DNA of 64,000 bases, from the NCBI GenBank assembly GCA_001596155.1, contig CP014771.1:1984001-2048000 (forward strand), read 5' to 3'. Below, piece by piece: positions 1-64,000 of the stretch (position 1 is its first letter; every line of letters starts with the position of its first letter). Under the pieces are notes generated by a model, which worked only from the letters and a program-made list of their open reading frames with translations, searched no databases and was not told the origin of the DNA. This DNA comes from Hymenobacter psoromatis. Lineage in GTDB: Bacteria; Bacteroidota; Bacteroidia; Cytophagales; Hymenobacteraceae. A program made the position numbers and the translations under genes.

Positions 1-147
1 CGGCGTAGGTGGCCGGGTATGAGGGGGGTAGGGCGAAATAAAAAACTGAAATTCTCCGGGCCGCAAAGTTGTTAGGCTGGTGGCTTTTCCGCCAAAAGCT
101 TGAGGGCTCCGGCAGGGGCTAGCCGGGCAGATGCCTGGGCCGGCAGG

Positions 148-155
148 TATCTTTG
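148..155 (+). promoter_or_regulatory. -7 promoter element of dnaX
   Basis: TATCTTTG matches the Bacteroidota -7 consensus TAnnTTTG and lies 13 bp before the chosen dnaX ATG, so the 5' leader would be very short. I see no convincing TTG (-33) at 19-21 bp upstream, so only the -7 half is supported. Confidence 0.5.
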
Positions 156-168
156 TACAGTATCGACT

Positions 169-2172
169 ATGGAAAATTTTGTTGTTTCGGCCCGCAAGTA
201 CCGTCCGGCCACGTTTCGGAGCGTGGTGGGGCAGCAGCACGTCACTACCACCCTGCAAAACGCCATTCAGAGCCAGCACTTAGCGCAGGCGTTTCTGTTT
301 TGCGGGCCGCGGGGCGTGGGCAAAACTACGTGTGCCCGCATCCTGGCCAAAACCATTAACTGCACCAACCTCACGCCCGAGGCGGAAGCCTGCGGCGTGT
401 GTACGTCGTGCGTAGCGTTTCAGGAAAACGCCTCCTTCAACGTGCACGAGCTGGACGCGGCGTCGAATAACTCGGTGGAGGACATTCGCTCGCTGGTGGA
501 GCAGGTGCGCTACGCGCCGCAGCAAGGTCGGTTCAAGATTTATATTATTGACGAGGTGCACATGCTCTCGAACGCGGCCTTCAACGCCTTTTTGAAGACG
601 CTGGAAGAACCGCCGAGCTACGCAATTTTTATCCTGGCCACCACCGAGCGCCACAAGATTATCCCCACCATCCTGTCGCGCTGCCAGATTTTTGACTTTA
701 ATCGTATTAAGGTCGAGGACATAAGGGGGCATTTGCGCTATGTAGCTAACAGCGAGCACGTAACGGCCGACGACGACGCGCTGCACCTGCTGGCCCAAAA
801 GGCCGACGGCGGCCTGCGCGACGCGCTCTCGATGTTTGACCAGCAGGTAACGTTTGCTGGCAACAACCTGACGTACAAGGAAGTAGTGCAGAACCTGCAC
901 ATTCTGGATTATGACTATTATTTCCGGCTGGTGGAGGCGCTGCTGGGCGAAAACCTGTCGGCTGCGCTGCTGCTGCTCGATTCGGTGATGCAGCAAGGGT
1001 TTGATTTACATAACTTTGTAGTGGGCACGGCCGAGCACCTGCGCGGGCTGCTGGTGTGCAAAGACCCCGTGACGGTGCAGCTGCTGGAGGTGTCGGAGGG
1101 CATTCGGCAGCAGTACGTGCGCCAGGCCCAGGCCGCGCCGCTGCCCTTTCTGCTCTCGGCCCTGAACCTGATGAGCCAGTGCGACCGCGAGTTCAAGCAG
1201 GCCAAAAACCAGCGCCTGCACGTGGAGCTGGCGCTCATGAAGCTGGCGTATCTCAATGGGGCCGTGCAGTTTGTGCGCGACCTCACCCCGGCCGGCAACC
1301 AAAGGTCAGCGCCAGCTAACGGCGAGGCTAAAAAAAAAACTAGCAGCTTAGCGGCGGCTCCTACCCCCCCCCTGCCCGCCCAAGCTGCGCCACCCGCCAC
1401 ACCCGTTGCGGAGCCCGAAACCAACGCTCCCGCCGACGGTCCCGAGCCGCTACCCGTCGAAAACGGCGTGCGGGAATTGCACCCTACCCCCAGCATTGAG
1501 CCCGAAGCCGCGGCACCCGTGACCGAGCGCCACCAGGTGCGCGACACGTTGCCGCACGTGGAAACCGGCCGACCCAGCATGCAGGGTCTGGAGCCCAATC
1601 ACCGGCCCACCGACGTGCCGCCCGGCCTCGTGGCCGAGCCGGCCGTCGCCCGCCCCGCCCCGGTCCCTACCCTCCCCAAGCTACCCAGCCTCGCTAGTCG
1701 CCTGCCTGGCCTGCGCGACGTGAGCGCGCCCACTGCCCCGGTTGCCCCAGCTCAGAAACCAGAAACCAGAACCCAGGAACCAGCCGCCCCGACCGGCCCG
1801 CTGCCGCCCATCGCGCCCGAGCTGCTGCAAGCCGTGTGGCAGCAGCTGGCCGACGAGCGCCGCGCCCAGGAAAAGATGAGCGACTATATGGTGCTGAACC
1901 GCGCCGTGGCGGCTGACGCGGGCCACGTTATTACCCTTATTGTGGACAATCCGGTGCAGGTGGTGCAGTTCAACGACTTTCGGGCCGAGTTTATGGCCGA
2001 GCTGCGGCGGCGCACCGGCCACCCCGGCCTCACGGTGCAAACCGAGGTGACCACCGCCGCGCCCACCGGCCGCAAGCTCTACACCTCGAATGACAAGTTT
2101 GCCTACCTGGCCGAAAAGTATCCGGCCTTGCAGGAAATGAAGCAGCGGCTGGGGCTGGATGCGGACTTTTAG
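169..2172 (+). CDS. dnaX: DNA polymerase III subunit gamma/tau
   Basis: Clamp-loader ATPase that loads the beta clamp during replication. The N-terminal AAA+ module is clear: Walker A GPRGVGKT at residues 46-53, zinc-module cysteines near 75, 78 and 81, Walker B region DEVH at 128-131, and FLKTLEEPP at 141-149. Residues about 390-560 form a Pro/Ala-rich linker, then a C-terminal tau-like region of about 110 residues. An in-frame start at 100 would add 23 residues, but ATG 169 gives the family N-terminus (ARKYRPATF) and sits just after a -7 promoter element. No frameshift hairpin for a short gamma form is obvious, although an A9 run occurs at about 1331. The linker carries a captured repeat at 1753-1782. 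Confidence 0.95.
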   Translation: MENFVVSARKYRPATFRSVVGQQHVTTTLQNAIQSQHLAQAFLFCGPRGVGKTTCARILAKTINCTNLTPEAEACGVCTSCVAFQENASFNVHELDAASNNSVEDIRSLVEQVRYAPQQGRFKIYIIDEVHMLSNAAFNAFLKTLEEPPSYAIFILATTERHKIIPTILSRCQIFDFNRIKVEDIRGHLRYVANSEHVTADDDALHLLAQKADGGLRDALSMFDQQVTFAGNNLTYKEVVQNLHILDYDYYFRLVEALLGENLSAALLLLDSVMQQGFDLHNFVVGTAEHLRGLLVCKDPVTVQLLEVSEGIRQQYVRQAQAAPLPFLLSALNLMSQCDREFKQAKNQRLHVELALMKLAYLNGAVQFVRDLTPAGNQRSAPANGEAKKKTSSLAAAPTPPLPAQAAPPATPVAEPETNAPADGPEPLPVENGVRELHPTPSIEPEAAAPVTERHQVRDTLPHVETGRPSMQGLEPNHRPTDVPPGLVAEPAVARPAPVPTLPKLPSLASRLPGLRDVSAPTAPVAPAQKPETRTQEPAAPTGPLPPIAPELLQAVWQQLADERRAQEKMSDYMVLNRAVAADAGHVITLIVDNPVQVVQFNDFRAEFMAELRRRTGHPGLTVQTEVTTAAPTGRKLYTSNDKFAYLAEKYPALQEMKQRLGLDADF

Positions 2173-2190
2173 GGAGGTAAGGAATTCGGG

Positions 2191-3750
2191 ATGAGGGATT
2201 TCAACAAAATAACCTGGAGTCAATTCCTCCTTTTTCCCTCCAAATACCTGCTTCTTTTAGTAGTAAGCTGCCGCCCTACCCCCCCGCCGCTGCGCGTAAG
2301 CTTTGTGGGCGACGTGTTGCTGGCCCGCGCCGTGCCCGCTGCCCTGGCCCGCGACAGCGCCGCCCTGCGCCGCACCACGCGGGCGCTGTGGGCCGGCAGC
2401 CGCTACGTGGTGGGTAATTTGGAATGCCCGTTTACCGATACCGCCCGGCCGGTGCGCAAACCGATTGTTTTTCGGGGTAACCCGCGCTGGGCGGGCTGGC
2501 TGCGAAGCCTGGGTTTTACGCACGTTTCGCTGGCGAATAACCACACTCTCGACCAGCATTTGCCCGGCTTGCGCGGCACAGCGCGGGCGCTGCGGGCCGC
2601 CCGGCTGGGAGCGCTGGGCTACCAGCCCGATTCGCTGGCCGGCTGCCTGCCCACCGTGCTGGGGCCGGATAGCAGCGTGGCCGTGTTTGCTTATTCGGCT
2701 TTAACGCAAAGAATACCCGGTGAGGGCTGCGTGTGCGGGCGCGACGCGGCGACGCTCTGCGAGCGGCTGGCGACGTACAAAACACTATTCCCGGAGCGGG
2801 CGGTGCTGGTGTATCTGCACTGGGGCACCGAGTATGCGGCGCGGCCCGACGCCGGGCAGCGGCAACTGGCGCACGACCTCATCGATGCGGGCGCGGCGGC
2901 CGTGGTGGGGGCGCACCCGCACGTGGTGCAGCCGGTGGAGTTCTACCGGGGCCGGCCCATTATCTACAGCCTGGGTAATTTTCTGTTTGACCAGCACGGC
3001 GGCAATACGGCGCTGGCGGCGCAGGTCGATTTCGACTTGGCGGGCGGGCGGGTAGCGGCTACTACCATCCGGCCTTTACAACTGGTCGGCGCGGTGCCGC
3101 GGGCGGCCGCTGCCGCTGCCCGCCAGGCACTTGCGCTGCGCCTGCTTCCGGCCGATGGCAGCACGCAACTCCCCGACCCGCAAGCCACTACCTGGCTCCT
3201 GCACGCCACCGCGCCGGCCACGGCGGCCGACTCACTACCCGCCTACCTCGTGCCGCATCTGGTATGGCGTGGCCCGGCCGGCCGCCGCTCGGCCGTGCGC
3301 CTGCGCTACCTGCCCCACTGGCGGCAGTACCAGTTGCTGGCCCAGACTGATGGCGAGGTGGACCGCCTGCCGCTGGGCTTCCCGATATACCGGCTGACGC
3401 TGGGCGACGTGGACAACGACGGGCAGCCCGACGTACTCATCGGGCCCGTGAAGCGCACGCCGCTCGATAGCGTGGTGCGGCGGCGCTTGTTCGTGTACGC
3501 CCTCGATAGTGCCGGGCGGTGGCGGCCCCGCTGGCGCGGCTCGCAGCTACTATTCAACATCGTTTATTTTAAAGCCATCCGGGAGCAGGGCCGCACCTTC
3601 GTGCAAACCATTGAGCAAGAGCCGGACAGCAGCTATTGCATAGGGCAGTATTACTGGCAGGGCTTTGGGCTGGTACTCGATAAGTTTGTGGCGCGGCGGC
3701 TGGGCCGGGCGGCGGCCTACCGGACGTTTGTGCGGTCGCAGGCTTGGTAG
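2191..3750 (+). CDS. CapA-family (PGA_cap) lipoprotein
   Basis: Similar to CapA/PgsA proteins of the calcineurin-like metallophosphoesterase type, first described in poly-gamma-glutamate capsule synthesis. Family motifs seen are GDVLLAR, NLECPFTD, NNHTLDQ, HWGTEY, GAHPHVVQP and SLGNFLFD (residues about 38-270). The N-terminus has a hydrophobic stretch ending in LLVVSC, a lipobox with Cys27, so an outer- or inner-membrane lipoprotein is likely. The C-terminal 200 residues are extra to the usual domain and contain GDVDNDGQPDVLIG, which resembles an FG-GAP/integrin-type calcium-binding blade. No capB/capC genes are nearby, so a capsule role is not supported by context. It starts 18 bp after dnaX and may be co-transcribed with it. 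Confidence 0.85.
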   Translation: MRDFNKITWSQFLLFPSKYLLLLVVSCRPTPPPLRVSFVGDVLLARAVPAALARDSAALRRTTRALWAGSRYVVGNLECPFTDTARPVRKPIVFRGNPRWAGWLRSLGFTHVSLANNHTLDQHLPGLRGTARALRAARLGALGYQPDSLAGCLPTVLGPDSSVAVFAYSALTQRIPGEGCVCGRDAATLCERLATYKTLFPERAVLVYLHWGTEYAARPDAGQRQLAHDLIDAGAAAVVGAHPHVVQPVEFYRGRPIIYSLGNFLFDQHGGNTALAAQVDFDLAGGRVAATTIRPLQLVGAVPRAAAAAARQALALRLLPADGSTQLPDPQATTWLLHATAPATAADSLPAYLVPHLVWRGPAGRRSAVRLRYLPHWRQYQLLAQTDGEVDRLPLGFPIYRLTLGDVDNDGQPDVLIGPVKRTPLDSVVRRRLFVYALDSAGRWRPRWRGSQLLFNIVYFKAIREQGRTFVQTIEQEPDSSYCIGQYYWQGFGLVLDKFVARRLGRAAAYRTFVRSQAW

Positions 3751-3786
3751 TTAGCGGGCTTTTTCAAAAAAAGAATTCTTTTCCTA

Positions 3787-6372
3787 ATGAATCGCAAACC
3801 TCTACTCCTAGTCCTGGGTGCCCTGGCGCTGATTCTGGCTGTTTTTGGAATATACTACTGGCGGCAGCGGGCCGCGCCGGCCCCGCTGGCTACCATCTCT
3901 ACCACCGCTACTACCGCCGCCGCGCCTGGCCATTTTTCCGATACCCAGCACGACAACGGCTTTGGCGAAGTTGTGGCCGTGCGCCTCACCGACGACAAAA
4001 CCGCGCTCGCCCGGCTCTACCAGCGGCCCGACATTAAAGAATTTTATGGGCCGCCGAGCACCGATATGCTCAATGAAGGTGGGGCCAGCGAGGAGGTGAC
4101 GCACCACGCCCCGCTACCGCCCTTCGATTTCAACCAAAGCCTGGCCGGCAAGTCGTATCTCGATTTGCTGCTGCTGCGCAACGAGCTGTACGCCCGCAAC
4201 GGCTACTGCTTCATGAACAGCACCGTACGGCAGGTTTTCGACCAGAAAAAATGGTACCGGCCCGTGTGGCACGAAGACTCCGTGTGGGCCAACGGCGCAC
4301 TGCTGTTCGCGGCCGGCCCGCTGCCGGTGGACCTCAATAAGCAGGAAGCCGCCTTTGCCCAGCGCATTCATAGCCAGGAATTGGCCCTGCTCAAAACCCG
4401 CGTGACCCCGCAGGCCGGCTTCCCCATGATTGGGGTGGACTACGTGGTGAACTACCGTGAATTTGCGCTCACGCCGGCCTGGCGGGCCGCCCTGGCGCGG
4501 AATAATTTCGCCATCGTGCCCACCAAGGAGGAACAGCTATTCTACCTCTACGACCAGAACGAGTACGTGTACACGCCCAATTTCGTCACTACCGACCTCG
4601 TGCTGCAACTGCTGCATAAGTATTTGAATGGCATTTTGAGTGATGTGGAGGAGCAGCGCCTTGCGCCCGTGGTGGCCCAGATGCTGCGCCAGGGCAGCAC
4701 CCAGGCCCAGGCTCAGGCCACCCGCTGCCAAAATCCCCAGGCCCGCGACGCCGCCGAATGGGCCGCTGCTTACTATGCCATCGGCCGCAACCTGCTCACG
4801 GGCAGCGCCGCCCCCGTGGCCGGCGCCTACGTCGGCGCGGTGGCCAATGAGGTGGCCGACGCCACCGAGGCCACTGGCAAAGGCTCCCTCTTTTTGCAGG
4901 ATTCCCTTTACCAGTATGGCCAGTTGAAACCCCGCGGAATGTACACCCGCAACGACACTACCCGGCGCTATTTCCGGGCCGTGAAGTGGCTGAATACGGC
5001 ACCCGTTTTTCTGGATTCCGATGCCGGGCTGCTGCACGCCGTGGCCCTGGCCCAGGCGCTGGCCGCCAGCCCCGAGGCCACCAAGGGCTTCCAGAATCTT
5101 ACCCAGGTGCTCGATGTGCTGGTGGGCGACGAGGACAACCGCTCGCTCACCAATTTGCTGCGCATTCTCAAAACCGACTACGCCGGCCAAACCCTCGACC
5201 AACTCGCTACCCCCGCCACCCTGGCCAGCCTGCACCGCACGCTGGTGGCCGCCGGCACCGACCGCATCCGGGCCAAAGGAGCAACCGCCCTGGCCATTGC
5301 GGCGCTGGCCCGGCCCACACTGCTGTTCACGGCCGGCCGCTACACGTTCGACGGCGAAATATTATCGCGCCTCACCAACGTGCTGCGCCCAACCCCCAAA
5401 GCCGAGCCGCCCCGCCCCTTCCCGAAGGGCCTCGACATATTTGCTGCCTTTGGCAACCGCACCGCCCAGGACATTTTGCTGAACCACTACAAGGAAGCCG
5501 CCCGCTGGCCCGCTTACCCCGACACCCTACGCGTGGTGCAGCGGCAGTTTGCCAATTATAAAAACTGGGACCAGAATATCTACACCAAAACCATGCAGGT
5601 GCTGCTGGGCCTGAACGCGCCCAACCCCGATGCCAACCCACCCTATTTTGCCCGTACGCCCGCCTGGCAGCGCCGCAACCTCAGCACCGCCCTCGGCGGC
5701 TGGGCCGAACTGAAGCACGACCTGCTGCTCTACACCGAGCAGCCCACCGGGGCCGAAATGGGCGGCGGCGGCGGCGGCCCCCCGCCCCCCCATCACCTCG
5801 GCTACGTCGAACCCAACCTGCCCTTCTGGGAACGCGCCCTGGCCCTGCTGGCCTTCCAGGAACAGGCCCTGCACCGCCTGCACGCCAACACGCCTCACCT
5901 CGACAGCCTCAATGCCGACCTCCGCCGCCTGGTAACCAACCTGCACGACCTAGCCCAAAAAGAAGTAGCCCACCAACCCCTCACCACCAATGAGATGAAC
6001 GACCTCGTTAGCATCGGCGGCCAGGTCGAACAGCTCACTTTACGCACCCTCAAGCTCAATCCTGGCGACCCACTGCCTGCCCGCGAGCGCCACCTCGGGG
6101 CCGTGGCCGACGTGTATGCCTTCAATGGGGACGTGCTCGAAGAGGCAGTCGGCGCGGTCGATGCGCTCTACGTGGTGGTCGATATCAACGGCACGCCCGT
6201 GCTCATGCGGGGTGCCATTTTCAGCTACTATGAGTTCATCAACAACACCCGCCTCACCGATGAGGAGTGGCGCGCCCAGCTGGCCAAAGCCCCTCGTGCC
6301 CGCCCCACCTGGCTCCGGGATTTAATCGTGCCCGTGCCGGCCCTGAACAAAAAGGCAAGCGGCAGCCTGTAA
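3787..6372 (+). CDS. YARHG and DUF3160 domain envelope protein
   Basis: An 861-residue protein of unknown function. Residues 5-25 form one hydrophobic segment (signal anchor or uncleaved signal peptide), so most of it should lie in the periplasm. A YARHG domain is visible at about 123-160 (LRNELYARNGYCF followed by the KWYRP segment). The long remainder, beginning around 230 with YVYTPNFVTTDLVLQLLH, matches the DUF3160 family. A Gly/Pro run (GGGGGGPPPP) lies near 660. It follows the CapA-like gene by 36 bp on the same strand, so the two may form an envelope operon. The family assignment is from motif recognition; no biochemical role is known to me. Confidence 0.8.
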   Translation: MNRKPLLLVLGALALILAVFGIYYWRQRAAPAPLATISTTATTAAAPGHFSDTQHDNGFGEVVAVRLTDDKTALARLYQRPDIKEFYGPPSTDMLNEGGASEEVTHHAPLPPFDFNQSLAGKSYLDLLLLRNELYARNGYCFMNSTVRQVFDQKKWYRPVWHEDSVWANGALLFAAGPLPVDLNKQEAAFAQRIHSQELALLKTRVTPQAGFPMIGVDYVVNYREFALTPAWRAALARNNFAIVPTKEEQLFYLYDQNEYVYTPNFVTTDLVLQLLHKYLNGILSDVEEQRLAPVVAQMLRQGSTQAQAQATRCQNPQARDAAEWAAAYYAIGRNLLTGSAAPVAGAYVGAVANEVADATEATGKGSLFLQDSLYQYGQLKPRGMYTRNDTTRRYFRAVKWLNTAPVFLDSDAGLLHAVALAQALAASPEATKGFQNLTQVLDVLVGDEDNRSLTNLLRILKTDYAGQTLDQLATPATLASLHRTLVAAGTDRIRAKGATALAIAALARPTLLFTAGRYTFDGEILSRLTNVLRPTPKAEPPRPFPKGLDIFAAFGNRTAQDILLNHYKEAARWPAYPDTLRVVQRQFANYKNWDQNIYTKTMQVLLGLNAPNPDANPPYFARTPAWQRRNLSTALGGWAELKHDLLLYTEQPTGAEMGGGGGGPPPPHHLGYVEPNLPFWERALALLAFQEQALHRLHANTPHLDSLNADLRRLVTNLHDLAQKEVAHQPLTTNEMNDLVSIGGQVEQLTLRTLKLNPGDPLPARERHLGAVADVYAFNGDVLEEAVGAVDALYVVVDINGTPVLMRGAIFSYYEFINNTRLTDEEWRAQLAKAPRARPTWLRDLIVPVPALNKKASGSL

Positions 6373-6552
6373 GAGTAATGGGTAAGACAGGATGGCCCCG
6401 AAGCGGCGATAGGTTCTACTTTCAGGAAGGCAAAAGAGAGCTGCCCGCTGGCCTGTCACCGCTCATACATTTAGCTGGAAACGGCCTTATTTCAAGAGGA
6501 CCAGTCGCCCCGTCAGAATCTGCGTCATCAGGGCAATCAACAAAGTCTGCGA

Positions 6553-7479
6553 TTACAAAATCTGCCCCAGCCCAAACAGCACCGTGAACACGAGCGTGCT
6601 CAGGGCCATCTGCTTCAACAGGGGGTCGAGCCGCTGCGAATCCTGACGCGCCCACACCTGGTAGCCGTTGAAGGCGAACAGCGGCAGGGCCAGCACGAAC
6701 AGCCACCGCCAAGGCGAGGGCGAATTGGCATAAGTGAACGCCACGTAGAGCACCGCCGCGCCTACCCCCAGCAGCAGCAGCAGCCAGTGGTAGCGCCGGG
6801 CGTGGCGCGGCCCCAGCCGCACCGGCACCGTAATTTTACCGGCCAGCTTGTCCGACACGATATCGCGGATGTTGTTGACATTCAGCACCGCCGTGGCAAA
6901 ACAGCCCAGCGCGGCGGCGGGCAGCAGCACGTTGAAGGGCAGCGCGTGGGCCAGCGTATGCTCGTGCGAGTAAGCTTGCAGAAAGTACGTGCCGCACACG
7001 CCCACAATGCCGAAAAACAGGAACACCGACACGTCGCCCAGCCCCGCGTAGCCGTAGGGATTGCTGCCCGCCGTGTAGTTCACGGCCGCCCAGATAGCCG
7101 CCAGGCCCAGCACCAGAAACGCCAGCAGCACCCACGCGCCCGCCACGCCCAGCGCCACCAGCAGCAGCAGTAGTCCGCTCACGAACGCCGCCGCCCCGAA
7201 GCCCCACATGGCGCGCTTCATCTGCACCGGCGTGATGGCCCCGCTCTGCACCGCCCGCAATGGCCCCTGCCGATGCACGCTGTCGGCCCCGTTCATAGAG
7301 TCGCCGTAGTCGTTGGCCAGGTTGCTAAGTATCTGGAGTAGAATGGTCGTCACGGCCGCCAGCGCCACCACCGGGCCATTAAAATGCCCGGTCGCCTTCG
7401 CCAAAAAGCCACCCGTGAGGATGCTGGCCAAAGCGAGGGGTAGGGTGCGGGGACGAAACGCGGAAATCCAGGGCGACAT
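6553..7479 (-). CDS. menA: 1,4-dihydroxy-2-naphthoate polyprenyltransferase
   Basis: UbiA-superfamily membrane enzyme that attaches the polyprenyl tail to DHNA in menaquinone synthesis. The first Asp-rich motif is NLANDYGDSMNGADSV (residues about 53-68) and the second is NVNNIRDIVSDK near 190. The rest is a series of hydrophobic helices. ATG 7479 is preferred over the upstream start at 7551 because it gives the usual PWISAFRPRTLPLA N-terminus and avoids reading into the palindrome at 7505-7621. No other men genes are in the window. The 180 bp between its stop and the DUF3160 gene hold no gene I can see. Confidence 0.93.
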   Translation of the reverse strand: MSPWISAFRPRTLPLALASILTGGFLAKATGHFNGPVVALAAVTTILLQILSNLANDYGDSMNGADSVHRQGPLRAVQSGAITPVQMKRAMWGFGAAAFVSGLLLLLVALGVAGAWVLLAFLVLGLAAIWAAVNYTAGSNPYGYAGLGDVSVFLFFGIVGVCGTYFLQAYSHEHTLAHALPFNVLLPAAALGCFATAVLNVNNIRDIVSDKLAGKITVPVRLGPRHARRYHWLLLLLGVGAAVLYVAFTYANSPSPWRWLFVLALPLFAFNGYQVWARQDSQRLDPLLKQMALSTLVFTVLFGLGQIL

Positions 7480-7504
7480 GGGGTTAATGGACTGATTGTT
7501 AGCT

Positions 7505-7621
7505 AAAAAAGAACGTCCTGCTGAGCCTGTCGAAGCATCTCTACCGCGCAAGTAACCTCAACGTTTGAGGCTAGTTACGCGGTAGAGATGCTTCGACAAG
7601 CTCAGCATGACGTTCTTTTTT
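7505..7621. repeat. Long intergenic palindrome, ATGCT subfamily
   Basis: A 117-bp near-perfect inverted repeat with arms of about 55 bp and a few mismatches, between menA and the peroxidase gene. Outer ends are A6/T6 followed by GAACGTC. Each arm contains CATGCTGAGCTTGTCGAAGCATCTC or a close variant, in which ATGCT and AGCAT form a short inner stem. It closely matches the element at 35659-35766. It could act as a bidirectional terminator or a REP/BIME-like element. Confidence 0.9.
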
Positions 7622-7640
7622 GCGATAAATGGCAAAAGGC

Positions 7641-8216
7641 CTACTTCGTGATGGCCGACACCAGCTCGGGGTCGGTGGGCTTGACTTTGGAGGGGTAGAA
7701 GGCTACTACGTGGCCGTTTTCATCAACCAGATACTTGCAAAAATTCCAGGTGGGTGCCTCGCTCACGGCCCCGTTCTTGGCCTTGTCGGCCAGAAACTTA
7801 TAGAGTGGCTGGGCATCGTCGCCCTTCACCGGGGCGGTGGAGAAAAGCGGGAAGGTCACGCCGTAGTTCTTCTCGCAAAACGAAGCAACTTCGGCATTCG
7901 AAGCCAGCTCCTGGTTGAAGCTGTTGCTGGGGAAGCCGAGCACGGTCACTTTGTTGCCGTATTTCTTCGACAATTCTTCCAGCTCCTTGTACTGCGGAGT
8001 GAAACCGCACTTCGAGGCGGTATTCACAATCAGGATTTTCTTGCCCTTGTACTTGCTCAGCTTCACGTCTTTACCGTCGATAGTCTTCACGGTGTAGTCG
8101 TACACGGTGCCGGGGGCGGCGGTGGCTTCGGTGGGGTGCATGGGGGTAGGGCGCGGGCTGGTGAAGGCCAGGCCGAGCGTGGCGGCGGCGGCCAGGGCGA
8201 AGAAAACGGGTTTCAT
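7641..8216 (-). CDS. Secreted glutathione peroxidase-family protein
   Basis: Thiol peroxidase that reduces hydrogen peroxide or lipid peroxides, probably with thioredoxin. Residues 1-20 form a signal peptide (MKPVFFALAAAATLGLAF), so it acts in the periplasm or as an envelope protein. Peroxidatic Cys70 lies in NTASKCGFTPQY, a likely resolving Cys114 in SFCEKNYG, and Trp157-Asn158 in the WNF motif. The position that holds the catalytic Gln in many members (NQF) is NSF here (Ser99). Length 191 is normal once the signal is removed. Its start faces the transglycosylase gene's 3' end, 73 bp away. Confidence 0.9.
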   Translation of the reverse strand: MKPVFFALAAAATLGLAFTSPRPTPMHPTEATAAPGTVYDYTVKTIDGKDVKLSKYKGKKILIVNTASKCGFTPQYKELEELSKKYGNKVTVLGFPSNSFNQELASNAEVASFCEKNYGVTFPLFSTAPVKGDDAQPLYKFLADKAKNGAVSEAPTWNFCKYLVDENGHVVAFYPSKVKPTDPELVSAITK

Positions 8217-8289
8217 AGAAGAGGCATTAATAAAAGGTGAGTAAGCGGCTGATAACCAAAAGCCGGCCCAATAAGTTTGGCCCAGGCTA

Positions 8290-10449
8290 CTAGCGAGGGG
8301 TGGGTGAAGGGGCGGCGGGGCTGGCGGGCACGGCAGCCGGAGTCGCCTGCGCGCCGGTGTTGAGCAGGTCGATGAGGTTGAGGGGCGTAAACTGGGCGGT
8401 GTCGCCGGGCTGCACGGTGCGCGTGGTGTCGCGCACGGCCGTCACGATGTACTTGTTGGCCGGGCCCTTCAGGCTCACCGAGTAGTTCAGGTTGTCGCGC
8501 TGACTATTGGTAATGAGGCCTTTATTCTGCATAATGTCCGCAATGAAGTGGAAATACCAGCGTGTGGTGCCGCGCAGCTCGCCGTATTGGTTGAACGACT
8601 GCTTGTAGTATTTGGGCTTCGGAATAATGCTGGCCAGGTAGATGCACTCGCCCAAGTTGAGCTCGCTGGGCCGCTTGGCGTAGTAAAACAGCGCCGCCTC
8701 GCGGATGCCATATACGCCGCGCTTGCCGCTGGGCCAGCGGTAGGCGGTGGGGCCCCACTCCACGATGTTGAGATATATTTCGAACATCCGCTCTTTGGTG
8801 AGGGTGTGGGTGCGCGTCACCAGCCAGTTTTCGATGAGCCACACCATCAGCATTTCCTCGGCCTTGCGGCTCACGGTCTTCTCGCGGCTCAGAAACACGT
8901 TTTTCACCAACTGCATGCTCAGCGTGCTGCCGCCGCGGGCAAAGCGCTTCTCCTTAATGTCCTCGATGGCCGCGTTCACAAAGGCTTTTTCCATGAAGCC
9001 GTGGTGCCGAAAAAACTGCGGGTCCTCGGTGGTCTGAATCACGGCCGGCATGTAGGCCGATACGTCGGCGTAGGGCGTAAAATCGGGGTTGCTCGGCCCC
9101 ACCAGGAACGTACGCAGCGAATCGCCCTTGTCGTTGTAGGCGGTGAATGGGAACTCGCGCTCCAGCATACTCAGGTCTTCGGCCCCGAAGTGCTTGATAG
9201 TAAAGCCTTTGCTGGGCAGCAAGCTCGATTCCAGGTGCAGGCTATCGACCCGCGCCAGGTCCACGTCGGCCTTGAGGTGGTAGGTCAGCGTGCCGGTGCC
9301 GGCCGTGCCGGCCACCACGTCGAACATGCCCTCGGGCAGCGAATTAAAAAAGGCGTTGGTGGCGGTGGGGTCCGAGTCAATTTTGAGCTTCACCGCCAGT
9401 CGGGGCTTGAGGCGCACCGCGATTTCGGGGTGAAAAACCAATTGATTGAGCACCGCCCGCGTGCCGGGGTCGAGCGACACCGTGCCGCGGCCCAGCGTGG
9501 CCACGAAGTCAAGCTGCCCGCGATGCACCACGATATCTTCCGAGGCCAGGCGCTTGTGGAAAAAGCTGAAGTTGCGGGCCGCCACCGAGCCGCGCACCGT
9601 GAGCTGCCCGTCGGTCCGCTTATCGGCCACGAAATCCTTACCCGTCAGCTGCACCCGAATGGTGTCGAACGACACCAGCGCCCCGAACCGCCGCGCCACG
9701 TAGGGCACCTGCACCGAGCTTTTTACGCCGAACAGCTTCAGGTTCAGGGCGTAGTCGCCGGGCGCGATGGTGCCTTCTACCCCCAGCTCATTCACCACCG
9801 AATCGACATTAGCCGTGAGCTGGCCCTGCACCTCGCCCCCTTCGATGCTGAGGCGCGGCATGTTTAGCTGCACCCGGTGGTGGGGGCTGGTGTAGCTGAC
9901 CACAAACTGCCGGAAATCGGCCTCGCCCGGCACGTTACCGAAGCCCGCATCGAGCACCTGGTTGAGCAGCAGGCCGTAGTTGCGGCCCTGCGCCGTATCG
10001 CGCCGCACCACGGGGGTAGCACCCTGCTTTTTCAGTAGAAAAGCAAAGTTGGTCGCGCCCCTGGCGTCTTTGTGGGCCGTGAGGCGCGCCCCGTCAATCT
10101 GCAATTCGCTGAATACCGGCCGCCCGGCAAAGAGCGAGCGCAGGCTGAGGCTGACTTGCAGGCGGCGCGCCGTGAGCAGCGTGTCGCCGGCCGCCACGGG
10201 GCCGGCCGCGGCCGTCGGCACCAAGCTCATGCCCGCGATTTCGACGGTTTTCAGCGCCGTAAAATGGGCCGGGCCGAGCGTCAGCGTCACCGGATACTTG
10301 GCCTCTACTTTGGTTTTGACCTGTCCCAGCGCGTAATTCAGCAGTTGCTGGCGCTTCCAGAGAAACACGCCGAGCGCCAGCAAAAGCAGCGCCAGCAGGC
10401 CAGCCAGGGAATAAATAAGTCGTTTTTTAGCAAGAGCGGATACGCGCAT
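8290..10449 (-). CDS. GT51 peptidoglycan transglycosylase with AsmA-like N-terminal part
   Basis: Polymerises lipid II into glycan strands at the periplasmic face. One transmembrane helix lies at about residues 10-30. Residues 40-440 look like an AsmA/DUF748-type beta-rich repeat region. The GT51 domain follows: EDPQFFRHHGF near 473 with the catalytic Glu, then GGSTLSMQLVKN near 505 and the YLNIVEWG segment. There is no penicillin-binding transpeptidase domain (no SxxK/KTG), so it is monofunctional like MtgA but much longer because of the N-terminal extension. The C-terminus is a Pro/Ala-rich tail. A -7 promoter element sits 5 bp upstream of the ATG. Confidence 0.88.
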   Translation of the reverse strand: MRVSALAKKRLIYSLAGLLALLLLALGVFLWKRQQLLNYALGQVKTKVEAKYPVTLTLGPAHFTALKTVEIAGMSLVPTAAAGPVAAGDTLLTARRLQVSLSLRSLFAGRPVFSELQIDGARLTAHKDARGATNFAFLLKKQGATPVVRRDTAQGRNYGLLLNQVLDAGFGNVPGEADFRQFVVSYTSPHHRVQLNMPRLSIEGGEVQGQLTANVDSVVNELGVEGTIAPGDYALNLKLFGVKSSVQVPYVARRFGALVSFDTIRVQLTGKDFVADKRTDGQLTVRGSVAARNFSFFHKRLASEDIVVHRGQLDFVATLGRGTVSLDPGTRAVLNQLVFHPEIAVRLKPRLAVKLKIDSDPTATNAFFNSLPEGMFDVVAGTAGTGTLTYHLKADVDLARVDSLHLESSLLPSKGFTIKHFGAEDLSMLEREFPFTAYNDKGDSLRTFLVGPSNPDFTPYADVSAYMPAVIQTTEDPQFFRHHGFMEKAFVNAAIEDIKEKRFARGGSTLSMQLVKNVFLSREKTVSRKAEEMLMVWLIENWLVTRTHTLTKERMFEIYLNIVEWGPTAYRWPSGKRGVYGIREAALFYYAKRPSELNLGECIYLASIIPKPKYYKQSFNQYGELRGTTRWYFHFIADIMQNKGLITNSQRDNLNYSVSLKGPANKYIVTAVRDTTRTVQPGDTAQFTPLNLIDLLNTGAQATPAAVPASPAAPSPTPR

Positions 10450-10454
10450 ACCCG

Positions 10455-10462
10455 CAAAGTTA
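10455..10462 (-). promoter_or_regulatory. -7 promoter element of the GT51 gene
   Basis: On the minus strand this reads TAACTTTG, a match to TAnnTTTG, ending 5 bp before the start codon at 10449. The transcript would be leaderless or nearly so. No -33 TTG is visible at the normal distance. Confidence 0.4.
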
Positions 10463-10582
10463 CCGGGTTGGCGGTTTCCAGTTTCGGGTTTTTGGTTTTT
10501 AAGAGCGGGTTTTTACTGGCCGCCGCCTGGCTGGCCGCCGCCCACGGGTGCCGGTTTAGCCGGCTTGCGTCGCCCTGGCAGC

Positions 10583-10590
10583 TAGTTTTG
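10583..10590 (+). promoter_or_regulatory. -7 promoter element of purB
   Basis: TAGTTTTG matches TAnnTTTG and lies 33 bp before the purB ATG. The nearest TTG upstream (10565-10567) is only 15 bp away, shorter than the usual 19-21 bp, so this is a half-supported promoter. Confidence 0.4.
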
Positions 10591-10623
10591 CGTCCGCAAA
10601 CCCAGTTCCCGCGTCCCTACCCC

Positions 10624-11955
10624 ATGCTCACTGCCCTTTCGCCGCTCGACGGCCGCTACCAGCGCCAAACGGCTCCCCTCGGCCCGTATTTTTCGGAGCT
10701 GGCACTCATGCGCTACCGCGTGCGGGTCGAAGTGGAGTACTTTATTGCCCTCTGCGAATTGCCGCTGCCCCAGCTAGTGGCCGTGCCGGCCAGCGCATTT
10801 CCGGCTCTGCGCGGCCTGTATGAGCAGTTTGGCGAAGCGGAGGCCCAGGCCATTAAAACCCACGAAGCCATCACCAACCACGACGTCAAAGCCGTGGAAT
10901 ATTACCTGCGCGACGAGTTTAAGAAGCTGAACCTGACTGATTTTTTGGAGTTTATTCACTTCGGCCTGACTTCGCAGGATGTCAACAACACCGCCATTCC
11001 GCTCAGCCTGAAAGAGGCCATGACCGATGTGCTGCTACCCCGCTTCAAGCAGGTGAAGGCGCAGCTGGCCGAGCTGGCCGCCGGCTGGGCGGCAGTGCCC
11101 ATGCTGGCGCGCACCCACGGCCAGCCCGCTTCGCCTACCCGCCTGGGTAAGGAGCTGGAAGTATTCGTGGCGCGGCTCGATGGCCAGCTGGCGCTGCTCG
11201 GCCAAGTGCCCTACGCGGCTAAGTTTGGCGGCGCGACGGGCGGCTTCAACGCGCACTTTGCCGCCTACCCCCACCTCGACTGGCATGCCTTCGCTGAGCG
11301 CTTTGTGAACGATACGCTGGGCCTGCACCGCACCTTCCCGACCACCCAGATTGAGCCCTACGACAACCTGGCGGCCTTCTGCGATGGCTGGAAGCGCCTG
11401 AATACCATCTTGCTGGACCTGTGCCGCGACGTGTGGCAGTATATCTCGCTGGGCTATTTCAAGCAGACGCTCAAGGCCGGCGAAGTGGGCTCGTCAGCCA
11501 TGCCGCACAAGGTGAACCCGATTGATTTTGAGAATGCCGAGGGCAACCTGGGCGTGGCCAACGCACTGCTGGAACACTTCGCGGCCAAGCTGCCCATCTC
11601 GCGGCTCCAGCGCGACCTCACCGATTCCACGGTGCTACGCAACCTGGGTGTGCCGCTGGGCCATCTGCTCATCGCGCTCAGCGCCATTGCGCGCGGCCTC
11701 GGCAAGCTGGCTTTGGATGAAAGCGCCCTGGCCCGTGACCTCGACGCCAACTGGGCCGTGCTGGCCGAGCCCATCCAAACTATCCTGCGCCGCGAAAACT
11801 ACCCCGACCCCTACAACGCCCTCAAGCAGCTCACGCGCACCGGCACGGCTATTTCGGCCGCCACCATCGCGGGCTTCGTGGAAGAGCTGGACGTGCCCGA
11901 AAGCGTGAAAGCCGAGCTGCGCGCCCTCACGCCCGCCAGCTACGTAGGCCGCTGA
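10624..11955 (+). CDS. purB: Adenylosuccinate lyase
   Basis: Catalyses two beta-eliminations of fumarate in purine synthesis, from SAICAR and from adenylosuccinate. The fumarase/aspartase signature GSSAMPHKVNP lies at residues 289-299. Other conserved segments are SPLDGRY at the N-terminus, THEAITNHDVKAVEYYL (79-95), FGLTSQDVNNTA (113-124) and ARTHGQPASPT. The start at 10624 is chosen because it gives this N-terminus; the frame is open upstream to 10072 but that part is antisense to the transglycosylase gene. A CCTACCCC motif lies immediately before the ATG. The partner purA is 15 kb away on the other strand. Confidence 0.95.
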   Translation: MLTALSPLDGRYQRQTAPLGPYFSELALMRYRVRVEVEYFIALCELPLPQLVAVPASAFPALRGLYEQFGEAEAQAIKTHEAITNHDVKAVEYYLRDEFKKLNLTDFLEFIHFGLTSQDVNNTAIPLSLKEAMTDVLLPRFKQVKAQLAELAAGWAAVPMLARTHGQPASPTRLGKELEVFVARLDGQLALLGQVPYAAKFGGATGGFNAHFAAYPHLDWHAFAERFVNDTLGLHRTFPTTQIEPYDNLAAFCDGWKRLNTILLDLCRDVWQYISLGYFKQTLKAGEVGSSAMPHKVNPIDFENAEGNLGVANALLEHFAAKLPISRLQRDLTDSTVLRNLGVPLGHLLIALSAIARGLGKLALDESALARDLDANWAVLAEPIQTILRRENYPDPYNALKQLTRTGTAISAATIAGFVEELDVPESVKAELRALTPASYVGR

Positions 11956-12037
11956 GCCACCTTGTTATCTCGTTTATTATTCGGTACTTAGCGCCAGCTA
12001 CTGCGCCGGGCGAGGACCTGCGCGCGGCTTGGTGGGT

Positions 12038-12712
12038 ATGATTGATGCAAACCTGATAGCCAACAAAATTCGCGAGGTGGCCGCCACGGCCGACCTGTAT
12101 CCGGGGATAGTAATCGTGCTCAACAGCCGCACGCAAGGCGTGGAGTACATGTCGGCCCGTGGCCTGGGCCTGCTGCAAATCTCACTGCCGGCGCTGCGCG
12201 CACTAGGCGCGGCCTACCATTCGCGCTTTTTCAATGCCGAAGAATCCGTGCATTACGTGCCGCGCATCTGGGAGCTGCTCAACCGCAACGAACCCGACCT
12301 GGTTATCTCGTTTTTTCAGCAGGTGCGCACCACCCAAAGCACCGACTGGAGCTGGTATTTTAGCTCGTTGCGCCTGCTGCTGCGCGGCCCCGACGGGCTG
12401 CCACTGCTGCTCATTTGCATGGCGTGCCCCGTCGCGCCGCAGGAGCATTTGGCCCTTAAGGTGAATTTGCAGCGGATGCTCGACGAAAGTCATTTTCTAC
12501 GAGCCAACCACGGCCGCTTCGCGACGCTCACCAGCCGCGAGCGCGAGGTATTGCGGCGCTCGGTCCTAGGCCAGTCGGCCCCCGAAATCGCCACGCAGCT
12601 ATTTATATCCCCCAAAACCGCCGAAACCCACCGCCGCAACCTGCGCCGCAAGCTCCAAGCCGAATCGGCATTCGAGCTCAGCCAATACGCCCGGGTTTTC
12701 GATTTGATTTAA
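12038..12712 (+). CDS. LuxR-type helix-turn-helix regulator
   Basis: A 224-residue DNA-binding protein. The C-terminal HTH is clear at about 163-207: LTSREREVLRR, then SAPEIATQLFISPKTAETHR, then NLRRKL. The N-terminal 150 residues may be a PAS-like sensory fold (YMSARGLGLLQIS) but no ligand can be inferred; there is no receiver domain with a phosphoacceptor Asp. ATG 12038 is preferred to TTG 12029. It lies 82 bp after purB and no cognate kinase or synthase is adjacent, so it is an orphan regulator with unknown targets. Confidence 0.8.
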   Translation: MIDANLIANKIREVAATADLYPGIVIVLNSRTQGVEYMSARGLGLLQISLPALRALGAAYHSRFFNAEESVHYVPRIWELLNRNEPDLVISFFQQVRTTQSTDWSWYFSSLRLLLRGPDGLPLLLICMACPVAPQEHLALKVNLQRMLDESHFLRANHGRFATLTSREREVLRRSVLGQSAPEIATQLFISPKTAETHRRNLRRKLQAESAFELSQYARVFDLI

Positions 12713-13143
12713 GGCATTCCCTACCCCCCCCTTGCCCGCTCAGGCTGGCGTATTCTGCCACACTGTCTTCACAACGGGAATCCAATTAAATAACCAAAAA
12801 ATACCTACTTTTAAGTATTGCCCACCAGCACCATGTAGGTGACCTTTGCTAGCATCAACTCCAAATATTAGCCGGCCTTCGCAGGCAAAACCTGGCTATT
12901 TCAGGCTTTAAAGCTCTATTTTACCGTGGCTCTTAGCCCGGCCTGCCACTTGCGTGGCATAGGTTTTTCTTTAACTCACATTATTCTCCGCCGCCTATCG
13001 ATTCTCACTCTACTCCTTTGGGTGGCTACCCCACTCTGAAAACAAACTGCTAATTGCCCGCCGGCCTTGGTTGTTTCCCCTGCTTGAACGGGAGAGATGG
13101 CCGGGGCCGGCTATTTTTGCGGCTTGTCCTTATTATCTGCCTA
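12713..13143. other. 431-bp intergenic region
   Basis: No ORF with coding character is seen between the LuxR gene and the GT9 gene. The stretch is more AT-rich than its surroundings and contains a CCTACCCC motif at 12720 and a CTACCCC at 13026. No canonical TAnnTTTG element was found. The start of the GT9 gene could lie up to 90 bp inside it. Confidence 0.5.
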
Positions 13144-14268
13144 GTGTCCCAGTTCCTGCACGATATCCCCGTTCATCCCGACTGCCGTTTTTTTCGCGGT
13201 GACCTACCCTGCCGGCCCAACAAGGAACACGGCTACACGTGCGGCGACTGCCCAGTGTATGAGCCCGTTACGAAGCGCATTTTGCTCATTAAGCTCGGGG
13301 CAATCGGCGATGTTATCCGCACCACGCCGCTGTTGCGGCGGCTGCGACAGGAGCATTCGGGCTGCTACATTACTTGGCTCACGCTCACGCCGGCCATTTT
13401 GCCGCAGGGCCAGATTGAGGAGATTCTGAAGTTTGACTACGCCAGCGCGCTGCATTTGCAGGCCCGGCGCTTCGACATCGCCATTAACCTCGACAAGGAG
13501 AAAGAGGCCGCCGCGCTGCTGCTCCACGTGCGGGCCGAGCAGAAATTCGGCTATACCCTGCGCGAGTACGACGGCGTGCCCTGGCCCGTGAATGACCTCG
13601 CCGACCACAAGTACCTCACCGGCGTCTTCGACCAGCTCAGCATCGGCAATACCAAGCCCTACGTGCGGGAAATCTTCGAGCTCTGCGGCTTCGACTTCCA
13701 GGGTGAGGAGTATGTGTTTGATACCCACGACGATAAAGGCTACGACTGGCGCGCCCTACCCCCCGCCAGCGCCGGCCCGCGCATTGGCCTCAACACTGGC
13801 TGCGGCGACCGCTGGACCACCCGCCTCTGGAGCACCGGGAAGTGGATTGAATTGATTACCAAGCTGCAAGCCGCCGGCTACGCGCCCGTGCTGCTGGGCG
13901 GCGAGGCCGAACACCCGCGCAACCTGGAGCTGCAAGCCGCCACCGGCGCGGCCTACCCCGGCACCTTCCCCCTACCCCAGTTCATCAACCTGATGAACCA
14001 GATGCAGGGCATCGTGACGCAGGTGACGATGGGCATGCACATTAGCATCGCATTGCGCAAGCCCACTATTTTGATGAATAACATCTTTAACCCGCACGAA
14101 TTTGACCTCTACGGCCGGGGCCAGATTGTGCAGCCCAACAAGCAATGCGTGTGCTTCTACCGCGGCACCTGCCGCCTCGGCACCAGCTGCATGGAAGACC
14201 TGCCCGCCGAAAAGGTATTCGAGGCGGTAATGGAAAGCGTGCCGCTTCCCGCGCAGGGCAGGCTTTAG
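13144..14268 (+). CDS. Glycosyltransferase family 9 (heptosyltransferase-like)
   Basis: Likely transfers a heptose or similar sugar onto lipopolysaccharide core at the cytoplasmic side of the inner membrane. The GT9 N-terminal motif KRILLIKLGAIGDVIRTTPL follows a Cys-rich leader with the pattern DCRFF...PC....C..CPVY (Cys spacing suggests metal binding), a leader I recognise from related Bacteroidota proteins. The C-terminal domain has the LNTGCGDRWTTRLW segment and a late Cys-rich loop (CVCFYRGTCRLGTSC). The start is uncertain: GTG 13144 is used here, but the frame is open back to TTG 13054 and no ATG precedes the leader. Its stop overlaps that of the convergent gene at 14265. Confidence 0.82.
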   Translation: MSQFLHDIPVHPDCRFFRGDLPCRPNKEHGYTCGDCPVYEPVTKRILLIKLGAIGDVIRTTPLLRRLRQEHSGCYITWLTLTPAILPQGQIEEILKFDYASALHLQARRFDIAINLDKEKEAAALLLHVRAEQKFGYTLREYDGVPWPVNDLADHKYLTGVFDQLSIGNTKPYVREIFELCGFDFQGEEYVFDTHDDKGYDWRALPPASAGPRIGLNTGCGDRWTTRLWSTGKWIELITKLQAAGYAPVLLGGEAEHPRNLELQAATGAAYPGTFPLPQFINLMNQMQGIVTQVTMGMHISIALRKPTILMNNIFNPHEFDLYGRGQIVQPNKQCVCFYRGTCRLGTSCMEDLPAEKVFEAVMESVPLPAQGRL

Positions 14269-14660
14269 ACGGCCGGTTGGCTTAGCTCCCGAAAATACGC
14301 TTCGATTTTAACTAGATAATCTCTGGTATAAAAATTAACCCGTCGCCGCCACAGGCTTTCAGAACCCAGCATTCGGTGGCGGGTGCCGGTGTAGCTGGCC
14401 GTGAGGCGCGCCCGCAGCCACTCCGGGTCCCAATAGCCCCACACGCCCGCTACGTCGTGCAGGTTGACCCACAGCGCCGGGGCCACTTCGTCATAGTTTA
14501 TCTGCTTGATTTCGAGCCAAGTGAATCCACTGACTACGCAAACCTCGGCCGTGTGCCGCAGCTCGTTGGGCTGCAATTCGGTGTCGAGATACATATCGGC
14601 TAAGACTTGCCACACGGGCCACCGCCGGTCGGGTTCGGGCACGGGCGGGCGCTGGCTCAT
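14265..14660 (-). CDS. DUF7079-like small protein
   Basis: A 131-residue soluble protein. The segments WPVWQVLADMYLDTEL and LEIKQINYDEVAPAL, then LHDVAGVWGYWD, resemble the DUF7079 family as I remember it. ATG 14660 overlaps the stop of the GT4 gene as ATGA, which argues for translational coupling and for this start rather than 14702. It is the last gene of the minus-strand envelope run. Function unknown; the family is often found as a lone small protein, sometimes near immunity-type genes. Confidence 0.6.
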   Translation of the reverse strand: MSQRPPVPEPDRRWPVWQVLADMYLDTELQPNELRHTAEVCVVSGFTWLEIKQINYDEVAPALWVNLHDVAGVWGYWDPEWLRARLTASYTGTRHRMLGSESLWRRRVNFYTRDYLVKIEAYFRELSQPAV

Positions 14661-15787
14661 AGCCCGGCTACCTCTTTGAGCGCCGCCACCATCACTTCCC
14701 ACGAGAATTTTTTGGCTTCCGCCCGCACGCCGGCCGCGAAGGTTTCCTCCCGGTCATTCGCGTAAAAATCCACCAGCGCGTCGGCGATGGCGAGGGGGGT
14801 AGGCGGCACCACGTAGCCTACCACGCCAGATGGAATCAACTCAGCCAGCCCACCCACGTCGGTAACCAGCATGGGCCTGCCAAAATGGTACGCCACCTGC
14901 GACACGCCGCTTTGGGTGGCGTTTTTGTAAGGCTGAACAACCAGGTCGGCGGCGCTGAAATAATCAGCTACTTTTTCATTCGGAATGAAATCAGTGGCGC
15001 GTACCAGTCGATTTTCGAGAGTGTATTTTTTAATTAATGCCTCATAAGGCGCGGCGTCTTCATAAAACTCGCCTGCGATGAGCAGCTTCACCGGCAGGGC
15101 CGCCACCCGCGCGTCGGACATTGCTTCGAGTAAGATATCCAGCCCTTTATAAGCGCGGATGAAGCCAAAGAACAGCACGTAGCGAAACTGAGGCGCTAGT
15201 CCCAGCGCCACCAACGCGTCGGCCTTCGGCTTGGCCGGCCCAAAGTTGTCGTAAAGCGGATGTGGCCGGTAGAGCGCTGGTTTGTCACGGAAACCCAGCT
15301 TTTGCAAATCGGCCAGCACGGCGCGGCTCATGGTTACGAAGCCGTCGCAGGCGCGCAGAAAGTAGCGCGTCAACGGGCCGTCGCCAGGCCCTTTTTCGTG
15401 CGGAATCACATTGTCGGTGATGGCCACGATGCGCGTGTGACCGTTGCCGCGTGCCAGCCGCGCCACCGTGCCCAGCGCCGGCCCCATAAACGGCAGCCAG
15501 AACCGAAACACCACCAAATCGGGCCGCGCCCGCCGCAATCGCCGCCCTACCCCCATCCACGAGAGCGGGTTCACCGAATTGATACTCACCTCAATATCCA
15601 GGTCCGTCGGCCCGGCTTCGGTGCTAAACTGCGTCTGGCCCGGAAACAGAAAGCCGGGGTATTGCAGCGAGAAGGTGACAATCCGCACCTCGTCGCCCGC
15701 CGCCCGAAAGGCCCGCGCCAACCGCTCGTTGTAGGTGGCCAGGCCGCCGCGCAGGGGGTAGGCGGGGCCAATGATGACGACGTTCAT
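14657..15787 (-). CDS. Glycosyltransferase family 4
   Basis: Retaining GT-B glycosyltransferase, probably adding a sugar to a lipid-linked or cell-surface glycan. The N-terminus NVVIIGPAYPLRGGLATYNERL is the acceptor-side Rossmann start; the C-terminal nucleotide-sugar region has VVQPYKNATQSGVSQVAYHFG and LVTDVGGLAELI, the GT4 EX7E-equivalent area. The start overlaps the stop of the upstream GT2 gene (ATGA at 15784-15787), so the two are translated together. Acceptor and donor cannot be told from sequence. Confidence 0.88.
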   Translation of the reverse strand: MNVVIIGPAYPLRGGLATYNERLARAFRAAGDEVRIVTFSLQYPGFLFPGQTQFSTEAGPTDLDIEVSINSVNPLSWMGVGRRLRRARPDLVVFRFWLPFMGPALGTVARLARGNGHTRIVAITDNVIPHEKGPGDGPLTRYFLRACDGFVTMSRAVLADLQKLGFRDKPALYRPHPLYDNFGPAKPKADALVALGLAPQFRYVLFFGFIRAYKGLDILLEAMSDARVAALPVKLLIAGEFYEDAAPYEALIKKYTLENRLVRATDFIPNEKVADYFSAADLVVQPYKNATQSGVSQVAYHFGRPMLVTDVGGLAELIPSGVVGYVVPPTPLAIADALVDFYANDREETFAAGVRAEAKKFSWEVMVAALKEVAGL

Positions 15788-16761
15788 CGCAGTTTTTCCC
15801 GCACCAGGTAGTCGTTGCGCTTCGGCCCATTGAGCTGCACCAGTTCGCCCAGGAAACCTGCCAAAAACAGCTGCATGCCCACAATCACGGCCACCAGGGC
15901 CAGGAAAAACAGTGGTTGGTCCGTCACGTCGCGGGCGCGGAGATTATGCCAGGCCAGCCACGCTTTCTCACCCACCAGCCACAAGGTCAATACTGTGCCG
16001 AAGAAGAATGACAGCGTGCCCAGCGTGCCAAAGAAGTGCATGGGCCGCCGCCGAAACTTGCCTACGAACGTGATGCTGGCCAAGTCCAGGAAGCCGTAGA
16101 TAAAGCGCTCCAGCCCAAATTTGGTGACGCCGTACTTGCGCTCCTGGTGCTGCACCACTTTCTCGCCTATCTTCTTGAACCCGTTCCACTTGGCAATGAC
16201 CGGAATGTAGCGGTGCATCTCGCCATACACCTCAATAGCCTTCACCACGCGCTGGTCGTAGGCCTTGAGGCCGCAGTTGAAATCGTGCAGTTGAATGCCC
16301 GAAATCGCCCGCGTCGCCCCATTAAAGAGCTTAGTCGGAATAGTTTTCGACAGCGGGTCATAGCGCTTCTGCTTCCAGCCACTTACCAAGTCATAATCGT
16401 CTTCGATTATCATGCGGTATAGCTCCGGCAGCTCCTCGGGCGAGTCCTGCAGGTCGGCATCCATTGTGAACACAACCCGGCCCCGCGCCGCCTCGAAGCC
16501 CACGTTGAGCGCCGCCGACTTGCCGTAGTTGCGGTTGAAACGAATGCCGCGCAGGGCCATATCCTGGCCCGCCAGCGCCTCAATTACCAGCCATGAGTCG
16601 TCGGTCGAGCCATCGTCAATCAAAATCACTTCGTACGAAAGTCCCCGCGCCGTGAGCACCCGCTGAATCCAGCGCGTCAGCTCGGGTAAAGACTCCGCTT
16701 CGTTGAGCAACGGAATGACGATGGACAGTTCCACCGGAAAGCTGGCAGTTAGTTTATTCAA
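15784..16761 (-). CDS. Glycosyltransferase family 2 (DPM/GtrB-like)
   Basis: Resembles polyprenyl-phosphate sugar transferases such as GtrB and ArnC. Motifs: LSIVIPLLNEAESLPEL, DDGSTDDS (nucleotide-binding Asp), MDADLQDSPEE (metal-binding DxD-like), and HDFNCGLKAYD. Two C-terminal membrane helices lie at about residues 238-258 and 282-305. It would charge undecaprenyl phosphate with a sugar for periplasmic transfer. Its first 8 bp overlap the end of the DUF4199 gene, and its end overlaps the GT4 start. The product could feed the envelope glycan modified by the neighbouring GT4. Confidence 0.88.
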   Translation of the reverse strand: MNKLTASFPVELSIVIPLLNEAESLPELTRWIQRVLTARGLSYEVILIDDGSTDDSWLVIEALAGQDMALRGIRFNRNYGKSAALNVGFEAARGRVVFTMDADLQDSPEELPELYRMIIEDDYDLVSGWKQKRYDPLSKTIPTKLFNGATRAISGIQLHDFNCGLKAYDQRVVKAIEVYGEMHRYIPVIAKWNGFKKIGEKVVQHQERKYGVTKFGLERFIYGFLDLASITFVGKFRRRPMHFFGTLGTLSFFFGTVLTLWLVGEKAWLAWHNLRARDVTDQPLFFLALVAVIVGMQLFLAGFLGELVQLNGPKRNDYLVREKLR

Positions 16762-17287
16762 ACTCAGGCTTCGGATTTTTAACGAATGCGGAAGCTATCA
16801 GGCTCACGAGAAAACCCATGAAAAGGGTACCTAATATTACAAAAACAAGCAGTATTGGGCCACTGGTGAATTTTGAGGATAACGCCATTGCCTGGTCAAT
16901 CTGCGCATCTGACATCGTACCCTTAGCTTCCATATCAGCCCGTGCTTTGTCCATTGCCCGCGTCATCGTCTCCGGGTCAATAAAAGTGGTATACACATAC
17001 ACGAACGCTGCACTCAGCACGCCCACCACTACCGAAACCAACGCCCCAATAATAAGGCCCTCCCCGTAGCTCATAAAGCCTCCGTTAAGCTGCTTGTATT
17101 CGCGCTGCGCCAGCACAATGCCCACAATCAGCACCACACTGGTAATGAAGCGCAGATAACTATTTTGCTCCAGATGTAGCGCATACAGGCCGAAGGAAAT
17201 AATAATACTCACAAGGCCTGTCAGCAGGCCGTAGCGTATTCCTATCGCCGAAGGCGTAACTACTACTGTATTAGTTGGTTCCATCAT
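16754..17287 (-). CDS. DUF4199-like membrane protein (second copy)
   Basis: A 177-residue protein with four predicted membrane helices (GIRYGLLTGLVSIIISFG, FITSVVLIVGIVLA, GLIIGALVSVVVGVLSAAF, GPILLVFVILGTLFMGFLV). The AQREYKQLNGGFMSYGEG segment between helices two and three is typical of DUF4199, found in Bacteroidota beside GT2 genes. ATG 17287 (or 17284) is preferred because the earlier in-frame start would overlap the preceding gene. Role unknown; the conserved linkage to GT2 suggests envelope assembly. Base composition is lower in GC than flanking genes. Confidence 0.75.
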   Translation of the reverse strand: MMEPTNTVVVTPSAIGIRYGLLTGLVSIIISFGLYALHLEQNSYLRFITSVVLIVGIVLAQREYKQLNGGFMSYGEGLIIGALVSVVVGVLSAAFVYVYTTFIDPETMTRAMDKARADMEAKGTMSDAQIDQAMALSSKFTSGPILLVFVILGTLFMGFLVSLIASAFVKNPKPEFE

Positions 17288-17315
17288 AAAACGAGTAAAC
17301 AGGTTGGAAAATACG

Positions 17316-17876
17316 CTATTCCCGAAAGTATATTCCGCCCGGAAAAGCGAGTAAAAGGCCAAATAACAACACAAGTGAGAAATTTCCAACGGCCATATCG
17401 CTGACCGTCAGATTAGCTACTTTCTGCAGCTGCTGCTTTTCCAGCGTAGCATTGTGCTTTTCCTTGGGTATTTCGGCATGTTGCATCTGCACTATCTCCA
17501 GCGCTTCGGCCCGGTGCCGGGCCAGAACGGTTTCGCCCACACCACTGGCCAGCCCCACCACACTCGCCGCCGAGATGAGCGCCGCCAGCAACGCCGTCAG
17601 CCCGCCCACGGCCATTGCCCGGCCCAGTCCGGGCTTACTGGGGGCCGACTGCCGCCGCAGCAGCCACTGGCTACCGACTACTGCCAGCGGCACTAGTAGC
17701 TGCGCAAGCATTTGCTTAGGCCCAAATGCATTATTGCCAGTCAGTTGCAAAATGAGCATCCAGAGGCCGCATACGGCCCCTACCCCCACCCCAAAGCGTA
17801 AAGCCAACCGCACAAGCAGCCCCGAGGCTGGGGCGGCGGTAGATGCCGGCTCATTTAATGAATCTACTGATTGCAT
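17316..17876 (-). CDS. DUF4199-like membrane protein (first copy)
   Basis: A 186-residue membrane protein with about four hydrophobic segments and a charged insert (EIPKEKHNATLEKQQL) before the last helix. Organisation matches the next gene downstream, so I read them as tandem relatives, though sequence identity is low. It starts 49 bp after the BatA-like gene and ends 28 bp before its relative, consistent with one operon. The C-terminus ends in FPGGIYFRE. Function unknown. Confidence 0.65.
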   Translation of the reverse strand: MQSVDSLNEPASTAAPASGLLVRLALRFGVGVGAVCGLWMLILQLTGNNAFGPKQMLAQLLVPLAVVGSQWLLRRQSAPSKPGLGRAMAVGGLTALLAALISAASVVGLASGVGETVLARHRAEALEIVQMQHAEIPKEKHNATLEKQQLQKVANLTVSDMAVGNFSLVLLFGLLLAFPGGIYFRE

Positions 17877-17925
17877 ATTCTACGAATCGACCGGCAAGAT
17901 ACGGCGGCTAGTCTTGCCCCTAGAC

Positions 17926-19983
17926 TTAACCCGCTATGGCCCGCGGCCCTATCCCCCGCTGCCGCCCAAACCGCAACAGCAATGCTTCGGCCAGCAAGCT
18001 AACCAGCACCAACATCAGGCAGTAGCGCCACAGCGGCTGGCCCGTTTGCTGACTACCGTAGCGAGCCAGCGCCTCAGGCTGGGCACCCGTGTCCAGTACG
18101 CGCACATTCGGCTGGTTAGGCCCGATGAGCTGCCGCAGCTCCGCAACCGAATATGCGGCCAATTCTGACTCGCGCTTGGGTACGTTGAAAGCCAGCGTTG
18201 TTACTAGCTTGCCCCCTTGCGTCAAAGCATAGAAACCAGCTTTAGCCAAGCCGACGGGTATTCCCAAATGCAGCTGCCCACCCTGCATGCGCTGCGCCGG
18301 AATGTAAGTAAGGCTATCGTGCTCCAGCCGGTAATTGGCCTCGCCGGAAGCGTTTTTACCATCTTGAGAGGGCACAGCTAAGGTTAAGGCATTAGTATCC
18401 AGCCGATAGGCTGGCTGCTGGTCGGCATGGTAGCTTAACATTGCCAGCCGATACAATACGGGCACAAACAATGAGTGCGAAGTAAAATCAGTGTATTCTT
18501 TGGCAAATGGCGCAGCAAACACATACGCTCGTCCCGCACCGCTAGCGAACTCAGACAGGTAGCTACCGCCATCCCGAAGCCGCAAAATATCCCGGCCAGC
18601 CTGCCGCATTTGTACGATTGGCGCCACTTGGGGCATAGCTACCCGTTGCGGCTGCGCTCCTAATACGTCCTTGAAAAAAGGGTCCCGCGCATTTGGTGGC
18701 GCCAGTTCCTGTTTAACCGGAATCCCGTTACCCCCTACCCACTGCTCACCACCAATACCCAAAGCGCGGAATAACTCATGGTAGCTAGCTCGCCCGGCCG
18801 GGTTACTCGTTGGCACCACCACCACGCTGCCCCCCCGCCGCACTACGGCCACGAGGGCATCGCGCAGTCCCGGCTCAATTCTGACTACTTCGCGCACTAA
18901 TACCAGATTAGTTTGCCGCAATACACCATAATCAACCCGTTGCGGCTGGCTGAATTTATAATCGAATAGCGGCTCGTTCGCATAGGCTGCTTTGGTTGCG
19001 GGTTCCTCGCCAATCTCTACTACCCGCACAGTGGGCGCAGGCTGCAAGGTGAAGTAATATGTATTATCAAACGTAACCGGCACATCTTCAATTACTACTT
19101 GCCCCAAGGATAATTTAGCATCTGGTAATTGCACTTGTACCGTGGTTTCAGTAGCCTGTCCGGCCGCCACCGATACGCTAAAAGTTGCTACCTGCCGCTC
19201 ACCCAACAGCACTTTTACGGGAGCATCTACTACATCCCGCCTACCCCCATTACGCAGCCTGATGTGCAACAATATATTTACCTGCGCCCGTACAAACGCA
19301 TCGTTCAACCATACACTATCAACATATAAATTCCCCGTCGGCTTCGCTGCAAGGGGAACGAGAATGACATTGCCACGGGTACTCAGCTGTTGTACTACCT
19401 GGGGCGGCATTTCATTTTTCTGAAAATCGCTAAACACGTAAAGAGAGCCTTGTTGCTCTTTCTGCCAGGCATCACGCACGCTCGCACTACCCCAGCTTAG
19501 GTGATGCCCTACTTGCGCTTGGCCATCCAACGTTTCCAGTAAAGCACTTCGACTAACATTGGCACCAAATTGCCCTATCATATGAAAATGCGCCGTCGGC
19601 CCGTAACTCTGGCTCAGAGTAGTCACTCCCATAATGGCTTCTTGTAAAAGCTGTGGCTGAGTATCGCCCGCCGCTTGCATACTACCCGAATTATCCAGTG
19701 CAATCTCAACTACCCCACTGGCCGTACGTGCTGATTGTTCGGCATTAGGGATGAAGGGTTGGCAAAAGACCAAGACTAAAAATAGTACACTCAGCATTCT
19801 GGCAAGTAGCACGAATAATTCCTGCAACCGGCGACGACGCATGGTAGTGAGTTCTACTTCACGAATAAACCCAGTATTGGTAAATAATACGCGTTGTGGT
19901 CTCCTCATATGCAAAAGATGAATGACAATTGGTATTCCAATTGCCAGCAAACCCCACAAAAACCCTGGATGCAGTAGTTTCAT
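17926..19983 (-). CDS. BatA/vWA domain membrane protein
   Basis: A 685-residue protein. The N-terminus (LHPGFLWGLLAIGIPIVIHL, then RRPQRVLFTNTGFI) is the BatA N-terminal membrane module of Bacteroidota aerotolerance-type proteins. A von Willebrand A-like domain follows with a MIDAS-type DNSGS at about residues 92-96. A long beta-rich middle precedes a final membrane helix (LWRYCLMLVLVSLLAEALLL). It probably scaffolds or senses at the inner membrane; the MoxR-BatA-BatD partners of classical Bat loci are not seen here. It heads the minus-strand run into DUF4199 and the glycosyltransferases. Confidence 0.82.
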   Translation of the reverse strand: MKLLHPGFLWGLLAIGIPIVIHLLHMRRPQRVLFTNTGFIREVELTTMRRRRLQELFVLLARMLSVLFLVLVFCQPFIPNAEQSARTASGVVEIALDNSGSMQAAGDTQPQLLQEAIMGVTTLSQSYGPTAHFHMIGQFGANVSRSALLETLDGQAQVGHHLSWGSASVRDAWQKEQQGSLYVFSDFQKNEMPPQVVQQLSTRGNVILVPLAAKPTGNLYVDSVWLNDAFVRAQVNILLHIRLRNGGRRDVVDAPVKVLLGERQVATFSVSVAAGQATETTVQVQLPDAKLSLGQVVIEDVPVTFDNTYYFTLQPAPTVRVVEIGEEPATKAAYANEPLFDYKFSQPQRVDYGVLRQTNLVLVREVVRIEPGLRDALVAVVRRGGSVVVVPTSNPAGRASYHELFRALGIGGEQWVGGNGIPVKQELAPPNARDPFFKDVLGAQPQRVAMPQVAPIVQMRQAGRDILRLRDGGSYLSEFASGAGRAYVFAAPFAKEYTDFTSHSLFVPVLYRLAMLSYHADQQPAYRLDTNALTLAVPSQDGKNASGEANYRLEHDSLTYIPAQRMQGGQLHLGIPVGLAKAGFYALTQGGKLVTTLAFNVPKRESELAAYSVAELRQLIGPNQPNVRVLDTGAQPEALARYGSQQTGQPLWRYCLMLVLVSLLAEALLLRFGRQRGIGPRAIAG

Positions 19984-20118
19984 TAGTGAATAAGCGCCTT
20001 CAATTCTAACTTCACAAGGATAACTACAAACCTACCTTTTTTATTCCGTCCTCAACATTAAGAGGGCCCTTTTATAAAGTAGGGTGGGATAGCGTAATAG
20101 GGCCTAGTTAAACGCGAA

Positions 20119-20162
20119 GAGCCCCCGGCCAGGCGCTGATGAAAGCGCTTGGCCGGGGGCTC
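20119..20162 (-). terminator. rRNA operon terminator hairpin
   Basis: An 18-bp stem (GAGCCCCCGGCCAGGCGC with one G-U pair) and an 8-nt loop, just beyond the 5S gene in the direction of transcription. No long U tract follows, so termination may rely on the very strong stem or on Rho. Confidence 0.75.
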
Positions 20163-20171
20163 AGCAGCAAA

Positions 20172-20286
20172 AAGTTGGCGGCGACCGACTCTCCCACCGG
20201 TGAAGGCAGTACCATAGGCGCACCGGGGCTTAACGACTCTGTTCGGAATGGGAAGAGGTGAACACCCGGGCTAAAGCCACCATTGC
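20172..20286 (-). rRNA. rrf: 5S ribosomal RNA
   Basis: On the minus strand the sequence has the 5S pattern: GGTGGCTTTAGCCCGGG, then CCCATTCCGAACAGAGTCG, then CTATGGTACTGCC, and closing helix partner GCCGCC. Ends were placed by aligning to E. coli 5S from memory and may be off by a few bases. It is the last gene of the rRNA operon. Confidence 0.9.
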
Positions 20287-20379
20287 TGGCGTTACCTATC
20301 GTGTTCAAGGATAGGTTAACAAAACCGTTGACATAAGGGAAAAGAGAAAGAAGCAAAAGTGCAGTCACCTGCGCGGGGC

Positions 20380-23305
<2,926 letters not shown>

Positions 23306-23501
23306 CTTGCGATTCACCCTACACGGGGTAGAATGAACTGCTTATATCTTGTGGATATAAGCCCGCTTTTACTTCTCTCTCTTGTTTTCCCTTACGTCAA
23401 AGAACGTTTATCATCCTGTCGATGATAAATGTGATAAAACTAAATTTCTTTAAATTCTATCAGTATGCTATTTACCTTTCTCAATTAGAAAGTATAATTA
23501 G

Positions 23502-23575
23502 TGGAGGATAACGGAGTCGAACCGTTGACCCCCTGCGTGCAAGGCAGGTGCTCTAGCCAGCTGAGCTAATCCCCC
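23502..23575 (-). tRNA. tRNA-Ala (anticodon TGC)
   Basis: On the minus strand: acceptor GGGGGAT pairs with ATCCTCC (one G-U), D arm TAGCTCAGCTGG, anticodon loop with TGC, T arm GGTTCGACTCC. It lies in the 16S-23S spacer next to tRNA-Ile, the standard arrangement. CCA is not encoded. Confidence 0.96.
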
Positions 23576-23612
23576 AGAAGTTGACTCGCAAGCAGAAACC
23601 CGCTGCTGCCAG

Positions 23613-23686
23613 TGGGCCTGCCTGGACTCGAACCAGGGACCTCTACATTATCAGTGTAGCGCTCTAACCACCTGAGCTACAAGCCC
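23613..23686 (-). tRNA. tRNA-Ile (anticodon GAT)
   Basis: On the minus strand: acceptor GGGCTTG pairs with CAGGCCC (one G-U), anticodon stem CTACA/TGTAG with loop CTGATAA giving GAT, and T arm GGTTCGAGTCC. First tRNA in the 16S-23S spacer. Confidence 0.96.
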
Positions 23687-23807
23687 GGGTTCGCCCTGCC
23701 CTCTTACGAAGTCAATGCAGAATCCGATAAAATCGTTGAATGGAGGAAATAGACAAATGTGTGGTCAAGCGACCCAAATCTTAAGTAGTCAAGAGCGGGG
23801 CTGCTCC

Positions 23808-25323
<1,516 letters not shown>

Positions 25324-25575
25324 AAAAATTCCTGCACCATAGCGAACTATGGCTGATGTCGAGATGCTAGCCTTGCTCTTAGCTGACGGCTCGTTAATTC
25401 GAATCGCTTGTTTGCTCTGCCAACTTAAGCTTGCGCCCGGCTGACAAAACACCTCACGTTTTTGTCTATTTCCAACATTCAAAGAACGATTGCTACTTCC
25501 AGTTGAAGTGGCATGGCGGGCGGCCTAAGCGGCCCGTTTGCTGTGTTTGACAACACCCTGTTTTGATTGGGAGTG

Positions 25576-25605
25576 CAAAGGTACGAGTATTTTTTGAACT
25601 TGCAA
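25576..25605 (-). promoter_or_regulatory. rRNA promoter, proximal
   Basis: On the minus strand, TTG (25603-25605), 19 bp, then TACCTTTG (25576-25583): an exact match to the Bacteroidota housekeeping sigma factor consensus. It would start transcription about 245 bp before 16S. Confidence 0.85.
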
Positions 25606-25655
25606 GTCTGAAGCGAAAAAATTTCAGCTTGGTCGCCTTCGGTTGAAGCGGGGTG

Positions 25656-25687
25656 CAAAAGTACAATAAGCTTTTCCGACTTTGCAA
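25656..25687 (-). promoter_or_regulatory. rRNA promoter, middle
   Basis: On the minus strand, TTG (25685-25687), 21 bp, then TACTTTTG (25656-25663). It lies about 80 bp upstream of the proximal promoter in the same orientation. Confidence 0.75.
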
Positions 25688-25835
25688 GAGGGTAGGAAAA
25701 TTTCTTTTTCTTGCCTTTTAGATGTTAGCAGGGCGAGTAATACACGCCAGCTACATGCATAGTCTTGTGAACCTTAGCTTTTCTAAAAGCTTACGTTTTT
25801 AGGTTCCTTATAAACTTTTTGACATTTTGGGACTG

Positions 25836-25865
25836 CAAAGGTAGCAAGGCTTTTTGGGTGGGCAA
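25836..25865 (-). promoter_or_regulatory. rRNA promoter, distal
   Basis: On the minus strand, TTG (25863-25865), 19 bp, then TACCTTTG (25836-25843). The three promoters share the context TTTGCA downstream of the -7 box. Confidence 0.82.
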
Positions 25866-26286
25866 GCAGTGTTTTACGAAATAGGCCGTATCAAGGTTGT
25901 AAGTGGCTGAGTATGCAGGAGAAATTTTTATTAACCCACCACACTTTCGCTGATTTGGAGTACTTCTAATATCGAGCAGTTGGCTACGGTATAGGCGAGG
26001 TACCAGGAGTACCCTAGAACTACATACTCGGCGAACTCCATATGTATCAGGCACCACACATGATTTAGGCCGAATGTGTAGCTGGGAAACTGGCCGCGTT
26101 AGTGTAAGTGGGATAATCGACTACGGTACCTGTCTCTAGCCAGTCGGCGGGGAAGCCATTAACTCAGCAATAATCGCCATTATCGACGGAGCCGGAGCAA
26201 TACGCAGGGGCTGCGGGGCCGATAGCTTGAATGAGCAGCTGAACGAATGCTTCGTTCAGCTGCTTACTTTCTCGCAAGTTGGGCGG
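25866..26286. other. AT-richer non-coding stretch upstream of rRNA
   Basis: About 420 bp with no convincing gene. Its composition is lower in GC than coding neighbours and it contains many stops in all frames. It may hold upstream activating sequence for the rRNA promoters and decayed remains of the gene at 26287-26502. Confidence 0.4.
26234..26264. terminator. Perfect 14-bp hairpin
   Basis: AGCAGCTGAACGAA, a 3-nt TGC loop, and its perfect complement. It lies 22 bp past the stop of the degraded gene (minus strand), so it may be that gene's old terminator; there is no U tract. Confidence 0.55.
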
Positions 26287-26502
26287 TCAGCCGCCAAAAC
26301 GGGTGTTAATGTCCTCAGGCGTGAAGCTACTGGCATAGGGAATACCCCATATTTGAGCTAGCTCACGGTAGGTAATGGGGGTCAACTGGTCGTCGGTTGC
26401 CGTGGGGCACCTAGGTTGTATTTACGATAGAAAACAACACTGGCATCCATTTCGGCGATACTGCTGCTCTTGAAAGAGTATTCGGCTAGTGGAATGCTCT
26501 AA
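26287..26502 (-). pseudogene. Remnant of an unidentified gene (frameshifted)
   Basis: On the minus strand a coding-like segment PLAEYSFKSSSIAEMDAS followed by VVFYRKYNLG (from about 26500) runs into a stop, while another frame then reads QLTPITYRELAQIWGIPYAS and SFTPEDINTRFGG to a TGA at 26287. Together they look like the C-terminal end of one protein broken by a frameshift and preceded by further stops. I do not recognise the family. It lies downstream of purA, with the same orientation. Confidence 0.5.
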
Positions 26503-26628
26503 TAGGAAGCAAAATTTTCAAGTAGGCCTCAGGGCTGACCGGGAGTATTAGGGCACCTTACTGAGCCAATCGAGCTGGTGGGTGCTGGCTATCTCCTAGG
26601 GCATGGTCAGGACTACTTGCTTTTGCGG

Positions 26629-27897
26629 CTAACGGAATAATGTACTCACGCGGTCGGGGCCGACGCTGACGATACGGATGGGCACTTGCAGCTCTTTTTC
26701 CAGAAATAGCAAATAGTCAGTCAGCTCTTGAGGGAACTGGGCGGCGTCGGTGACTTGGGTGAGGTCAGTGTGCCAACCGGGGATAGTGACGTACTCGGGA
26801 GTAATGGTTTCGAGTTGGCCGGGGTCGGGCAGGTTGGGAGTGCTTTCGCCGGTGGGGGTGCGGTAGTGGGTGCAGGCCTGGATTTCGGCAAAACCGTCGA
26901 GCACGTCGGCTTTCATGAGGTGCAGCTCGGTTACGCCGTTGAGCATGATGGCGTAGCGGAGGGCGGGCAGGTCTATCCAACCGGTGCGGCGGGGGCGGCC
27001 GGTGGTGGAGCCGAACTCGCGGCCGGCCTGGCGGATTTGCTCGCCTACGTCATCGGTTAGCTCGGTGGGGAATGGGCCGCTGCCAACGCGGGTGCAGTAG
27101 GCTTTGGTGATGCCATATACCTTATCTATATGGCGGGGGGCAATGCCCAGGCCGGTGCAGGCGCCAGCGGCGATGGTGCTCGACGAGGTAACGTAGGGGT
27201 AGGTGCCGAAATCGATATCTAATAAGGAGCCCTGGGCGCCTTCGGCGAGGATGCGCTTGCCTTGGCTAAGAAGGTTGTTGAGCAGGTACTCGGTGTCGAT
27301 GAGCTGGAGGGTGCGCAGGAACTCGACGGCGGAGAAGAAGTCAGCTTCGAACTCAGCGATTTCTAACTCCTTATTATAATGACTGGCGATGCTAGCGTGG
27401 TGGGCGACGGCTTCCTGGTAGCGTTCCTGAAAATCGGGGAGCAGAATGTGGCTGACGCGCAGCCCTACCCTCCCGATTTTATCTGAGTACGTGGGGCCGA
27501 TGCCTTTGAGCGTGCTGCCGATTTTGGTGTTCCCGCGGGCTTCTTCGCTAATGCGGTCAAGGGCGCGGTGCGAGGGCAGGATGAGCTGGGCTTTTTTGGA
27601 GATGTAGAGGTTTTGGCTCCAGTCCACTCCCCTATCGGTAAGCTTTTGCAGCTCCTGGCGGAAAACGACGGGGTCGAGGACCACGCCGTTGCCAACGATG
27701 TTGAGAATATGGGGGTGAAAAATGCCGCTCGGCACTTGGTGGAGAACGTGCTTGATGCCATCGAAAGTGAGGGTATGGCCGGCGTTGGGGCCGCCCTGGA
27801 AACGGGCTACGGCATCATAGGTGGGCGCTAGCACGTCCACGATTTTTCCTTTTCCTTCGTCGCCCCACTGGAGGCCTACTAATACATCTACAGGCAT
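26629..27897 (-). CDS. purA: Adenylosuccinate synthase
   Basis: Joins IMP and aspartate using GTP, the first step to AMP; cytoplasmic. The GTP-binding signature QWGDEGKGK is at residues 9-17 and GNGVVLDP near 70. Other conserved parts are GPTYSDKIGRVGLR, EGAQGSLLDIDFGTYPYVTSS (the switch region) and TGRPRRTGW. Length 422 is normal. It works in series with purB. Its 143-bp upstream gap shows no clear TAnnTTTG box or purine riboswitch. Confidence 0.97.
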   Translation of the reverse strand: MPVDVLVGLQWGDEGKGKIVDVLAPTYDAVARFQGGPNAGHTLTFDGIKHVLHQVPSGIFHPHILNIVGNGVVLDPVVFRQELQKLTDRGVDWSQNLYISKKAQLILPSHRALDRISEEARGNTKIGSTLKGIGPTYSDKIGRVGLRVSHILLPDFQERYQEAVAHHASIASHYNKELEIAEFEADFFSAVEFLRTLQLIDTEYLLNNLLSQGKRILAEGAQGSLLDIDFGTYPYVTSSSTIAAGACTGLGIAPRHIDKVYGITKAYCTRVGSGPFPTELTDDVGEQIRQAGREFGSTTGRPRRTGWIDLPALRYAIMLNGVTELHLMKADVLDGFAEIQACTHYRTPTGESTPNLPDPGQLETITPEYVTIPGWHTDLTQVTDAAQFPQELTDYLLFLEKELQVPIRIVSVGPDRVSTLFR

Positions 27898-28033
27898 TTT
27901 GGTATTTTTTAAAATTCTATCATACTGCGCTTACGAAGGGCTTTCGGCGCTCAGGTACGTTGCGGCTACCTATTCAACGATTACTTAAGCGGGATTAAAG
28001 TCCTTCGCAAACTCAGGCTAACACACAAAAAAA

Positions 28034-28054
28034 TAGCCGCCTAGGAGGCGGCTA
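28034..28054 (-). terminator. Terminator after the STAS gene
   Basis: Stem TAGCCGCC/GGCGGCTA with loop TAGGA, followed on the minus strand by seven T residues. It overlaps the stop codon of the STAS gene and separates it from purA. Confidence 0.85.
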
Positions 28055-28391
28055 GTAGGAGTTGCTGACGGGCCATAGCCTCGTCGGTGGCTACGGTGAA
28101 GATATTAGTTAGCTTGGTGAGCGCCAGCATTTTCTTGGGATGGTCGGCGGGGTTGATAAGCACCATATCGCCGCCGCGACTACGAAACTTGGTGAGCAAC
28201 GAAACCAGGACGCCAATCCCGGTGCTATTAATATAACGAATGCCCGAGAGGTCCACGGCGCAGTTGGTGACGTCCTCACCCAGATGCTCGTTCACAGACG
28301 CCAGCAGCTGCTGGGTATCAGGGCTGCCGATGAGGTCGCCGGCCAGGGAAAGGAAGAGAATGCCGTCAGTGAGGATGCTGGTGATGGTCAT
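28041..28391 (-). CDS. STAS-domain anti-sigma factor antagonist-like protein
   Basis: A 116-residue single-domain STAS protein. The core VDLSGIRYINSTGIGVLVSLL carries the Ser/Thr-Gly (INSTG) phosphorylation site typical of SpoIIAA-like antagonists at about residues 54-58. It would bind and be phosphorylated by a serine kinase of the RsbW/SpoIIAB class, none of which is in the window. Its ATG is directly adjacent to the fur stop, so it is the last gene of a fur operon. Confidence 0.85.
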   Translation of the reverse strand: MTITSILTDGILFLSLAGDLIGSPDTQQLLASVNEHLGEDVTNCAVDLSGIRYINSTGIGVLVSLLTKFRSRGGDMVLINPADHPKKMLALTKLTNIFTVATDEAMARQQLLLAAS

Positions 28392-28994
28392 TTAGGCGGG
28401 TTTGCCGGGCTCGGAGGTTGAATAGGCAGCGGCTTTGGCGCGGCAGTCGCCACAAATGCCGTACAAATTTAGGGAATGATGCAGGATATGGAAGTTGAGC
28501 AAATCCCCGACCATCGTTTGGATGCCATGAATGCGCGGGTCGCAGAACTCTACTACCTTATGACATTCGGTGCAAATAACGTGGTCGTGCTGCCGGTAGC
28601 CATAGCTTTTTTCGTACTGCGCCAGGTTGCGGCCAAACTGGTGCTTGCTGACCAAACCCTGCTCTACCAGCAAATCAAGCGTATTATAGACCGTAGCGCG
28701 GCTCACTTGCAGGTTGCGCTCCTTCATGCCCGCATACAGCTCCTCCACATCGAAGTGGCCTGAGCGCACGTAGATTTCTTCCAAGATGGCATAGCGCTCG
28801 GCCGTTTTGCGCAGACCTTTATTTTCGAGGTAGGCAGTGAAGATTTTTTTGACCTCTTCGAGCCGTTCCGTATTTAGCGGGGCCTGGCTGGCGGCGCTGG
28901 GCGTGTGCCGGGCCGCATAACCAGTTTCGGAAGAGCCGCCTACCCCCTGCTCTACCTCATCAGTGGGCGGAGAAGCTACTTGCTTTTTATTCAC
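28392..28994 (-). CDS. Fur-family metal-responsive repressor
   Basis: Winged-helix regulator, about 200 residues with a 45-residue unstructured N-terminal extension. The HTH region RKTAERYAILEEIY and VSRATVYNTLDLLVEQGLV is clear, followed by the metal-binding HDHVICTEC and HHSLNLYGICGDC. The two CxxC-like pairs should bind structural zinc. It could be Fur (iron), Zur or PerR; the sequence alone does not decide. It is preceded at 58 bp by the CHY zinc-finger gene and followed immediately by the STAS gene. Confidence 0.88.
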   Translation of the reverse strand: MNKKQVASPPTDEVEQGVGGSSETGYAARHTPSAASQAPLNTERLEEVKKIFTAYLENKGLRKTAERYAILEEIYVRSGHFDVEELYAGMKERNLQVSRATVYNTLDLLVEQGLVSKHQFGRNLAQYEKSYGYRQHDHVICTECHKVVEFCDPRIHGIQTMVGDLLNFHILHHSLNLYGICGDCRAKAAAYSTSEPGKPA

Positions 28995-29052
28995 TGGAAT
29001 ACTGGGTTATGGGTAACGGGCATTCTATAAGCCACAGCACGCGCATTAAGTT

Positions 29053-29385
29053 TTATGGCGCAAAATAGAGGGGGTAGTGATTGGCGCAGCCAGGATTAAA
29101 GGCCGCCTGGCACACCGGGCACGTGTTGCCGCACGCCAGGTAGCTACTTATACTGAGTGTGTGGCGGCAATTTCCGCAATAAATAGCCTCTTCCCCAAAC
29201 TCGGCCCGCAGCCACACCACGGGCGCGTGGTCGGTGGCCTCGCGGTGGCAGTCGATGCAGGCATAATACGTATCGCAACACTTGAACTTGATGGCGATAA
29301 TATCGCGCTCCGAGTGCCAGTGGGCGCATTGCGTACGAGCATTTACGCCGGTACCGTGCACGGTGATGGCGGGCGTTTCACTCAC
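29053..29385 (-). CDS. CHY zinc-finger protein
   Basis: A 110-residue protein with the CHY zinc-finger layout: C-x-H-W near the start (TQCAHWHSERDIIAIKF), then CCDTYYACIDCHREATDH, YCGNCRHTLSI, and CGNTCPVCQAAFNPGC. About ten Cys/His ligands suggest three zinc sites. Eukaryotic CHY proteins are ubiquitin ligases; the bacterial small form has no known role that I can name. ATG overlaps the relA stop as ATGA, so it is translationally coupled to the stringent-response enzyme. Confidence 0.85.
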   Translation of the reverse strand: MSETPAITVHGTGVNARTQCAHWHSERDIIAIKFKCCDTYYACIDCHREATDHAPVVWLRAEFGEEAIYCGNCRHTLSISSYLACGNTCPVCQAAFNPGCANHYPLYFAP

Positions 29386-31583
29386 GATTCGAAGCGCTCT
29401 ACTTGCAGCACGCCATTTACTTTGCTCAGGCGCTGGATGAGCTTATTCAGGTGGTCGGTGTCGTTGACGAAAACCATAATCTGGCCCTCAAAAACCCCGT
29501 CATTCGATTCAACGGTGATGGAGCGCATATTCACCTTGAGGCTGGTGGAGATGACGCGCGTCACGTCGTTGACAATCCCTACCCGGTCGGAGCCCTTGAA
29601 CCGGATACCGGCCAAAAAGGCCAACTCCAGCTGGTCGGTCCACTTGGCGCGCACGATGCGGTTGCCGTAGTTTGACATCAAATCGACGGCGCGGTGGCAG
29701 CTGGTGCGGTGGATGATGAGGCCGGTTTCGGTTTCGAAGCCAAACACGTCGTCGCCCGGAATGGGATTGCAACAGCGCGCCAGGCTGTGGTTGAACTTGT
29801 CGGTGCGCTCGCCCACCACGAGCATATCGGGGCGTACACCCCTGATTTTCTGCACTTCGTGGTCAAACTTCTTGGGCTCCAGCGACGAGCTGGCGCGCGA
29901 CGCGGCTGAGTTAAAGAGCGTGTCGCGGATTTCGCGGCCGTCGAGTTGGCCCACCGCCAGGCGATAGTAAAATTCAGGGGGGGTAGGGACGTTGAAATAC
30001 ACTAGCAGACGCTGGATATTCTCGGGCGTGTTTTCGACCCCAATCAGTTCCAAACGCTTTTCCAGGATGAACTTACCATCGTCGGCCTTGGCGCGTTTGT
30101 CATCGCGCAGGAAATCTTTTATACTGGATTTCGCCTTGCTGGTAATCACATAGTTGAGCCACTCGGGGGTAGGGCGCTGTTTGTGCGAGGTTAGAATCTC
30201 CACTTGGTCGCCATTGCGCAACTGGTAGCTGAATGGCTCCAACTTCTGGTTGACCTTGGCCCCGAGGCAGTGCAGGCCGATGTGCGTGTGAATGTCGAAG
30301 GCAAAATCCAGCGCCGTCGCCTTATCGGGCAAAATGATGAGCTTGCCCTTGGGCGTGAAGGTGTAAACCTCTTTCACGAACAGGTTCTGGCGAAACTCGT
30401 CCATGAATTCCAGCGCGCTGGAGTTGTTGGTTTCCAGCATTTCGCGCACCCGGTTGACCCAGGCTTCGAGCGTCGATTCGGGCTGGAGACTGCCAGTATC
30501 CTTGTATTTCCAGTGCGCAGCGTAGCCTTTCTCGGCGATATCGTCCATGCGCCGCGAGCGGATTTGCACCTCGACCCACTGGCCGGGGTGCGACATGACG
30601 GTGGTGTGCAGGCTCTCGTAGCCGTTGGCTTTGGGCGTGCTCACCCAGTCGCGCAGGCGGTCGGGGTTGGGCTGATAAAAGTCCGTAACGATGGAATAAA
30701 CCTGCCAGCAGGCGGCCTTCTCCTGCTCGGGCGGCACGTCGAGAATGACACGGATGGCAAACAGGTCGTACACCTCCTCAAAGGTGACGTTCTGCTTGCG
30801 CATCTTCTTGAGAATCGAATAGATACTCTTCGGCCTACCCTTGATTTCGTAGCTGAAGCCCTGCGCTTTCAACTCCTCATCGATGGGATGCACAAACTCC
30901 TTAATAAAGCGGTTGCGGGCACTCTGGCTCTGCTTGACCTTGCCTTTCAGCTCATTATAAATCTCGGTATCAGTGTATTTGAGGTGCAGGTCTTCCAGCT
31001 CCGTTTTGATGGCATAGAGGCCCAGGCGGTGGGCCAGCGGCGCGTAGAGGTAAATGGTTTCGCTGGCAATTTTGAGCTGCTTGTGGCGCGGCATCGAGTC
31101 CAGAGTCCGCATATTGTGCAGGCGGTCGGCGAGCTTGACAAGAATCACGCGCACGTCTTCGCTGAGCGTGAGCAACATCTTGCGAAAATTCTCAGCCTGC
31201 TCGCTGGAACCGTACTCGAACACACCCGAAATTTTGGTCAGGCCGTCCACAATACGGGCGGTTTTGGGGCCGAAATCGCGCTCGATGTCCGAGATTTCGG
31301 TGGGCGTATCTTCTACTACATCGTGCAGCAGGGCCGCCACAATGCTGGTGGTGCCCAAGCCGATTTCCTCCACCGCAATCTGGGCCACGGCCAACGGATG
31401 CAGGATGTAAGGCTCGCCCGACTTGCGGCGCATGTCTTTGTGCGCTTCGAGACTTTGGTTGAACGCCTTCTTAATCAGCTTGGTATCGCCGTCGTGCAAG
31501 TACGGCTTGGCCGTGCGCAGCAAGCGGCGGTACTGGCGCAGGATTTCCTGGCGCTCGGCTTCGAGGTCAATTACGGGAGGCAT
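29382..31583 (-). CDS. Bifunctional (p)ppGpp synthetase/hydrolase (RelA/SpoT)
   Basis: Makes and degrades the stringent-response alarmone. Order of domains: HD hydrolase (HPLAVAQIAVEE, LLHDVVEDT, RLHNMRTLDSM), synthetase (DLFAIRVIL, GYESLHTTV, EVQIRSRRMDDIAEKGYAAHW), TGS (VYTFTPKGKLIILPDKATAL), and ACT at the C-terminus. The conserved HD residues are present so hydrolase activity is expected. ATG 31583 gives the family N-terminus; the longer frame to 31655 enters the palindrome. 733 residues is typical. Single long RSH in the window. Confidence 0.95.
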   Translation of the reverse strand: MPPVIDLEAERQEILRQYRRLLRTAKPYLHDGDTKLIKKAFNQSLEAHKDMRRKSGEPYILHPLAVAQIAVEEIGLGTTSIVAALLHDVVEDTPTEISDIERDFGPKTARIVDGLTKISGVFEYGSSEQAENFRKMLLTLSEDVRVILVKLADRLHNMRTLDSMPRHKQLKIASETIYLYAPLAHRLGLYAIKTELEDLHLKYTDTEIYNELKGKVKQSQSARNRFIKEFVHPIDEELKAQGFSYEIKGRPKSIYSILKKMRKQNVTFEEVYDLFAIRVILDVPPEQEKAACWQVYSIVTDFYQPNPDRLRDWVSTPKANGYESLHTTVMSHPGQWVEVQIRSRRMDDIAEKGYAAHWKYKDTGSLQPESTLEAWVNRVREMLETNNSSALEFMDEFRQNLFVKEVYTFTPKGKLIILPDKATALDFAFDIHTHIGLHCLGAKVNQKLEPFSYQLRNGDQVEILTSHKQRPTPEWLNYVITSKAKSSIKDFLRDDKRAKADDGKFILEKRLELIGVENTPENIQRLLVYFNVPTPPEFYYRLAVGQLDGREIRDTLFNSAASRASSSLEPKKFDHEVQKIRGVRPDMLVVGERTDKFNHSLARCCNPIPGDDVFGFETETGLIIHRTSCHRAVDLMSNYGNRIVRAKWTDQLELAFLAGIRFKGSDRVGIVNDVTRVISTSLKVNMRSITVESNDGVFEGQIMVFVNDTDHLNKLIQRLSKVNGVLQVERFES

Positions 31584-31628
31584 GGTACTGCAAATAACAA
31601 GCTGGCGCGCCAAAAGGTGGCGCAGGGG

Positions 31629-31693
31629 TAGGATAAGCTTTCGCTTGTCAAACACTGGACTATCTGATGTCTGACAAGCGAAAGCTTATCCTA
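31629..31693. repeat. Palindrome, AAGC-TTTC-GCTT subfamily
   Basis: A 65-bp inverted repeat with 22-bp perfect arms (TAGGATAAGCTTTCGCTTGT plus CA), 21-nt centre, between relA and the tRNA-Leu promoter. Each arm has a small inner stem AAGC/GCTT. It resembles the element at 55551-55615 (GGTAAGCTTTnGCTTGCCG) and represents a second palindrome family. Confidence 0.88.
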
Positions 31694-31696
31694 TAC

Positions 31697-31727
31697 TTGC
31701 GCGGCTAGCGAATACTCAGTACCTTTG
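31697..31727 (+). promoter_or_regulatory. Promoter of tRNA-Leu
   Basis: TTG (31697-31699), 20 bp, then TACCTTTG (31720-31727), a full consensus match; tRNA begins 26 bp later. Confidence 0.85.
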
Positions 31728-31753
31728 CGGCCCCGCAGCGAACGGCTGCCCCC

Positions 31754-31835
31754 GCGGATGTGGCGAAATTGGTAGACGCGCCAGATTTAGGCTCTGGTTC
31801 CTTACGGTGTGTGGGTTCGAGTCCCTCCATCCGCA
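31754..31835 (+). tRNA. tRNA-Leu (anticodon TAG)
   Basis: Acceptor GCGGATG pairs with CATCCGC, D arm TGGCGAAATTGGTAGACGC is characteristic of class II tRNAs, anticodon stem CCAGA/TCTGG with loop TTTAGGC giving TAG, a variable arm, and T arm GGTTCGAGTCC. CCA is not encoded (only the discriminator A follows). Confidence 0.97.
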
Positions 31836-31850
31836 CTTTTCAAGTTGAAT

Positions 31851-31885
31851 AGGCCCCTGGCTACGTAGTTGGGGGCTTTTTTTTT
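31851..31885 (+). terminator. Terminator of tRNA-Leu
   Basis: A near-symmetrical stem (AGGCCCCTGGCTA over TAGTTGGGGGCTT) closing on CG, followed by nine T residues. The downstream part lies just before the tig coding region. Confidence 0.85.
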
Positions 31886-31925
31886 AACCTTTCCGACTGG
31901 CAAGCACCAGCTTGCTCCCACTGTT

Positions 31926-33260
31926 TTGAATATTACGCTTGACCGCAATGAGGAGCAGCTAACCGGGCTGCTGAACGTGCATCTTGACGAAGCCGACTAC
32001 AGCGACGCTGTGGAGAGGCAAATCAAGGAAACCTCCAAAAAGGCGCAGTTCAAGGGCTTCCGCCCCGGCAAAGTACCCGCCGGCCTGGTGCGCAAAATGT
32101 ACGGCAAAGGCATCCTGGCCGACGAAATCAACCGTCTGCTCGGCAGCACGGTCGATGGCTACCTGAAAGACAACAACGTTAAAATTCTGGGTGAGCCCCT
32201 ACCCCTGCCCAGCGACGTGGACTTCGACACGGCTAAGGCCTTCGATTTCCAATTTGAGCTGGGCTTGCTGCCCGATTTTGAGCTGCCCGCCGACCAGCAG
32301 GTAGAACTTAAGCGCCCGGCCATCAGCCTCGACGACGCGACGCTGTCCGAGACGCATGAGCAGATTACCCGTCAGTTTGGCGAAACCACCAACCCCGAGG
32401 CTTCGGAGGCTAGCGACTATCTGTTTGGCAAACTGAAGAAGGCCGGCGCTGAGGGCGAAGGCCAGACGGTGCTCCTACCCATCAACAAAGTGACCAGCGG
32501 CCAGGAACGCTTCGTGGGCGTGAAGGCCGGCGATAAGCTGACCTTTGACCTAGGCGAGGCTTTCGGCGGCGACGCGGGTGCTATCCGTAGCTTCTCGGGC
32601 CTGAGCAAGGACGAGGCCAGCGGCGCTACCGGCGAGTACGAGTTCGAGGTGGAAAAAATCAACCGCACGGCCGCCCCGGAGGAAAACCAGGAGTTGTTCG
32701 ATAAGGTATTTGGCCCCGAGACAGTGGCTTCGAAAGAGGAGTTTGACACCAAAGTACGCGAGACGGTGCAGTCGAACTACGACCGCGAGTCGGACAATCT
32801 GGTGAACCGCCGCCTCATCGACGCAATGATTGACGCCACGCCGATTCAACTGCCGACCGAGTTTTTCAAGAAGTGGCTGGTGCGCGCCAACGAAGGCAAG
32901 CTCGATGCTGCCACCGTGGAGCAGCACTACACCGACTACGAGCGCGAACTAAAATGGAGCCTCATCCGCAACAAGGTAGTGGAAGACATGGGCCTCAAAG
33001 TAGAGACCGATGAAATTCGCAACCGCGTGCTGGACAAGATTTTGGGGCAGTTTGGCGGCGGCATGGCGCTGACTGATGAGATGCGCCAAGGCATGGCAGG
33101 CTTCGCCGACAACTACCTCAAGCAGGAGAACGGCAAGAACTACGTGCAGGAGTACGAGGCCATTCTGGCAGAAAAAGTAGTAGAGGCTCTGCGTGGCAAA
33201 GTTGTTGTTACGGATGAGCCCGTAACGGCCGAAGAATTTCGCAACCAGAACGAGGGCTAG
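31926..33260 (+). CDS. tig: Trigger factor
   Basis: Ribosome-bound chaperone with prolyl isomerase activity. The ribosome-binding signature GFRPGKVP with upstream KAQFK is at residues about 40-50. The middle FKBP-like domain and C-terminal helical arms follow. TTG 31926 (first residues NITLDRNEEQ) is chosen because family members in Bacteroidota begin at this point; the frame is open to 31869 but would start inside the tRNA terminator. No Shine-Dalgarno is present, as usual in this phylum. It heads the tig-clpP-clpX order. Confidence 0.9.
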   Translation: MNITLDRNEEQLTGLLNVHLDEADYSDAVERQIKETSKKAQFKGFRPGKVPAGLVRKMYGKGILADEINRLLGSTVDGYLKDNNVKILGEPLPLPSDVDFDTAKAFDFQFELGLLPDFELPADQQVELKRPAISLDDATLSETHEQITRQFGETTNPEASEASDYLFGKLKKAGAEGEGQTVLLPINKVTSGQERFVGVKAGDKLTFDLGEAFGGDAGAIRSFSGLSKDEASGATGEYEFEVEKINRTAAPEENQELFDKVFGPETVASKEEFDTKVRETVQSNYDRESDNLVNRRLIDAMIDATPIQLPTEFFKKWLVRANEGKLDAATVEQHYTDYERELKWSLIRNKVVEDMGLKVETDEIRNRVLDKILGQFGGGMALTDEMRQGMAGFADNYLKQENGKNYVQEYEAILAEKVVEALRGKVVVTDEPVTAEEFRNQNEG

Positions 33261-33285
33261 CCTTCAATTTGGTTGAGAGTAGAAA

Positions 33286-33315
33286 AGCCTTTACGCCCCG
33301 CGTAAGGGCTTTTTT
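33286..33315 (+). terminator. Terminator of tig
   Basis: AGCCTTTACGC, 3-nt loop, GCGTAAGGGCT (one G-U), followed by T5. Placed 25 bp after the tig stop. Confidence 0.85.
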
Positions 33316-33412
33316 ATGTTGTACACGATACGTTTACAACATTCTCCCCCCCTACCCGTCTTTTACTATCTGAACACGGGCGGGCCGCGGCCTACCCCCC
33401 TACTTATTTCCC

Positions 33413-34120
33413 ATGCTGAATAAACAAGAGTTTCGCAAATTCGCCGTGAAGGGCCAGGGTCTCAACGGTTTAGCGGTAGACCAGTACATTAACAACGTCG
33501 AAGGCCAGGTGCGCAGCGGGCTGATAATGCCTTCCAACATGACCCGCTCGGTTATTGAGGAGCGCCCCCAGAACTTCCGGGAGATTGACGTGTTTTCGCG
33601 TCTTATCATGGACCGGATTATCTTTCTGGGCACGGCCGTGGACGACTACATCGCCAACATCCTGACGGCGCAGATGCTGTTTTTGGAGTCGGCTGACTCG
33701 AAGAAAGATATCCTGCTGTATATTAACTCGCCCGGTGGCTCGGTGTACGCGGGCTTGGGTATTTATGACACTATGCAGTACGTGAACCCCGACGTGGCCA
33801 CCATCTGCACTGGCTTGGCGGCCTCAATGGGCGCCGTGTTGCTAGCTGGTGGTGCGGCGGGCAAGCGCTCGGCCCTACCCCACGCCCGCGTAATGATTCA
33901 CCAGCCCAGCGGCGGCGCGCAAGGCCAGTCGTCGGATATTGAGATTACGGCTCGCGAAATCTTGAAGCTCAAGAAGGAGCTGTATGACATTCTGGCGCAG
34001 CACACCGGCAAGACTTACCAGGAAATCCACGACAACTCGGACCGCGACTACTGGATGCGGGCCGATGAAGCCAAAGAATATGGCCTGATTGACGAGGTGC
34101 TGGAAAAGGCGAAAATCTAG
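33413..34120 (+). CDS. clpP: ATP-dependent Clp protease proteolytic subunit
   Basis: Serine peptidase forming the tetradecameric chamber used by ClpX. Catalytic Ser138 lies in GLAASMGAV and His163 in VMIHQPSGG; the oxyanion-hole SPGGSVYAG is at 106-114. Length 235 includes an N-terminal extension of about 40 residues relative to E. coli, usual in this phylum. Two CCTACCC-type motifs lie in the 90 bp before it. Downstream clpX has its own terminator-separated promoter element. Confidence 0.96.
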
Positions 34121-34202
34121 ACCACTGATTAGCGCAGAGTTTAACGGATTTAGCTTCGCTGTCCTTCGGTTCGCGAATTTTGTGAACGTTACGTTTCGTG
34201 GT

Positions 34203-34238
34203 AAAAAGCTCTGGTCATTTGGCCGGAGCTTTTTGTTT
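34203..34238 (+). terminator. Terminator of clpP
   Basis: AAAAAGCTCTGG over CCGGAGCTTTTT with an 8-nt loop and a T5 plus TTTT tail. It separates clpP from clpX. Confidence 0.85.
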
Positions 34239-34362
34239 TGGTGGCTCTTGGTGGTTGGCGGGGAGTTTGCAGAAACTTTTGGGGGCGCGGGGCGCTTTGC
34301 AACTGCTACGCCTCACTTGGTTTCCTTGGGGGGGTAGGGGCGCGATTGCTACCCTGCCAACT

Positions 34363-34370
34363 TATCTTTG
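34363..34370 (+). promoter_or_regulatory. -7 promoter element of clpX
   Basis: TATCTTTG matches TAnnTTTG and is 45 bp before the clpX ATG. The nearest TTG (34346-34348) is only 14 bp upstream, so the -33 half is not supported. Confidence 0.5.
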
Positions 34371-34415
34371 TGACCGTTTTCTTTTGAAAACTGCTTCCTT
34401 CTCAGAACGCTCCCG

Positions 34416-35639
34416 ATGCCGGAAATAGCCTGCTCCTTTTGCAACAAGCCCAAGCGCGACGTCGCGGTGATGATTTCGGGCATTAATGCCCACATCTGTG
34501 AGAAATGCGTGGCGCAGGCACAGCACATTCTTTCGGAAGAAACCAAGCTGCAAGCCGAGGCGCGCCAGCCGAAGTTCAACCTCATCAAGCCCCGCGAGAT
34601 TAAAACCCACCTCGACCAGTACGTGGTGGGCCAGGACGAGGCCAAGCGCGTGATGAGCGTGGCGGTGTACAATCATTACAAACGCCTGATGCAGAAGCCG
34701 CAGCACGACGAAGTAGTGATTGAAAAGTCGAACATCATCATGGTGGGTGAGACCGGCACCGGCAAGACCTTCCTGGCCCGGATGCTGGCCAAGATTCTGC
34801 AAGTGCCCTTTTGCATCGCCGATGCTACGGTACTGACCGAGGCTGGCTACGTGGGCGAAGATGTGGAAAGCATCCTGACGCGCCTGCTGCAAGCGGCTGA
34901 TTACAACCTCGAAGCGGCCGAGCGCGGCATCGTGTACATTGACGAGATTGACAAAATTGCGCGCAAGAGCGACAACCCCAGCATCACGCGCGACGTGAGC
35001 GGCGAGGGCGTGCAGCAGGCTTTGTTGAAGCTGCTGGAGGGCACGCACATTAACGTGCCGCCGCAGGGCGGCCGCAAGCATCCCGACCAGAAAATGATTT
35101 CGGTGAATACCGAGAATATTCTGTTTATGTGCGGCGGGGCGTTTTCGGGCATCGACCGCATTATCAAGAGCCGGCTGAATACCAAGCCAATGGGCTTTTC
35201 CAAAACCAATTTGGGCGAGAAGGTGGACACGCAGAATTTCCTGCGCTACGTGTCGGCTCAGGATATCAAGTCATTCGGTTTAATACCCGAGCTGATTGGC
35301 CGCCTACCCGTGCTCACGCACCTCAACCCGCTGGACAAAGCCACGCTGCGCCTGATTTTGACCGAGCCGAAGAACTCACTGGTGCGCCAGTACCAGCGGC
35401 TGTTCAATATGGAAAATATCGCGCTCGACTTTACGGAGGAAGCGCTCGAATACATCGTGGAACGGGCCGACGAGTACCGCCTAGGCGCGCGCGGCCTGCG
35501 CTCCATCTGCGAGAGCATCATGACCGACGCCATGTTTGAGATGCCTTCCGAAGCAGGGGTAGGCGAGTTTACGATTACCGAAAGCTATGCGCGCAGCAAG
35601 TTTGAGAAATCGCCCTTGCAGCTGATGCGGGCGGCGTAA
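34416..35639 (+). CDS. clpX: ATP-dependent Clp protease ATP-binding subunit
   Basis: AAA+ unfoldase that feeds ClpP. The N-terminal zinc-binding domain has Cys6, Cys9, Cys28 and Cys31; Walker A GETGTGKT at 111-118; Walker [10 protein letters not shown] with Asp176-Glu177; sensor region near LGARGLRSI. An IGF-type loop that docks ClpP is represented by the ISFG-like stretch around [14 protein letters not shown]. Length 407 is normal. It follows clpP on the same strand with a terminator and its own -7 box between. Confidence 0.96.
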
Positions 35640-35658
35640 GCAAATAGGTATTGCACTG

Positions 35659-35766
35659 AAAAGAACGTCATGCTGAGCTTGCCGAAGCATCTCGCTCGCT
35701 TCGTTGGGTTAGTAATCCAACGATGCGGGCGAGATGCTTCGGCAGGCTCAGCATGACGTTCTTTTT
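35659..35766. repeat. Long intergenic palindrome, ATGCT subfamily
   Basis: A 108-bp inverted repeat with arms AAAAGAACGTCATGCTGAGC... and an inner ATGCT/AGCAT stem, mostly perfect. Very similar to the element at 7505-7621, with a different centre. It lies 19 bp after clpX and could serve as its terminator. Confidence 0.9.
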
Positions 35767-35804
35767 ATTCTTCCATAGCCAGCCCCCGCACTAACTTGCG
35801 GCCC

Positions 35805-38501
35805 ATGACACTAACTGAGCGTGGGCAGCGGCTATTGGGTGTGCGCCCCGAGGAAGGGCGCACGGTGTGGCTGTTTTTTCTGCACAACTTTTTACTGGGG
35901 GTAGGCTCCATCCTGGTATATGTGGCGGCCAACGTGCTGCTGCTGGAAAATAACCCCGAGCGCAACCTACCCTTGGCCTATGGCGTGGCGGCGCTGGCCA
36001 TGCTGGCTGTCGGCCGCGTGTACGCGCATTTTGAGCACCACTGGCTGTTGCAGAAGCTGGCGGTGCGGGTGTTGCTGGCGGCCGTGGCCCTGGCGGGCGT
36101 GCTGGGCGTGCTGGTAGCCACGGGCCATTCGGTGGCGTCGGCCATTGCAATTATGGCAGGCTACCGGGTCATTTACCTGCTGACTAGCCTGGAATTCTGG
36201 GGCGTGTCGGCGGTGGTGTTTGATGTGCGGCAGAGCAAGCGGCTGTTTGGCATTATCAGCGCGGGCGACATGCCGGCCAAGGCGATGGGTGCCGTGCTGG
36301 CCATCTTTATTCGCAGCAATGTGGAGCTGCCGTGGCTGCTGGGCACGGCCTTCGGGGCGTATCTGCTGGCGCTGATGGCGCTGCGCGCCACACTCAGCTC
36401 ACATGTGGTGGAGGCCGCGCCCGACCGCCGCCGGGCGCGGGAGCAGGGGGTAGGGCCGGGCCTGCGCAGCTGGTTTGGCGATAGCCGCCTGGTCCTTATT
36501 ATGTGCCTGAGTCTGCTGGGGCTGTCGGCCGTGACGACGGGCGTCGAGTACCTGTTTTTCGTGAATGTGAAGCACCGCTTTCACGACGAGGCCGCCATTA
36601 TGCAGTACGTGGGCACTGTGCTGGTCGTCACCTATTTGCTGGCGATGCTGTTCAAGCTATTGCTCTCGCAAACCGCCGTGGACCGGCTGGGCGTGCGGCG
36701 GGTACTGCTGGTGCTGCCCGTGGCGCTGCTGGGCGGGCTGGCCCTGTACGCTGGCCAGGACCGCGCCGATATCGGGTCGCTTTTGCGGTATTTCTGCGGG
36801 CTATACCTGGGGCTGGAAGTACTGCGGCGGGCCGTGTTCGACCCGGTGTTTCTGCTACTGTTTCAGCCGCTTTCGGCGCCCGAGCGCCTGCAGGCCCACA
36901 CGCTGGCCAAGGGCGTGTATGAGCCGCTGGGCATGGCGCTGGGCGGCGGGCTACTGTTTGCATTGCACGCCCTGCCGGGCGGCCAAACGTGGGCGCCCTT
37001 TATCTGGATGGGCTCCTTTATGCTGGTGGTGCTCTGGCTGTTGACGCGCACGTATCAGCAGTATATGGCGGAGCTTCAGCACGCGCTGGGCCAGCGCTTT
37101 GCGGAGGATATCCCAAATGCCGGCGCTGACATTTCTGCCGCAGGCCCTATCCCCCCAGTGCCCGCCAGCCCCGCCGATATTCGCCAGCTTACGGAGGCGC
37201 TGGGCAGCAAGGGCCGCCGGGCCGCGGCCACCCAGCACCTGCTGCGCCTCGGCGACACCGCACTACCCACGCTGGCCGAGGTGCTGAATGCGGACCCTGA
37301 CCACATACTGGTGCGGCGCGTGGCGCAGGTGTGCGGCCGCCTGCGCACGCCCGCCAGCCGGCAACTGCTGGTGGCGCTGGCCCGGCAACCCAACTTATTC
37401 CGGCGCGAAGCGGCGCTGCGGGCATTGCGCCATTTTGACGTGGTGCCGCACGAGGTGCCGCTGTTTCAGGCGCTGGTGCACGATGAGCTGTTACTGGCCC
37501 AGCAGCTATTGCACGGCCAAACCACCGCTACCCCCGAGCTATTTGGCTGCCTCGACTACGAGCTGACCCGCACGCAGCAGCGGGTTTTTGCCCTGCTGGG
37601 CCAGATTTATCCGCCGCAGCTCATTGCCGATGCGCAGCGCGGGGTGGCCCACGCCGCCCGCGAGCGCCAGGCCAACGCCCTCGAAATACTCGATAACAGC
37701 ATTGCCCGGCCCACTTACCAGGGCTTGCAGGCGCTGCTGGCCGTGGCGCCGGCCGCCGAAAAAGAGCGCACCTTCGACCGCCTGCTTGGCCCGCTGCTGG
37801 CCCCTACCCCCATCGTGGAAACCATTGTGGAACGCGGCGAAATGGCCTTCTCGGACTGGACGGTGCGCGTGGCCCTCGACGAGTGGCAGCCGGCCGCTGG
37901 CACCGTGCCGACGCTTTCGCCGCACTTGCGCAGCCCCAGCCCGCTGGTGCGCGAAAGCGCCTTTGCCCAGCTGGCCCGGCTCGCTAGCACGCACCCCGCG
38001 CTTTACCAGCAAGTGAATGACGCCCACCAAACCCTCGCTACCCTGCTTATGAGCCACGCCGCCACCACCTCGCACATCACCGCCACCGAGCGCGTGCAGG
38101 TGCTTCAACGAACGGCCCTCTTTGCCGAAACGCCCGAAAACGTGCTTAGCAGCATCGTGCCGATTATGAACGAAGTCAGCTTCGCCGCCGGCCAGCAGAT
38201 TTTTGCTAAGGGCGACCTGGGCAGCTCGCTCTTCATTATGTACGAAGGCCAAGTGGGCGTTTTCAACGGCCCGCAGCTGCTGGCCACTTTCGGCAAGGGC
38301 GATTTCTTTGGCGAGCTGGCGCTGCTCGACGCGGAGCCGCGCTCGGCATCGGCCGTGGCGCAGGGGGTAGTAACGGCGTTTCGCCTCGACCAGGAAGATT
38401 TTTACGACGTGATGGAGGAGCGCCCCGAGGTGCTGCGTAACATCCTGCGAGTGCTGTGCCAGCGCCTGCGCAGGCAGAACGAGGCAATTGCGGGCGCTTA
38501 G
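35805..38501 (+). CDS. ADP/ATP-translocase-like membrane protein with HEAT-like repeats and cyclic-nucleotide-binding domain
   Basis: An 898-residue three-part protein. Residues 1-430 form about ten to twelve membrane helices with similarity in feel to Npt1/Npt2 nucleotide transporters or MFS proteins (VWLFFLHNFLLGVGSILVYV, then YRVIYLLTSLEFWG). Residues 450-740 are alpha-helical HEAT-like repeats (AATQHLLRLGDTALPTLAEV). Residues 765-890 form a cyclic-nucleotide-binding domain with phosphate cassette FGELALLDAEPRSASAVA, including the conserved Glu and Arg. So it could be a cAMP-gated transporter or sensor. ATG 35805 is preferred to TTG 35796. It is convergent with a class III cyclase gene. 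Confidence 0.78.
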   Translation: MTLTERGQRLLGVRPEEGRTVWLFFLHNFLLGVGSILVYVAANVLLLENNPERNLPLAYGVAALAMLAVGRVYAHFEHHWLLQKLAVRVLLAAVALAGVLGVLVATGHSVASAIAIMAGYRVIYLLTSLEFWGVSAVVFDVRQSKRLFGIISAGDMPAKAMGAVLAIFIRSNVELPWLLGTAFGAYLLALMALRATLSSHVVEAAPDRRRAREQGVGPGLRSWFGDSRLVLIMCLSLLGLSAVTTGVEYLFFVNVKHRFHDEAAIMQYVGTVLVVTYLLAMLFKLLLSQTAVDRLGVRRVLLVLPVALLGGLALYAGQDRADIGSLLRYFCGLYLGLEVLRRAVFDPVFLLLFQPLSAPERLQAHTLAKGVYEPLGMALGGGLLFALHALPGGQTWAPFIWMGSFMLVVLWLLTRTYQQYMAELQHALGQRFAEDIPNAGADISAAGPIPPVPASPADIRQLTEALGSKGRRAAATQHLLRLGDTALPTLAEVLNADPDHILVRRVAQVCGRLRTPASRQLLVALARQPNLFRREAALRALRHFDVVPHEVPLFQALVHDELLLAQQLLHGQTTATPELFGCLDYELTRTQQRVFALLGQIYPPQLIADAQRGVAHAARERQANALEILDNSIARPTYQGLQALLAVAPAAEKERTFDRLLGPLLAPTPIVETIVERGEMAFSDWTVRVALDEWQPAAGTVPTLSPHLRSPSPLVRESAFAQLARLASTHPALYQQVNDAHQTLATLLMSHAATTSHITATERVQVLQRTALFAETPENVLSSIVPIMNEVSFAAGQQIFAKGDLGSSLFIMYEGQVGVFNGPQLLATFGKGDFFGELALLDAEPRSASAVAQGVVTAFRLDQEDFYDVMEERPEVLRNILRVLCQRLRRQNEAIAGA

Positions 38502-38553
38502 TTGAAGCCGTTTGTCATTGCGAGCGAAGCGCGGCAATGACAAACGGCTTCAA
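38502..38553. repeat. Short palindrome, ATTGC subfamily
   Basis: 20-bp perfect arms (TTGAAGCCGTTTGTCATTGC) separated by GAGCGAAGCGCG. It lies between convergent genes and probably acts as a bidirectional terminator. The core GTCATTGCGAGCGAAGCGCG is shared with the larger element at 45766-45883. Confidence 0.9.
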
Positions 38554-38561
38554 TCAAATTC

Positions 38562-39608
38562 CTAAGAAACCACCTCGTACGTCATAATCGGGTGGGCTTT
38601 GTTTTTCAGCTTTAGCTCGCCAATGGGCTCGCACTGAAAGCTTTCTTTGACGCGCTCGTAAACGACGTCGGTAATGACAATCTGGTTGGGCTGGCCGGCC
38701 GCTTGCAGGCGCTGGCTCACGTTCACGGTATCGCCTATCACGGTGTAGTCCAGGCGCTTGAGGGAGGCCGAGCCGATGTTGCCGGATACCATTTCGCCGG
38801 TGTTTACGCCGATGCTCACGGCCGGGTGGTAGTCGGTGCCATCGGGCAGGGTATCGTGGGCGGCCTGCAGCTTGGTGCGCACCACCAGGGCCGCGTCGAT
38901 GGCCCGGTCGAGGTGATACTCGCCCCGAAACACGGCCATCACGGCATCGCCCATAAACTTGTCGATGTAGCCGCCATGCGCGATTACCTCCTTCACAATC
39001 TGGTCGAAATAGGAATTGAGCAGCGAGACGACCGTGGCGGCCGGCTGCGTTTCGGAGAGCGACGTGAAGCCGCAGATATCCATAAAAACCACCGTGGCCT
39101 CTACCGTTTCGCTGGCCAGAAGCTTATTCTCGAAGCCCGGCCGGGCCATGAAGTTGATGACCGTTTCATCGACGTACATCTTCAGAATATTATTCTCCTG
39201 AATGGCCCGCATCGTGTCGTGCAGCTGCTGCACATACACGATTGTTTTCTCCATCGTCAGCTCCAAGTCCTTGAAATCGACGGGCTTGCACACAAAGTCG
39301 AAAGCCCCACGGTTCATGGCGGCCCGGATATTTTCCATGTCGCCGTAGGCCGAAACCATCACGGTTTTGGTCATGGGGTTGCTCTCGTGCATGCGGCCGA
39401 GCAGCGTAAGGCCGTCCATCACGGGCATGTTGATGTCGGAGAGCACAATGTCGATATCGGCGTGCTCGTGCAGGCAGTCGAGGGCCTCCTGGCCGTTGCC
39501 GGCGAAGAGGAATTCGTAGGCGTTTTCGCGGATTTTGCGGCGAAACTTTTGCTTGATGAGCAGCTCTAAATCTGCTTCATCATCCACAACCAGAATTTTC
39601 GTTTTCAT
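38562..39608 (-). CDS. Response regulator with class III adenylate cyclase output domain
   Basis: Receiver domain (1-125) with phosphoacceptor Asp58 in LSDINMPVMDG and KPVD near 108, a short helical linker, then a class III nucleotidyl cyclase domain (165-345). Metal-binding Asp177 (FMDICGF) and Asp221 (DKFMGDAVM), substrate-specifying Lys217 and Asp287 (adenine-type pair), and transition-state Asn296 and Arg300 (NVSQR) are all present, so an active adenylate cyclase is predicted. It overlaps the upstream regulator gene by ATGA. Output would be phosphorylation-controlled cAMP, for which the adjacent translocase-like protein has a binding domain. Confidence 0.92.
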   Translation of the reverse strand: MKTKILVVDDEADLELLIKQKFRRKIRENAYEFLFAGNGQEALDCLHEHADIDIVLSDINMPVMDGLTLLGRMHESNPMTKTVMVSAYGDMENIRAAMNRGAFDFVCKPVDFKDLELTMEKTIVYVQQLHDTMRAIQENNILKMYVDETVINFMARPGFENKLLASETVEATVVFMDICGFTSLSETQPAATVVSLLNSYFDQIVKEVIAHGGYIDKFMGDAVMAVFRGEYHLDRAIDAALVVRTKLQAAHDTLPDGTDYHPAVSIGVNTGEMVSGNIGSASLKRLDYTVIGDTVNVSQRLQAAGQPNQIVITDVVYERVKESFQCEPIGELKLKNKAHPIMTYEVVS

Positions 39609-39988
39609 GTAGTAGCGATAGTATGGAGCTTTTCCTTGAGCGCGGCAAAATCGACCGGCTTAACCAGGAAATCATTGGCTCCCAGCTGCATAGCCTGGTC
39701 GTGGGTGGCCGTGTCGCCGTAGGCCGTAAGCATCATCACCAGCGGCGGCGGGGGGGGCAGGGGGTCAGTTTTGACGTGGCGCAGCAGTTCGAGACCGCTC
39801 ATGCCGGGCATGTTGATGTCGGACAGGATGAGCACGACCTGCGACGGATGGTCGCGCAGAAAAGCCAAGGCTTCCTCGCCCGAGTAAGAGAAGGAAAACT
39901 CAAATTCGCCGCTGCGGATTTCGCGCCGGAAGCGCTGCTCGAACAACAGCCGCACGTCGGGTTCGTCGTCAACTACCAGGATTTTCAT
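39605..39988 (-). CDS. Single-domain response regulator
   Basis: A 127-residue receiver with no output domain. Acidic pocket VVDDEPD at 5-11, phosphoacceptor Asp57 in LSDINMPGMSG, Thr/Ala switch position LTAYGD, and Lys in FLVKPVDF. A Pro-rich insert PLPPPPP lies in loop beta4. It is coupled by ATGA to the cyclase regulator and starts 31 bp after the stop of the histidine kinase gene, so it probably acts as a phosphate relay or sink between kinase and cyclase. Confidence 0.92.
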   Translation of the reverse strand: MKILVVDDEPDVRLLFEQRFRREIRSGEFEFSFSYSGEEALAFLRDHPSQVVLILSDINMPGMSGLELLRHVKTDPLPPPPPLVMMLTAYGDTATHDQAMQLGANDFLVKPVDFAALKEKLHTIATT

Positions 39989-40019
39989 AGGGAAGTAAAA
40001 GTAAGAATGGGCGGCGCGG

Positions 40020-41387
40020 CTAGCAGGGTAGCATAATGCGGAAAGTCGTCCCTACCCCCTCCTGGCTTTCCACGGCCAAGGTACCGCCGTGGCCTTTGGT
40101 AATAATATCGTGGCTCAGCGACAGGCCCAGGCCGGTGCCCTCGCCGCTAGGCTTAGTGGTGAAAAAGGGCTGAAAAATCCGGCTCATCAATTCAGCCGGA
40201 ATGCCGGTGCCGTTGTCGCTGACCCGTATTTCCACCGCCTCGCCTACCTGCCGGGTAGCCACGCCCACGGTGGGCGCGTAGCCCGGCTCGCCCAGCTGCT
40301 GGCGCTTTTGCACCGCGTAAAAGGCGTTGGTGAGCAGGTTCAGCAGCACCCGGCCCACGTCGCCGCTCACCGCTTCGACGGGGGGTAGGGCGGGTGCCAA
40401 ATCGGGCTGCAAGGTGGCGTTAAAGGTTTTGTCTTTAGCCCGCAGGCCGTGGTAAGCCAGGCGTAAGTACTCGTCGGCCAGCTGGTTGATATCGGTGGGG
40501 GCGCGCTCGCCGGTGCTGGCGCGGCTGTGCTCCAACATGCCGCGCACGATGCCCGAGGCCCGGCCGCCGTGCTGCGCGATGCGGCCCAGGTTCTGGCGCA
40601 GGTCGGCCAGCAACTCGGCTTCGAGGGCGCGGTCGCGGGTAGGGCGGGCGCGCTCTTCGGCCAGCTCGGCCACCAGCTCGGTGCTGACTTCGGCGAAATT
40701 GTTGACGAAATTGAGCGGGTTCTGAATCTCGTGGGCGATGCCCGCCGTGAGCTCGCCCAAGCTCGCCATTTTCTCGCGCTGAATAAGCTGGCTCTGCGTT
40801 TCCTGCAGCTCTTGCAGGGTGGTGCGCAGCTCGTCGGTCTGGCGGGTTAGGTCGGCCGTGCGCTGGGTTACCTCGTATTCGAGCGTCTGGTTTTGGCCCT
40901 CAATAGCCCGTTGCGCCTGCTCGGCCAGCAGGCGCACCTGGGCCTCGGCTTTCAGGCTTTTGGCTTGGCTGCGGGCTACCAGCAGCAACACGCCCAGCCA
41001 GCAAAAGGTCAGGCCCTGCGCATTCTCCAGCGCGTCGCTTTTTGCCCAGGCCGGCGCCAGAGGCTGCATGAGCAGGGCCAGTGCCTGGCAGGCCGCGTAC
41101 GGCACCAAGCCCACCGCCACCCAAAACGCCGGCCGGTAATTCCTTAGCTGCCAGCAGATAGTGATACCCACGCCCAGCGCGCCTACCAGAAATAAGTCGT
41201 CGAACCAGCTCACCACTGGCCCACCCAGCACCAGCCCCAGCACCACGATAACCGCCGCCGGCTGCCAGGCCCGCGCCAGCCAGCGGTCCCACTGGGGCAG
41301 GCGCGTAGGCGTGTCCAGCGCCTTACGCGCCCAGTACAGCAGCCCAGCCGCCGCTGGCGCAGACATGAGCAGTTCACTATCAGCCAT
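40020..41387 (-). CDS. Membrane histidine kinase (kinase 1)
   Basis: A 455-residue sensor kinase. Residues 40-145 hold several hydrophobic helices with little periplasmic sequence, then a coiled coil (QRTADLTRQTDELRTTLQEL), an H-box GIAHEIQNPLNFVNNFA with His about 219, and a HATPase_c domain with N-box, DNGTGIP, and GEGTGLGLSLS. The first helices suggest sensing in or at the membrane. Immediately downstream lie the receiver and cyclase regulator, which are its likely partners. Closely related to kinase 2 throughout the catalytic half. Confidence 0.92.
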   Translation of the reverse strand: MADSELLMSAPAAAGLLYWARKALDTPTRLPQWDRWLARAWQPAAVIVVLGLVLGGPVVSWFDDLFLVGALGVGITICWQLRNYRPAFWVAVGLVPYAACQALALLMQPLAPAWAKSDALENAQGLTFCWLGVLLLVARSQAKSLKAEAQVRLLAEQAQRAIEGQNQTLEYEVTQRTADLTRQTDELRTTLQELQETQSQLIQREKMASLGELTAGIAHEIQNPLNFVNNFAEVSTELVAELAEERARPTRDRALEAELLADLRQNLGRIAQHGGRASGIVRGMLEHSRASTGERAPTDINQLADEYLRLAYHGLRAKDKTFNATLQPDLAPALPPVEAVSGDVGRVLLNLLTNAFYAVQKRQQLGEPGYAPTVGVATRQVGEAVEIRVSDNGTGIPAELMSRIFQPFFTTKPSGEGTGLGLSLSHDIITKGHGGTLAVESQEGVGTTFRIMLPC

Positions 41388-41415
41388 GCAGTCAGTTGGT
41401 TAGGTAATGAAGCGG

Positions 41416-41543
41416 TTTAAGAAGTAAGTAGCACGTCATTCCGAGCTTGCCGAGGAATCTCGCGCGGGCCGTTCGGGTGTCGTTCCACGACGCGGACGAG
41501 ATTCCTCGGCAAGCTCGGAATGACGTGCTACTTACTTCTTAAA
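41416..41543. repeat. Long intergenic palindrome, ATTCC subfamily
   Basis: A 128-bp element with 47-bp perfect arms (from TTTAAGAAGTAAGTAGCACG inward through GTCATTCCGAGCTTGCCGAG) and about 34 nt of centre. The inner stem is ATTCC/GGAAT. It separates the two histidine kinase genes. Matches the element at 43141-43258, including the loop sequence CGTTCCACGACGC. Confidence 0.95.
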
Positions 41544-41598
41544 TTACTGTAAGTCAATAATTAAGTAGAAAAAGTACCTCGGTGTGGCGGCCGTCTAA

Positions 41599-43011
41599 TC
41601 AGCCAGCCGCCCGAAACGGCAGCCGCACCGCAAATTCGGTAAACTCTCCCTCCTGGCTGTCCACGGTGAGCGTGCCGCCGTGGCCCTGCACCACGATGTC
41701 GTGGGCCAGCGACAGGCCCAGGCCGGTGCCCTCACCCGTGGGCTTGGTGGTAAAAAAGGGCTGAAAAATCTTGGCCCGCACCGCCTCCGGGATACCCGTG
41801 CCGTTATCGCGAATGCGGATTTCCACCTCGTCGCCGTCGCGGCGGGTAGCCACGCTCACGGTGGGCACGTAGCCGGCGGCGCCGCCCTGCTGGCGCTTTT
41901 GCACCGCGTAAAAAGCATTGGTAAAGAGGTTGAGCAACACGCGGCCCAGGTCGCCGGGCACGGCGGACACCAGCGGCAGCAGGGCCGAAAAATCCGTTTT
42001 GAGGGTGGCGTTGAAGGTTTTGTCTTTGGCCCGCAGGCCGTGATAGGCCAGGCGCAAATACTCATCGGCCAGGGCGTTGAGCTCGGTGGGCTGGCGCTCG
42101 CCGGTGCTTTGGCGCGAGTGAGCCAGCATGCCGCGCACAATGCTGGCCGCCCGCTGGCCGTGCTGGCTTATCCTGGTGAGGTTGGCGCGCAGGTCGGCCA
42201 GCAGCTCGTCTTCAAGGCCGGGGTCGGGGGTAGGGCCGGCCTGCTCGGTTTCCAGCTCGGCCACCAGCTCCGCGCTCACATCGGCAAAGTTGTTGACGAA
42301 GTTGAGCGGGTTTTGAATCTCGTGGGCGATGCCCGCCGTGAGCTCGCCCAGGCTGGCCATTTTCTCACTTTGAATAAGCTGCTGCTGTGTGGTGCGCAGC
42401 TCAACCAAGGCCGTTTGCAGCTCGTCGGCCTGCTGGGTGAGGGTAGCGGTGCGCTCGGCCACGAGGCGCTCCAGCTCGGAATTGTGGGCGGCGGCCAGCT
42501 GGCGCTGGTGCTCTTCTTCGGCCCGGCGCACCTGTTCTTTGGCCAGGCTTTTCTTCTGAGAAAAAGCCACGCCCGCTACCGCAAAGAACCAGAGCAGGCT
42601 TAGGCCGCCCGCTTTTTTAAAATACGTATCAATCGCTGCCATAAACTGGAAGCCCAGCAGCGATTGCCCCAGCAAAATGCCCCGGTAAAGAGCAGGTACC
42701 GCAATGGCCCACAGCATAGTAGCGGCCGGGCGGTAGCTCCGCACCTGCCACAGCACCGCCGCCACCACCCCAAACATGAACAGCAAATACCAGTCATTGA
42801 GCTGGCCGTTGACGTAGCGCAGCGCGGCCGTAACCGCAAAGCCCACCAGCGCCGGCACCCACAGCAGCAGTAGCCAGGGGCGGGCGCGCGGCATCAGAAT
42901 CGGCCGGTTGAGCAACGACCGCACGATGGCCCCCACCACCAGGCCCGCCGTGGCCGAATTCAGCAACGCCCAGTTGTAGTGCGTTTTCCAGTCGAGGAGA
43001 AATTGCTTCAT
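41599..43011 (-). CDS. Membrane histidine kinase (kinase 2)
   Basis: A 470-residue paralogue of kinase 1. Membrane helices lie at about 15-35 and 45-130, followed by a coiled coil (ERTATLTQQADELQTALVEL), H-box GIAHEIQNPLNFVNNFA with His about 230, and HATPase_c with DNGTGIP and GEGTGLGLSLA. ATG 43011 is preferred because the longer frame reads through a GGGGGTAGGG motif. The catalytic half is almost the same as kinase 1 but the membrane sensor differs, so the pair may feed different signals into the same regulators. Confidence 0.92.
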   Translation of the reverse strand: MKQFLLDWKTHYNWALLNSATAGLVVGAIVRSLLNRPILMPRARPWLLLLWVPALVGFAVTAALRYVNGQLNDWYLLFMFGVVAAVLWQVRSYRPAATMLWAIAVPALYRGILLGQSLLGFQFMAAIDTYFKKAGGLSLLWFFAVAGVAFSQKKSLAKEQVRRAEEEHQRQLAAAHNSELERLVAERTATLTQQADELQTALVELRTTQQQLIQSEKMASLGELTAGIAHEIQNPLNFVNNFADVSAELVAELETEQAGPTPDPGLEDELLADLRANLTRISQHGQRAASIVRGMLAHSRQSTGERQPTELNALADEYLRLAYHGLRAKDKTFNATLKTDFSALLPLVSAVPGDLGRVLLNLFTNAFYAVQKRQQGGAAGYVPTVSVATRRDGDEVEIRIRDNGTGIPEAVRAKIFQPFFTTKPTGEGTGLGLSLAHDIVVQGHGGTLTVDSQEGEFTEFAVRLPFRAAG

Positions 43012-43140
43012 GGGGAGGGGGTAGGGTTGGCAGCCGCAGAGCAAACGTAGCACTTCCCTCTCAATTTGCCCCGCCGCCGCCAAGCAGGCCCGGCCAAGCG
43101 CCCCCGGCGGCCGGTGTTTAAGTAGTCAGTCAAAAGTAAT

Positions 43141-43258
43141 GGTATCAAAAGAACGTCATTCCGAGCTTGCCGAGGAATCTCGCTCGCATCATCCGGGCCT
43201 CGTTCCACGACGCACGCGAGATTCTTCGGCAAGCTCGGAATGACGTTCTTTTGATACC
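43141..43258. repeat. Long intergenic palindrome, ATTCC subfamily
   Basis: A 118-bp element with 43-bp arms (from GGTATCAAAAGAACGTCATT inward) and a single mismatch, which falls in GAGGAATC versus GAAGAATC. The centre includes CGTTCCACGACGC as in 41416-41543. Lies between the MobA-like gene and kinase 2. Confidence 0.95.
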
Positions 43259-43295
43259 TGTTTACTGCTGCACGAGTACTTGGCTTCGCCCCCGC

Positions 43296-44465
43296 CTAGC
43301 TCAGCGCCCGCTCAGCCGCCGCGCGCTCGGCGGGGGTGTTCACGTTGCGCAGGGCATCGCCACCGGGGGTAGGCAGCACTTCCACCTCACTGTTGATGAG
43401 CATTTTGCGGGGGCACGAATAGCCCAGGCTCAGAAAGCGCAGCAGCTCGGGGTAGGCGCGCGGCTCGAAAATGGTGATGAGCGGCTCGGGAAAGTCGTTG
43501 CCAGGGCTCTGAAAAGCCGTGGCCAGGCGGCCGGGCTGGCGGCCGGCCACCAGCGCGCGCAAGGTAGCGGCCGTGAGAAACGGCAGGTCGCAGGCCAACA
43601 CCAGCCAGGCCGCATTCGGGTCGCGCCGAAACGCCGACAAAATGCCGCCCAGCGGCCCCAGACCCAGAAAAGTATCGGGCAATGGCTGGAGACCGGCCGG
43701 CAGCTCAGATGCCTGCTCGGCGCGGCACGACACGAATACGTCTTCGCACACTTCGGCCAGCAGACCGGCGGCTACCTCACGCTGCTCGCGGCCGGTGGAG
43801 CCGTAGCGCAGGCGGCTTTTGTCGGTTTGCATGCGCTGGCTGAGGCCGCCGGCCAGCACTAGGCCGCGCAGCGGCACCCGGCGCGCGGCCAGCCACTGCG
43901 TTACCCAAGCGGCCAGGCCGGCCACGTCGGCCAACGCAAAGCGGGGTAGGGTGGCGTGGTGCGGCAAATGCGCTTGCAAGTAGTCGGGCACCTCCCCTAC
44001 CCCCTCGGCCAGCACGAACGCCTGCACATCGGTCAGCTTATCGAGCTTGTGGGCCAAGGATTTGCGTGGGTCGATGAGCACGATTTGCCGATTGGCTCGG
44101 AAGTGGTTGCCGTTCACCAGCACCAGGTCAGCGCCGGCCAGCAGCTCGGGCTGCGCAAAGCGGGCGAAGGTGCCCCGGTCGTCGCGGCGGCGAAAGAGAA
44201 TCTTATCCGTTACTTCCACAAAAGCCCCGGCTTGCAGCAGCGGGCTCAGGGTGTGGGCCGCGTCGGCATCGCCGCTGGCGTGGTCGGCATCGACGTAGCC
44301 CACGCGGTGGCCGGCCGGGGCCAGCGCGGCCGTGAGGCCCGCGGCCAATTGCTGGATAGCGCCGCAGGGCGCGCCCAAAAAGGCCAGCTCGTGGCGGGCA
44401 AATTCGCCGAGGTCGGGGCGGGTTAGGTCGGCGTGCTTGGTGCGGGGGGCAAGGTCTTCGGTCAT
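43296..44465 (-). CDS. MobB-like/MobA fusion (molybdenum cofactor guanylyltransferase-like)
   Basis: C-terminal residues about 198-370 match the MobA nucleotidyltransferase (LVLAGGLSQRMQTDKSRL, then LGPLGGILSAF, LACDLPFL), which attaches GMP to molybdopterin. The N-terminal 195 residues resemble MobB (GYVDADHASGDADAAH) but its P-loop is degenerate (GAPCGAIQQLAAG instead of GxxxxGKT/S), so GTP binding there is doubtful. Diverges from moeA by 75 bp. The presence of a fused protein with a damaged MobB half is unusual. Fits the formate dehydrogenase genes downstream. Confidence 0.82.
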   Translation of the reverse strand: MTEDLAPRTKHADLTRPDLGEFARHELAFLGAPCGAIQQLAAGLTAALAPAGHRVGYVDADHASGDADAAHTLSPLLQAGAFVEVTDKILFRRRDDRGTFARFAQPELLAGADLVLVNGNHFRANRQIVLIDPRKSLAHKLDKLTDVQAFVLAEGVGEVPDYLQAHLPHHATLPRFALADVAGLAAWVTQWLAARRVPLRGLVLAGGLSQRMQTDKSRLRYGSTGREQREVAAGLLAEVCEDVFVSCRAEQASELPAGLQPLPDTFLGLGPLGGILSAFRRDPNAAWLVLACDLPFLTAATLRALVAGRQPGRLATAFQSPGNDFPEPLITIFEPRAYPELLRFLSLGYSCPRKMLINSEVEVLPTPGGDALRNVNTPAERAAAERALS

Positions 44466-44540
44466 AGCTTTCCTAACAATTCAGCGGAAAAATAGCTTGC
44501 ATTTAGCTTACCCGCTCGTCTTTCCACTTCTCCTTCCTAC

Positions 44541-45749
44541 GTGCTTTCCGTCGCAGACGCCTACCGCCTGGTGCTGGCCACCGCCCGCCCCCTACCCCCC
44601 GAAACCGTGCCGCTCACCGCCGCCACTGGTCGCGTGCTGCACCAAACCGTAGTGGCCGACCGCGACTTCCCTCCCTACAACCGCGTGACGATGGACGGCA
44701 TCGCCCTGCGCTTCGAGTCGCTGGCGGCCGGCCATGTCACCTTTCGCATTGAGCGCACGCAGCTGGCCGGGGCCGCGCCGCAGCCACTAGTCGACCCGCT
44801 GGCGGCCATCGAAATAATGACTGGCGCAGCCCTACCCCCCGGCACCGACACGGTGGTGCGCTACGAAGATGTGGACTTTAGTAGCGACGAGCCGCGCCGG
44901 GCCACCGTGCGCGTGGCCCCGCCCCGAACGGGCCACAACGTGCACGCTCAGGGCAGCGACCAGCCGGCCGGCGCGCCCTTGCTGGCACCCGGCCGCGTGC
45001 TGAGCCCCGCCGAAATCGCGGTGGCGGCCACCGTAGGCGCGGCTACGCTGGCCGTGGTTCGCCGCCCGCGCCTGGCCGTGGTGAGCACCGGCGACGAAAT
45101 TGTGCCCGTGGAGGATACGCCCCTACCCCACCAGATTCGGCGCTCCAACGCCCACATGCTGCAAGCAGCCCTCACCCTGGACGGCGCCGAAAGCACGATT
45201 TTTCACTTTGACGACGACCTGGCCACCCTCAAGGCGGGGTTGCCGCCGCTGCTGGCCGGCTTCGACGCGGTGCTGCTGAGCGGCGGCGTGTCGAAGGGCA
45301 AGGCTGATTTTTTGCCGCAGGCGCTGCGTGAGCTGGGCGCGGAGGAAATTTTTCATCGGGTGGCGCAGCGGCCGGGGCAGCCGTTCTGGTTTGGGCAGCT
45401 GCCGGGCGGGGCAGCGGTGTTTGCGCTGCCCGGCAACCCGGTGGCCACTTTCGCGGGCTACTACCGCTATGTGCGCGGCTGGCTGCGCCAGTGCCAGGGG
45501 GTAGGGGCCGCGCCCCAGGTATTCGCCGCCCTCACCGAAGCGGTCGAGTTTCAGCCGGCGCTCACCTGCTTTCTGGCCGTGCGCCTCGAACCAGCGCCCG
45601 ACGGCTGCCTGCTGGCCCACCCTACCCCCACCGCGGGCTCGGGTGACCTGGCCGGCCTGCTGGTGGCTGATGGCCTGCTGGAATTGCCGCCGCACCTCAC
45701 GCATTTCGCGGCGGGCACCTCGTGGCCCGTCTGGCCCTACCGGGCGTAA
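44541..45749 (+). CDS. moeA: Molybdopterin molybdenumtransferase
   Basis: Inserts molybdate into adenylated molybdopterin. Conserved regions: PPYNRVTMDGIAL (usually SAMDGYA), TGAALPPGTDTVV, VRPPRLAVVSTGDEIV region (RRPRLAVVSTGDEIVPVE), DAVLLSGGVSKGKADF, and ALPGNPVATF. Length 402 is typical. The first codon is GTG at 44541; no ATG gives this N-terminus. It stands alone on the plus strand, divergent from the MobA-like gene. Confidence 0.95.
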   Translation: MLSVADAYRLVLATARPLPPETVPLTAATGRVLHQTVVADRDFPPYNRVTMDGIALRFESLAAGHVTFRIERTQLAGAAPQPLVDPLAAIEIMTGAALPPGTDTVVRYEDVDFSSDEPRRATVRVAPPRTGHNVHAQGSDQPAGAPLLAPGRVLSPAEIAVAATVGAATLAVVRRPRLAVVSTGDEIVPVEDTPLPHQIRRSNAHMLQAALTLDGAESTIFHFDDDLATLKAGLPPLLAGFDAVLLSGGVSKGKADFLPQALRELGAEEIFHRVAQRPGQPFWFGQLPGGAAVFALPGNPVATFAGYYRYVRGWLRQCQGVGAAPQVFAALTEAVEFQPALTCFLAVRLEPAPDGCLLAHPTPTAGSGDLAGLLVADGLLELPPHLTHFAAGTSWPVWPYRA

Positions 45750-45765
45750 AAACCGCCTCTCTAAA

Positions 45766-45883
45766 ACGCGAAAAACGTCTGTCATTGCGAGCGAAGCGCG
45801 GCAATCGCACCAGAACTATTGGCGCGGGTGTCGTTCTGGGGCGGTTATTTCGCTTTGCTCGCAATGACAGACGTTTTTCGCGT
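45766..45883. repeat. Long intergenic palindrome, ATTGC subfamily
   Basis: A 118-bp element with arms ACGCGAAAAACGTCTGTCAT then TGCGAGCGAAGCG, and some mismatches toward the centre. The core GTCATTGCGAGCGAAGCGCG(GCAAT) matches 38502-38553. Lies between the convergent moeA and the MFS small-subunit gene. Confidence 0.9.
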
Positions 45884-45907
45884 AAGTCCTAAGTTTTGGA
45901 AGACTGC

Positions 45908-46054
45908 TTACTTGAACAGCGCCAGGGCTTTAATGAATGTTTGCGAGACGCCCCACACCAGCGGCACGCTGACAAAGAGCCAGGCCAGAATTACTGAGCC
46001 GCCCGCCGACTCTTGGGTTACGACCGGGGGAGCGGAATTGGGTTTCGGGTTCAT
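45908..46054 (-). CDS. MFS transporter small subunit (oxalate/formate antiporter type)
   Basis: A 48-residue protein, ATG at 46054 and stop TAA at 45908-45910. After a hydrophilic Pro-rich start comes one membrane helix, SVILAWLFVSVPLVWGVSQT, then FIKALALF. The W-(x)n-VPLxWGVxQT pattern is the small-subunit family that sits next to OFA transporters. It begins 34 bp after the OFA stop, on the same strand. It is easily missed because of its length. Confidence 0.8.
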   Translation of the reverse strand: MNPKPNSAPPVVTQESAGGSVILAWLFVSVPLVWGVSQTFIKALALFK

Positions 46055-46088
46055 ACACTACGAAAGTTAGAGGGTGAGGAATAGCTGC

Positions 46089-47498
46089 CTAATGGCCGCC
46101 CGCTTCGATGGTTACCGGGCCTTTTTCCTGGTATTTCTCGTTCACGGCCGTGATGGCCAGGTCAGCCAGCAGGCCCACCACAAGCAGGCCGGCCATCGTG
46201 TAAAACACGTTTTGGTAAGCTGCCGCGCCGGTTAGGCCCTGCGTCTTGGCGTGGTCGTGCAACTGATGCACAATGAGCGGGCCGAGGACGCCGGCCGTGC
46301 TCCAGGCTGTGAGCAAGCGGCCGTGAATGGCCCCTACCTGAAACTTGCCGAACAGGTCGGACAAGAACGCCGGGGCCGTGGCAAAGCCGCCGCCATACAT
46401 GCTAACAATTACGCAAGCTGCTATTACATAGAACGTAAGCTGTAAGTTGTGGCCCAGCGTCGGCACGAGCGCGTAGAGCAGAATGCCTAAGCCAAAATAA
46501 ATAGCGTAGGTGGTTTTACGGCCCAGCTTATCCGAGGCCGAGGACCAGAAGAAGCGGCCCAGCAGATTAAACAAGCTGAGCAAGCCCACGAAGCCGGCGG
46601 CAGCGGCGGCCGTCACGCCGTTCCCTACCCCCATCGCTTTATCCGAAAAGGTATCCTGAATGAGCGGCGAAGCGGTTTCGAGGACTCCAATACCGGCCGT
46701 TACGTTGGTCACCAGTACTACCCACAGCAGCCAGAATTGCGGCGTTTTAATGGCGTTGTCGGCCGACACGTTGCCGCTGGTGATGAGCGTGCTGTGCTCG
46801 GCGTTGGGCACGTAGCCGGCCGGGGCCCAGTCGTCGGCGGGCACCCGAATGGTCCACACACCAAACTGCATAAACAGGAAGTAGATGATACCCAGCACGA
46901 TAAACGTGGGTGCTACGCCCTGCGGAGCCGTTGCCTTGAAGTGGCTCATCAGCGCTACCGACAGCGGCGAGGCAATCATGGCACCCCCGCCAAAGCCCAT
47001 GATAGCCATGCCCGTGGCTACCCCCTTGCGGTCGGGAAACCACTTAATGAGCGTGCTCACCGGCGAAATATAGCCAATGCCCAGCCCGATGCCGCCCACG
47101 ACGCCGTAGCCGAAATACAGCAGCCAGATATTGTGCTGGCTAATGCCATAGGAACCAATCAGGAAGCCACCGCCGAAGCACAGCGCGGCCGCCATCATGG
47201 CTTTGCGCGGCCCCACGCGCTCCAGCCACTTGCCAAACAGCGCCGCCGACAAGCCCAGCAGCACGATGGCAATGGAAAAGGTTACCCCAATCTGCGTGGG
47301 TGTCCAGTCGGTAGGGGCTGGGTTGGCCGGGTCGCCGCTAATAAGGGAGCCCAGCGGCTTGTTGAATACACTGAACGCGTAGGCCTGCCCAATGGCCAGG
47401 TGAATGGCCAGCGCGGCCGGCGGTATGAGCCACCGGTTATAGCCGGCCGGCGCAATCGTGCGGCTGCGGTCAAGAATTGAAGAGGAGGTGTCGGCCAT
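46089..47498 (-). CDS. OFA (oxalate/formate antiporter) family MFS transporter
   Basis: A 469-residue transporter with 12 hydrophobic segments. Family features: AIHLAIGQAYAFSVFNKPL in helix 1, GVTFSIAIVLLGLSAALFG, GIGLGIGYISPVSTLIKWFPDRKG (loop 4-5 signature), and PQFWLLW. Moves formate, oxalate or a related monocarboxylate across the inner membrane. Next to the molybdo-oxidoreductase it would supply formate. Upstream 214 bp contain an AGCAAAAA/TTTTTGCT palindrome near 47588 but no clear TAnnTTTG box. Confidence 0.9.
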   Translation of the reverse strand: MADTSSSILDRSRTIAPAGYNRWLIPPAALAIHLAIGQAYAFSVFNKPLGSLISGDPANPAPTDWTPTQIGVTFSIAIVLLGLSAALFGKWLERVGPRKAMMAAALCFGGGFLIGSYGISQHNIWLLYFGYGVVGGIGLGIGYISPVSTLIKWFPDRKGVATGMAIMGFGGGAMIASPLSVALMSHFKATAPQGVAPTFIVLGIIYFLFMQFGVWTIRVPADDWAPAGYVPNAEHSTLITSGNVSADNAIKTPQFWLLWVVLVTNVTAGIGVLETASPLIQDTFSDKAMGVGNGVTAAAAAGFVGLLSLFNLLGRFFWSSASDKLGRKTTYAIYFGLGILLYALVPTLGHNLQLTFYVIAACVIVSMYGGGFATAPAFLSDLFGKFQVGAIHGRLLTAWSTAGVLGPLIVHQLHDHAKTQGLTGAAAYQNVFYTMAGLLVVGLLADLAITAVNEKYQEKGPVTIEAGGH

Positions 47499-47662
47499 GC
47501 GGGTGGGATAAAGATTGAGATTACGGCAGCGCTACCGGTAAGCGCTTATTTACGTGCAAGGTAGAAGCATCCTTTCACTCGGCAAGCAGCAAAAATATAT
47601 TTTTTGCTAATCTGCTATAGGCAATCAACGACGCAGTTTGCTTTTGAGTAGGGCTGGTAACT

Positions 47663-47694
47663 AAAACGCCCCTGACAGGCGTCAGAGGCGTTTT
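47663..47694 (-). terminator. Terminator after the FdhF-like gene
   Basis: Stem AAAACGCC over GGCGTTTT with an inner CTGAC/GTCAG stem, just downstream of the minus-strand oxidoreductase stop at 47713. This separates it from the OFA gene. Confidence 0.78.
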
Positions 47695-47712
47695 CATGAG
47701 GTAACTAACTGA

Positions 47713-50265
47713 TTAAGCCATTGCCGCCTCGGCTACCGACCGCTGCTGGGCGGTAGCTTTCGTCACCTTCGACCTGGCCACCGTCACCACCACGAATTTC
47801 GAGGTGGGCGTATTGCTCACCTTAGCCACGCTCGAAATAGGGACCAGTGGGTTAGCCTCGGGGAAGTAGGCTGCCACGTTGCCCTTCGGAATGGCGTAAG
47901 GCACTACCTGAAATACTTCTACCGTGCGGGTTTCACCCTCAAAATGACTCGTGATATCAATCAGTTCTTTGGCCTTGAGGCCGCGCTCTTCAACGTCTTC
48001 CGGGTTCATAAACAGCACCCGGCGCTCGCCGTGGATGCCCCGGTAGCGGTCGTTGTACTCGTAAATAGTGGTGTTGAACTGGTCGTGGCTGCGCACGGTC
48101 ATCAGCACCAGCTGGCCGGGCTCCAGCGGGTATTTCTCCAGCTCGGTAGCGGTGAAATGCGCCATGCCATCCTCGGTCGTGAACTTGCGCTCGCGGGGGC
48201 CATTGGGTAGGTAGAAGCCGCCCGGCCGCTCCAGCTTCTCATTAAAGTTCTCGAAGCCCGGAATCACGCGGCTGATGTGGTCGCGGATGACGTCGTAGTT
48301 CTGGGTCATGGCCACCCAGTCGCCTTTGATTTTATCGCCGAGCGTGGCAATGGCTACTCCGCTCAGAATAGCTACTTCGCTCAGCATCTGGCCGGGCAGC
48401 GGCGTTAGCACGCCTTTGTTCTGGCTCACTACCCCCATCGAATTCTCGCATGAAGTCATCTGATGACCAGACTTTTGCATATCGATATCGACGTGCGCGA
48501 AGGTGGGTAGCAACAGGCTGGTTTCGCCGGTGGTGAGGTGGCCACGGTTGAGCTTGGTGGCCACGAACACGGTCAGCTTTTGCTTGCGCATGCCGTCGGC
48601 AATCAGCTCGGTGTCGGGGCCAGCAGCCAGCAGGTTGCCGCCCAGGCTGAAAAACACCTGGGTTTTGCCCAGGGCCATCGCTTTCAGGCTATCCACCACA
48701 TCGCGGCCGTGCTCTTTGGGCGGCTCAAAACTAAATTCTCTGCTCAAAGCCTCCATAAATGACGGGGCCATTTTCTCCCAAATGCCCATCGTGCGGTCGC
48801 CCTGCACGTTGGAGTGGCCGCGCACCGGGCAGGTGCCCGCGCCGGGCTTGCCGATAGCCCCTTTCATCAGGTGCAAATTCACGATTTCCTGAATCGTCTG
48901 CACGCCCTGGCGCTGCTGAGTCACGCCCATTGCCCAGCAGGTGATAATCTTCTGCTTGTGGGCCAGCAGGTTGGCGGCTTCCAGCAGCTCCGCGCTGGTC
49001 AGGCCGCTTATCTGTTCAATATCGGCCCAGCTGGTGTTGCGGATATTCCGTTCAAAGTCCTCAAAACCAAGGGCAAACTCCTTGATGAAAGCATGGTCAA
49101 TTACCTGGCCGGGATTCAGGTCTTCGGCTTCGAACAAGTGCTTCATAATACCGCGCAGCACGGCCATGTCGCCATCTACCCGCACTTGCAGAAACACGTC
49201 GGTAATGGGAGTGCCATCGGTGAGCAGCGCGCCCATTGCCCGCAGCGGATTCATAAAATCCTGCGGGTTGCGGAAGTGGTTGAGGCCGGCTTCCATCAGC
49301 GGGTTGATGCTGATAATCTTGGCCCCGTTGCGCTTCGCGATTTGCAGCGCCGACAGCATCCGGGGGTGGTTGGTGCCAGGGTTTTGGCCAATGATGAGGA
49401 TTACTTCGGCTTCGTGAATGTCGTTGAGCGTCACCGAGCCTTTGCCCAGGCCCAGGGTTGGGCTCAGGGCCGAGCCGCTGCTCTCGTGGCACATGTTCGA
49501 GCAGTCGGGCAGGTTGTTGGTGCCGTACTGACGCGCAAAAAGCTGGAACAAAAACGCTGGCTCATTCGGGATTTTGCCCGACGTGTAGAACGTCGCCTCG
49601 TCGGGCGAGGGTAGGCCGTTGAGCGTGTCGGCAATGAGGTAAAAGGCGTCGCGCCACTCAATGGGCTCGTAGTGCGTGCCGCCGGGGCGCTTCACCATCG
49701 GATGCGTGAGGCGGCCCAGGTTATTCTGGTCGCGGTCGGTGAGGCGCGACAGGTCAGCGAGGCTATACTTGGCGAATACCTCGGGGCCGCAGGCCCGGTC
49801 GTCGGCGTCGGAAGCGGTGGCTTTAGCCCCATTCTCGCAAAATTCGGCTATCGAGCGGTGGTCGTCGGGGTCGGGCCAGGCGCACGACGAGCAGTCGTAG
49901 CCATCTTTTTGGTTGAGTTTGAGCAGGGCCTTGGTGCCGCGCGCCAGGCCCGCCTCGCCCCAGTTAAACTCCATCGACTTAACTACGGCCGTAACGCCCG
50001 CCGCGATGCGCTGCTGAGCTGATATCTGCAGGCCCGTCAGGTCCTCCGGAGGCTGCGCCAACACCGTATATTTATGCTTATTACCCATCGTATCGGGGGC
50101 CGCCACGTGGGCAGCCTCTTTTTTGTGATTGCCGGTAGCGGTGTAATTATCGGCAACCGGCGCGGCCCCCTGGCCGGCACGCTCGCCGCTTTTAGGCTTG
50201 TTTTCAGCCTGCTGCTCCGCTGGATTGCTGGCTTTGGTGGGGTCGTTGGCGGGGGAATCCTGCAT
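47713..50265 (-). CDS. FdhF/YdeP-family molybdopterin oxidoreductase
   Basis: An 850-residue molybdo-bis(MGD) enzyme of the YdeP branch related to formate dehydrogenase. N-terminal residues 1-60 are polar and low complexity; CSSCAWPDP at 125-133 is the family's Cys motif, replacing the usual CxxC...C iron-sulfur site. NMCHESSGSALS near 261-272 carries the Cys likely to ligate Mo. GQNPGTNHPRMLSAL and QGVQTIQEIVNLHLMKG are typical. ATG 50088 (MGNKHKYTVLAQPPEDLTG) is an alternative start. Needs sulfuration by FdhD, encoded 0.7 kb upstream. Confidence 0.88.
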   Translation of the reverse strand: MQDSPANDPTKASNPAEQQAENKPKSGERAGQGAAPVADNYTATGNHKKEAAHVAAPDTMGNKHKYTVLAQPPEDLTGLQISAQQRIAAGVTAVVKSMEFNWGEAGLARGTKALLKLNQKDGYDCSSCAWPDPDDHRSIAEFCENGAKATASDADDRACGPEVFAKYSLADLSRLTDRDQNNLGRLTHPMVKRPGGTHYEPIEWRDAFYLIADTLNGLPSPDEATFYTSGKIPNEPAFLFQLFARQYGTNNLPDCSNMCHESSGSALSPTLGLGKGSVTLNDIHEAEVILIIGQNPGTNHPRMLSALQIAKRNGAKIISINPLMEAGLNHFRNPQDFMNPLRAMGALLTDGTPITDVFLQVRVDGDMAVLRGIMKHLFEAEDLNPGQVIDHAFIKEFALGFEDFERNIRNTSWADIEQISGLTSAELLEAANLLAHKQKIITCWAMGVTQQRQGVQTIQEIVNLHLMKGAIGKPGAGTCPVRGHSNVQGDRTMGIWEKMAPSFMEALSREFSFEPPKEHGRDVVDSLKAMALGKTQVFFSLGGNLLAAGPDTELIADGMRKQKLTVFVATKLNRGHLTTGETSLLLPTFAHVDIDMQKSGHQMTSCENSMGVVSQNKGVLTPLPGQMLSEVAILSGVAIATLGDKIKGDWVAMTQNYDVIRDHISRVIPGFENFNEKLERPGGFYLPNGPRERKFTTEDGMAHFTATELEKYPLEPGQLVLMTVRSHDQFNTTIYEYNDRYRGIHGERRVLFMNPEDVEERGLKAKELIDITSHFEGETRTVEVFQVVPYAIPKGNVAAYFPEANPLVPISSVAKVSNTPTSKFVVVTVARSKVTKATAQQRSVAEAAMA

Positions 50266-50327
50266 GGGATAGTAGAATAAAAAGTAGCGTTTGCAAGCTA
50301 ACTGCCCCGCCCAGGTTTTGCCTGAAG

Positions 50328-50663
50328 CTAGTGACGGCAGTCGAGGTCTTTCTCTACCAAGATACGTAATTCCTGGTTTTCAGCCACCAAAACCTGCTCG
50401 CTAAAGCCAATGTTTTCGGTTTCAGTCCATTCGCGGGCAATAGTGGCCGGCACTTGCACGGCCAACCAGCCAGCTTCGTACTGCACCCGCACGGCCGCAG
50501 CCGGCGCGGCATCGGGCAAGCGCTCCAGCGAATAGTGCAGCGTGGTGGCGGGGGTAGGGCCAAACGCAACGGTGTAAGCTACCTGGCCGGTGCGGGCAAA
50601 CTGCGCCACCTCGGCCTCCGATAGGCGCAGGCGCAGCGAGTTTTCTTCAAGTCTTAACTTCAT
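50328..50663 (-). CDS. DUF7009-like small protein
   Basis: A 111-residue protein. The N-terminus MKLRLEENSLRLRLSEAEV and the segments VAYTVAFG and LHYSLERL match the DUF7009 family as I remember it. It begins immediately beside the foldback element and lies 62 bp upstream of the oxidoreductase start, with a conserved association to FdhF-type genes, so a role in maturation or assembly is plausible but unproven. The C-terminus ends in the acidic Cys segment VEKDLDCRH. Confidence 0.7.
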   Translation of the reverse strand: MKLRLEENSLRLRLSEAEVAQFARTGQVAYTVAFGPTPATTLHYSLERLPDAAPAAAVRVQYEAGWLAVQVPATIAREWTETENIGFSEQVLVAENQELRILVEKDLDCRH

Positions 50664-50664
50664 A

Positions 50665-50939
50665 AATCACGGATTAAACGGGTTTGAGCGGATTTCACGG
50701 ATTTTGTGGACGGCGCTGGTGGCTTCGTTGTTAGCTTGGCCAGAAAGGGGCGTATTACCAAAGAGCGCCGGACCATTCGAAAATTTATTATTTCCATCCT
50801 ACCCTACCCCAGCAAGCCGAAGTCTGAAGGCCGAAGCTAATTCAACCAACAACAAAGCCAACCACTCACCCAAATTACTCGCCACCAGCGCCGTCCACAA
50901 AATCCGTGAAATCCGCTCAAATCCGTTTAATCCGTGATT
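50665..50939. repeat. 275-bp foldback (MITE-like) element
   Basis: Terminal inverted repeats of 58 bp, 50665-50722 and 50882-50939, with a single mismatch (GGG versus GGA after TTAAAC). The arms contain the ATCCGTGAAATCCGCTCAAA type string built of repeats of ATCCG. About 159 bp lie between and contain a further partly inverted pair (GGCTTCGTTGTTAG near the left arm, and ACAACAAAGCC near the right). The right end supplies the last codons and stop of fdhD. No transposase is inside; target-site duplications were not recognised. Confidence 0.88.
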
Positions 50940-51796
50940 CGGTGAGCGTGCGTGTAAATGTTAAACCGCTCTTGCCGCACGAACCCTAAAAGCGTGAGGC
51001 CAAACTCCTCGGCCGCTTCCACGGCCAGGCTGCTGGGCGCACCCACCGCCGCCAAAATCGCTACCCCCGCCACGGCGGCCTTCTGCACCAGCTCGAAGCT
51101 GGCCCGGCCGCTGAGCAGCACAATCTGCTGGTTCAAAGGTAGTTGCCCGGCCAGCAGCACTGCCCCCACTACCTTGTCGAACGCGTTGTGGCGGCCCACG
51201 TCTTCGCGCAGCAGCAGCAGCTCGCCCGCCGCCGAAAACAGCGCCGTGGCGTGCAGGCCACCGGTTTGCTCAAACACGCGCTGGGCCGCCCGCTGCCGCT
51301 CGGGCAAGGAGTGGATGAGGGCGGCCGATACGCGCGGGCTGTCGGCCGGCGGGGGGGTAGGGAACGAGCTGGCGCGCACCGCCTCGATGCTGGTTTTGCC
51401 GCACACCCCGCAGCTCGACGTGGTGTAGAAATGCCGCTCCAGGCGGTTGAGGGCCACGGCCACGCCGGGGGCTAGCTCGGCGCGTATCACGTTGCCGCGC
51501 TCCTTGGGTCGGCGCGGGTCGGCGCGGTGCTCAATCGATTCTATATCAGCCGCTTGCTGTACCAGGCCTTCGCTCAGCAGGAAGCCCGCCACCAGCTCGG
51601 CATCGTGGCCGGGCGTGCGCATGGTCACGGCCAGCGTGTGCGTGAGGCGGTGGTCGGCGGGGCCATAGCCCAGGCTGATTTCGAGCGGTGCCTCCACGGC
51701 CAGCAAATCAGTCGCCGCCGTAACGACCTCGCCCACCACGCGCTGCACGGTGGTGCGCTCAGCGCTAGCAAGGGACGGCGGCTGGGGGGTAGGCAT
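50927..51796 (-). CDS. fdhD: Formate dehydrogenase accessory sulfurtransferase
   Basis: Transfers sulfur from a cysteine desulfurase to the molybdenum cofactor before its insertion in formate dehydrogenase. The essential pair Cys129/Cys132 is in SSCGVCGKTS; other conserved parts are RTPGHDAELVAGFLLSEGL and LLREDVGRHNAFDKVVG, and GRASFELVQKAAVAG. Length 289 is normal. The last three residues (Ile-Thr-Asp) and the stop are encoded inside the foldback element, so the natural 3' end was altered slightly by the repeat. Confidence 0.95.
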   Translation of the reverse strand: MPTPQPPSLASAERTTVQRVVGEVVTAATDLLAVEAPLEISLGYGPADHRLTHTLAVTMRTPGHDAELVAGFLLSEGLVQQAADIESIEHRADPRRPKERGNVIRAELAPGVAVALNRLERHFYTTSSCGVCGKTSIEAVRASSFPTPPPADSPRVSAALIHSLPERQRAAQRVFEQTGGLHATALFSAAGELLLLREDVGRHNAFDKVVGAVLLAGQLPLNQQIVLLSGRASFELVQKAAVAGVAILAAVGAPSSLAVEAAEEFGLTLLGFVRQERFNIYTHAHRITD

Positions 51797-51844
51797 GGTT
51801 GTAAGTTTCTGGTTCTTGGTTAGGCTGGCTCACGCGCCGGCTGC

Positions 51845-51881
51845 TTCTGCGTCTTCTGCGTAAACCTCCGCGTCCTCTGCG
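51845..51881. repeat. Widespread-type intergenic repeat
   Basis: TCTTCTGCGTAAACCTCCGC followed by GTCCTCTGCGGG is a string of TCTGCGT-like units of the kind found between genes in cyanobacteria and Bacteroidota. Located between fdhD and lpxB. Confidence 0.5.
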
Positions 51882-51914
51882 GGCTAAAAAACGCAAGGAG
51901 CCGACAACGCAGCA

Positions 51915-53027
51915 CTAAGCTACCTGCAAGTAGCTCACCATCAAGGCGGCAGCCTGGCGGGCGGCGCTGTGCTGGCCCAGCTTCTGGCGCAGCTCGGCGT
52001 AGCCGGCGCGCTGCCGGGCAATGTACTGCTGGTCAGTAAGCAGGCGCTTGAGCTCATCGAGCAGGTTGCGGGCCGTGAAGCCACCCTGGATAAACTCGGC
52101 TACCACCTCGCGGCCCACGATGAGGTTGACCAGCGAAATGTACGGCACCTTTATAACCGCCTTCACAATGAGGTAGGTGAGGCCGCTGGTGCGGTAGCAC
52201 ACCACCTGCGGCACATTGAACAAAGCTGTTTCGAGGGTAGCCGTGCCGCTGGTGACGAGCGCCGCGCTGGCCCGGCTCAACAAGTCAAATGCCTGGTCAA
52301 ACACTAGCTTAATTCCATTGCGCTCAAAGTGTTGGTAATATGCGCGGTCGAGGTTACTCACGCCTGCCACCACAAACTGATACTCCTGAAACGCGGGTAG
52401 CACGGCCAGCATTTCGTGCAACATCTCCTCGATTTCCTGCTTGCGTGAGCCCGGCAGCACGGCAATAATCTGGCGCTTGGGGTCGAGGCCATGCTGGGCC
52501 ATAAAGCCGGGGTCAGGCTGGAAATTCGCCACCTCATCGGCCGTCGGGTTGCCGATGTAATCTACCTTGTAATCGAAGCGCTGATAGAACTCCTCCTCAA
52601 AGGGTAGAATCACGAACATCTTGTCCACCAGCACTTTTATCTTCTCTACCCGGCTCTGGTTCCAGGCCCAGATTTTAGGTGAGATATAGTAAAACACCCG
52701 AATGCCCTGCGCCTTGGCCCAGGCCGCCATGCGCAGGTTGAAGCCACCGTAATCGACCAATATCAGCACATCGGGCTGGTAGGCCAGAATGTCGGCCTGG
52801 CACTGCTTCAAAAACCCCCGAAATTTGAGCAGGCTGGTCGCGGTTTCCCAAAAGCCCATCATGGCCAGTTCGCGGTAGTGGCGCACTAGGTGGCCGCCCT
52901 CCGCCTCCATCAGGTCGCCGCCCCAGTAGCGAAAATCGGCGCCAAGGTCCTGAGCCTTCAACTCGCGGAGCAGGTTGGCGGCGTGAGTGTCGCCGGAGCG
53001 CTCGCCGGCAATGAGGTAGTATTTCAT
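51915..53027 (-). CDS. lpxB: Lipid-A-disaccharide synthase
   Basis: GT19 enzyme joining UDP-2,3-diacylglucosamine to lipid X to form the lipid A disaccharide; peripheral membrane enzyme. N-terminus YYLIAGERSGDTHAANLLREL, then YWGGDLMEAEGG and DYGGFNLRMAAWAKAQGI; C-terminal half has LPGSRKQEIEEM and SGTATLETALFNVPQVVCYR. Length 370 is typical. Its presence with hldD shows that the organism makes lipopolysaccharide. Confidence 0.96.
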   Translation of the reverse strand: MKYYLIAGERSGDTHAANLLRELKAQDLGADFRYWGGDLMEAEGGHLVRHYRELAMMGFWETATSLLKFRGFLKQCQADILAYQPDVLILVDYGGFNLRMAAWAKAQGIRVFYYISPKIWAWNQSRVEKIKVLVDKMFVILPFEEEFYQRFDYKVDYIGNPTADEVANFQPDPGFMAQHGLDPKRQIIAVLPGSRKQEIEEMLHEMLAVLPAFQEYQFVVAGVSNLDRAYYQHFERNGIKLVFDQAFDLLSRASAALVTSGTATLETALFNVPQVVCYRTSGLTYLIVKAVIKVPYISLVNLIVGREVVAEFIQGGFTARNLLDELKRLLTDQQYIARQRAGYAELRQKLGQHSAARQAAALMVSYLQVA

Positions 53028-53117
53028 CGTAATTATGCATTTGGAATTAGGAATTATGAATTGTTTCTCAAGTCATTGCGCTTCGGCAGACTCAATTCAT
53101 CATTCATAATTTCGGCG

Positions 53118-53531
53118 TTAGCCGAAGTATTCCACTGCGTTGCGGGGCGTTTCATATAGTTTGACGCAGTGCAGCCGGGCCGAGCTGATGGCGGGTAACT
53201 CGCGCTCGATAATCTGCCAGAAGGCCACGGCCAGGTTTTCGGTGCTGGCCAGCTGGCCGGCCAAAAACGGCACGTCGAGATTAAGGTTTTTGTGGTCTAC
53301 CTGGTCGGTGATGTGCGTGCGCAGCAGGTCGCTTAAAGCCTTGAGGTCCACCACGAAACCGGTGTCGGGGTCGGGCTGGCCCTTCACGGTCACTATCATC
53401 TCATAGTTGTGGCCGTGCCAGTTTTCGTTGGCGCAGGGGCCGAATACTTCCGCGTTGCGCTCCGGGCTCCAGGCGGGGTTGTAGAGCTTGTGGGCGGCAT
53501 TGAAGTGCTCGCGGCGGCTGACGTATAGCAT
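53118..53531 (-). CDS. 6-carboxytetrahydropterin/6-pyruvoyltetrahydropterin synthase-like
   Basis: A 137-residue PTPS-family protein, QueD-like. Zinc-binding histidines are visible in FNAAHKL (His) and NWHGHNY; the catalytic Cys lies in GPCANENW. The C-terminal LHCVKLYETPRNAVEYF matches the family's Glu pocket. It would convert dihydroneopterin triphosphate to the queuosine or tetrahydropterin precursor. ATG 53531 is chosen; the frame reads upstream into a repeat. It sits between the iron permease and lpxB without functional link. Confidence 0.9.
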   Translation of the reverse strand: MLYVSRREHFNAAHKLYNPAWSPERNAEVFGPCANENWHGHNYEMIVTVKGQPDPDTGFVVDLKALSDLLRTHITDQVDHKNLNLDVPFLAGQLASTENLAVAFWQIIERELPAISSARLHCVKLYETPRNAVEYFG

Positions 53532-53542
53532 AAGGGGTTCCT

Positions 53543-53609
53543 GGTTTCTGGTTCCTAGTTGATGGGTGGTTACTAGTTGATTAGAACTAGTAACCCGCAA
53601 CTAGAAACT
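53543..53609. repeat. Imperfect intergenic palindrome
   Basis: Left arm CTAGTTGATGGGTGGTTACTAGTT and right arm AACTAGTAACCCGCAACTAG fold on each other with two small bulges. The right end AACTAGAAACT overlaps the last codons of the permease gene. The flank GGTTTCTGGTTCC is shared with the DnaX linker repeat. Confidence 0.7.
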
Positions 53610-54605
53610 CTTTTTCCGCAGCAAAGATACAAAAAACGGCACCCCCAGCAGGGCCGTGACCAGGCCCACCGGCAGGCCAGCGGGGGGGTAGAGCAGCCGC
53701 GCCAGCAGGTCGCAGGCCAGCAGAAAGCCGCCACCCAGCACCGCGCAAAACGCCAGATTAGCCCGGCCGGCCGTGCCCAGCAGTCCCCGCGTGAGGTGCG
53801 GCACCACCAGCCCCACGAAACCAATTGGCCCGCACAACGCCACTACCCCCCCCGTGAGGGCCGCCACCAGCCCCAGCAGCAGCCACCGCAGCCGCGCCAC
53901 CGGCAGGCCCAGCGCCTGCGCCCGCTCCTCGCCCAGCAGCAGCAGGTTCAGGTCTTTTTGGAGAAAAACCAGCAGCCCCAGGCTGGCCACCAGCACGGCG
54001 GCCGGGTAGCTCAGCACCACCCAGCTGGCCCGCTCAAACGACCCGAACGCCCAGAAAACCACCGTCTGCAAATTGCCCTGGTCGGCCTTCAAAAATGTAA
54101 TGAGCGAGCCCGCCGCCGCCGCCAACGCGCCCACCCCTACCCCCCCCAGCAGCAGCGACGCCGGCAGCACCCGCCCCCGCCGCGAGCCAATGGCCACCAC
54201 CAGCACCGTGGCCAGCAGCCCGCCCGCCAGGGCCGCCAGCGGCGGCAAATACAGCCCACCCAGCGTGAGCGCCGGAAAAAACAGGTAGGTAATAATCGCC
54301 CCCAGCGACGCCCCCGACGCCGTGCCCAACAAATACGGGTCGGCCAGCGGGTTCGTCACCAGCGTCTGCAGCAGGTAGCCGCTCAGCGCCAGGCTCGCGC
54401 CCGCCAGCCACGCCAGCAGCAGGCGCGGCAGCCGCAGCTCCACCAGCACCAGCTGGGCCGGGTCGGTGGGGTCGTAGTGCCGCAGCGTGCGCAGAATAAA
54501 CGCGTAGCTGGTGACGTACGAGCCCACGCGCAGCCCCAAAACCAGCAGCAGCAGCGTGAGCAGCGTGCCCGCGAGCAGCCAGCGGCCGGGGTGCGTAGCG
54601 GGCAT
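53601..54605 (-). CDS. FecCD-family iron-siderophore/B12 ABC transporter permease
   Basis: A 334-residue protein with about ten membrane helices. Motifs: LRLPRLLLAWLAGASLALSG (start of the family core), NPLADPYLLGTASGASLGA, GAALVGVLG-like ALAGGLLAT, and the cytoplasmic loop near GFVGLVVPHLTRGLLG that contacts the ATPase. It would translocate ferric siderophore, haem or cobalamin. Starts 3 bp after the binding-protein gene stop. No ATPase gene of this system is in the window. Its final KKSF and stop lie in the palindrome at 53543-53609. Confidence 0.9.
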   Translation of the reverse strand: MPATHPGRWLLAGTLLTLLLLVLGLRVGSYVTSYAFILRTLRHYDPTDPAQLVLVELRLPRLLLAWLAGASLALSGYLLQTLVTNPLADPYLLGTASGASLGAIITYLFFPALTLGGLYLPPLAALAGGLLATVLVVAIGSRRGRVLPASLLLGGVGVGALAAAAGSLITFLKADQGNLQTVVFWAFGSFERASWVVLSYPAAVLVASLGLLVFLQKDLNLLLLGEERAQALGLPVARLRWLLLGLVAALTGGVVALCGPIGFVGLVVPHLTRGLLGTAGRANLAFCAVLGGGFLLACDLLARLLYPPAGLPVGLVTALLGVPFFVSLLRKKSF

Positions 54606-54608
54606 AGC

Positions 54609-55498
54609 TTAGTTCGTTAAAAGAGCGCGCAACTCACGCACCGCTTCCACCACGCGGGGGCTCGGGCGCTGGAGCAAATTAGGCGTGGTGGCGAATACGC
54701 GGCGGTTCTGGTAAGCGCGCGTGCGCCGCAACTCGGGGTTATTCTTAAAAAACGTGCTGTCGAGCTTCCCAAACCGGCCGCCGAGCAATACATCCGGGTT
54801 CAGCTTCAAAATATACTCCCGCGTGAGGGCCGGAAAGGGCTGCGGGAAGGTATCGCGCACCGCATTTTGCCCGCCCGCCAGCCGAATCTCGTCCGTGAAC
54901 AGCGTGTTCTGACCGTAGGCATAAATCGGGTCGGCCGAGGCCAGGGCCAGCACCTGGGGCCGGCGGGGGGGGGGGTAGGGCCGGCTGCCAACTGGTCGAG
55001 CTGCGCTTGCAGCGAATCGGTGAGGTGGCGGGCCTGCGCCGGGCGGCCCAGCAGCCGGCCCAAGTCGTTGAGGCCGCGCAACACGTCGGCCACCCGCCGG
55101 TATTTCTGGTAATAGACCGGGATGCCGAGCTGCCCTAGGCGCGCCGCCGCGTCGGGCGGCGTCATGCCTTCTACCGTAAAAACTACGTCGGGCCGCAGGG
55201 CCACGAGTCGCTCCAAATCGAGGGGGTAGGAGCTCACCAGCGGCTTGCGCAGCGCGGCGGCCGGGTAGTCGTCGGCTTGGGTGCGGGCAATGATAGTGGC
55301 CGTATCGGCCACGGCATACAGCATTTCGGTGAGGCTGGGGGCCAGTGCCAGCACCCGGCGCGGGTGGGCGGGCAGGGTCAGCTCCCGGCCCAGGTCGTCG
55401 CGCACTTGCACGGTAGCCAGGGGGGTAGCCGGTTTATTTTCGGACTGGCAAGCCACCAAACCGGCCAGCAATAGACTACTAATAAGCCAAACGCGCAT
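54609..55498 (-). pseudogene. Metal-chelate ABC transporter binding lipoprotein, frameshifted at a G11 run
   Basis: Start ATG 55498 gives a signal with lipobox (LLLAGLVACQSEN), then a cluster-type helical-backbone binding domain: PRRVLALAPSLTEMLYAV, RPDVVFTVEGM. The frame is broken at the run of 11 G at 54965-54975 (poly-C in the coding strand). Downstream another frame reads VLALASADPIYAYGQN and continues to LRALLTN. An insertion of one base (12 C) or removal of two would join them. It may be a sequencing error or a phase-variable contingency locus. It should bind siderophore, haem or B12 for the permease downstream. Confidence 0.85.
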
Positions 55499-55503
55499 GG
55501 CCG

Positions 55504-55511
55504 CAAAGGTA
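55504..55511 (-). promoter_or_regulatory. -7 element of the binding lipoprotein gene
   Basis: TACCTTTG on the minus strand, 5 bp before the start at 55498. No -33 TTG found at 19-21 bp. Back-to-back with the plus-strand element at 55533-55540. Confidence 0.4.
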
Positions 55512-55532
55512 GCCCGAACGGGCGCGGCAGGG

Positions 55533-55540
55533 TACCTTTG
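55533..55540 (+). promoter_or_regulatory. -7 element of hldD
   Basis: TACCTTTG on the plus strand, 87 bp before hldD; the palindrome 55551-55615 would lie in the leader. No clear -33 TTG. Confidence 0.4.
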
Positions 55541-55550
55541 AATAGCGGAG

Positions 55551-55615
55551 GGTAAGCTTTGGCTTGCCGCTCGTAATTCAGTAGGATTTCGCCCCACGGC
55601 AAGCTAAAGCTTACC
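55551..55615. repeat. Palindrome, AAGC-TTT-GCTT subfamily
   Basis: Arms GGTAAGCTTTGGCTTGCCG and CGGCAAGCTAAAGCTTACC (one mismatch), 27-nt centre. It matches 31629-31693 in organisation. Lies in the leader of hldD and might influence its expression. Confidence 0.85.
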
Positions 55616-55627
55616 ATACATTCTGTT

Positions 55628-56596
55628 ATGATAGTCGTCACCGGCGCCGCCGGCTTCATCGCCAGCTGCCTTGTCTCCCGCCTCAACGCCGCCAATTTCA
55701 ACGATTTGGTGGTGGTTGACAACTTCGCCATCGAGAAAAAGCTACCCAATATATTGGGCAAAAAGTTGCGCGAGTACGTGGACCGCGAGGAGTTTTTCGA
55801 CTGGCTCGCTGCCCACCACGAGCAGGTGGAGTTCGTTTTCCACCTCGGTGCCCGCACCGACACGGCCGAGCAGGACCCCGCCGTTTTCGACGTGCTCAAC
55901 CTCCACTACAGCCAGCAGATGTGGCTGGCCTGCGTGCGCTACAACCTGCCGCTCGTGTACGCCAGCAGCGGTGCCACCTACGGCGACGGTCGCCTCGGCT
56001 ACTCCGACCAGGACGACGCCCTACCCCTCCACCTGCGCCCGCTCAACCCCTACGGCGACTCGAAAAACGACTTCGACAAGTGGGCCCTGGCGCAGGAAGA
56101 AAAGCCCTATTTCTGGGCTGGCCTCAAGTTTTTCAACGTTTACGGCCCCAACGAATACCACAAGGGTCGCATGGCCTCGGTCATCCTGCACGCCTTCCGC
56201 CAGATTCGCGAAAACGGCAGCATGCAGCTCTTCCGCTCGCACAACCCCGAATACGTGGATGGTGGCCAGATGCGCGACTTCATTTATGTGAAAGACGTGG
56301 TGGAAGTGTGTTACTTCCTGCTGCACCACCGCACACACTCAGGCCTCTACAACCTCGGCACCGGCCAGGCCCGCACCTTCCAGGACCTCGCCCTCAACAC
56401 CTTCGCCGCAATGGGCCAGCCCGCCGACATCCGCTTCCGCGACACCCCCGAGGACATCCGCGACACCTACCAGTACTTCACCGAAGCCGACATGCGCAAG
56501 CTGCGCAGCATTGGTTACGACCTGCCATTCGCGTCGCTGGAAGAAGGCATCCGCGATTACGTGCAGGGATACTTGGTGCCAAACACGTATTATTAA
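55628..56596 (+). CDS. hldD: ADP-L-glycero-D-manno-heptose-6-epimerase
   Basis: Short-chain dehydrogenase-type epimerase that makes the heptose donor for lipopolysaccharide core. NAD(P)-binding GAAGFIAS at 6-13, catalytic YGDSK (Tyr-xxx-Lys) near 141-145, AGLKFFNVYGPNEYHKGRM (binding of ADP-heptose) near 164-182, and NLGTGQARTF near 245. Length 322 is normal. A second, diverged copy of the last 40 codons lies at 57312-57435 with a toxin-antitoxin pair between. Confidence 0.95.
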   Translation: MIVVTGAAGFIASCLVSRLNAANFNDLVVVDNFAIEKKLPNILGKKLREYVDREEFFDWLAAHHEQVEFVFHLGARTDTAEQDPAVFDVLNLHYSQQMWLACVRYNLPLVYASSGATYGDGRLGYSDQDDALPLHLRPLNPYGDSKNDFDKWALAQEEKPYFWAGLKFFNVYGPNEYHKGRMASVILHAFRQIRENGSMQLFRSHNPEYVDGGQMRDFIYVKDVVEVCYFLLHHRTHSGLYNLGTGQARTFQDLALNTFAAMGQPADIRFRDTPEDIRDTYQYFTEADMRKLRSIGYDLPFASLEEGIRDYVQGYLVPNTYY

Positions 56597-56618
56597 GCAA
56601 CCCTTCGCTCCCTTCGCT

Positions 56619-56933
56619 ATGGCCTCCCCCACTGCCACCTGCCCGCGCCCGGCCAAAAAGCCAGCAGCTCCAAAGCTAACCGCCGCCGCTGTTGAAGCTA
56701 CTGCCGATGCCTTTCTGGCCGCCTTCAAAGCGCTGCCCAGCAAGGTGCAGTGGCGCGTTGTGCAGTTGCTTGAGGAGTATGAAGACGAGCTCGACGAAGC
56801 GCAGCTAGCCGCTGACAAGGCAGCAAACCCGGAAGATTATGACCGGAAAAATTCTATTACCCTTGAGGAATACTTGCAGGAAAGAGAGGTGCGAAATACG
56901 CAAAGCAATGGCGAACAGTCACTTGCTGCATGA
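56619..56933 (+). CDS. Putative antitoxin of a type II toxin-antitoxin pair
   Basis: A 104-residue protein with a Pro/Lys-rich start and a helical C-terminal half (VQWRVVQLLEEYEDELDEAQ), ending in a segment rich in acidic residues (LEEYLQEREV). The placement immediately upstream of a RelE-type gene with an ATGA overlap is the main evidence; no known DNA-binding fold is obvious. Start ATG 56619 is chosen; the longer frame starts inside hldD. Confidence 0.65.
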   Translation: MASPTATCPRPAKKPAAPKLTAAAVEATADAFLAAFKALPSKVQWRVVQLLEEYEDELDEAQLAADKAANPEDYDRKNSITLEEYLQEREVRNTQSNGEQSLAA

Positions 56934-57229
56934 AAAAACCGCTATCTCCTAAACTGACCGCTGACACAACCCGCCGCTATACCGTTAAGCTAACGAAAAC
57001 GGCCCAGAAGCAATTAGATAAGTTACCAGACACCCAAATCGAACGCATTAAAGTAGAATTGCTCGAACTCGCCAGTAATCCCCGGCCTTCCGGTGTTAAA
57101 AAGTTAAAAGGCCAGGAGGGCTACCGAATTCGGTTTGGTGACTACCGAATTATGTATTCCATTTTCGACGACGTTCTGCTGGTCGAAGTAGTGAAAGTAG
57201 GACAACGCGGAAATTTCTACAATAAGTAG
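56930..57229 (+). CDS. RelE/ParE-type toxin
   Basis: A 99-residue protein. TRRYTVKLTKTAQKQLDKLP at the N-terminus, and the C-terminal GYRIRFGDYRIMYSIFDD and VVKVGQRGNFY pattern, match RelE-family mRNA interferases or ParE gyrase poisons. The conserved Arg and Tyr of the RIRFGDYRI strand are present. It overlaps the antitoxin by ATGA. GC is lower than in hldD. Most likely a ribosome-dependent RNase but ParE activity is not excluded. Confidence 0.85.
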   Translation: MKKPLSPKLTADTTRRYTVKLTKTAQKQLDKLPDTQIERIKVELLELASNPRPSGVKKLKGQEGYRIRFGDYRIMYSIFDDVLLVEVVKVGQRGNFYNK

Positions 57230-57311
57230 GTAGATGTGCCCGATTGAAGCGAGTCTAAATGAACCATGTTCCTACTGGTCAGAAGAATAGTTACAGTATC
57301 GCACCTGAGCA

Positions 57312-57435
57312 CAGTACTTCACCGAGGCCGACATGCGCAAGCTGCGCAACATCGGCTGACCACCCGTTCGCGACGCTTCAAAAAGGCATCCGCGATTACG
57401 GGCAGGGATATTTATTGGAAGGCGCTTACTATTAG
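57312..57435 (+). pseudogene. Diverged duplicate of the hldD 3' end
   Basis: CAGTACTTCACCGA and CGACATGCGCAAGCTGCGCA recur from hldD (56473 onward), and the copy ends with GGCATCCGCGATTACG and CAGGGATA followed by a stop. A TGA interrupts it after CGGC. Roughly 80 percent alike by eye. It marks the downstream limit of an inserted toxin-antitoxin segment. Confidence 0.85.
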
Positions 57436-57459
57436 CATTTACAAATACTTGCCAGTAGC

Positions 57460-58011
57460 ATGTATGATTTAGAATTGCTCAAACTTCACTTAGAAGCACA
57501 TTGGGGCAAAAGTACTGGCCAGCAATTTTGCATTCCAGACCCGCATAGAAAGATGCCTATCGCTTTCCGAGTGCTGGAATTTCCCCCTGGCGGAGCTCAT
57601 GATTTCTGGATTTACTCTACGCTCGGTATGTCGATTGATATGGATGACCATTGCATAGAGCTACACGTATTTTCTCAAAACCAGGATGTTGGTTTAGTTG
57701 AATTACTGACGGTTACCGCATCATTTCATCGTAACGATACTCCTTTAGACTTACATCACAGCGTTTATATTGGCCAACCCTGGCAAGATAATTCTTTATG
57801 TGACCACGCATTTCTGTCGTTGCCATACCTAGACGGAGAAGAACTGGAAGTTATCAATTTTAATGATAACCACCTACAAAATCTTTGGCTCCTACCTATC
57901 ACTGAAGGTGAGCGAGATTATAAAATGGAGCACGGTTGGATTGCCTTGGAGGAATTGTTTGAAACCAACAACCTCAATTACTTAGACCCTAACAGAGCTT
58001 CTTACGCATAA
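57460..58011 (+). CDS. SUFU (suppressor of fused)-domain protein
   Basis: A 183-residue protein without signal or membrane segment. The C-terminal LLPITEGERDYKMEHGWIAL plus LEELFETNNLNYLDPNR matches the bacterial SUFU family, often found as immunity proteins for polymorphic toxins. It is clearly AT-richer than neighbours, consistent with transfer. It lies just after the hldD remnant, and no toxin with a matching secretion domain is near, so it may be an orphan. Confidence 0.8.
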   Translation: MYDLELLKLHLEAHWGKSTGQQFCIPDPHRKMPIAFRVLEFPPGGAHDFWIYSTLGMSIDMDDHCIELHVFSQNQDVGLVELLTVTASFHRNDTPLDLHHSVYIGQPWQDNSLCDHAFLSLPYLDGEELEVINFNDNHLQNLWLLPITEGERDYKMEHGWIALEELFETNNLNYLDPNRASYA

Positions 58012-58042
58012 AAAAAGCAGACCAACTGGTCTGCTTTTTTTT
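58011..58042. terminator. Bidirectional terminator
   Basis: AAAAAAGCAGACC, a 4-nt loop, GGTCTGCTTTTTTTT between convergent genes: T-rich in both directions. Confidence 0.9.
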
Positions 58043-59737
58043 CTATTTAGTCCCCGCCGACTTCGTCGCGCTGGCGGCCCTACCCCCTGGTTTTAGCAGG
58101 GCGGCGTAGCGGTTAGGGTCGTTGAGCACGGCCACGGCGGCCTGGATATTGGGGTCGTCGTCGAAGCCTGCTTCGGTGCGGCCCTTCTCGTAGTAGTAGC
58201 GCGAGGCGATTTCTTCCTCCAGCAGCTCCCGGATTTCGGGTTTGAAGCGCTGCAAGTCGTTGGTTTTGTTGGCGGCTACTTTGCGCTTGATGGCGTCCAA
58301 CTCGGGCTTCACGTCTTCGTAGTGCTTCTCTTCCTTCACCTTTTTGGTGAGGTCGGTGAGCACACGCTCGGCGTCGGTGCTGTAAGCCATGCTCTTGCCT
58401 TGCAGATACGTAACAAACTTCTGATAATCAGCATCCGACAGCTTGAATTCGCGGGCCGGCGCGATGGTAGCGTGCTCGGCGCGGTAGCGGGTAGCGTAGT
58501 CGAAGAGGTAGCTCTTCTGGATGAGCACGCGGGTGATGTCGGCGATTTCGCGGTCCTGTATATCAATGTCTGGGGCCACGCCGCCACCATCGTACACAAT
58601 GCGGCCGGCAGCAGTTTTGAAGGCTGTGCGCAGCGAATCCGGGAATTTGCTCAGCGCGCCATCGTCAGCGCGGTGTGAGTAGTCGATTTCCTGAATGCAG
58701 CGTCCGCTCGGAATGTAATACTTGGCAGTCGTCACCTTCAGCTGCGAGTTATAGCTCAGCGGCCGGGTAGCCTGCACGAGGCCCTTGCCGAAGGTGCGCT
58801 CGCCCACGAGCACGGCGCGGTCGTAGTCCTGTAACACGCCCGACACGATTTCCGACGCCGACGCCGAGCGGTTGCTCGTGATGATGGCAATCGGTATCTG
58901 GGTATCGAGCGGCACGTCAAGGGCCTTATACGTCTTGTTCCACTCCGTCACTTTACCCTTAGTGCTCACCACGTCGAGGCCCTTGTCCACGAACAAGTTA
59001 GAGATATTCACGGCCTCGTTGAGCAACCCGCCGGGGTTGTCGCGAATATCAAAAACCAGCTTTTTCGCGCCTTTCTCCTTGAGCTTTATTACGGCGTTTC
59101 GCACTTCGCGGCCGGCATCCATCGTGAAGCCGCCCAATTGAAAATACCCAATGTCGTTGGTCAGCATGCCGTAGTAGGGCACGTTGTCCACCTGAATTTT
59201 ATCGCGGGTAATATCGATTTGGACCGGCTTATCCTGGCCGTAGCGCGTCACCATCAGCTTCGCCACCGAGCTGGCCTGGCCCTTGAGCAGCTTACTGATA
59301 TCGGCGTTCGTCTTTTTATCAACGTTGATGTTGTTGATAGTCAGGATTTCATCGCCAGGTAGCAAGCCGGCCTTTTGGGCGGGGTAACCCTCGTAGGCGC
59401 TCTGCACCACCGTTTTGCCGTTGCGCTTCACCACTACCGCCCCAATGCCGCCGTACTGGCCGGTCGTGAGGGTGCGGAAGTCCTCAATATCGTCCTCGGG
59501 GATGTAGTTAGTGTAGGGGTCCAGCGATTTCAGCATCCCGTCGATGCCCGTTTTCACCAGCTTGCCGGGCGTAATCTCGTCCACGTAGTACGTGTTCACT
59601 TCCTTAAAGAGGGTAGCGAAGATGTCGAGGTTCTTGGCAATCTCAAAATATCGCTCGCTATCGGACGCGGCCCGAAAGCTAACAAGGCCGAGCGCGCCCA
59701 GACCCAGGGTAGCGAGTAATTTTTTACGGTTTGTCAT
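58043..59737 (-). CDS. S41 carboxy-terminal processing peptidase
   Basis: A 564-residue periplasmic serine protease of the CtpA/Prc group. N-terminal hydrophobic stretch 9-23 (signal). Residues about 60-85 (VKTGIDGMLKSLDPYTNYIP) form the entry helix, then a PDZ domain near 100-175 (GIGAVVVKRNGKTVV... GLLPGDEIL), then the catalytic core with Ser about 293 in SNRSASASEIVSG and Lys about 318 in GERTFGKGLVQ. The C-terminal 170 residues are helical. Upstream minus-strand TATCTTTC is close to the -7 box. Confidence 0.92.
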   Translation of the reverse strand: MTNRKKLLATLGLGALGLVSFRAASDSERYFEIAKNLDIFATLFKEVNTYYVDEITPGKLVKTGIDGMLKSLDPYTNYIPEDDIEDFRTLTTGQYGGIGAVVVKRNGKTVVQSAYEGYPAQKAGLLPGDEILTINNINVDKKTNADISKLLKGQASSVAKLMVTRYGQDKPVQIDITRDKIQVDNVPYYGMLTNDIGYFQLGGFTMDAGREVRNAVIKLKEKGAKKLVFDIRDNPGGLLNEAVNISNLFVDKGLDVVSTKGKVTEWNKTYKALDVPLDTQIPIAIITSNRSASASEIVSGVLQDYDRAVLVGERTFGKGLVQATRPLSYNSQLKVTTAKYYIPSGRCIQEIDYSHRADDGALSKFPDSLRTAFKTAAGRIVYDGGGVAPDIDIQDREIADITRVLIQKSYLFDYATRYRAEHATIAPAREFKLSDADYQKFVTYLQGKSMAYSTDAERVLTDLTKKVKEEKHYEDVKPELDAIKRKVAANKTNDLQRFKPEIRELLEEEIASRYYYEKGRTEAGFDDDPNIQAAVAVLNDPNRYAALLKPGGRAASATKSAGTK

Positions 59738-59839
59738 CGGGCAGAAAGATAATAAAGAATGCCGGAGGAAACGCTACCTAAATAGCGATTCTCATTTTCT
59801 CCCAATTCATTCTTCGTTTCTTAGTGAAGAGTTGCCTAC

Positions 59840-60277
59840 CTATGGTGCAGGTTGCACCGTGGCTTCGGCCAGCAAACGATTCAGCCCGGAAATTAATTTT
59901 TTTTCTATCAGCCCCAGCTCACTTTTTTCTTTGCCCGTGTACAAAATACCTAACAGCGCCACCGGATGGCCGTTTTCGGCTTCCAGCAAGCGGTATTTAT
60001 TCAGGCGGTAAGCCTCGCGCATCAGGCGCTTGAGGCGGTTGCGGTCCACGGCCCGCTTAAACGTGCGCTTGGGCACTGTGATGAGTACTTCGGGGGGGGT
60101 AGTGGTGCGCGCCGATGCCGGCAGCCAGGTAAGGCGCAGCGGATAAACCCCTAGCGACGGGTTCTGGCGATTAAAAAGCTGCTCGATGCGCTTTTTGCTG
60201 CACAGGTGCTCCGCTTTGGGGAAAGTGTACGTTCGGCCAGTGGGCGGCGGCGCGCTGGCGGCGGAGAGCTCGGTCAC
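59840..60277 (-). CDS. rnpA: Ribonuclease P protein component
   Basis: Protein subunit that assists the M1 RNA in tRNA 5' processing. Conserved RNA-binding RNR motif: KRTFKRAVDRNRLKRLMREA (residues about 69-88), with an N-terminal FPKAEHLCSKKRIEQLF. 145 residues with slight extra N-terminus. Downstream (128 bp on the minus strand) of rpmH as in most bacteria. Confidence 0.93.
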   Translation of the reverse strand: MTELSAASAPPPTGRTYTFPKAEHLCSKKRIEQLFNRQNPSLGVYPLRLTWLPASARTTTPPEVLITVPKRTFKRAVDRNRLKRLMREAYRLNKYRLLEAENGHPVALLGILYTGKEKSELGLIEKKLISGLNRLLAEATVQPAP

Positions 60278-60294
60278 GATAATAGAAATAGCGA

Positions 60295-60359
60295 AGCCGC
60301 ATTGTGGCGGAGGTTATTCCTGGCCAAGCCAGAAAATTACCTACTCCAACAATGCGGCT
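60295..60359. repeat. Palindrome between rpmH and rnpA
   Basis: Arms AGCCGCATTGT and ACAATGCGGCT (11 bp) with an inner CTGGC/GCCAG hairpin. Might be a processing site or attenuator between the two genes. Confidence 0.6.
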
Positions 60360-60405
60360 ACCTGCCAGCCAAACGCTATCAGCTAGCTACTAACAGCTTG
60401 ACAGC

Positions 60406-60564
60406 CTAGCGCTTGTGACGACCTTCGTCCGATACGGTGAGGCGCTTGCGGCCTTTGGCGCGGCGACGGGCCAGCACGTTACGGCCGTTAGCGGTTTCCA
60501 TACGGTTGCGGAAACCGTGCTTGTTGCGGCGCTTGCGCTGCGAGGGTTGATAGGTACGTTTCAT
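60406..60564 (-). CDS. rpmH: 50S ribosomal protein L34
   Basis: A 52-residue basic protein starting [20 protein letters not shown] and ending in [14 protein letters not shown] and more, a standard L34. ATG is at 60564 and the TAG stop at 60406-60408. Too short to be found by a longer ORF cut-off. Precedes rnpA. Confidence 0.97.
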
Positions 60565-60591
60565 GTCCGGTCAAATTGCGAGTTGGGCCGG

Positions 60592-60622
60592 CAAAGGTAC
60601 GAATTTCGTTTTAGAATAGCAA
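60592..60622 (-). promoter_or_regulatory. Promoter of rpmH
   Basis: On the minus strand, TTG (60620-60622), 20 bp, TACCTTTG (60592-60599), 27 bp before the rpmH ATG. Full match to the consensus. Confidence 0.85.
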
Positions 60623-60775
60623 GGGCTGAACGATAATGTAAAACGGAGTGGCACTCCGTTGCCAGCAAGCCGTAAAACAGGGGGCAGGCTGCCCTACCCC
60701 CCCTGCCTTGCCGCAACCTGCGCCCAAACGGCGCGCCGCGCCATTTTACTTTGCCAGTCGCCTTCAATTTCGTCC

Positions 60776-62512
60776 ATGACCTACTACCACGTTTCCTTCG
60801 AAAATCCGCTCACGTTTTACCTTCAGATTCAGCTTATGGTGGAAGTGCCGGCCGAGGCTGACGGCCCGCTGGCCTTACAGCTGCCTGCCTGGCGGCCAGG
60901 TCGTTATGAACTGCAAAATTTCGCGCAAAAAATCCAGCGCGTCGAAATCAGCGATGCCGAGACGGACGTGCCCCTACCCTACCGCAAAGTGACCAAGGAC
61001 CGCTGGGAGGTGCCCGGCGCGGCGGGCCGCAGCGTGCGCGTGCGCTACAATTTCTACGCCCACCAGATGGATGCCGGCGGCTCGTGGCTAGATGCCACGC
61101 AGCTCTACCTCAACCCCGTGCAGGCCCTGATGTATGCCGAAGGCCAGCAGGATGCGCCCTGCCAGCTCACCCTGGACCTGCCCGCCGACTGGCGCCTGGC
61201 CTGCGGCCTGCCCCAGACGCTGCCCAACACGCTGCAAGCCAGCAATTTTGACCAGCTGGCCGACTCGCCGCTCATTGCCAGCCCCAGCATTCAGCACCAG
61301 CAATACGAGGCGGGCGGCGTGCCCTTTCACGTGTGGGCGCAGGGCGAGGAAGCTTTGCCAAACTGGCCAAGGCTATTGGCCGATTTCAAGGCGTTTTCGG
61401 AGGAACAGATTCAGCTGTTCGGCAGCTTTCCAGTGGCTGACTATCACTTTCTTAACCAATTTTTGCCCTACAAGCACTACCACGGCGTGGAGCACCACAA
61501 TTCGACGGTGATTGTGCTGGGTCCGGCCGAGGCGCTGATGCACGAGGCGCTGTACAAAGAGCTGCTGGGCGTGAGCTGCCACGAGCTATTTCATACCTGG
61601 AACATCAAGGCCATTCGCCCGGCCGAAATGCAGCCCTACGACTACGCCCGCGAAAATTATTTTCGCACCTGCTACATCGCCGAGGGCATCACGACCTACT
61701 ACGGCGAATATTTGCTGGCGCGCAGCCGCGTGCGCACGCCGGCCCAGTATTTTGAGGAACTGAACGGCGTGCTGCGCAAGCACTACGACGACGTAGGCGG
61801 CCAGAACCTGAGCCTGGCTGATGCCAGCATGGACCTCTGGCTCGACGGCTACCGGCCCGGCGTGCCCGACCGCAAGGTGAGCGTCTATCACAAGGGCGCG
61901 CTGGCCGCGCTGCTGCTCGACCTCACCATCCGGCAGCTGCACGGCCACGACCGCAGCCTCGACGACGTGATGCGCCGCCTCTACGACGACTTTGGCAAAA
62001 CCGGCATCGGTTACACTGATGAGGACTATGCCCGCATTGTGAGCGAAGTAGCCGGCCGCAAAATGCAGGTGTATTTTGATAAATTTATCAACGGTACCGC
62101 GCCCTTGCAGGAGCCGCTTGACAAGGCGCTGCACACTGTCGGTTGCCAGTTGGTGGCAACTGAAAACGCTTCGGCTTCGGAGGGTATTTTCGGCTTTCGC
62201 ACGGTGGTGAAAAACGAGCGCACGGAGGTAACTTACATATGGCCCGGCTCGCCGGCCGCCGCCGCGCTCACCGTCGATGATGAAATCGTGGCCATCAACG
62301 GCCGCCGCGTCGATATGAATCTGCAAAGCCTGCTCAGCATCGACGCGCCGCACTACGAGGTAGCCGTGTTTCGGCAGAATCGACTACTGGTAGTGGAGCT
62401 GGCTGCGCAGCGAGGGGTAGGGTTTGGCCCGCGCTACGCGGTGGAGAAGCTGGCGGAGGCCGACGAGGCGCAGCGGGCGGGGTTTCAGAAGTGGATGGGC
62501 TGGGCATTTTAA
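60776..62512 (+). CDS. M61-family metallopeptidase (glycyl aminopeptidase-like)
   Basis: A 578-residue zinc peptidase. N-terminal beta domain with LQLPAWRPGRYELQNFA, catalytic HELFHTW with His269, Glu270, His273, followed by the conserved NIKAIRPAEM and the third-ligand segment CYIAEGITTYYGEY (Glu). C-terminal PDZ-like domain from about 490 (TYIWPGSPAAAALTVDDEI). No signal peptide, so cytoplasmic. ATG 60776 is chosen because the upstream frame is repeat and promoter sequence. Confidence 0.9.
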   Translation: MTYYHVSFENPLTFYLQIQLMVEVPAEADGPLALQLPAWRPGRYELQNFAQKIQRVEISDAETDVPLPYRKVTKDRWEVPGAAGRSVRVRYNFYAHQMDAGGSWLDATQLYLNPVQALMYAEGQQDAPCQLTLDLPADWRLACGLPQTLPNTLQASNFDQLADSPLIASPSIQHQQYEAGGVPFHVWAQGEEALPNWPRLLADFKAFSEEQIQLFGSFPVADYHFLNQFLPYKHYHGVEHHNSTVIVLGPAEALMHEALYKELLGVSCHELFHTWNIKAIRPAEMQPYDYARENYFRTCYIAEGITTYYGEYLLARSRVRTPAQYFEELNGVLRKHYDDVGGQNLSLADASMDLWLDGYRPGVPDRKVSVYHKGALAALLLDLTIRQLHGHDRSLDDVMRRLYDDFGKTGIGYTDEDYARIVSEVAGRKMQVYFDKFINGTAPLQEPLDKALHTVGCQLVATENASASEGIFGFRTVVKNERTEVTYIWPGSPAAAALTVDDEIVAINGRRVDMNLQSLLSIDAPHYEVAVFRQNRLLVVELAAQRGVGFGPRYAVEKLAEADEAQRAGFQKWMGWAF

Positions 62513-62552
62513 GCAGCTTGCTTCCCAGCCTTTAAGTTTATACTTTTCCACT

Positions 62553-63331
62553 ATGAAGCACTCTTATTGGCTGCTGCTGTTGCTAATTGCGTGCGAACAC
62601 GCCAAGCCTGATTCTCAAAAATCGAGCTTTCAGGCCAAGCCTCATCATACTGAAAAACAGCCAATCGTTGCAGCTGAGCCTACCGTAGCTTTTACCTCCG
62701 GCGACCGCGCTACCAATGGGCTAAATGATACGCTGCACGTCAGTCAGGGTATCGTGCTTCGGTTGGAACCAGGTAGCAAAAGTGACTTTGCCAAAGTAGC
62801 GCGCAGCCAGCCTTCGTTTTCTGAGACTCACCTCATCCGGCAAAAAGGTAACGGTCGGGTATATCGCGTTGACCATACGCTGATAATACGGCCTTTTAAC
62901 GGGCCAGCGCTACGCTTTTCCGACGATACTCATCAAATGCGGGGGGATGAAAATGAGGATATGGACACTCGCTGTGAGTTTTTGGGTAGTGTACCCGGCC
63001 AGTCGATAGCTTGCAATATGAACGTTATCAACCCTTTCTCATCAACAAATATTCGGGCCGCGCTACCTTACTCTCCTGGGACCCAGAAATCTCGCCTAAT
63101 CGGCAATTTCTGCTTATTGCTACCCCCGGCTTAGATATCGAAAGTTTACTTAATGGACTTGAGTTGCTCACCATTTCTGACCATGAAGTGAATTCTTCAT
63201 GGACTAAAACACTGAATAACTGGCAGCCGCAGCAAGTGCGGTGGCTTGACAACCACACGATAGCTATTGAGCAGTTGCGCTTCGAGCCTAAAGTGGATAC
63301 CACTTACGTACGGCTGCTGCTTCCCAACTAA
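62553..63331 (+). pseudogene. Lipoprotein gene with a frameshift
   Basis: ATG 62553 begins a lipoprotein (WLLLLLIACEHAKPDS; Cys in the lipobox). The reading frame then goes out near 63000-63015: the first frame continues to a stop at 63134, while a second frame from 63011 reads QYERYQPFLINKYSGRATLL and WDPEISPNRQFLLIATPG to 63331. The combined protein would be about 258 residues, of no known family to me, with WDPEISPNRQF reminding of beta-propeller-type repeats. A single-base error cannot be excluded. Confidence 0.65.
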
Positions 63332-63373
63332 AAACGCCCCGCTTCATCGGTCTGTCGATGAAGCGGGGCGTTT
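63332..63373. terminator. Bidirectional terminator hairpin
   Basis: 18-bp perfect stem AAACGCCCCGCTTCATCG over CGATGAAGCGGGGCGTTT with loop GTCTGT, between convergent genes. Confidence 0.88.
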
Positions 63374-63391
63374 CTTTGAAAGGTGTGGCCC

Positions 63392-63640
63392 TTAATGCTT
63401 GGCGTCGCCGCCTTTGCCCACTTTGCCTTTGTTGACTGACATTGGCTTGTTGCCCTGCGGGTTGCTGCGAATTTTGTTGACCCCGCTGCCGGCGTCGTTG
63501 CCATCGGTAGTGTTGCCGTGACCTGATACCTGATTATCGTTCGGGTTTTGCACCTGGGTGCTTTTTTTCTTGGTATTCTCGAACGGGTCAACGGACGTCT
63601 TTTTGTCCTTTGGGTCGGAGTTTTTATGAGCTAATGACAT
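63392..63640 (-). CDS. Small hydrophilic protein of unknown function
   Basis: An 82-residue Lys/Asn/Asp/Gly-rich protein (MSLAHKNSDPKDKKTSVDPF and NKPMSVNKGKVGKGGDAKH) likely to be intrinsically disordered. It has no signal or membrane segment. ATG 63640 is chosen because its upstream frame is an overlap with the GGGGGTAGGG motif. I do not recognise the family; similar small hydrophilic proteins are common in Hymenobacter-like genomes as stress proteins, which is only a guess. Confidence 0.55.
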   Translation of the reverse strand: MSLAHKNSDPKDKKTSVDPFENTKKKSTQVQNPNDNQVSGHGNTTDGNDAGSGVNKIRSNPQGNKPMSVNKGKVGKGGDAKH

Positions 63641-63731
63641 GGCGGGAAAAGGATTAGTGAGCGTGTCCTTAGTGTACCCGCCAACGAGCCGCAGGGTTGC
63701 CCCTACCCCCCGTTTTCTTGCCGAAGCCGGC

Positions 63732-64000
63732 TTACTCGGCCAGCTTCTCCAGCGCCGCCCGAAACGCGGGCGTGTCGTAGTCGGCCATGCCATCGTGGCG
63801 GTCGGCCAGCCGCCCGGCGGGCGTGAGGATTACCGTGGACGGAATGGAGGGCGAATCGAAGGGCGCGGGCAGCGGCGCGGCCGGAAAAAACACCGGCAGT
63901 GTGTAACCCTTGCGCTTCAATAAGGCCCGCGCTTTATTTGGATTCTCATCGAGCGAGATGAGCACGAAGGCGACTTTGGCGGTGTCCGTTTTTTGGTAGA
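63732..64000 (-). CDS. Thioredoxin-fold protein (TlpA/ResA-like), cut by window edge
   Basis: C-terminal end of a larger gene entering from beyond 64000. The visible part reads DTAKVAFVLISLDENPNKAR and SIPSTVILTPAGRLADRHDG, then a helix to LEKLAE; this matches the last beta strands and helix of a TlpA-type redoxin (cis-Pro in IPSTV). The CxxC active site would lie outside the window. The start and any signal peptide cannot be seen. Confidence 0.75.
   Translation of the reverse strand, partial: YQKTDTAKVAFVLISLDENPNKARALLKRKGYTLPVFFPAAPLPAPFDSPSIPSTVILTPAGRLADRHDGMADYDTPAFRAALEKLAE

Follow-up and report, generated by a model that had tools for sequence, protein, structure and literature searches.

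What kind of process would fill a bacterial chromosome with copies of one short, G-rich word? The question is raised by a stretch of Hymenobacter psoromatis DNA 64,000 nucleotides long (positions 1 to 64,000; hereafter the window), in which GGGGTAGG occurs 57 times, counting both strands, as against 2.07 in shuffled sequence (6 in the largest shuffle). The shorter form GGGGTAG, together with its complement, is present 79 times, far above the mean of 7.62 found in 100 dinucleotide-preserving shuffles and a little above the roughly 70 copies that the first-pass annotation had reported. An order-2 Markov model puts GGGGGTAG and GGGGTAGG ahead of all other 8-mers in the window in over-representation. 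A GC content of about 62 percent had been given for this DNA; the computed value is 59.2 percent. The excess is not limited to the window, since a genome-wide 8-mer count (5,451,254 bases) yields 4810 copies of GGGGTAGG, 2460 forward and 2350 reverse, compared with 128 (65 and 63) for a control word read backward. The over-representation and the occurrence in both orientations that had been proposed for the window are properties of the genome, whose main contig has roughly 0.9 copies per kb, split almost evenly between the strands.

The copies of GGGGTAGG were located in the window by word count. On the forward strand they lie at 25..32, 7437..7444, 8143..8150, 27196..27203, 29980..29987, 30166..30173, 31625..31632, 35556..35563, 35898..35905, 36447..36454, 40382..40389, 42227..42234, 43366..43373, 43449..43456, 43943..43950, 45498..45505, 50551..50558, 51354..51361, 51786..51793, 54972..54979, 55223..55230 and 62414..62421, and on the reverse strand at 1360..1367, 1483..1490, 2275..2282, 6761..6768, 11264..11271, 28939..28946, 32198..32205, 33874..33881, 37803..37810, 40051..40058, 43996..44003, 44591..44598, 44831..44838, 45122..45129, 45621..45628, 46624..46631, 50803..50810, 54136..54143, 56020..56027, 58079..58086, 60693..60700 and 63702..63709. 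Eight further copies also entered a comparison of orthologous sites, those at 14796..14803 and 15755..15762 (forward) and at 13755..13762, 13952..13959, 13971..13978, 15546..15553, 17779..17786 and 19240..19247 (reverse). The remaining copies are best described by their neighbors. One (10616..10623, reverse) abuts the in-frame ATG at 10624 of purB, a gene recognized by its Pfam ASL_C and Lyase_1 domains, and another (43018..43025, forward) sits shortly before the in-frame ATG at 43011 of a histidine kinase on the minus strand, so that the start-codon adjacency noted for these two genes is borne out. A copy at 12720..12727 (reverse) follows shortly after the end of a LuxR-type gene, and those at 33391..33398 (reverse) and 34331..34338 (forward) fall between listed open reading frames. 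As had been claimed, then, copies are both genic and intergenic, and all 13 of the coordinates quoted earlier hold a copy within a few bases. The reported G/C runs of 6 to 11 are likewise present: 23 window copies carry a 5′ run of at least 6, the longest being 11.

Within called genes the word occurs 314 times, compared with 21.8 after synonymous-codon shuffling. Its density inside genes, 0.89/kb, is exceeded both in the 100 bp before starts (2.14/kb) and in the 60 bp past stops (2.28/kb); the simple gene caller covered 76 percent of the first sample, and the intergenic class therefore includes missed genes and the rRNA operon. The word proves to belong to a bipartite motif spanning about 25 bp: GGGGTAGG(G) forms the core, and a weak element lies upstream of it, with T at -19 and G at both -17 and -16 relative to the T of TA. 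This element is seen in genomes G000 and G034 and in a variant form in G014 (word-rich contigs only for the latter two), and it looks alike beside intergenic, sense and antisense copies. It is absent beside the word in the pooled G026 and G059 copies, and in G137 the upstream signal (n = 37) does not exceed that at two unrelated positions; the C1-C5 samples of G055 and of G053 held too few copies to derive a motif.

The word is not a general feature of the genus. Of 81 Hymenobacter genomes 10 hold more than 1000 copies of GGGGTAGG, and none of 77 genomes from five sister genera does. Close relatives carry differing words, and many Hymenobacter have no visible word. GGCTAGCC is the repeated word of sister species in 3 of 101 genomes, and CCCTAGGG and GGGGCCCC were seen in samples of others. 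Carriers include Hymenobacter sp. UV11 and H. ginkgonis for GGGGTAGG and H. sp. CA2-7 for GGCTAGCC. Taken together the words form a related set, a direct GGG-TA-GGG and the inverted GGC-TA-GCC and CCC-TA-GGG. (The search that placed the host within Hymenobacter kept 80 of 182 confirmed matches, and loci L153 to L174, which lie outside the genus, were left out; the tree of relatives rests on one gene, leaves some forks open and lacks G137, G053 and G055.) The first-pass annotation had set the word apart from the cyanobacterial repeat HIP1 because it is not a palindrome. That holds for GGGGTAGG itself, but the contrast was drawn too sharply, since sister-species words such as GGCTAGCC are palindromic and reach a similar density.

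Comparison of orthologous sites indicates how copies come and go. They are gained by base substitution, through several different changes and mostly without gaps. In other carriers the word was kept at 38 of 51 sites (G034), 36 of 60 (G137) and 14 of 23 (G014), compared with 46 of 105, 47 of 131 and 11 of 48 for permuted-word controls; a second control set (GGGGCAGG and similar) was kept at 16 of 35, 12 of 38 and 4 of 17. In the non-carriers G047 and G020 the word was kept at 1 of 24 and 0 of 11 sites, with 8 of 44 and 1 of 22 for the permuted words and 8 of 16 and 0 of 4 for the second set. Because several base changes build the word, and because its sites are kept above control words between carriers, the mutational process offered earlier as one possible source is unlikely in its simple form.

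A Chi-like role had been expected to give strong replichore bias, and only part of the copies show any. With the origin placed from 16S orientation in three genomes, copies of the form GGGTAGG[C/T] have no polarity (265/289) and copies of GGGTAGGGG are polarized (223/59). The bias is confined to copies spelled GGGTAGGG or GGGTAGGAG; GGGTAGGG points from ori to ter in ratios of 393/227, 171/95 and 106/35 (670/357 pooled), and GGGCAGGG is unpolarized (85/86). In G026 the origin was fixed from 16S before counting: 106/35 for GGGTAGGG versus 103/91 for GGGTAGG[ACT] (p = 4e-5), with other G-rich words leaning slightly (861/722 for G4 without a following TAG, 52/40 for GGGCAGG). Some arms in G000 were chosen from the data, and the final counts use the 16S-derived origin, which lowers the GGGTAGGG polarity there from 0.67 to 0.63. 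A free best split in G137 gives the motif 0.61-0.62 and control words as much (GGGTTGG 0.67, n = 70; GGGGTGG 0.66, n = 80; GGGGCGG 0.64, n = 195; GGGCAGG 0.62, n = 167), so that only the fixed-origin comparison counts in that genome. In the accompanying word scan locus L008, which holds the first CRISPR repeat, was left out, and the retained array at L250 of G137 fills much of the top list.

Two other approaches to polarity were set aside. The dnaA gene lies at 875 kb of contig C3 in G000, close to a point where the cumulative motif skew turns, and was for that reason the first candidate for the origin. Taking it as the marker would have the 16S genes transcribed against replication in G000 (3 of 3), G137 (2 of 2) and G026 (1 of 2); 16S orientation was therefore used to place the origin, which is itself an inference. 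In 55 orthologous non-carrier loci of the same neighborhood GGGTAGGRG stands 28/0 on the putative leading strand, but that strand was assumed, the loci are free of 16S, and almost every G-rich word examined there leans the same way, GGTGGGG (74 percent) and GGGTAGG[C/T] (84 percent) among them; we discount this polarity and do not count it as evidence.

The ori-to-ter sign depends on 16S orientation, and an origin at dnaA in G000 would reverse it.

We suggest that the word is made by a strand-neutral drive and that an FtsK/KOPS-like filter acts on those copies that fit it, a reading to which we assign a probability of roughly 0.4. DNA uptake sequences are thought to accumulate by molecular drive, and the word could do so in a similar manner if word-carrying alleles were favored by a step in which DNA is bound sequence-specifically and which is tied to homologous recombination. 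Biased uptake or processing of DNA from relatives would be the most likely route, and a coupling of the drive to uptake or recombination is our best guess. Should the recognizing factor change, the old word would decay and a new one grow. The second layer would concern GGGTAGGRG copies, which may be depleted in the non-permissive orientation because they fit a site read by FtsK; the polarity was counted directly, and FtsK is the agent we infer for it. The FtsK gamma domain, found in all 21 genomes searched, speaks for this layer, and the lack of a clear increase in bias toward ter speaks against it. If so, the gamma domain of Hymenobacter FtsK would bind GGGTAGGRG and not GGGTAGGC.

Likeness to the uptake sequences of Neisseriaceae and Pasteurellaceae is considerable. 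As in the systems of PMC1939737, there is a short conserved core with weaker outlying positions, GGGTAGG[C/T] copies have no orientation bias, and coding stretches tolerate the word. Abundance approaches one per kb (4810 copies in 5.45 Mb versus 128 for the control). The differences are that the sister words are palindromic and that the type IV pilus/T2SS ATPase family PF00437 is above cut-off in none of 21 Hymenobacter genomes. Three of these have matches below the cut-off, and 13 of 14 control genomes contain the family; an uptake machine of the Neisseria or Haemophilus type thus appears to be absent. We know of no uptake sequence that resembles the palindromic words. A brief literature search returned no account of natural transformation in Hymenobacter among the matches listed, and none was found that pairs the genus with the term uptake sequence. 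The phylum does offer a precedent for self-preferring uptake in Riemerella columbina, for which the k-mer table in PMC7965970 contains A- and T-rich words only and no clear uptake word.

Of the alternatives to this two-layered drive, the one that survives best invokes a DNA methyltransferase with methylation-directed repair, or another modification-linked process, that creates and protects the word, so that words follow the resident methyltransferase. HIP1 and the alternate HIPs of cyanobacteria are the closest genomic parallel; PMC4390886 describes them as GC-rich, about one per kb, mutually replacing between species and associated with a candidate methyltransferase, their origin still being a matter of models. 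The Hymenobacter word is similarly a GC-rich 8-mer near one per kb that is swapped for other words in some species, and palindromy is shared by sister-species words such as GGCTAGCC only. It differs from the HIPs of that source in being non-palindromic and bipartite in H. psoromatis and in belonging to another phylum, and none of the three methyltransferase families searched is common to the carriers tested. Among 20 genomes (G137 not included) PF01555 was not found in carriers G034, G028 (an assembly 82 percent complete), G053, G059 and G060; PF00145 was not found in G014, G028, G055, G026 and G059, nor PF02384 in G014 and G026. G014 and G034 have none of the three in common, and a methyltransferase of these families shared by all carriers tested was rejected as a candidate. 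The earlier thought that the word is a modification target draws no support from these three families, although carriers could employ differing ones. Nor would one expect a methyltransferase site to come with an element 16-20 bp upstream; we regard an origin of the HIP type as rather unlikely.

It is also unlikely, and more so, that an abundant nucleoid or chromosome-organizing protein binds the word some 5000 times per chromosome, with selection keeping the sites for packaging. Such a protein would suit a bipartite motif of this length, a density that is fairly even along C3 (below 0.45/kb at 2 of 41 sampled loci) and the near absence of the word from several plasmid-sized contigs. However, spacing is near random (CV 1.1, 419 gaps), and it would be unusual for a core nucleoid protein that close relatives differ in the word.

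Chi, which is named in PMC5993296 and PMC4390886, is a G-rich, non-palindromic octamer, and so is the Hymenobacter word, whose GGGTAGGG subset runs from ori to ter. That a RecBCD/AddAB-type enzyme uses the word as its regulatory site nevertheless seems very unlikely to us: it is patchy within one genus, most congeners having no comparable enrichment, and an upstream element would be unexpected. Because GGGTAGG[C/T] copies are unpolarized, the word as a whole behaves unlike Chi or an architecture-imparting sequence. The same result already disfavors, to a slightly greater degree, the proposal that the entire phenomenon is KOPS or another such sequence. GGGTAGGG contains the KOPS consensus GGGNAGGG (given in PMC2680272) and is oriented alike in three genomes, and the ori-to-ter orientation belongs to the GGGTAGGG subset only. 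GGGTAGGRG copies on the leading strand and the presence of an FtsK gamma domain both recall the systems of PMC2680272 and PMC5993296. Here, however, only a subset is polarized, GGGCAGGG is not, the abundant C- or T-ending copies are greatly over-represented as well, and the bias does not clearly increase toward ter (values of 0.70, 0.68, 0.73 and 0.61 for four successive bins running from ter to ori in G000, the ends of the arms being derived from the data). The gamma domain is above cut-off in all 21 genomes and aligns over 62 residues to solved FtsK chains (2j5o and 2ve8/2ve9). It is nearly identical in G000, G137, G047, G020 and G005 despite their differing words, and we rejected it as the determinant of the word.

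A mutational artefact, whether G-run slippage or a context-dependent mutator, is the least probable source and was already disfavored, for although the 5′ G run varies in length (to 11 in the sample), G runs without an adjoining TAG are far less extended, the sites differ by several types of mostly gap-free substitution, the upstream element is ordered, and one-off forms at T and A reach at most 4.7 times expectation versus about 900 times for GGGGGTAGGG.

Hyper-iterated words are known in few groups, among them cyanobacteria with HIP1 and Neisseria and Haemophilus with their uptake sequences. We raise, tentatively and with some doubt, the possibility of a self-recognition system in Hymenobacter that is based on such words and works without type IV pili or the three methyltransferase families searched. 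In each lineage its recognizing factor would raise the copy number of a single word into the thousands, switch among GGG-TA-GGG, GGC-TA-GCC and CCC-TA-GGG and so set up DNA-exchange groups within the genus, and FtsK would prune the orientation of copies that mimic its loading site. A single genus whose members have differing direct or palindromic words, or none visible, amounts to a natural experiment, and comparing gene content with the word across the many sequenced Hymenobacter species could reveal the recognizing factor. In a larger context, an abundant word may have been captured in part by a second system that reads the chromosome, and these two layers would separate the question of why the word exists from that of why some of its copies point one way.

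The word GGGGTAGG occurs 57 times in the window against a shuffle mean of 2.07, and GGGGTAG, the shorter form counted in the first-pass annotation, occurs 79 times against 7.62. The same Hymenobacter genome (G000), 5,451,254 bases long, has the word 2460 times on the forward and 2350 times on the reverse strand, where a backward-read control pattern scores 65 and 63; density is about 0.90/kb on the 5.24-Mb contig C3 and 0.40/kb on the 200-kb contig C1 (80 copies). In a 464-kb sample of this genome, the word reads as two G runs flanking TA; the 5′ run reaches 11, and for 5′ runs of 5 to 8 a 3′ length of three ranks first or second in frequency. The 10-mer GGGGGTAGGG was observed 218 times in the sample against 0.24 expected. 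One-off forms at the T and the A reach only 0.9 to 4.7 times expectation, and one-off forms at the G preceding TA are based on at most five copies; at position +4, A (113-fold) and C (172-fold) are strongly enriched and T far less so (9.5-fold).

The core belongs to a bipartite motif of about 25 bp. Counted from the T of TA in 539 G000 copies, the upstream element comprises T at −19 (42 percent, z 13.3), G at −17 (51 percent, z 10.3) and G at −16 (43 percent, z 6.5); it is associated with strong cores and is seen in intergenic (n = 279), sense (n = 172) and antisense (n = 526) copies. The element is the same in G034 (n = 252), the closest searched genome, which matches H. sp. UV11 identically at the tree locus, and takes a variant form in G014 (n = 247), with C at −20. 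In G137 (n = 37), T(−19) and G(−16) have z of 3.3–3.4, and two unrelated positions are at least as strong; in pooled G026 and G059 copies (n = 223) the element is wholly absent.

Within coding stretches, as delimited by a simple gene caller, there are 314 copies against 21.8 (sd 3.7) under synonymous-codon shuffling, 231 antisense and 83 sense, and none lies in the reading frame that gives an in-frame TAG. Spacing between copies is near random (CV 1.11, 419 gaps), and density is 0.89/kb within genes versus 2.1–2.3/kb directly beside gene starts and ends. Relative to word-less relatives, the amino acid differs in 31 of 131 comparisons of codons overlapping a copy versus 1419 of 9712 elsewhere, in counts that include overlapping alignments, uncollapsed. 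At orthologous sites, other species have in place of the copy sequences that lie at least one substitution from it, mostly ungapped. Between carriers, aligned stretches preserve the word at higher rates than permuted words of the same letters: at 38/51 sites in G034 (permuted, 46/105), 36/60 in G137 (47/131) and 14/23 in G014 (11/48), with gaps at four of the non-identical sites in G034 and eight in G137; in two species without this word it is hardly ever found, at 1/24 sites (G047; permuted, 8/44) and 0/11 (G020; 1/22).

More than 1000 copies are carried by 9 of 61 Hymenobacter genomes and, among 20 additional ones, by G137 alone (4591), giving 10 of 81, with at most 536 in the remaining 71; across 77 genomes drawn from five further genera of the family, counts peak at 299. 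Other species have sister words. Of 101 genomes counted for GGCTAGCC, three stand out, G040 (2079 sites), G047 (2170) and G088 (3011), the remaining 98 having no more than 322; a 60-kb sample of G012 contains GGGGCCCC 34 times where 3.8 copies are expected, H. nivis has 17 copies of it in 17.9 kb against 1.5 expected, and H. polaris 12 copies of CCCTAGGG in 16.9 kb against 0.3. These words are interleaved among species on a one-gene tree, several of whose forks are weak, a pattern suggestive of repeated swaps or losses of words. Most of 58 named loci surveyed (7 to 21 kb each) lack a dominant word this strong. A possible further word, TGACGTCA, has nine copies in 57 kb of G053 (L070–L074; 0.5 expected), and GCCCCCCA is among the top words at three loci (L149, L150 and L151) of the H. 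roseosalivarius/H. qilianensis clade. In a shallow look through an open-access library, none of the papers among the matches listed described an over-represented word for Hymenobacter.

The word is nearly missing from several contigs of plasmid size, in genomes whose other contigs abound in it. Copies per 20 kb number 2 each on C2 and C3 of G137 versus 25 on C1; in G014, C3–C5 have 0, 1 and 1 copies versus 19 and 15 on C1 and C2, and in G034, C2 and C5 have 2 and 5 versus 16–21 on C1, C3 and C4. Five sampled contigs of G055 have 0–3 per 20 kb, the whole genome 2816. From their size we infer that the word-poor contigs are plasmids, contamination being possible; C2 of G014 is small (94 kb) yet word-rich. 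At the starts of the 37–41-kb contigs C3–C5 of G014 (L062, L063 and L064), GGGGTAGG is scarce and GCAATTGC occurs 7–9 times per 20 kb; these could be plasmids bearing another host's word, or else contamination.

Motif skew around the G000 chromosome has a single rise and a single fall, a range matched by 0 of 20,000 locus-order permutations; in G137 permutation matched the range at frequency 0.0005 (GGGTAGG) and 0.0077 (GGGGTAGG). With the origin assigned solely from 16S gene orientation (for G026, fixed before counting), GGGTAGGG is oriented ori to ter 393/227 in G000, 171/95 in G137 and 106/35 in G026. GGGGTAGG[ACT], missing the last G, is unpolarised (137/133 in G000, 73/66 in G137; Fisher p 0.0008 and 0.036 against GGGGTAGGG), and so is GGGTAGG[ACT] in G026, at 103/91 (p = 4e-5 against GGGTAGGG). 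Pooled polarity is 223/59 for GGGTAGGGG, 50/16 for GGGTAGGAG, 447/298 for GGGTAGGG[ACT], 41/32 for GGGTAGGAA and 265/289 for GGGTAGG[CT]. Ranked by z, GGTAGGGG and GGGTAGGG head 4424 8-mers; the other seven top words come from the CRISPR array of G137 (L250 12175–17703, 86 occurrences), whose repeat is related to that of G000 (L008 9938–18545, C3 ~789.9–798.5 kb; 133 exact 25-base repeats, spacing 62–67). The dnaA gene (G000:C3 875008–876504) appears to be far from the origin implied by 16S orientation, as in G012, G020, G026 and G137.

Abundance depends on both the upstream element and the 5′ run; polarity depends on neither. The word-making force thus looks strand-neutral, with a second reader apparently at work on copies that continue as RG (R, A or G). 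FtsK would be the obvious candidate for that reader. Its gamma domain is above cut-off in 21/21 genomes and shares a 62-residue alignment with the solved FtsK chains 2j5o and 2ve8/2ve9, and KOPS, the FtsK loading site, has the consensus GGGNAGGG (PMC2680272). Two observations speak against KOPS as the plain explanation: polarity has no clear increase toward ter, and other GGGNAGGG forms disagree (GGGCAGGG 85/86, GGGAAGGG 18/20, GGGGAGGG 31/11).

As driver of the word itself, the FtsK gamma domain was rejected, being near-identical across species with different words or none. Three methyltransferase families were searched for, PF01555, PF00145 and PF02384, and every one of them is absent from some carriers (genomes with >1000 copies); the type IV pilus/T2SS ATPase PF00437 is above cut-off in 0 of 21 genomes. 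What remains is some other DNA-recognising factor.

In its core with outlying positions, strand neutrality, species specificity, gain by substitution at tolerant sites and rarity on some contigs, the word resembles uptake words (PMC1939737). One Bacteroidota species favours its own DNA in transformation, but its k-mer table contains no clear uptake word (PMC7965970). The uptake reading is weakened, however, because the Hymenobacter sister words are palindromic and the pilus ATPase is missing. The main rival to the uptake reading is an origin of the type of HIP, the highly iterated palindrome of cyanobacteria, for which PMC4390886 offers precedent. Six-base palindromes (GGCGCC, CCCGGG, CTCGAG, GTCGAC and others) are strongly avoided in the 464-kb G000 sample, GGCGCC occurring 106 times versus ~755 expected and CCCGGG 8 versus ~222, and this avoidance suggests a trace of past restriction pressure. 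In G012, a GGGGCCCC species, two adjoining C5 methyltransferase genes (PF00145) lie at C1 1024088–1027275, and this pair is a natural spot for examining a HIP-type link.
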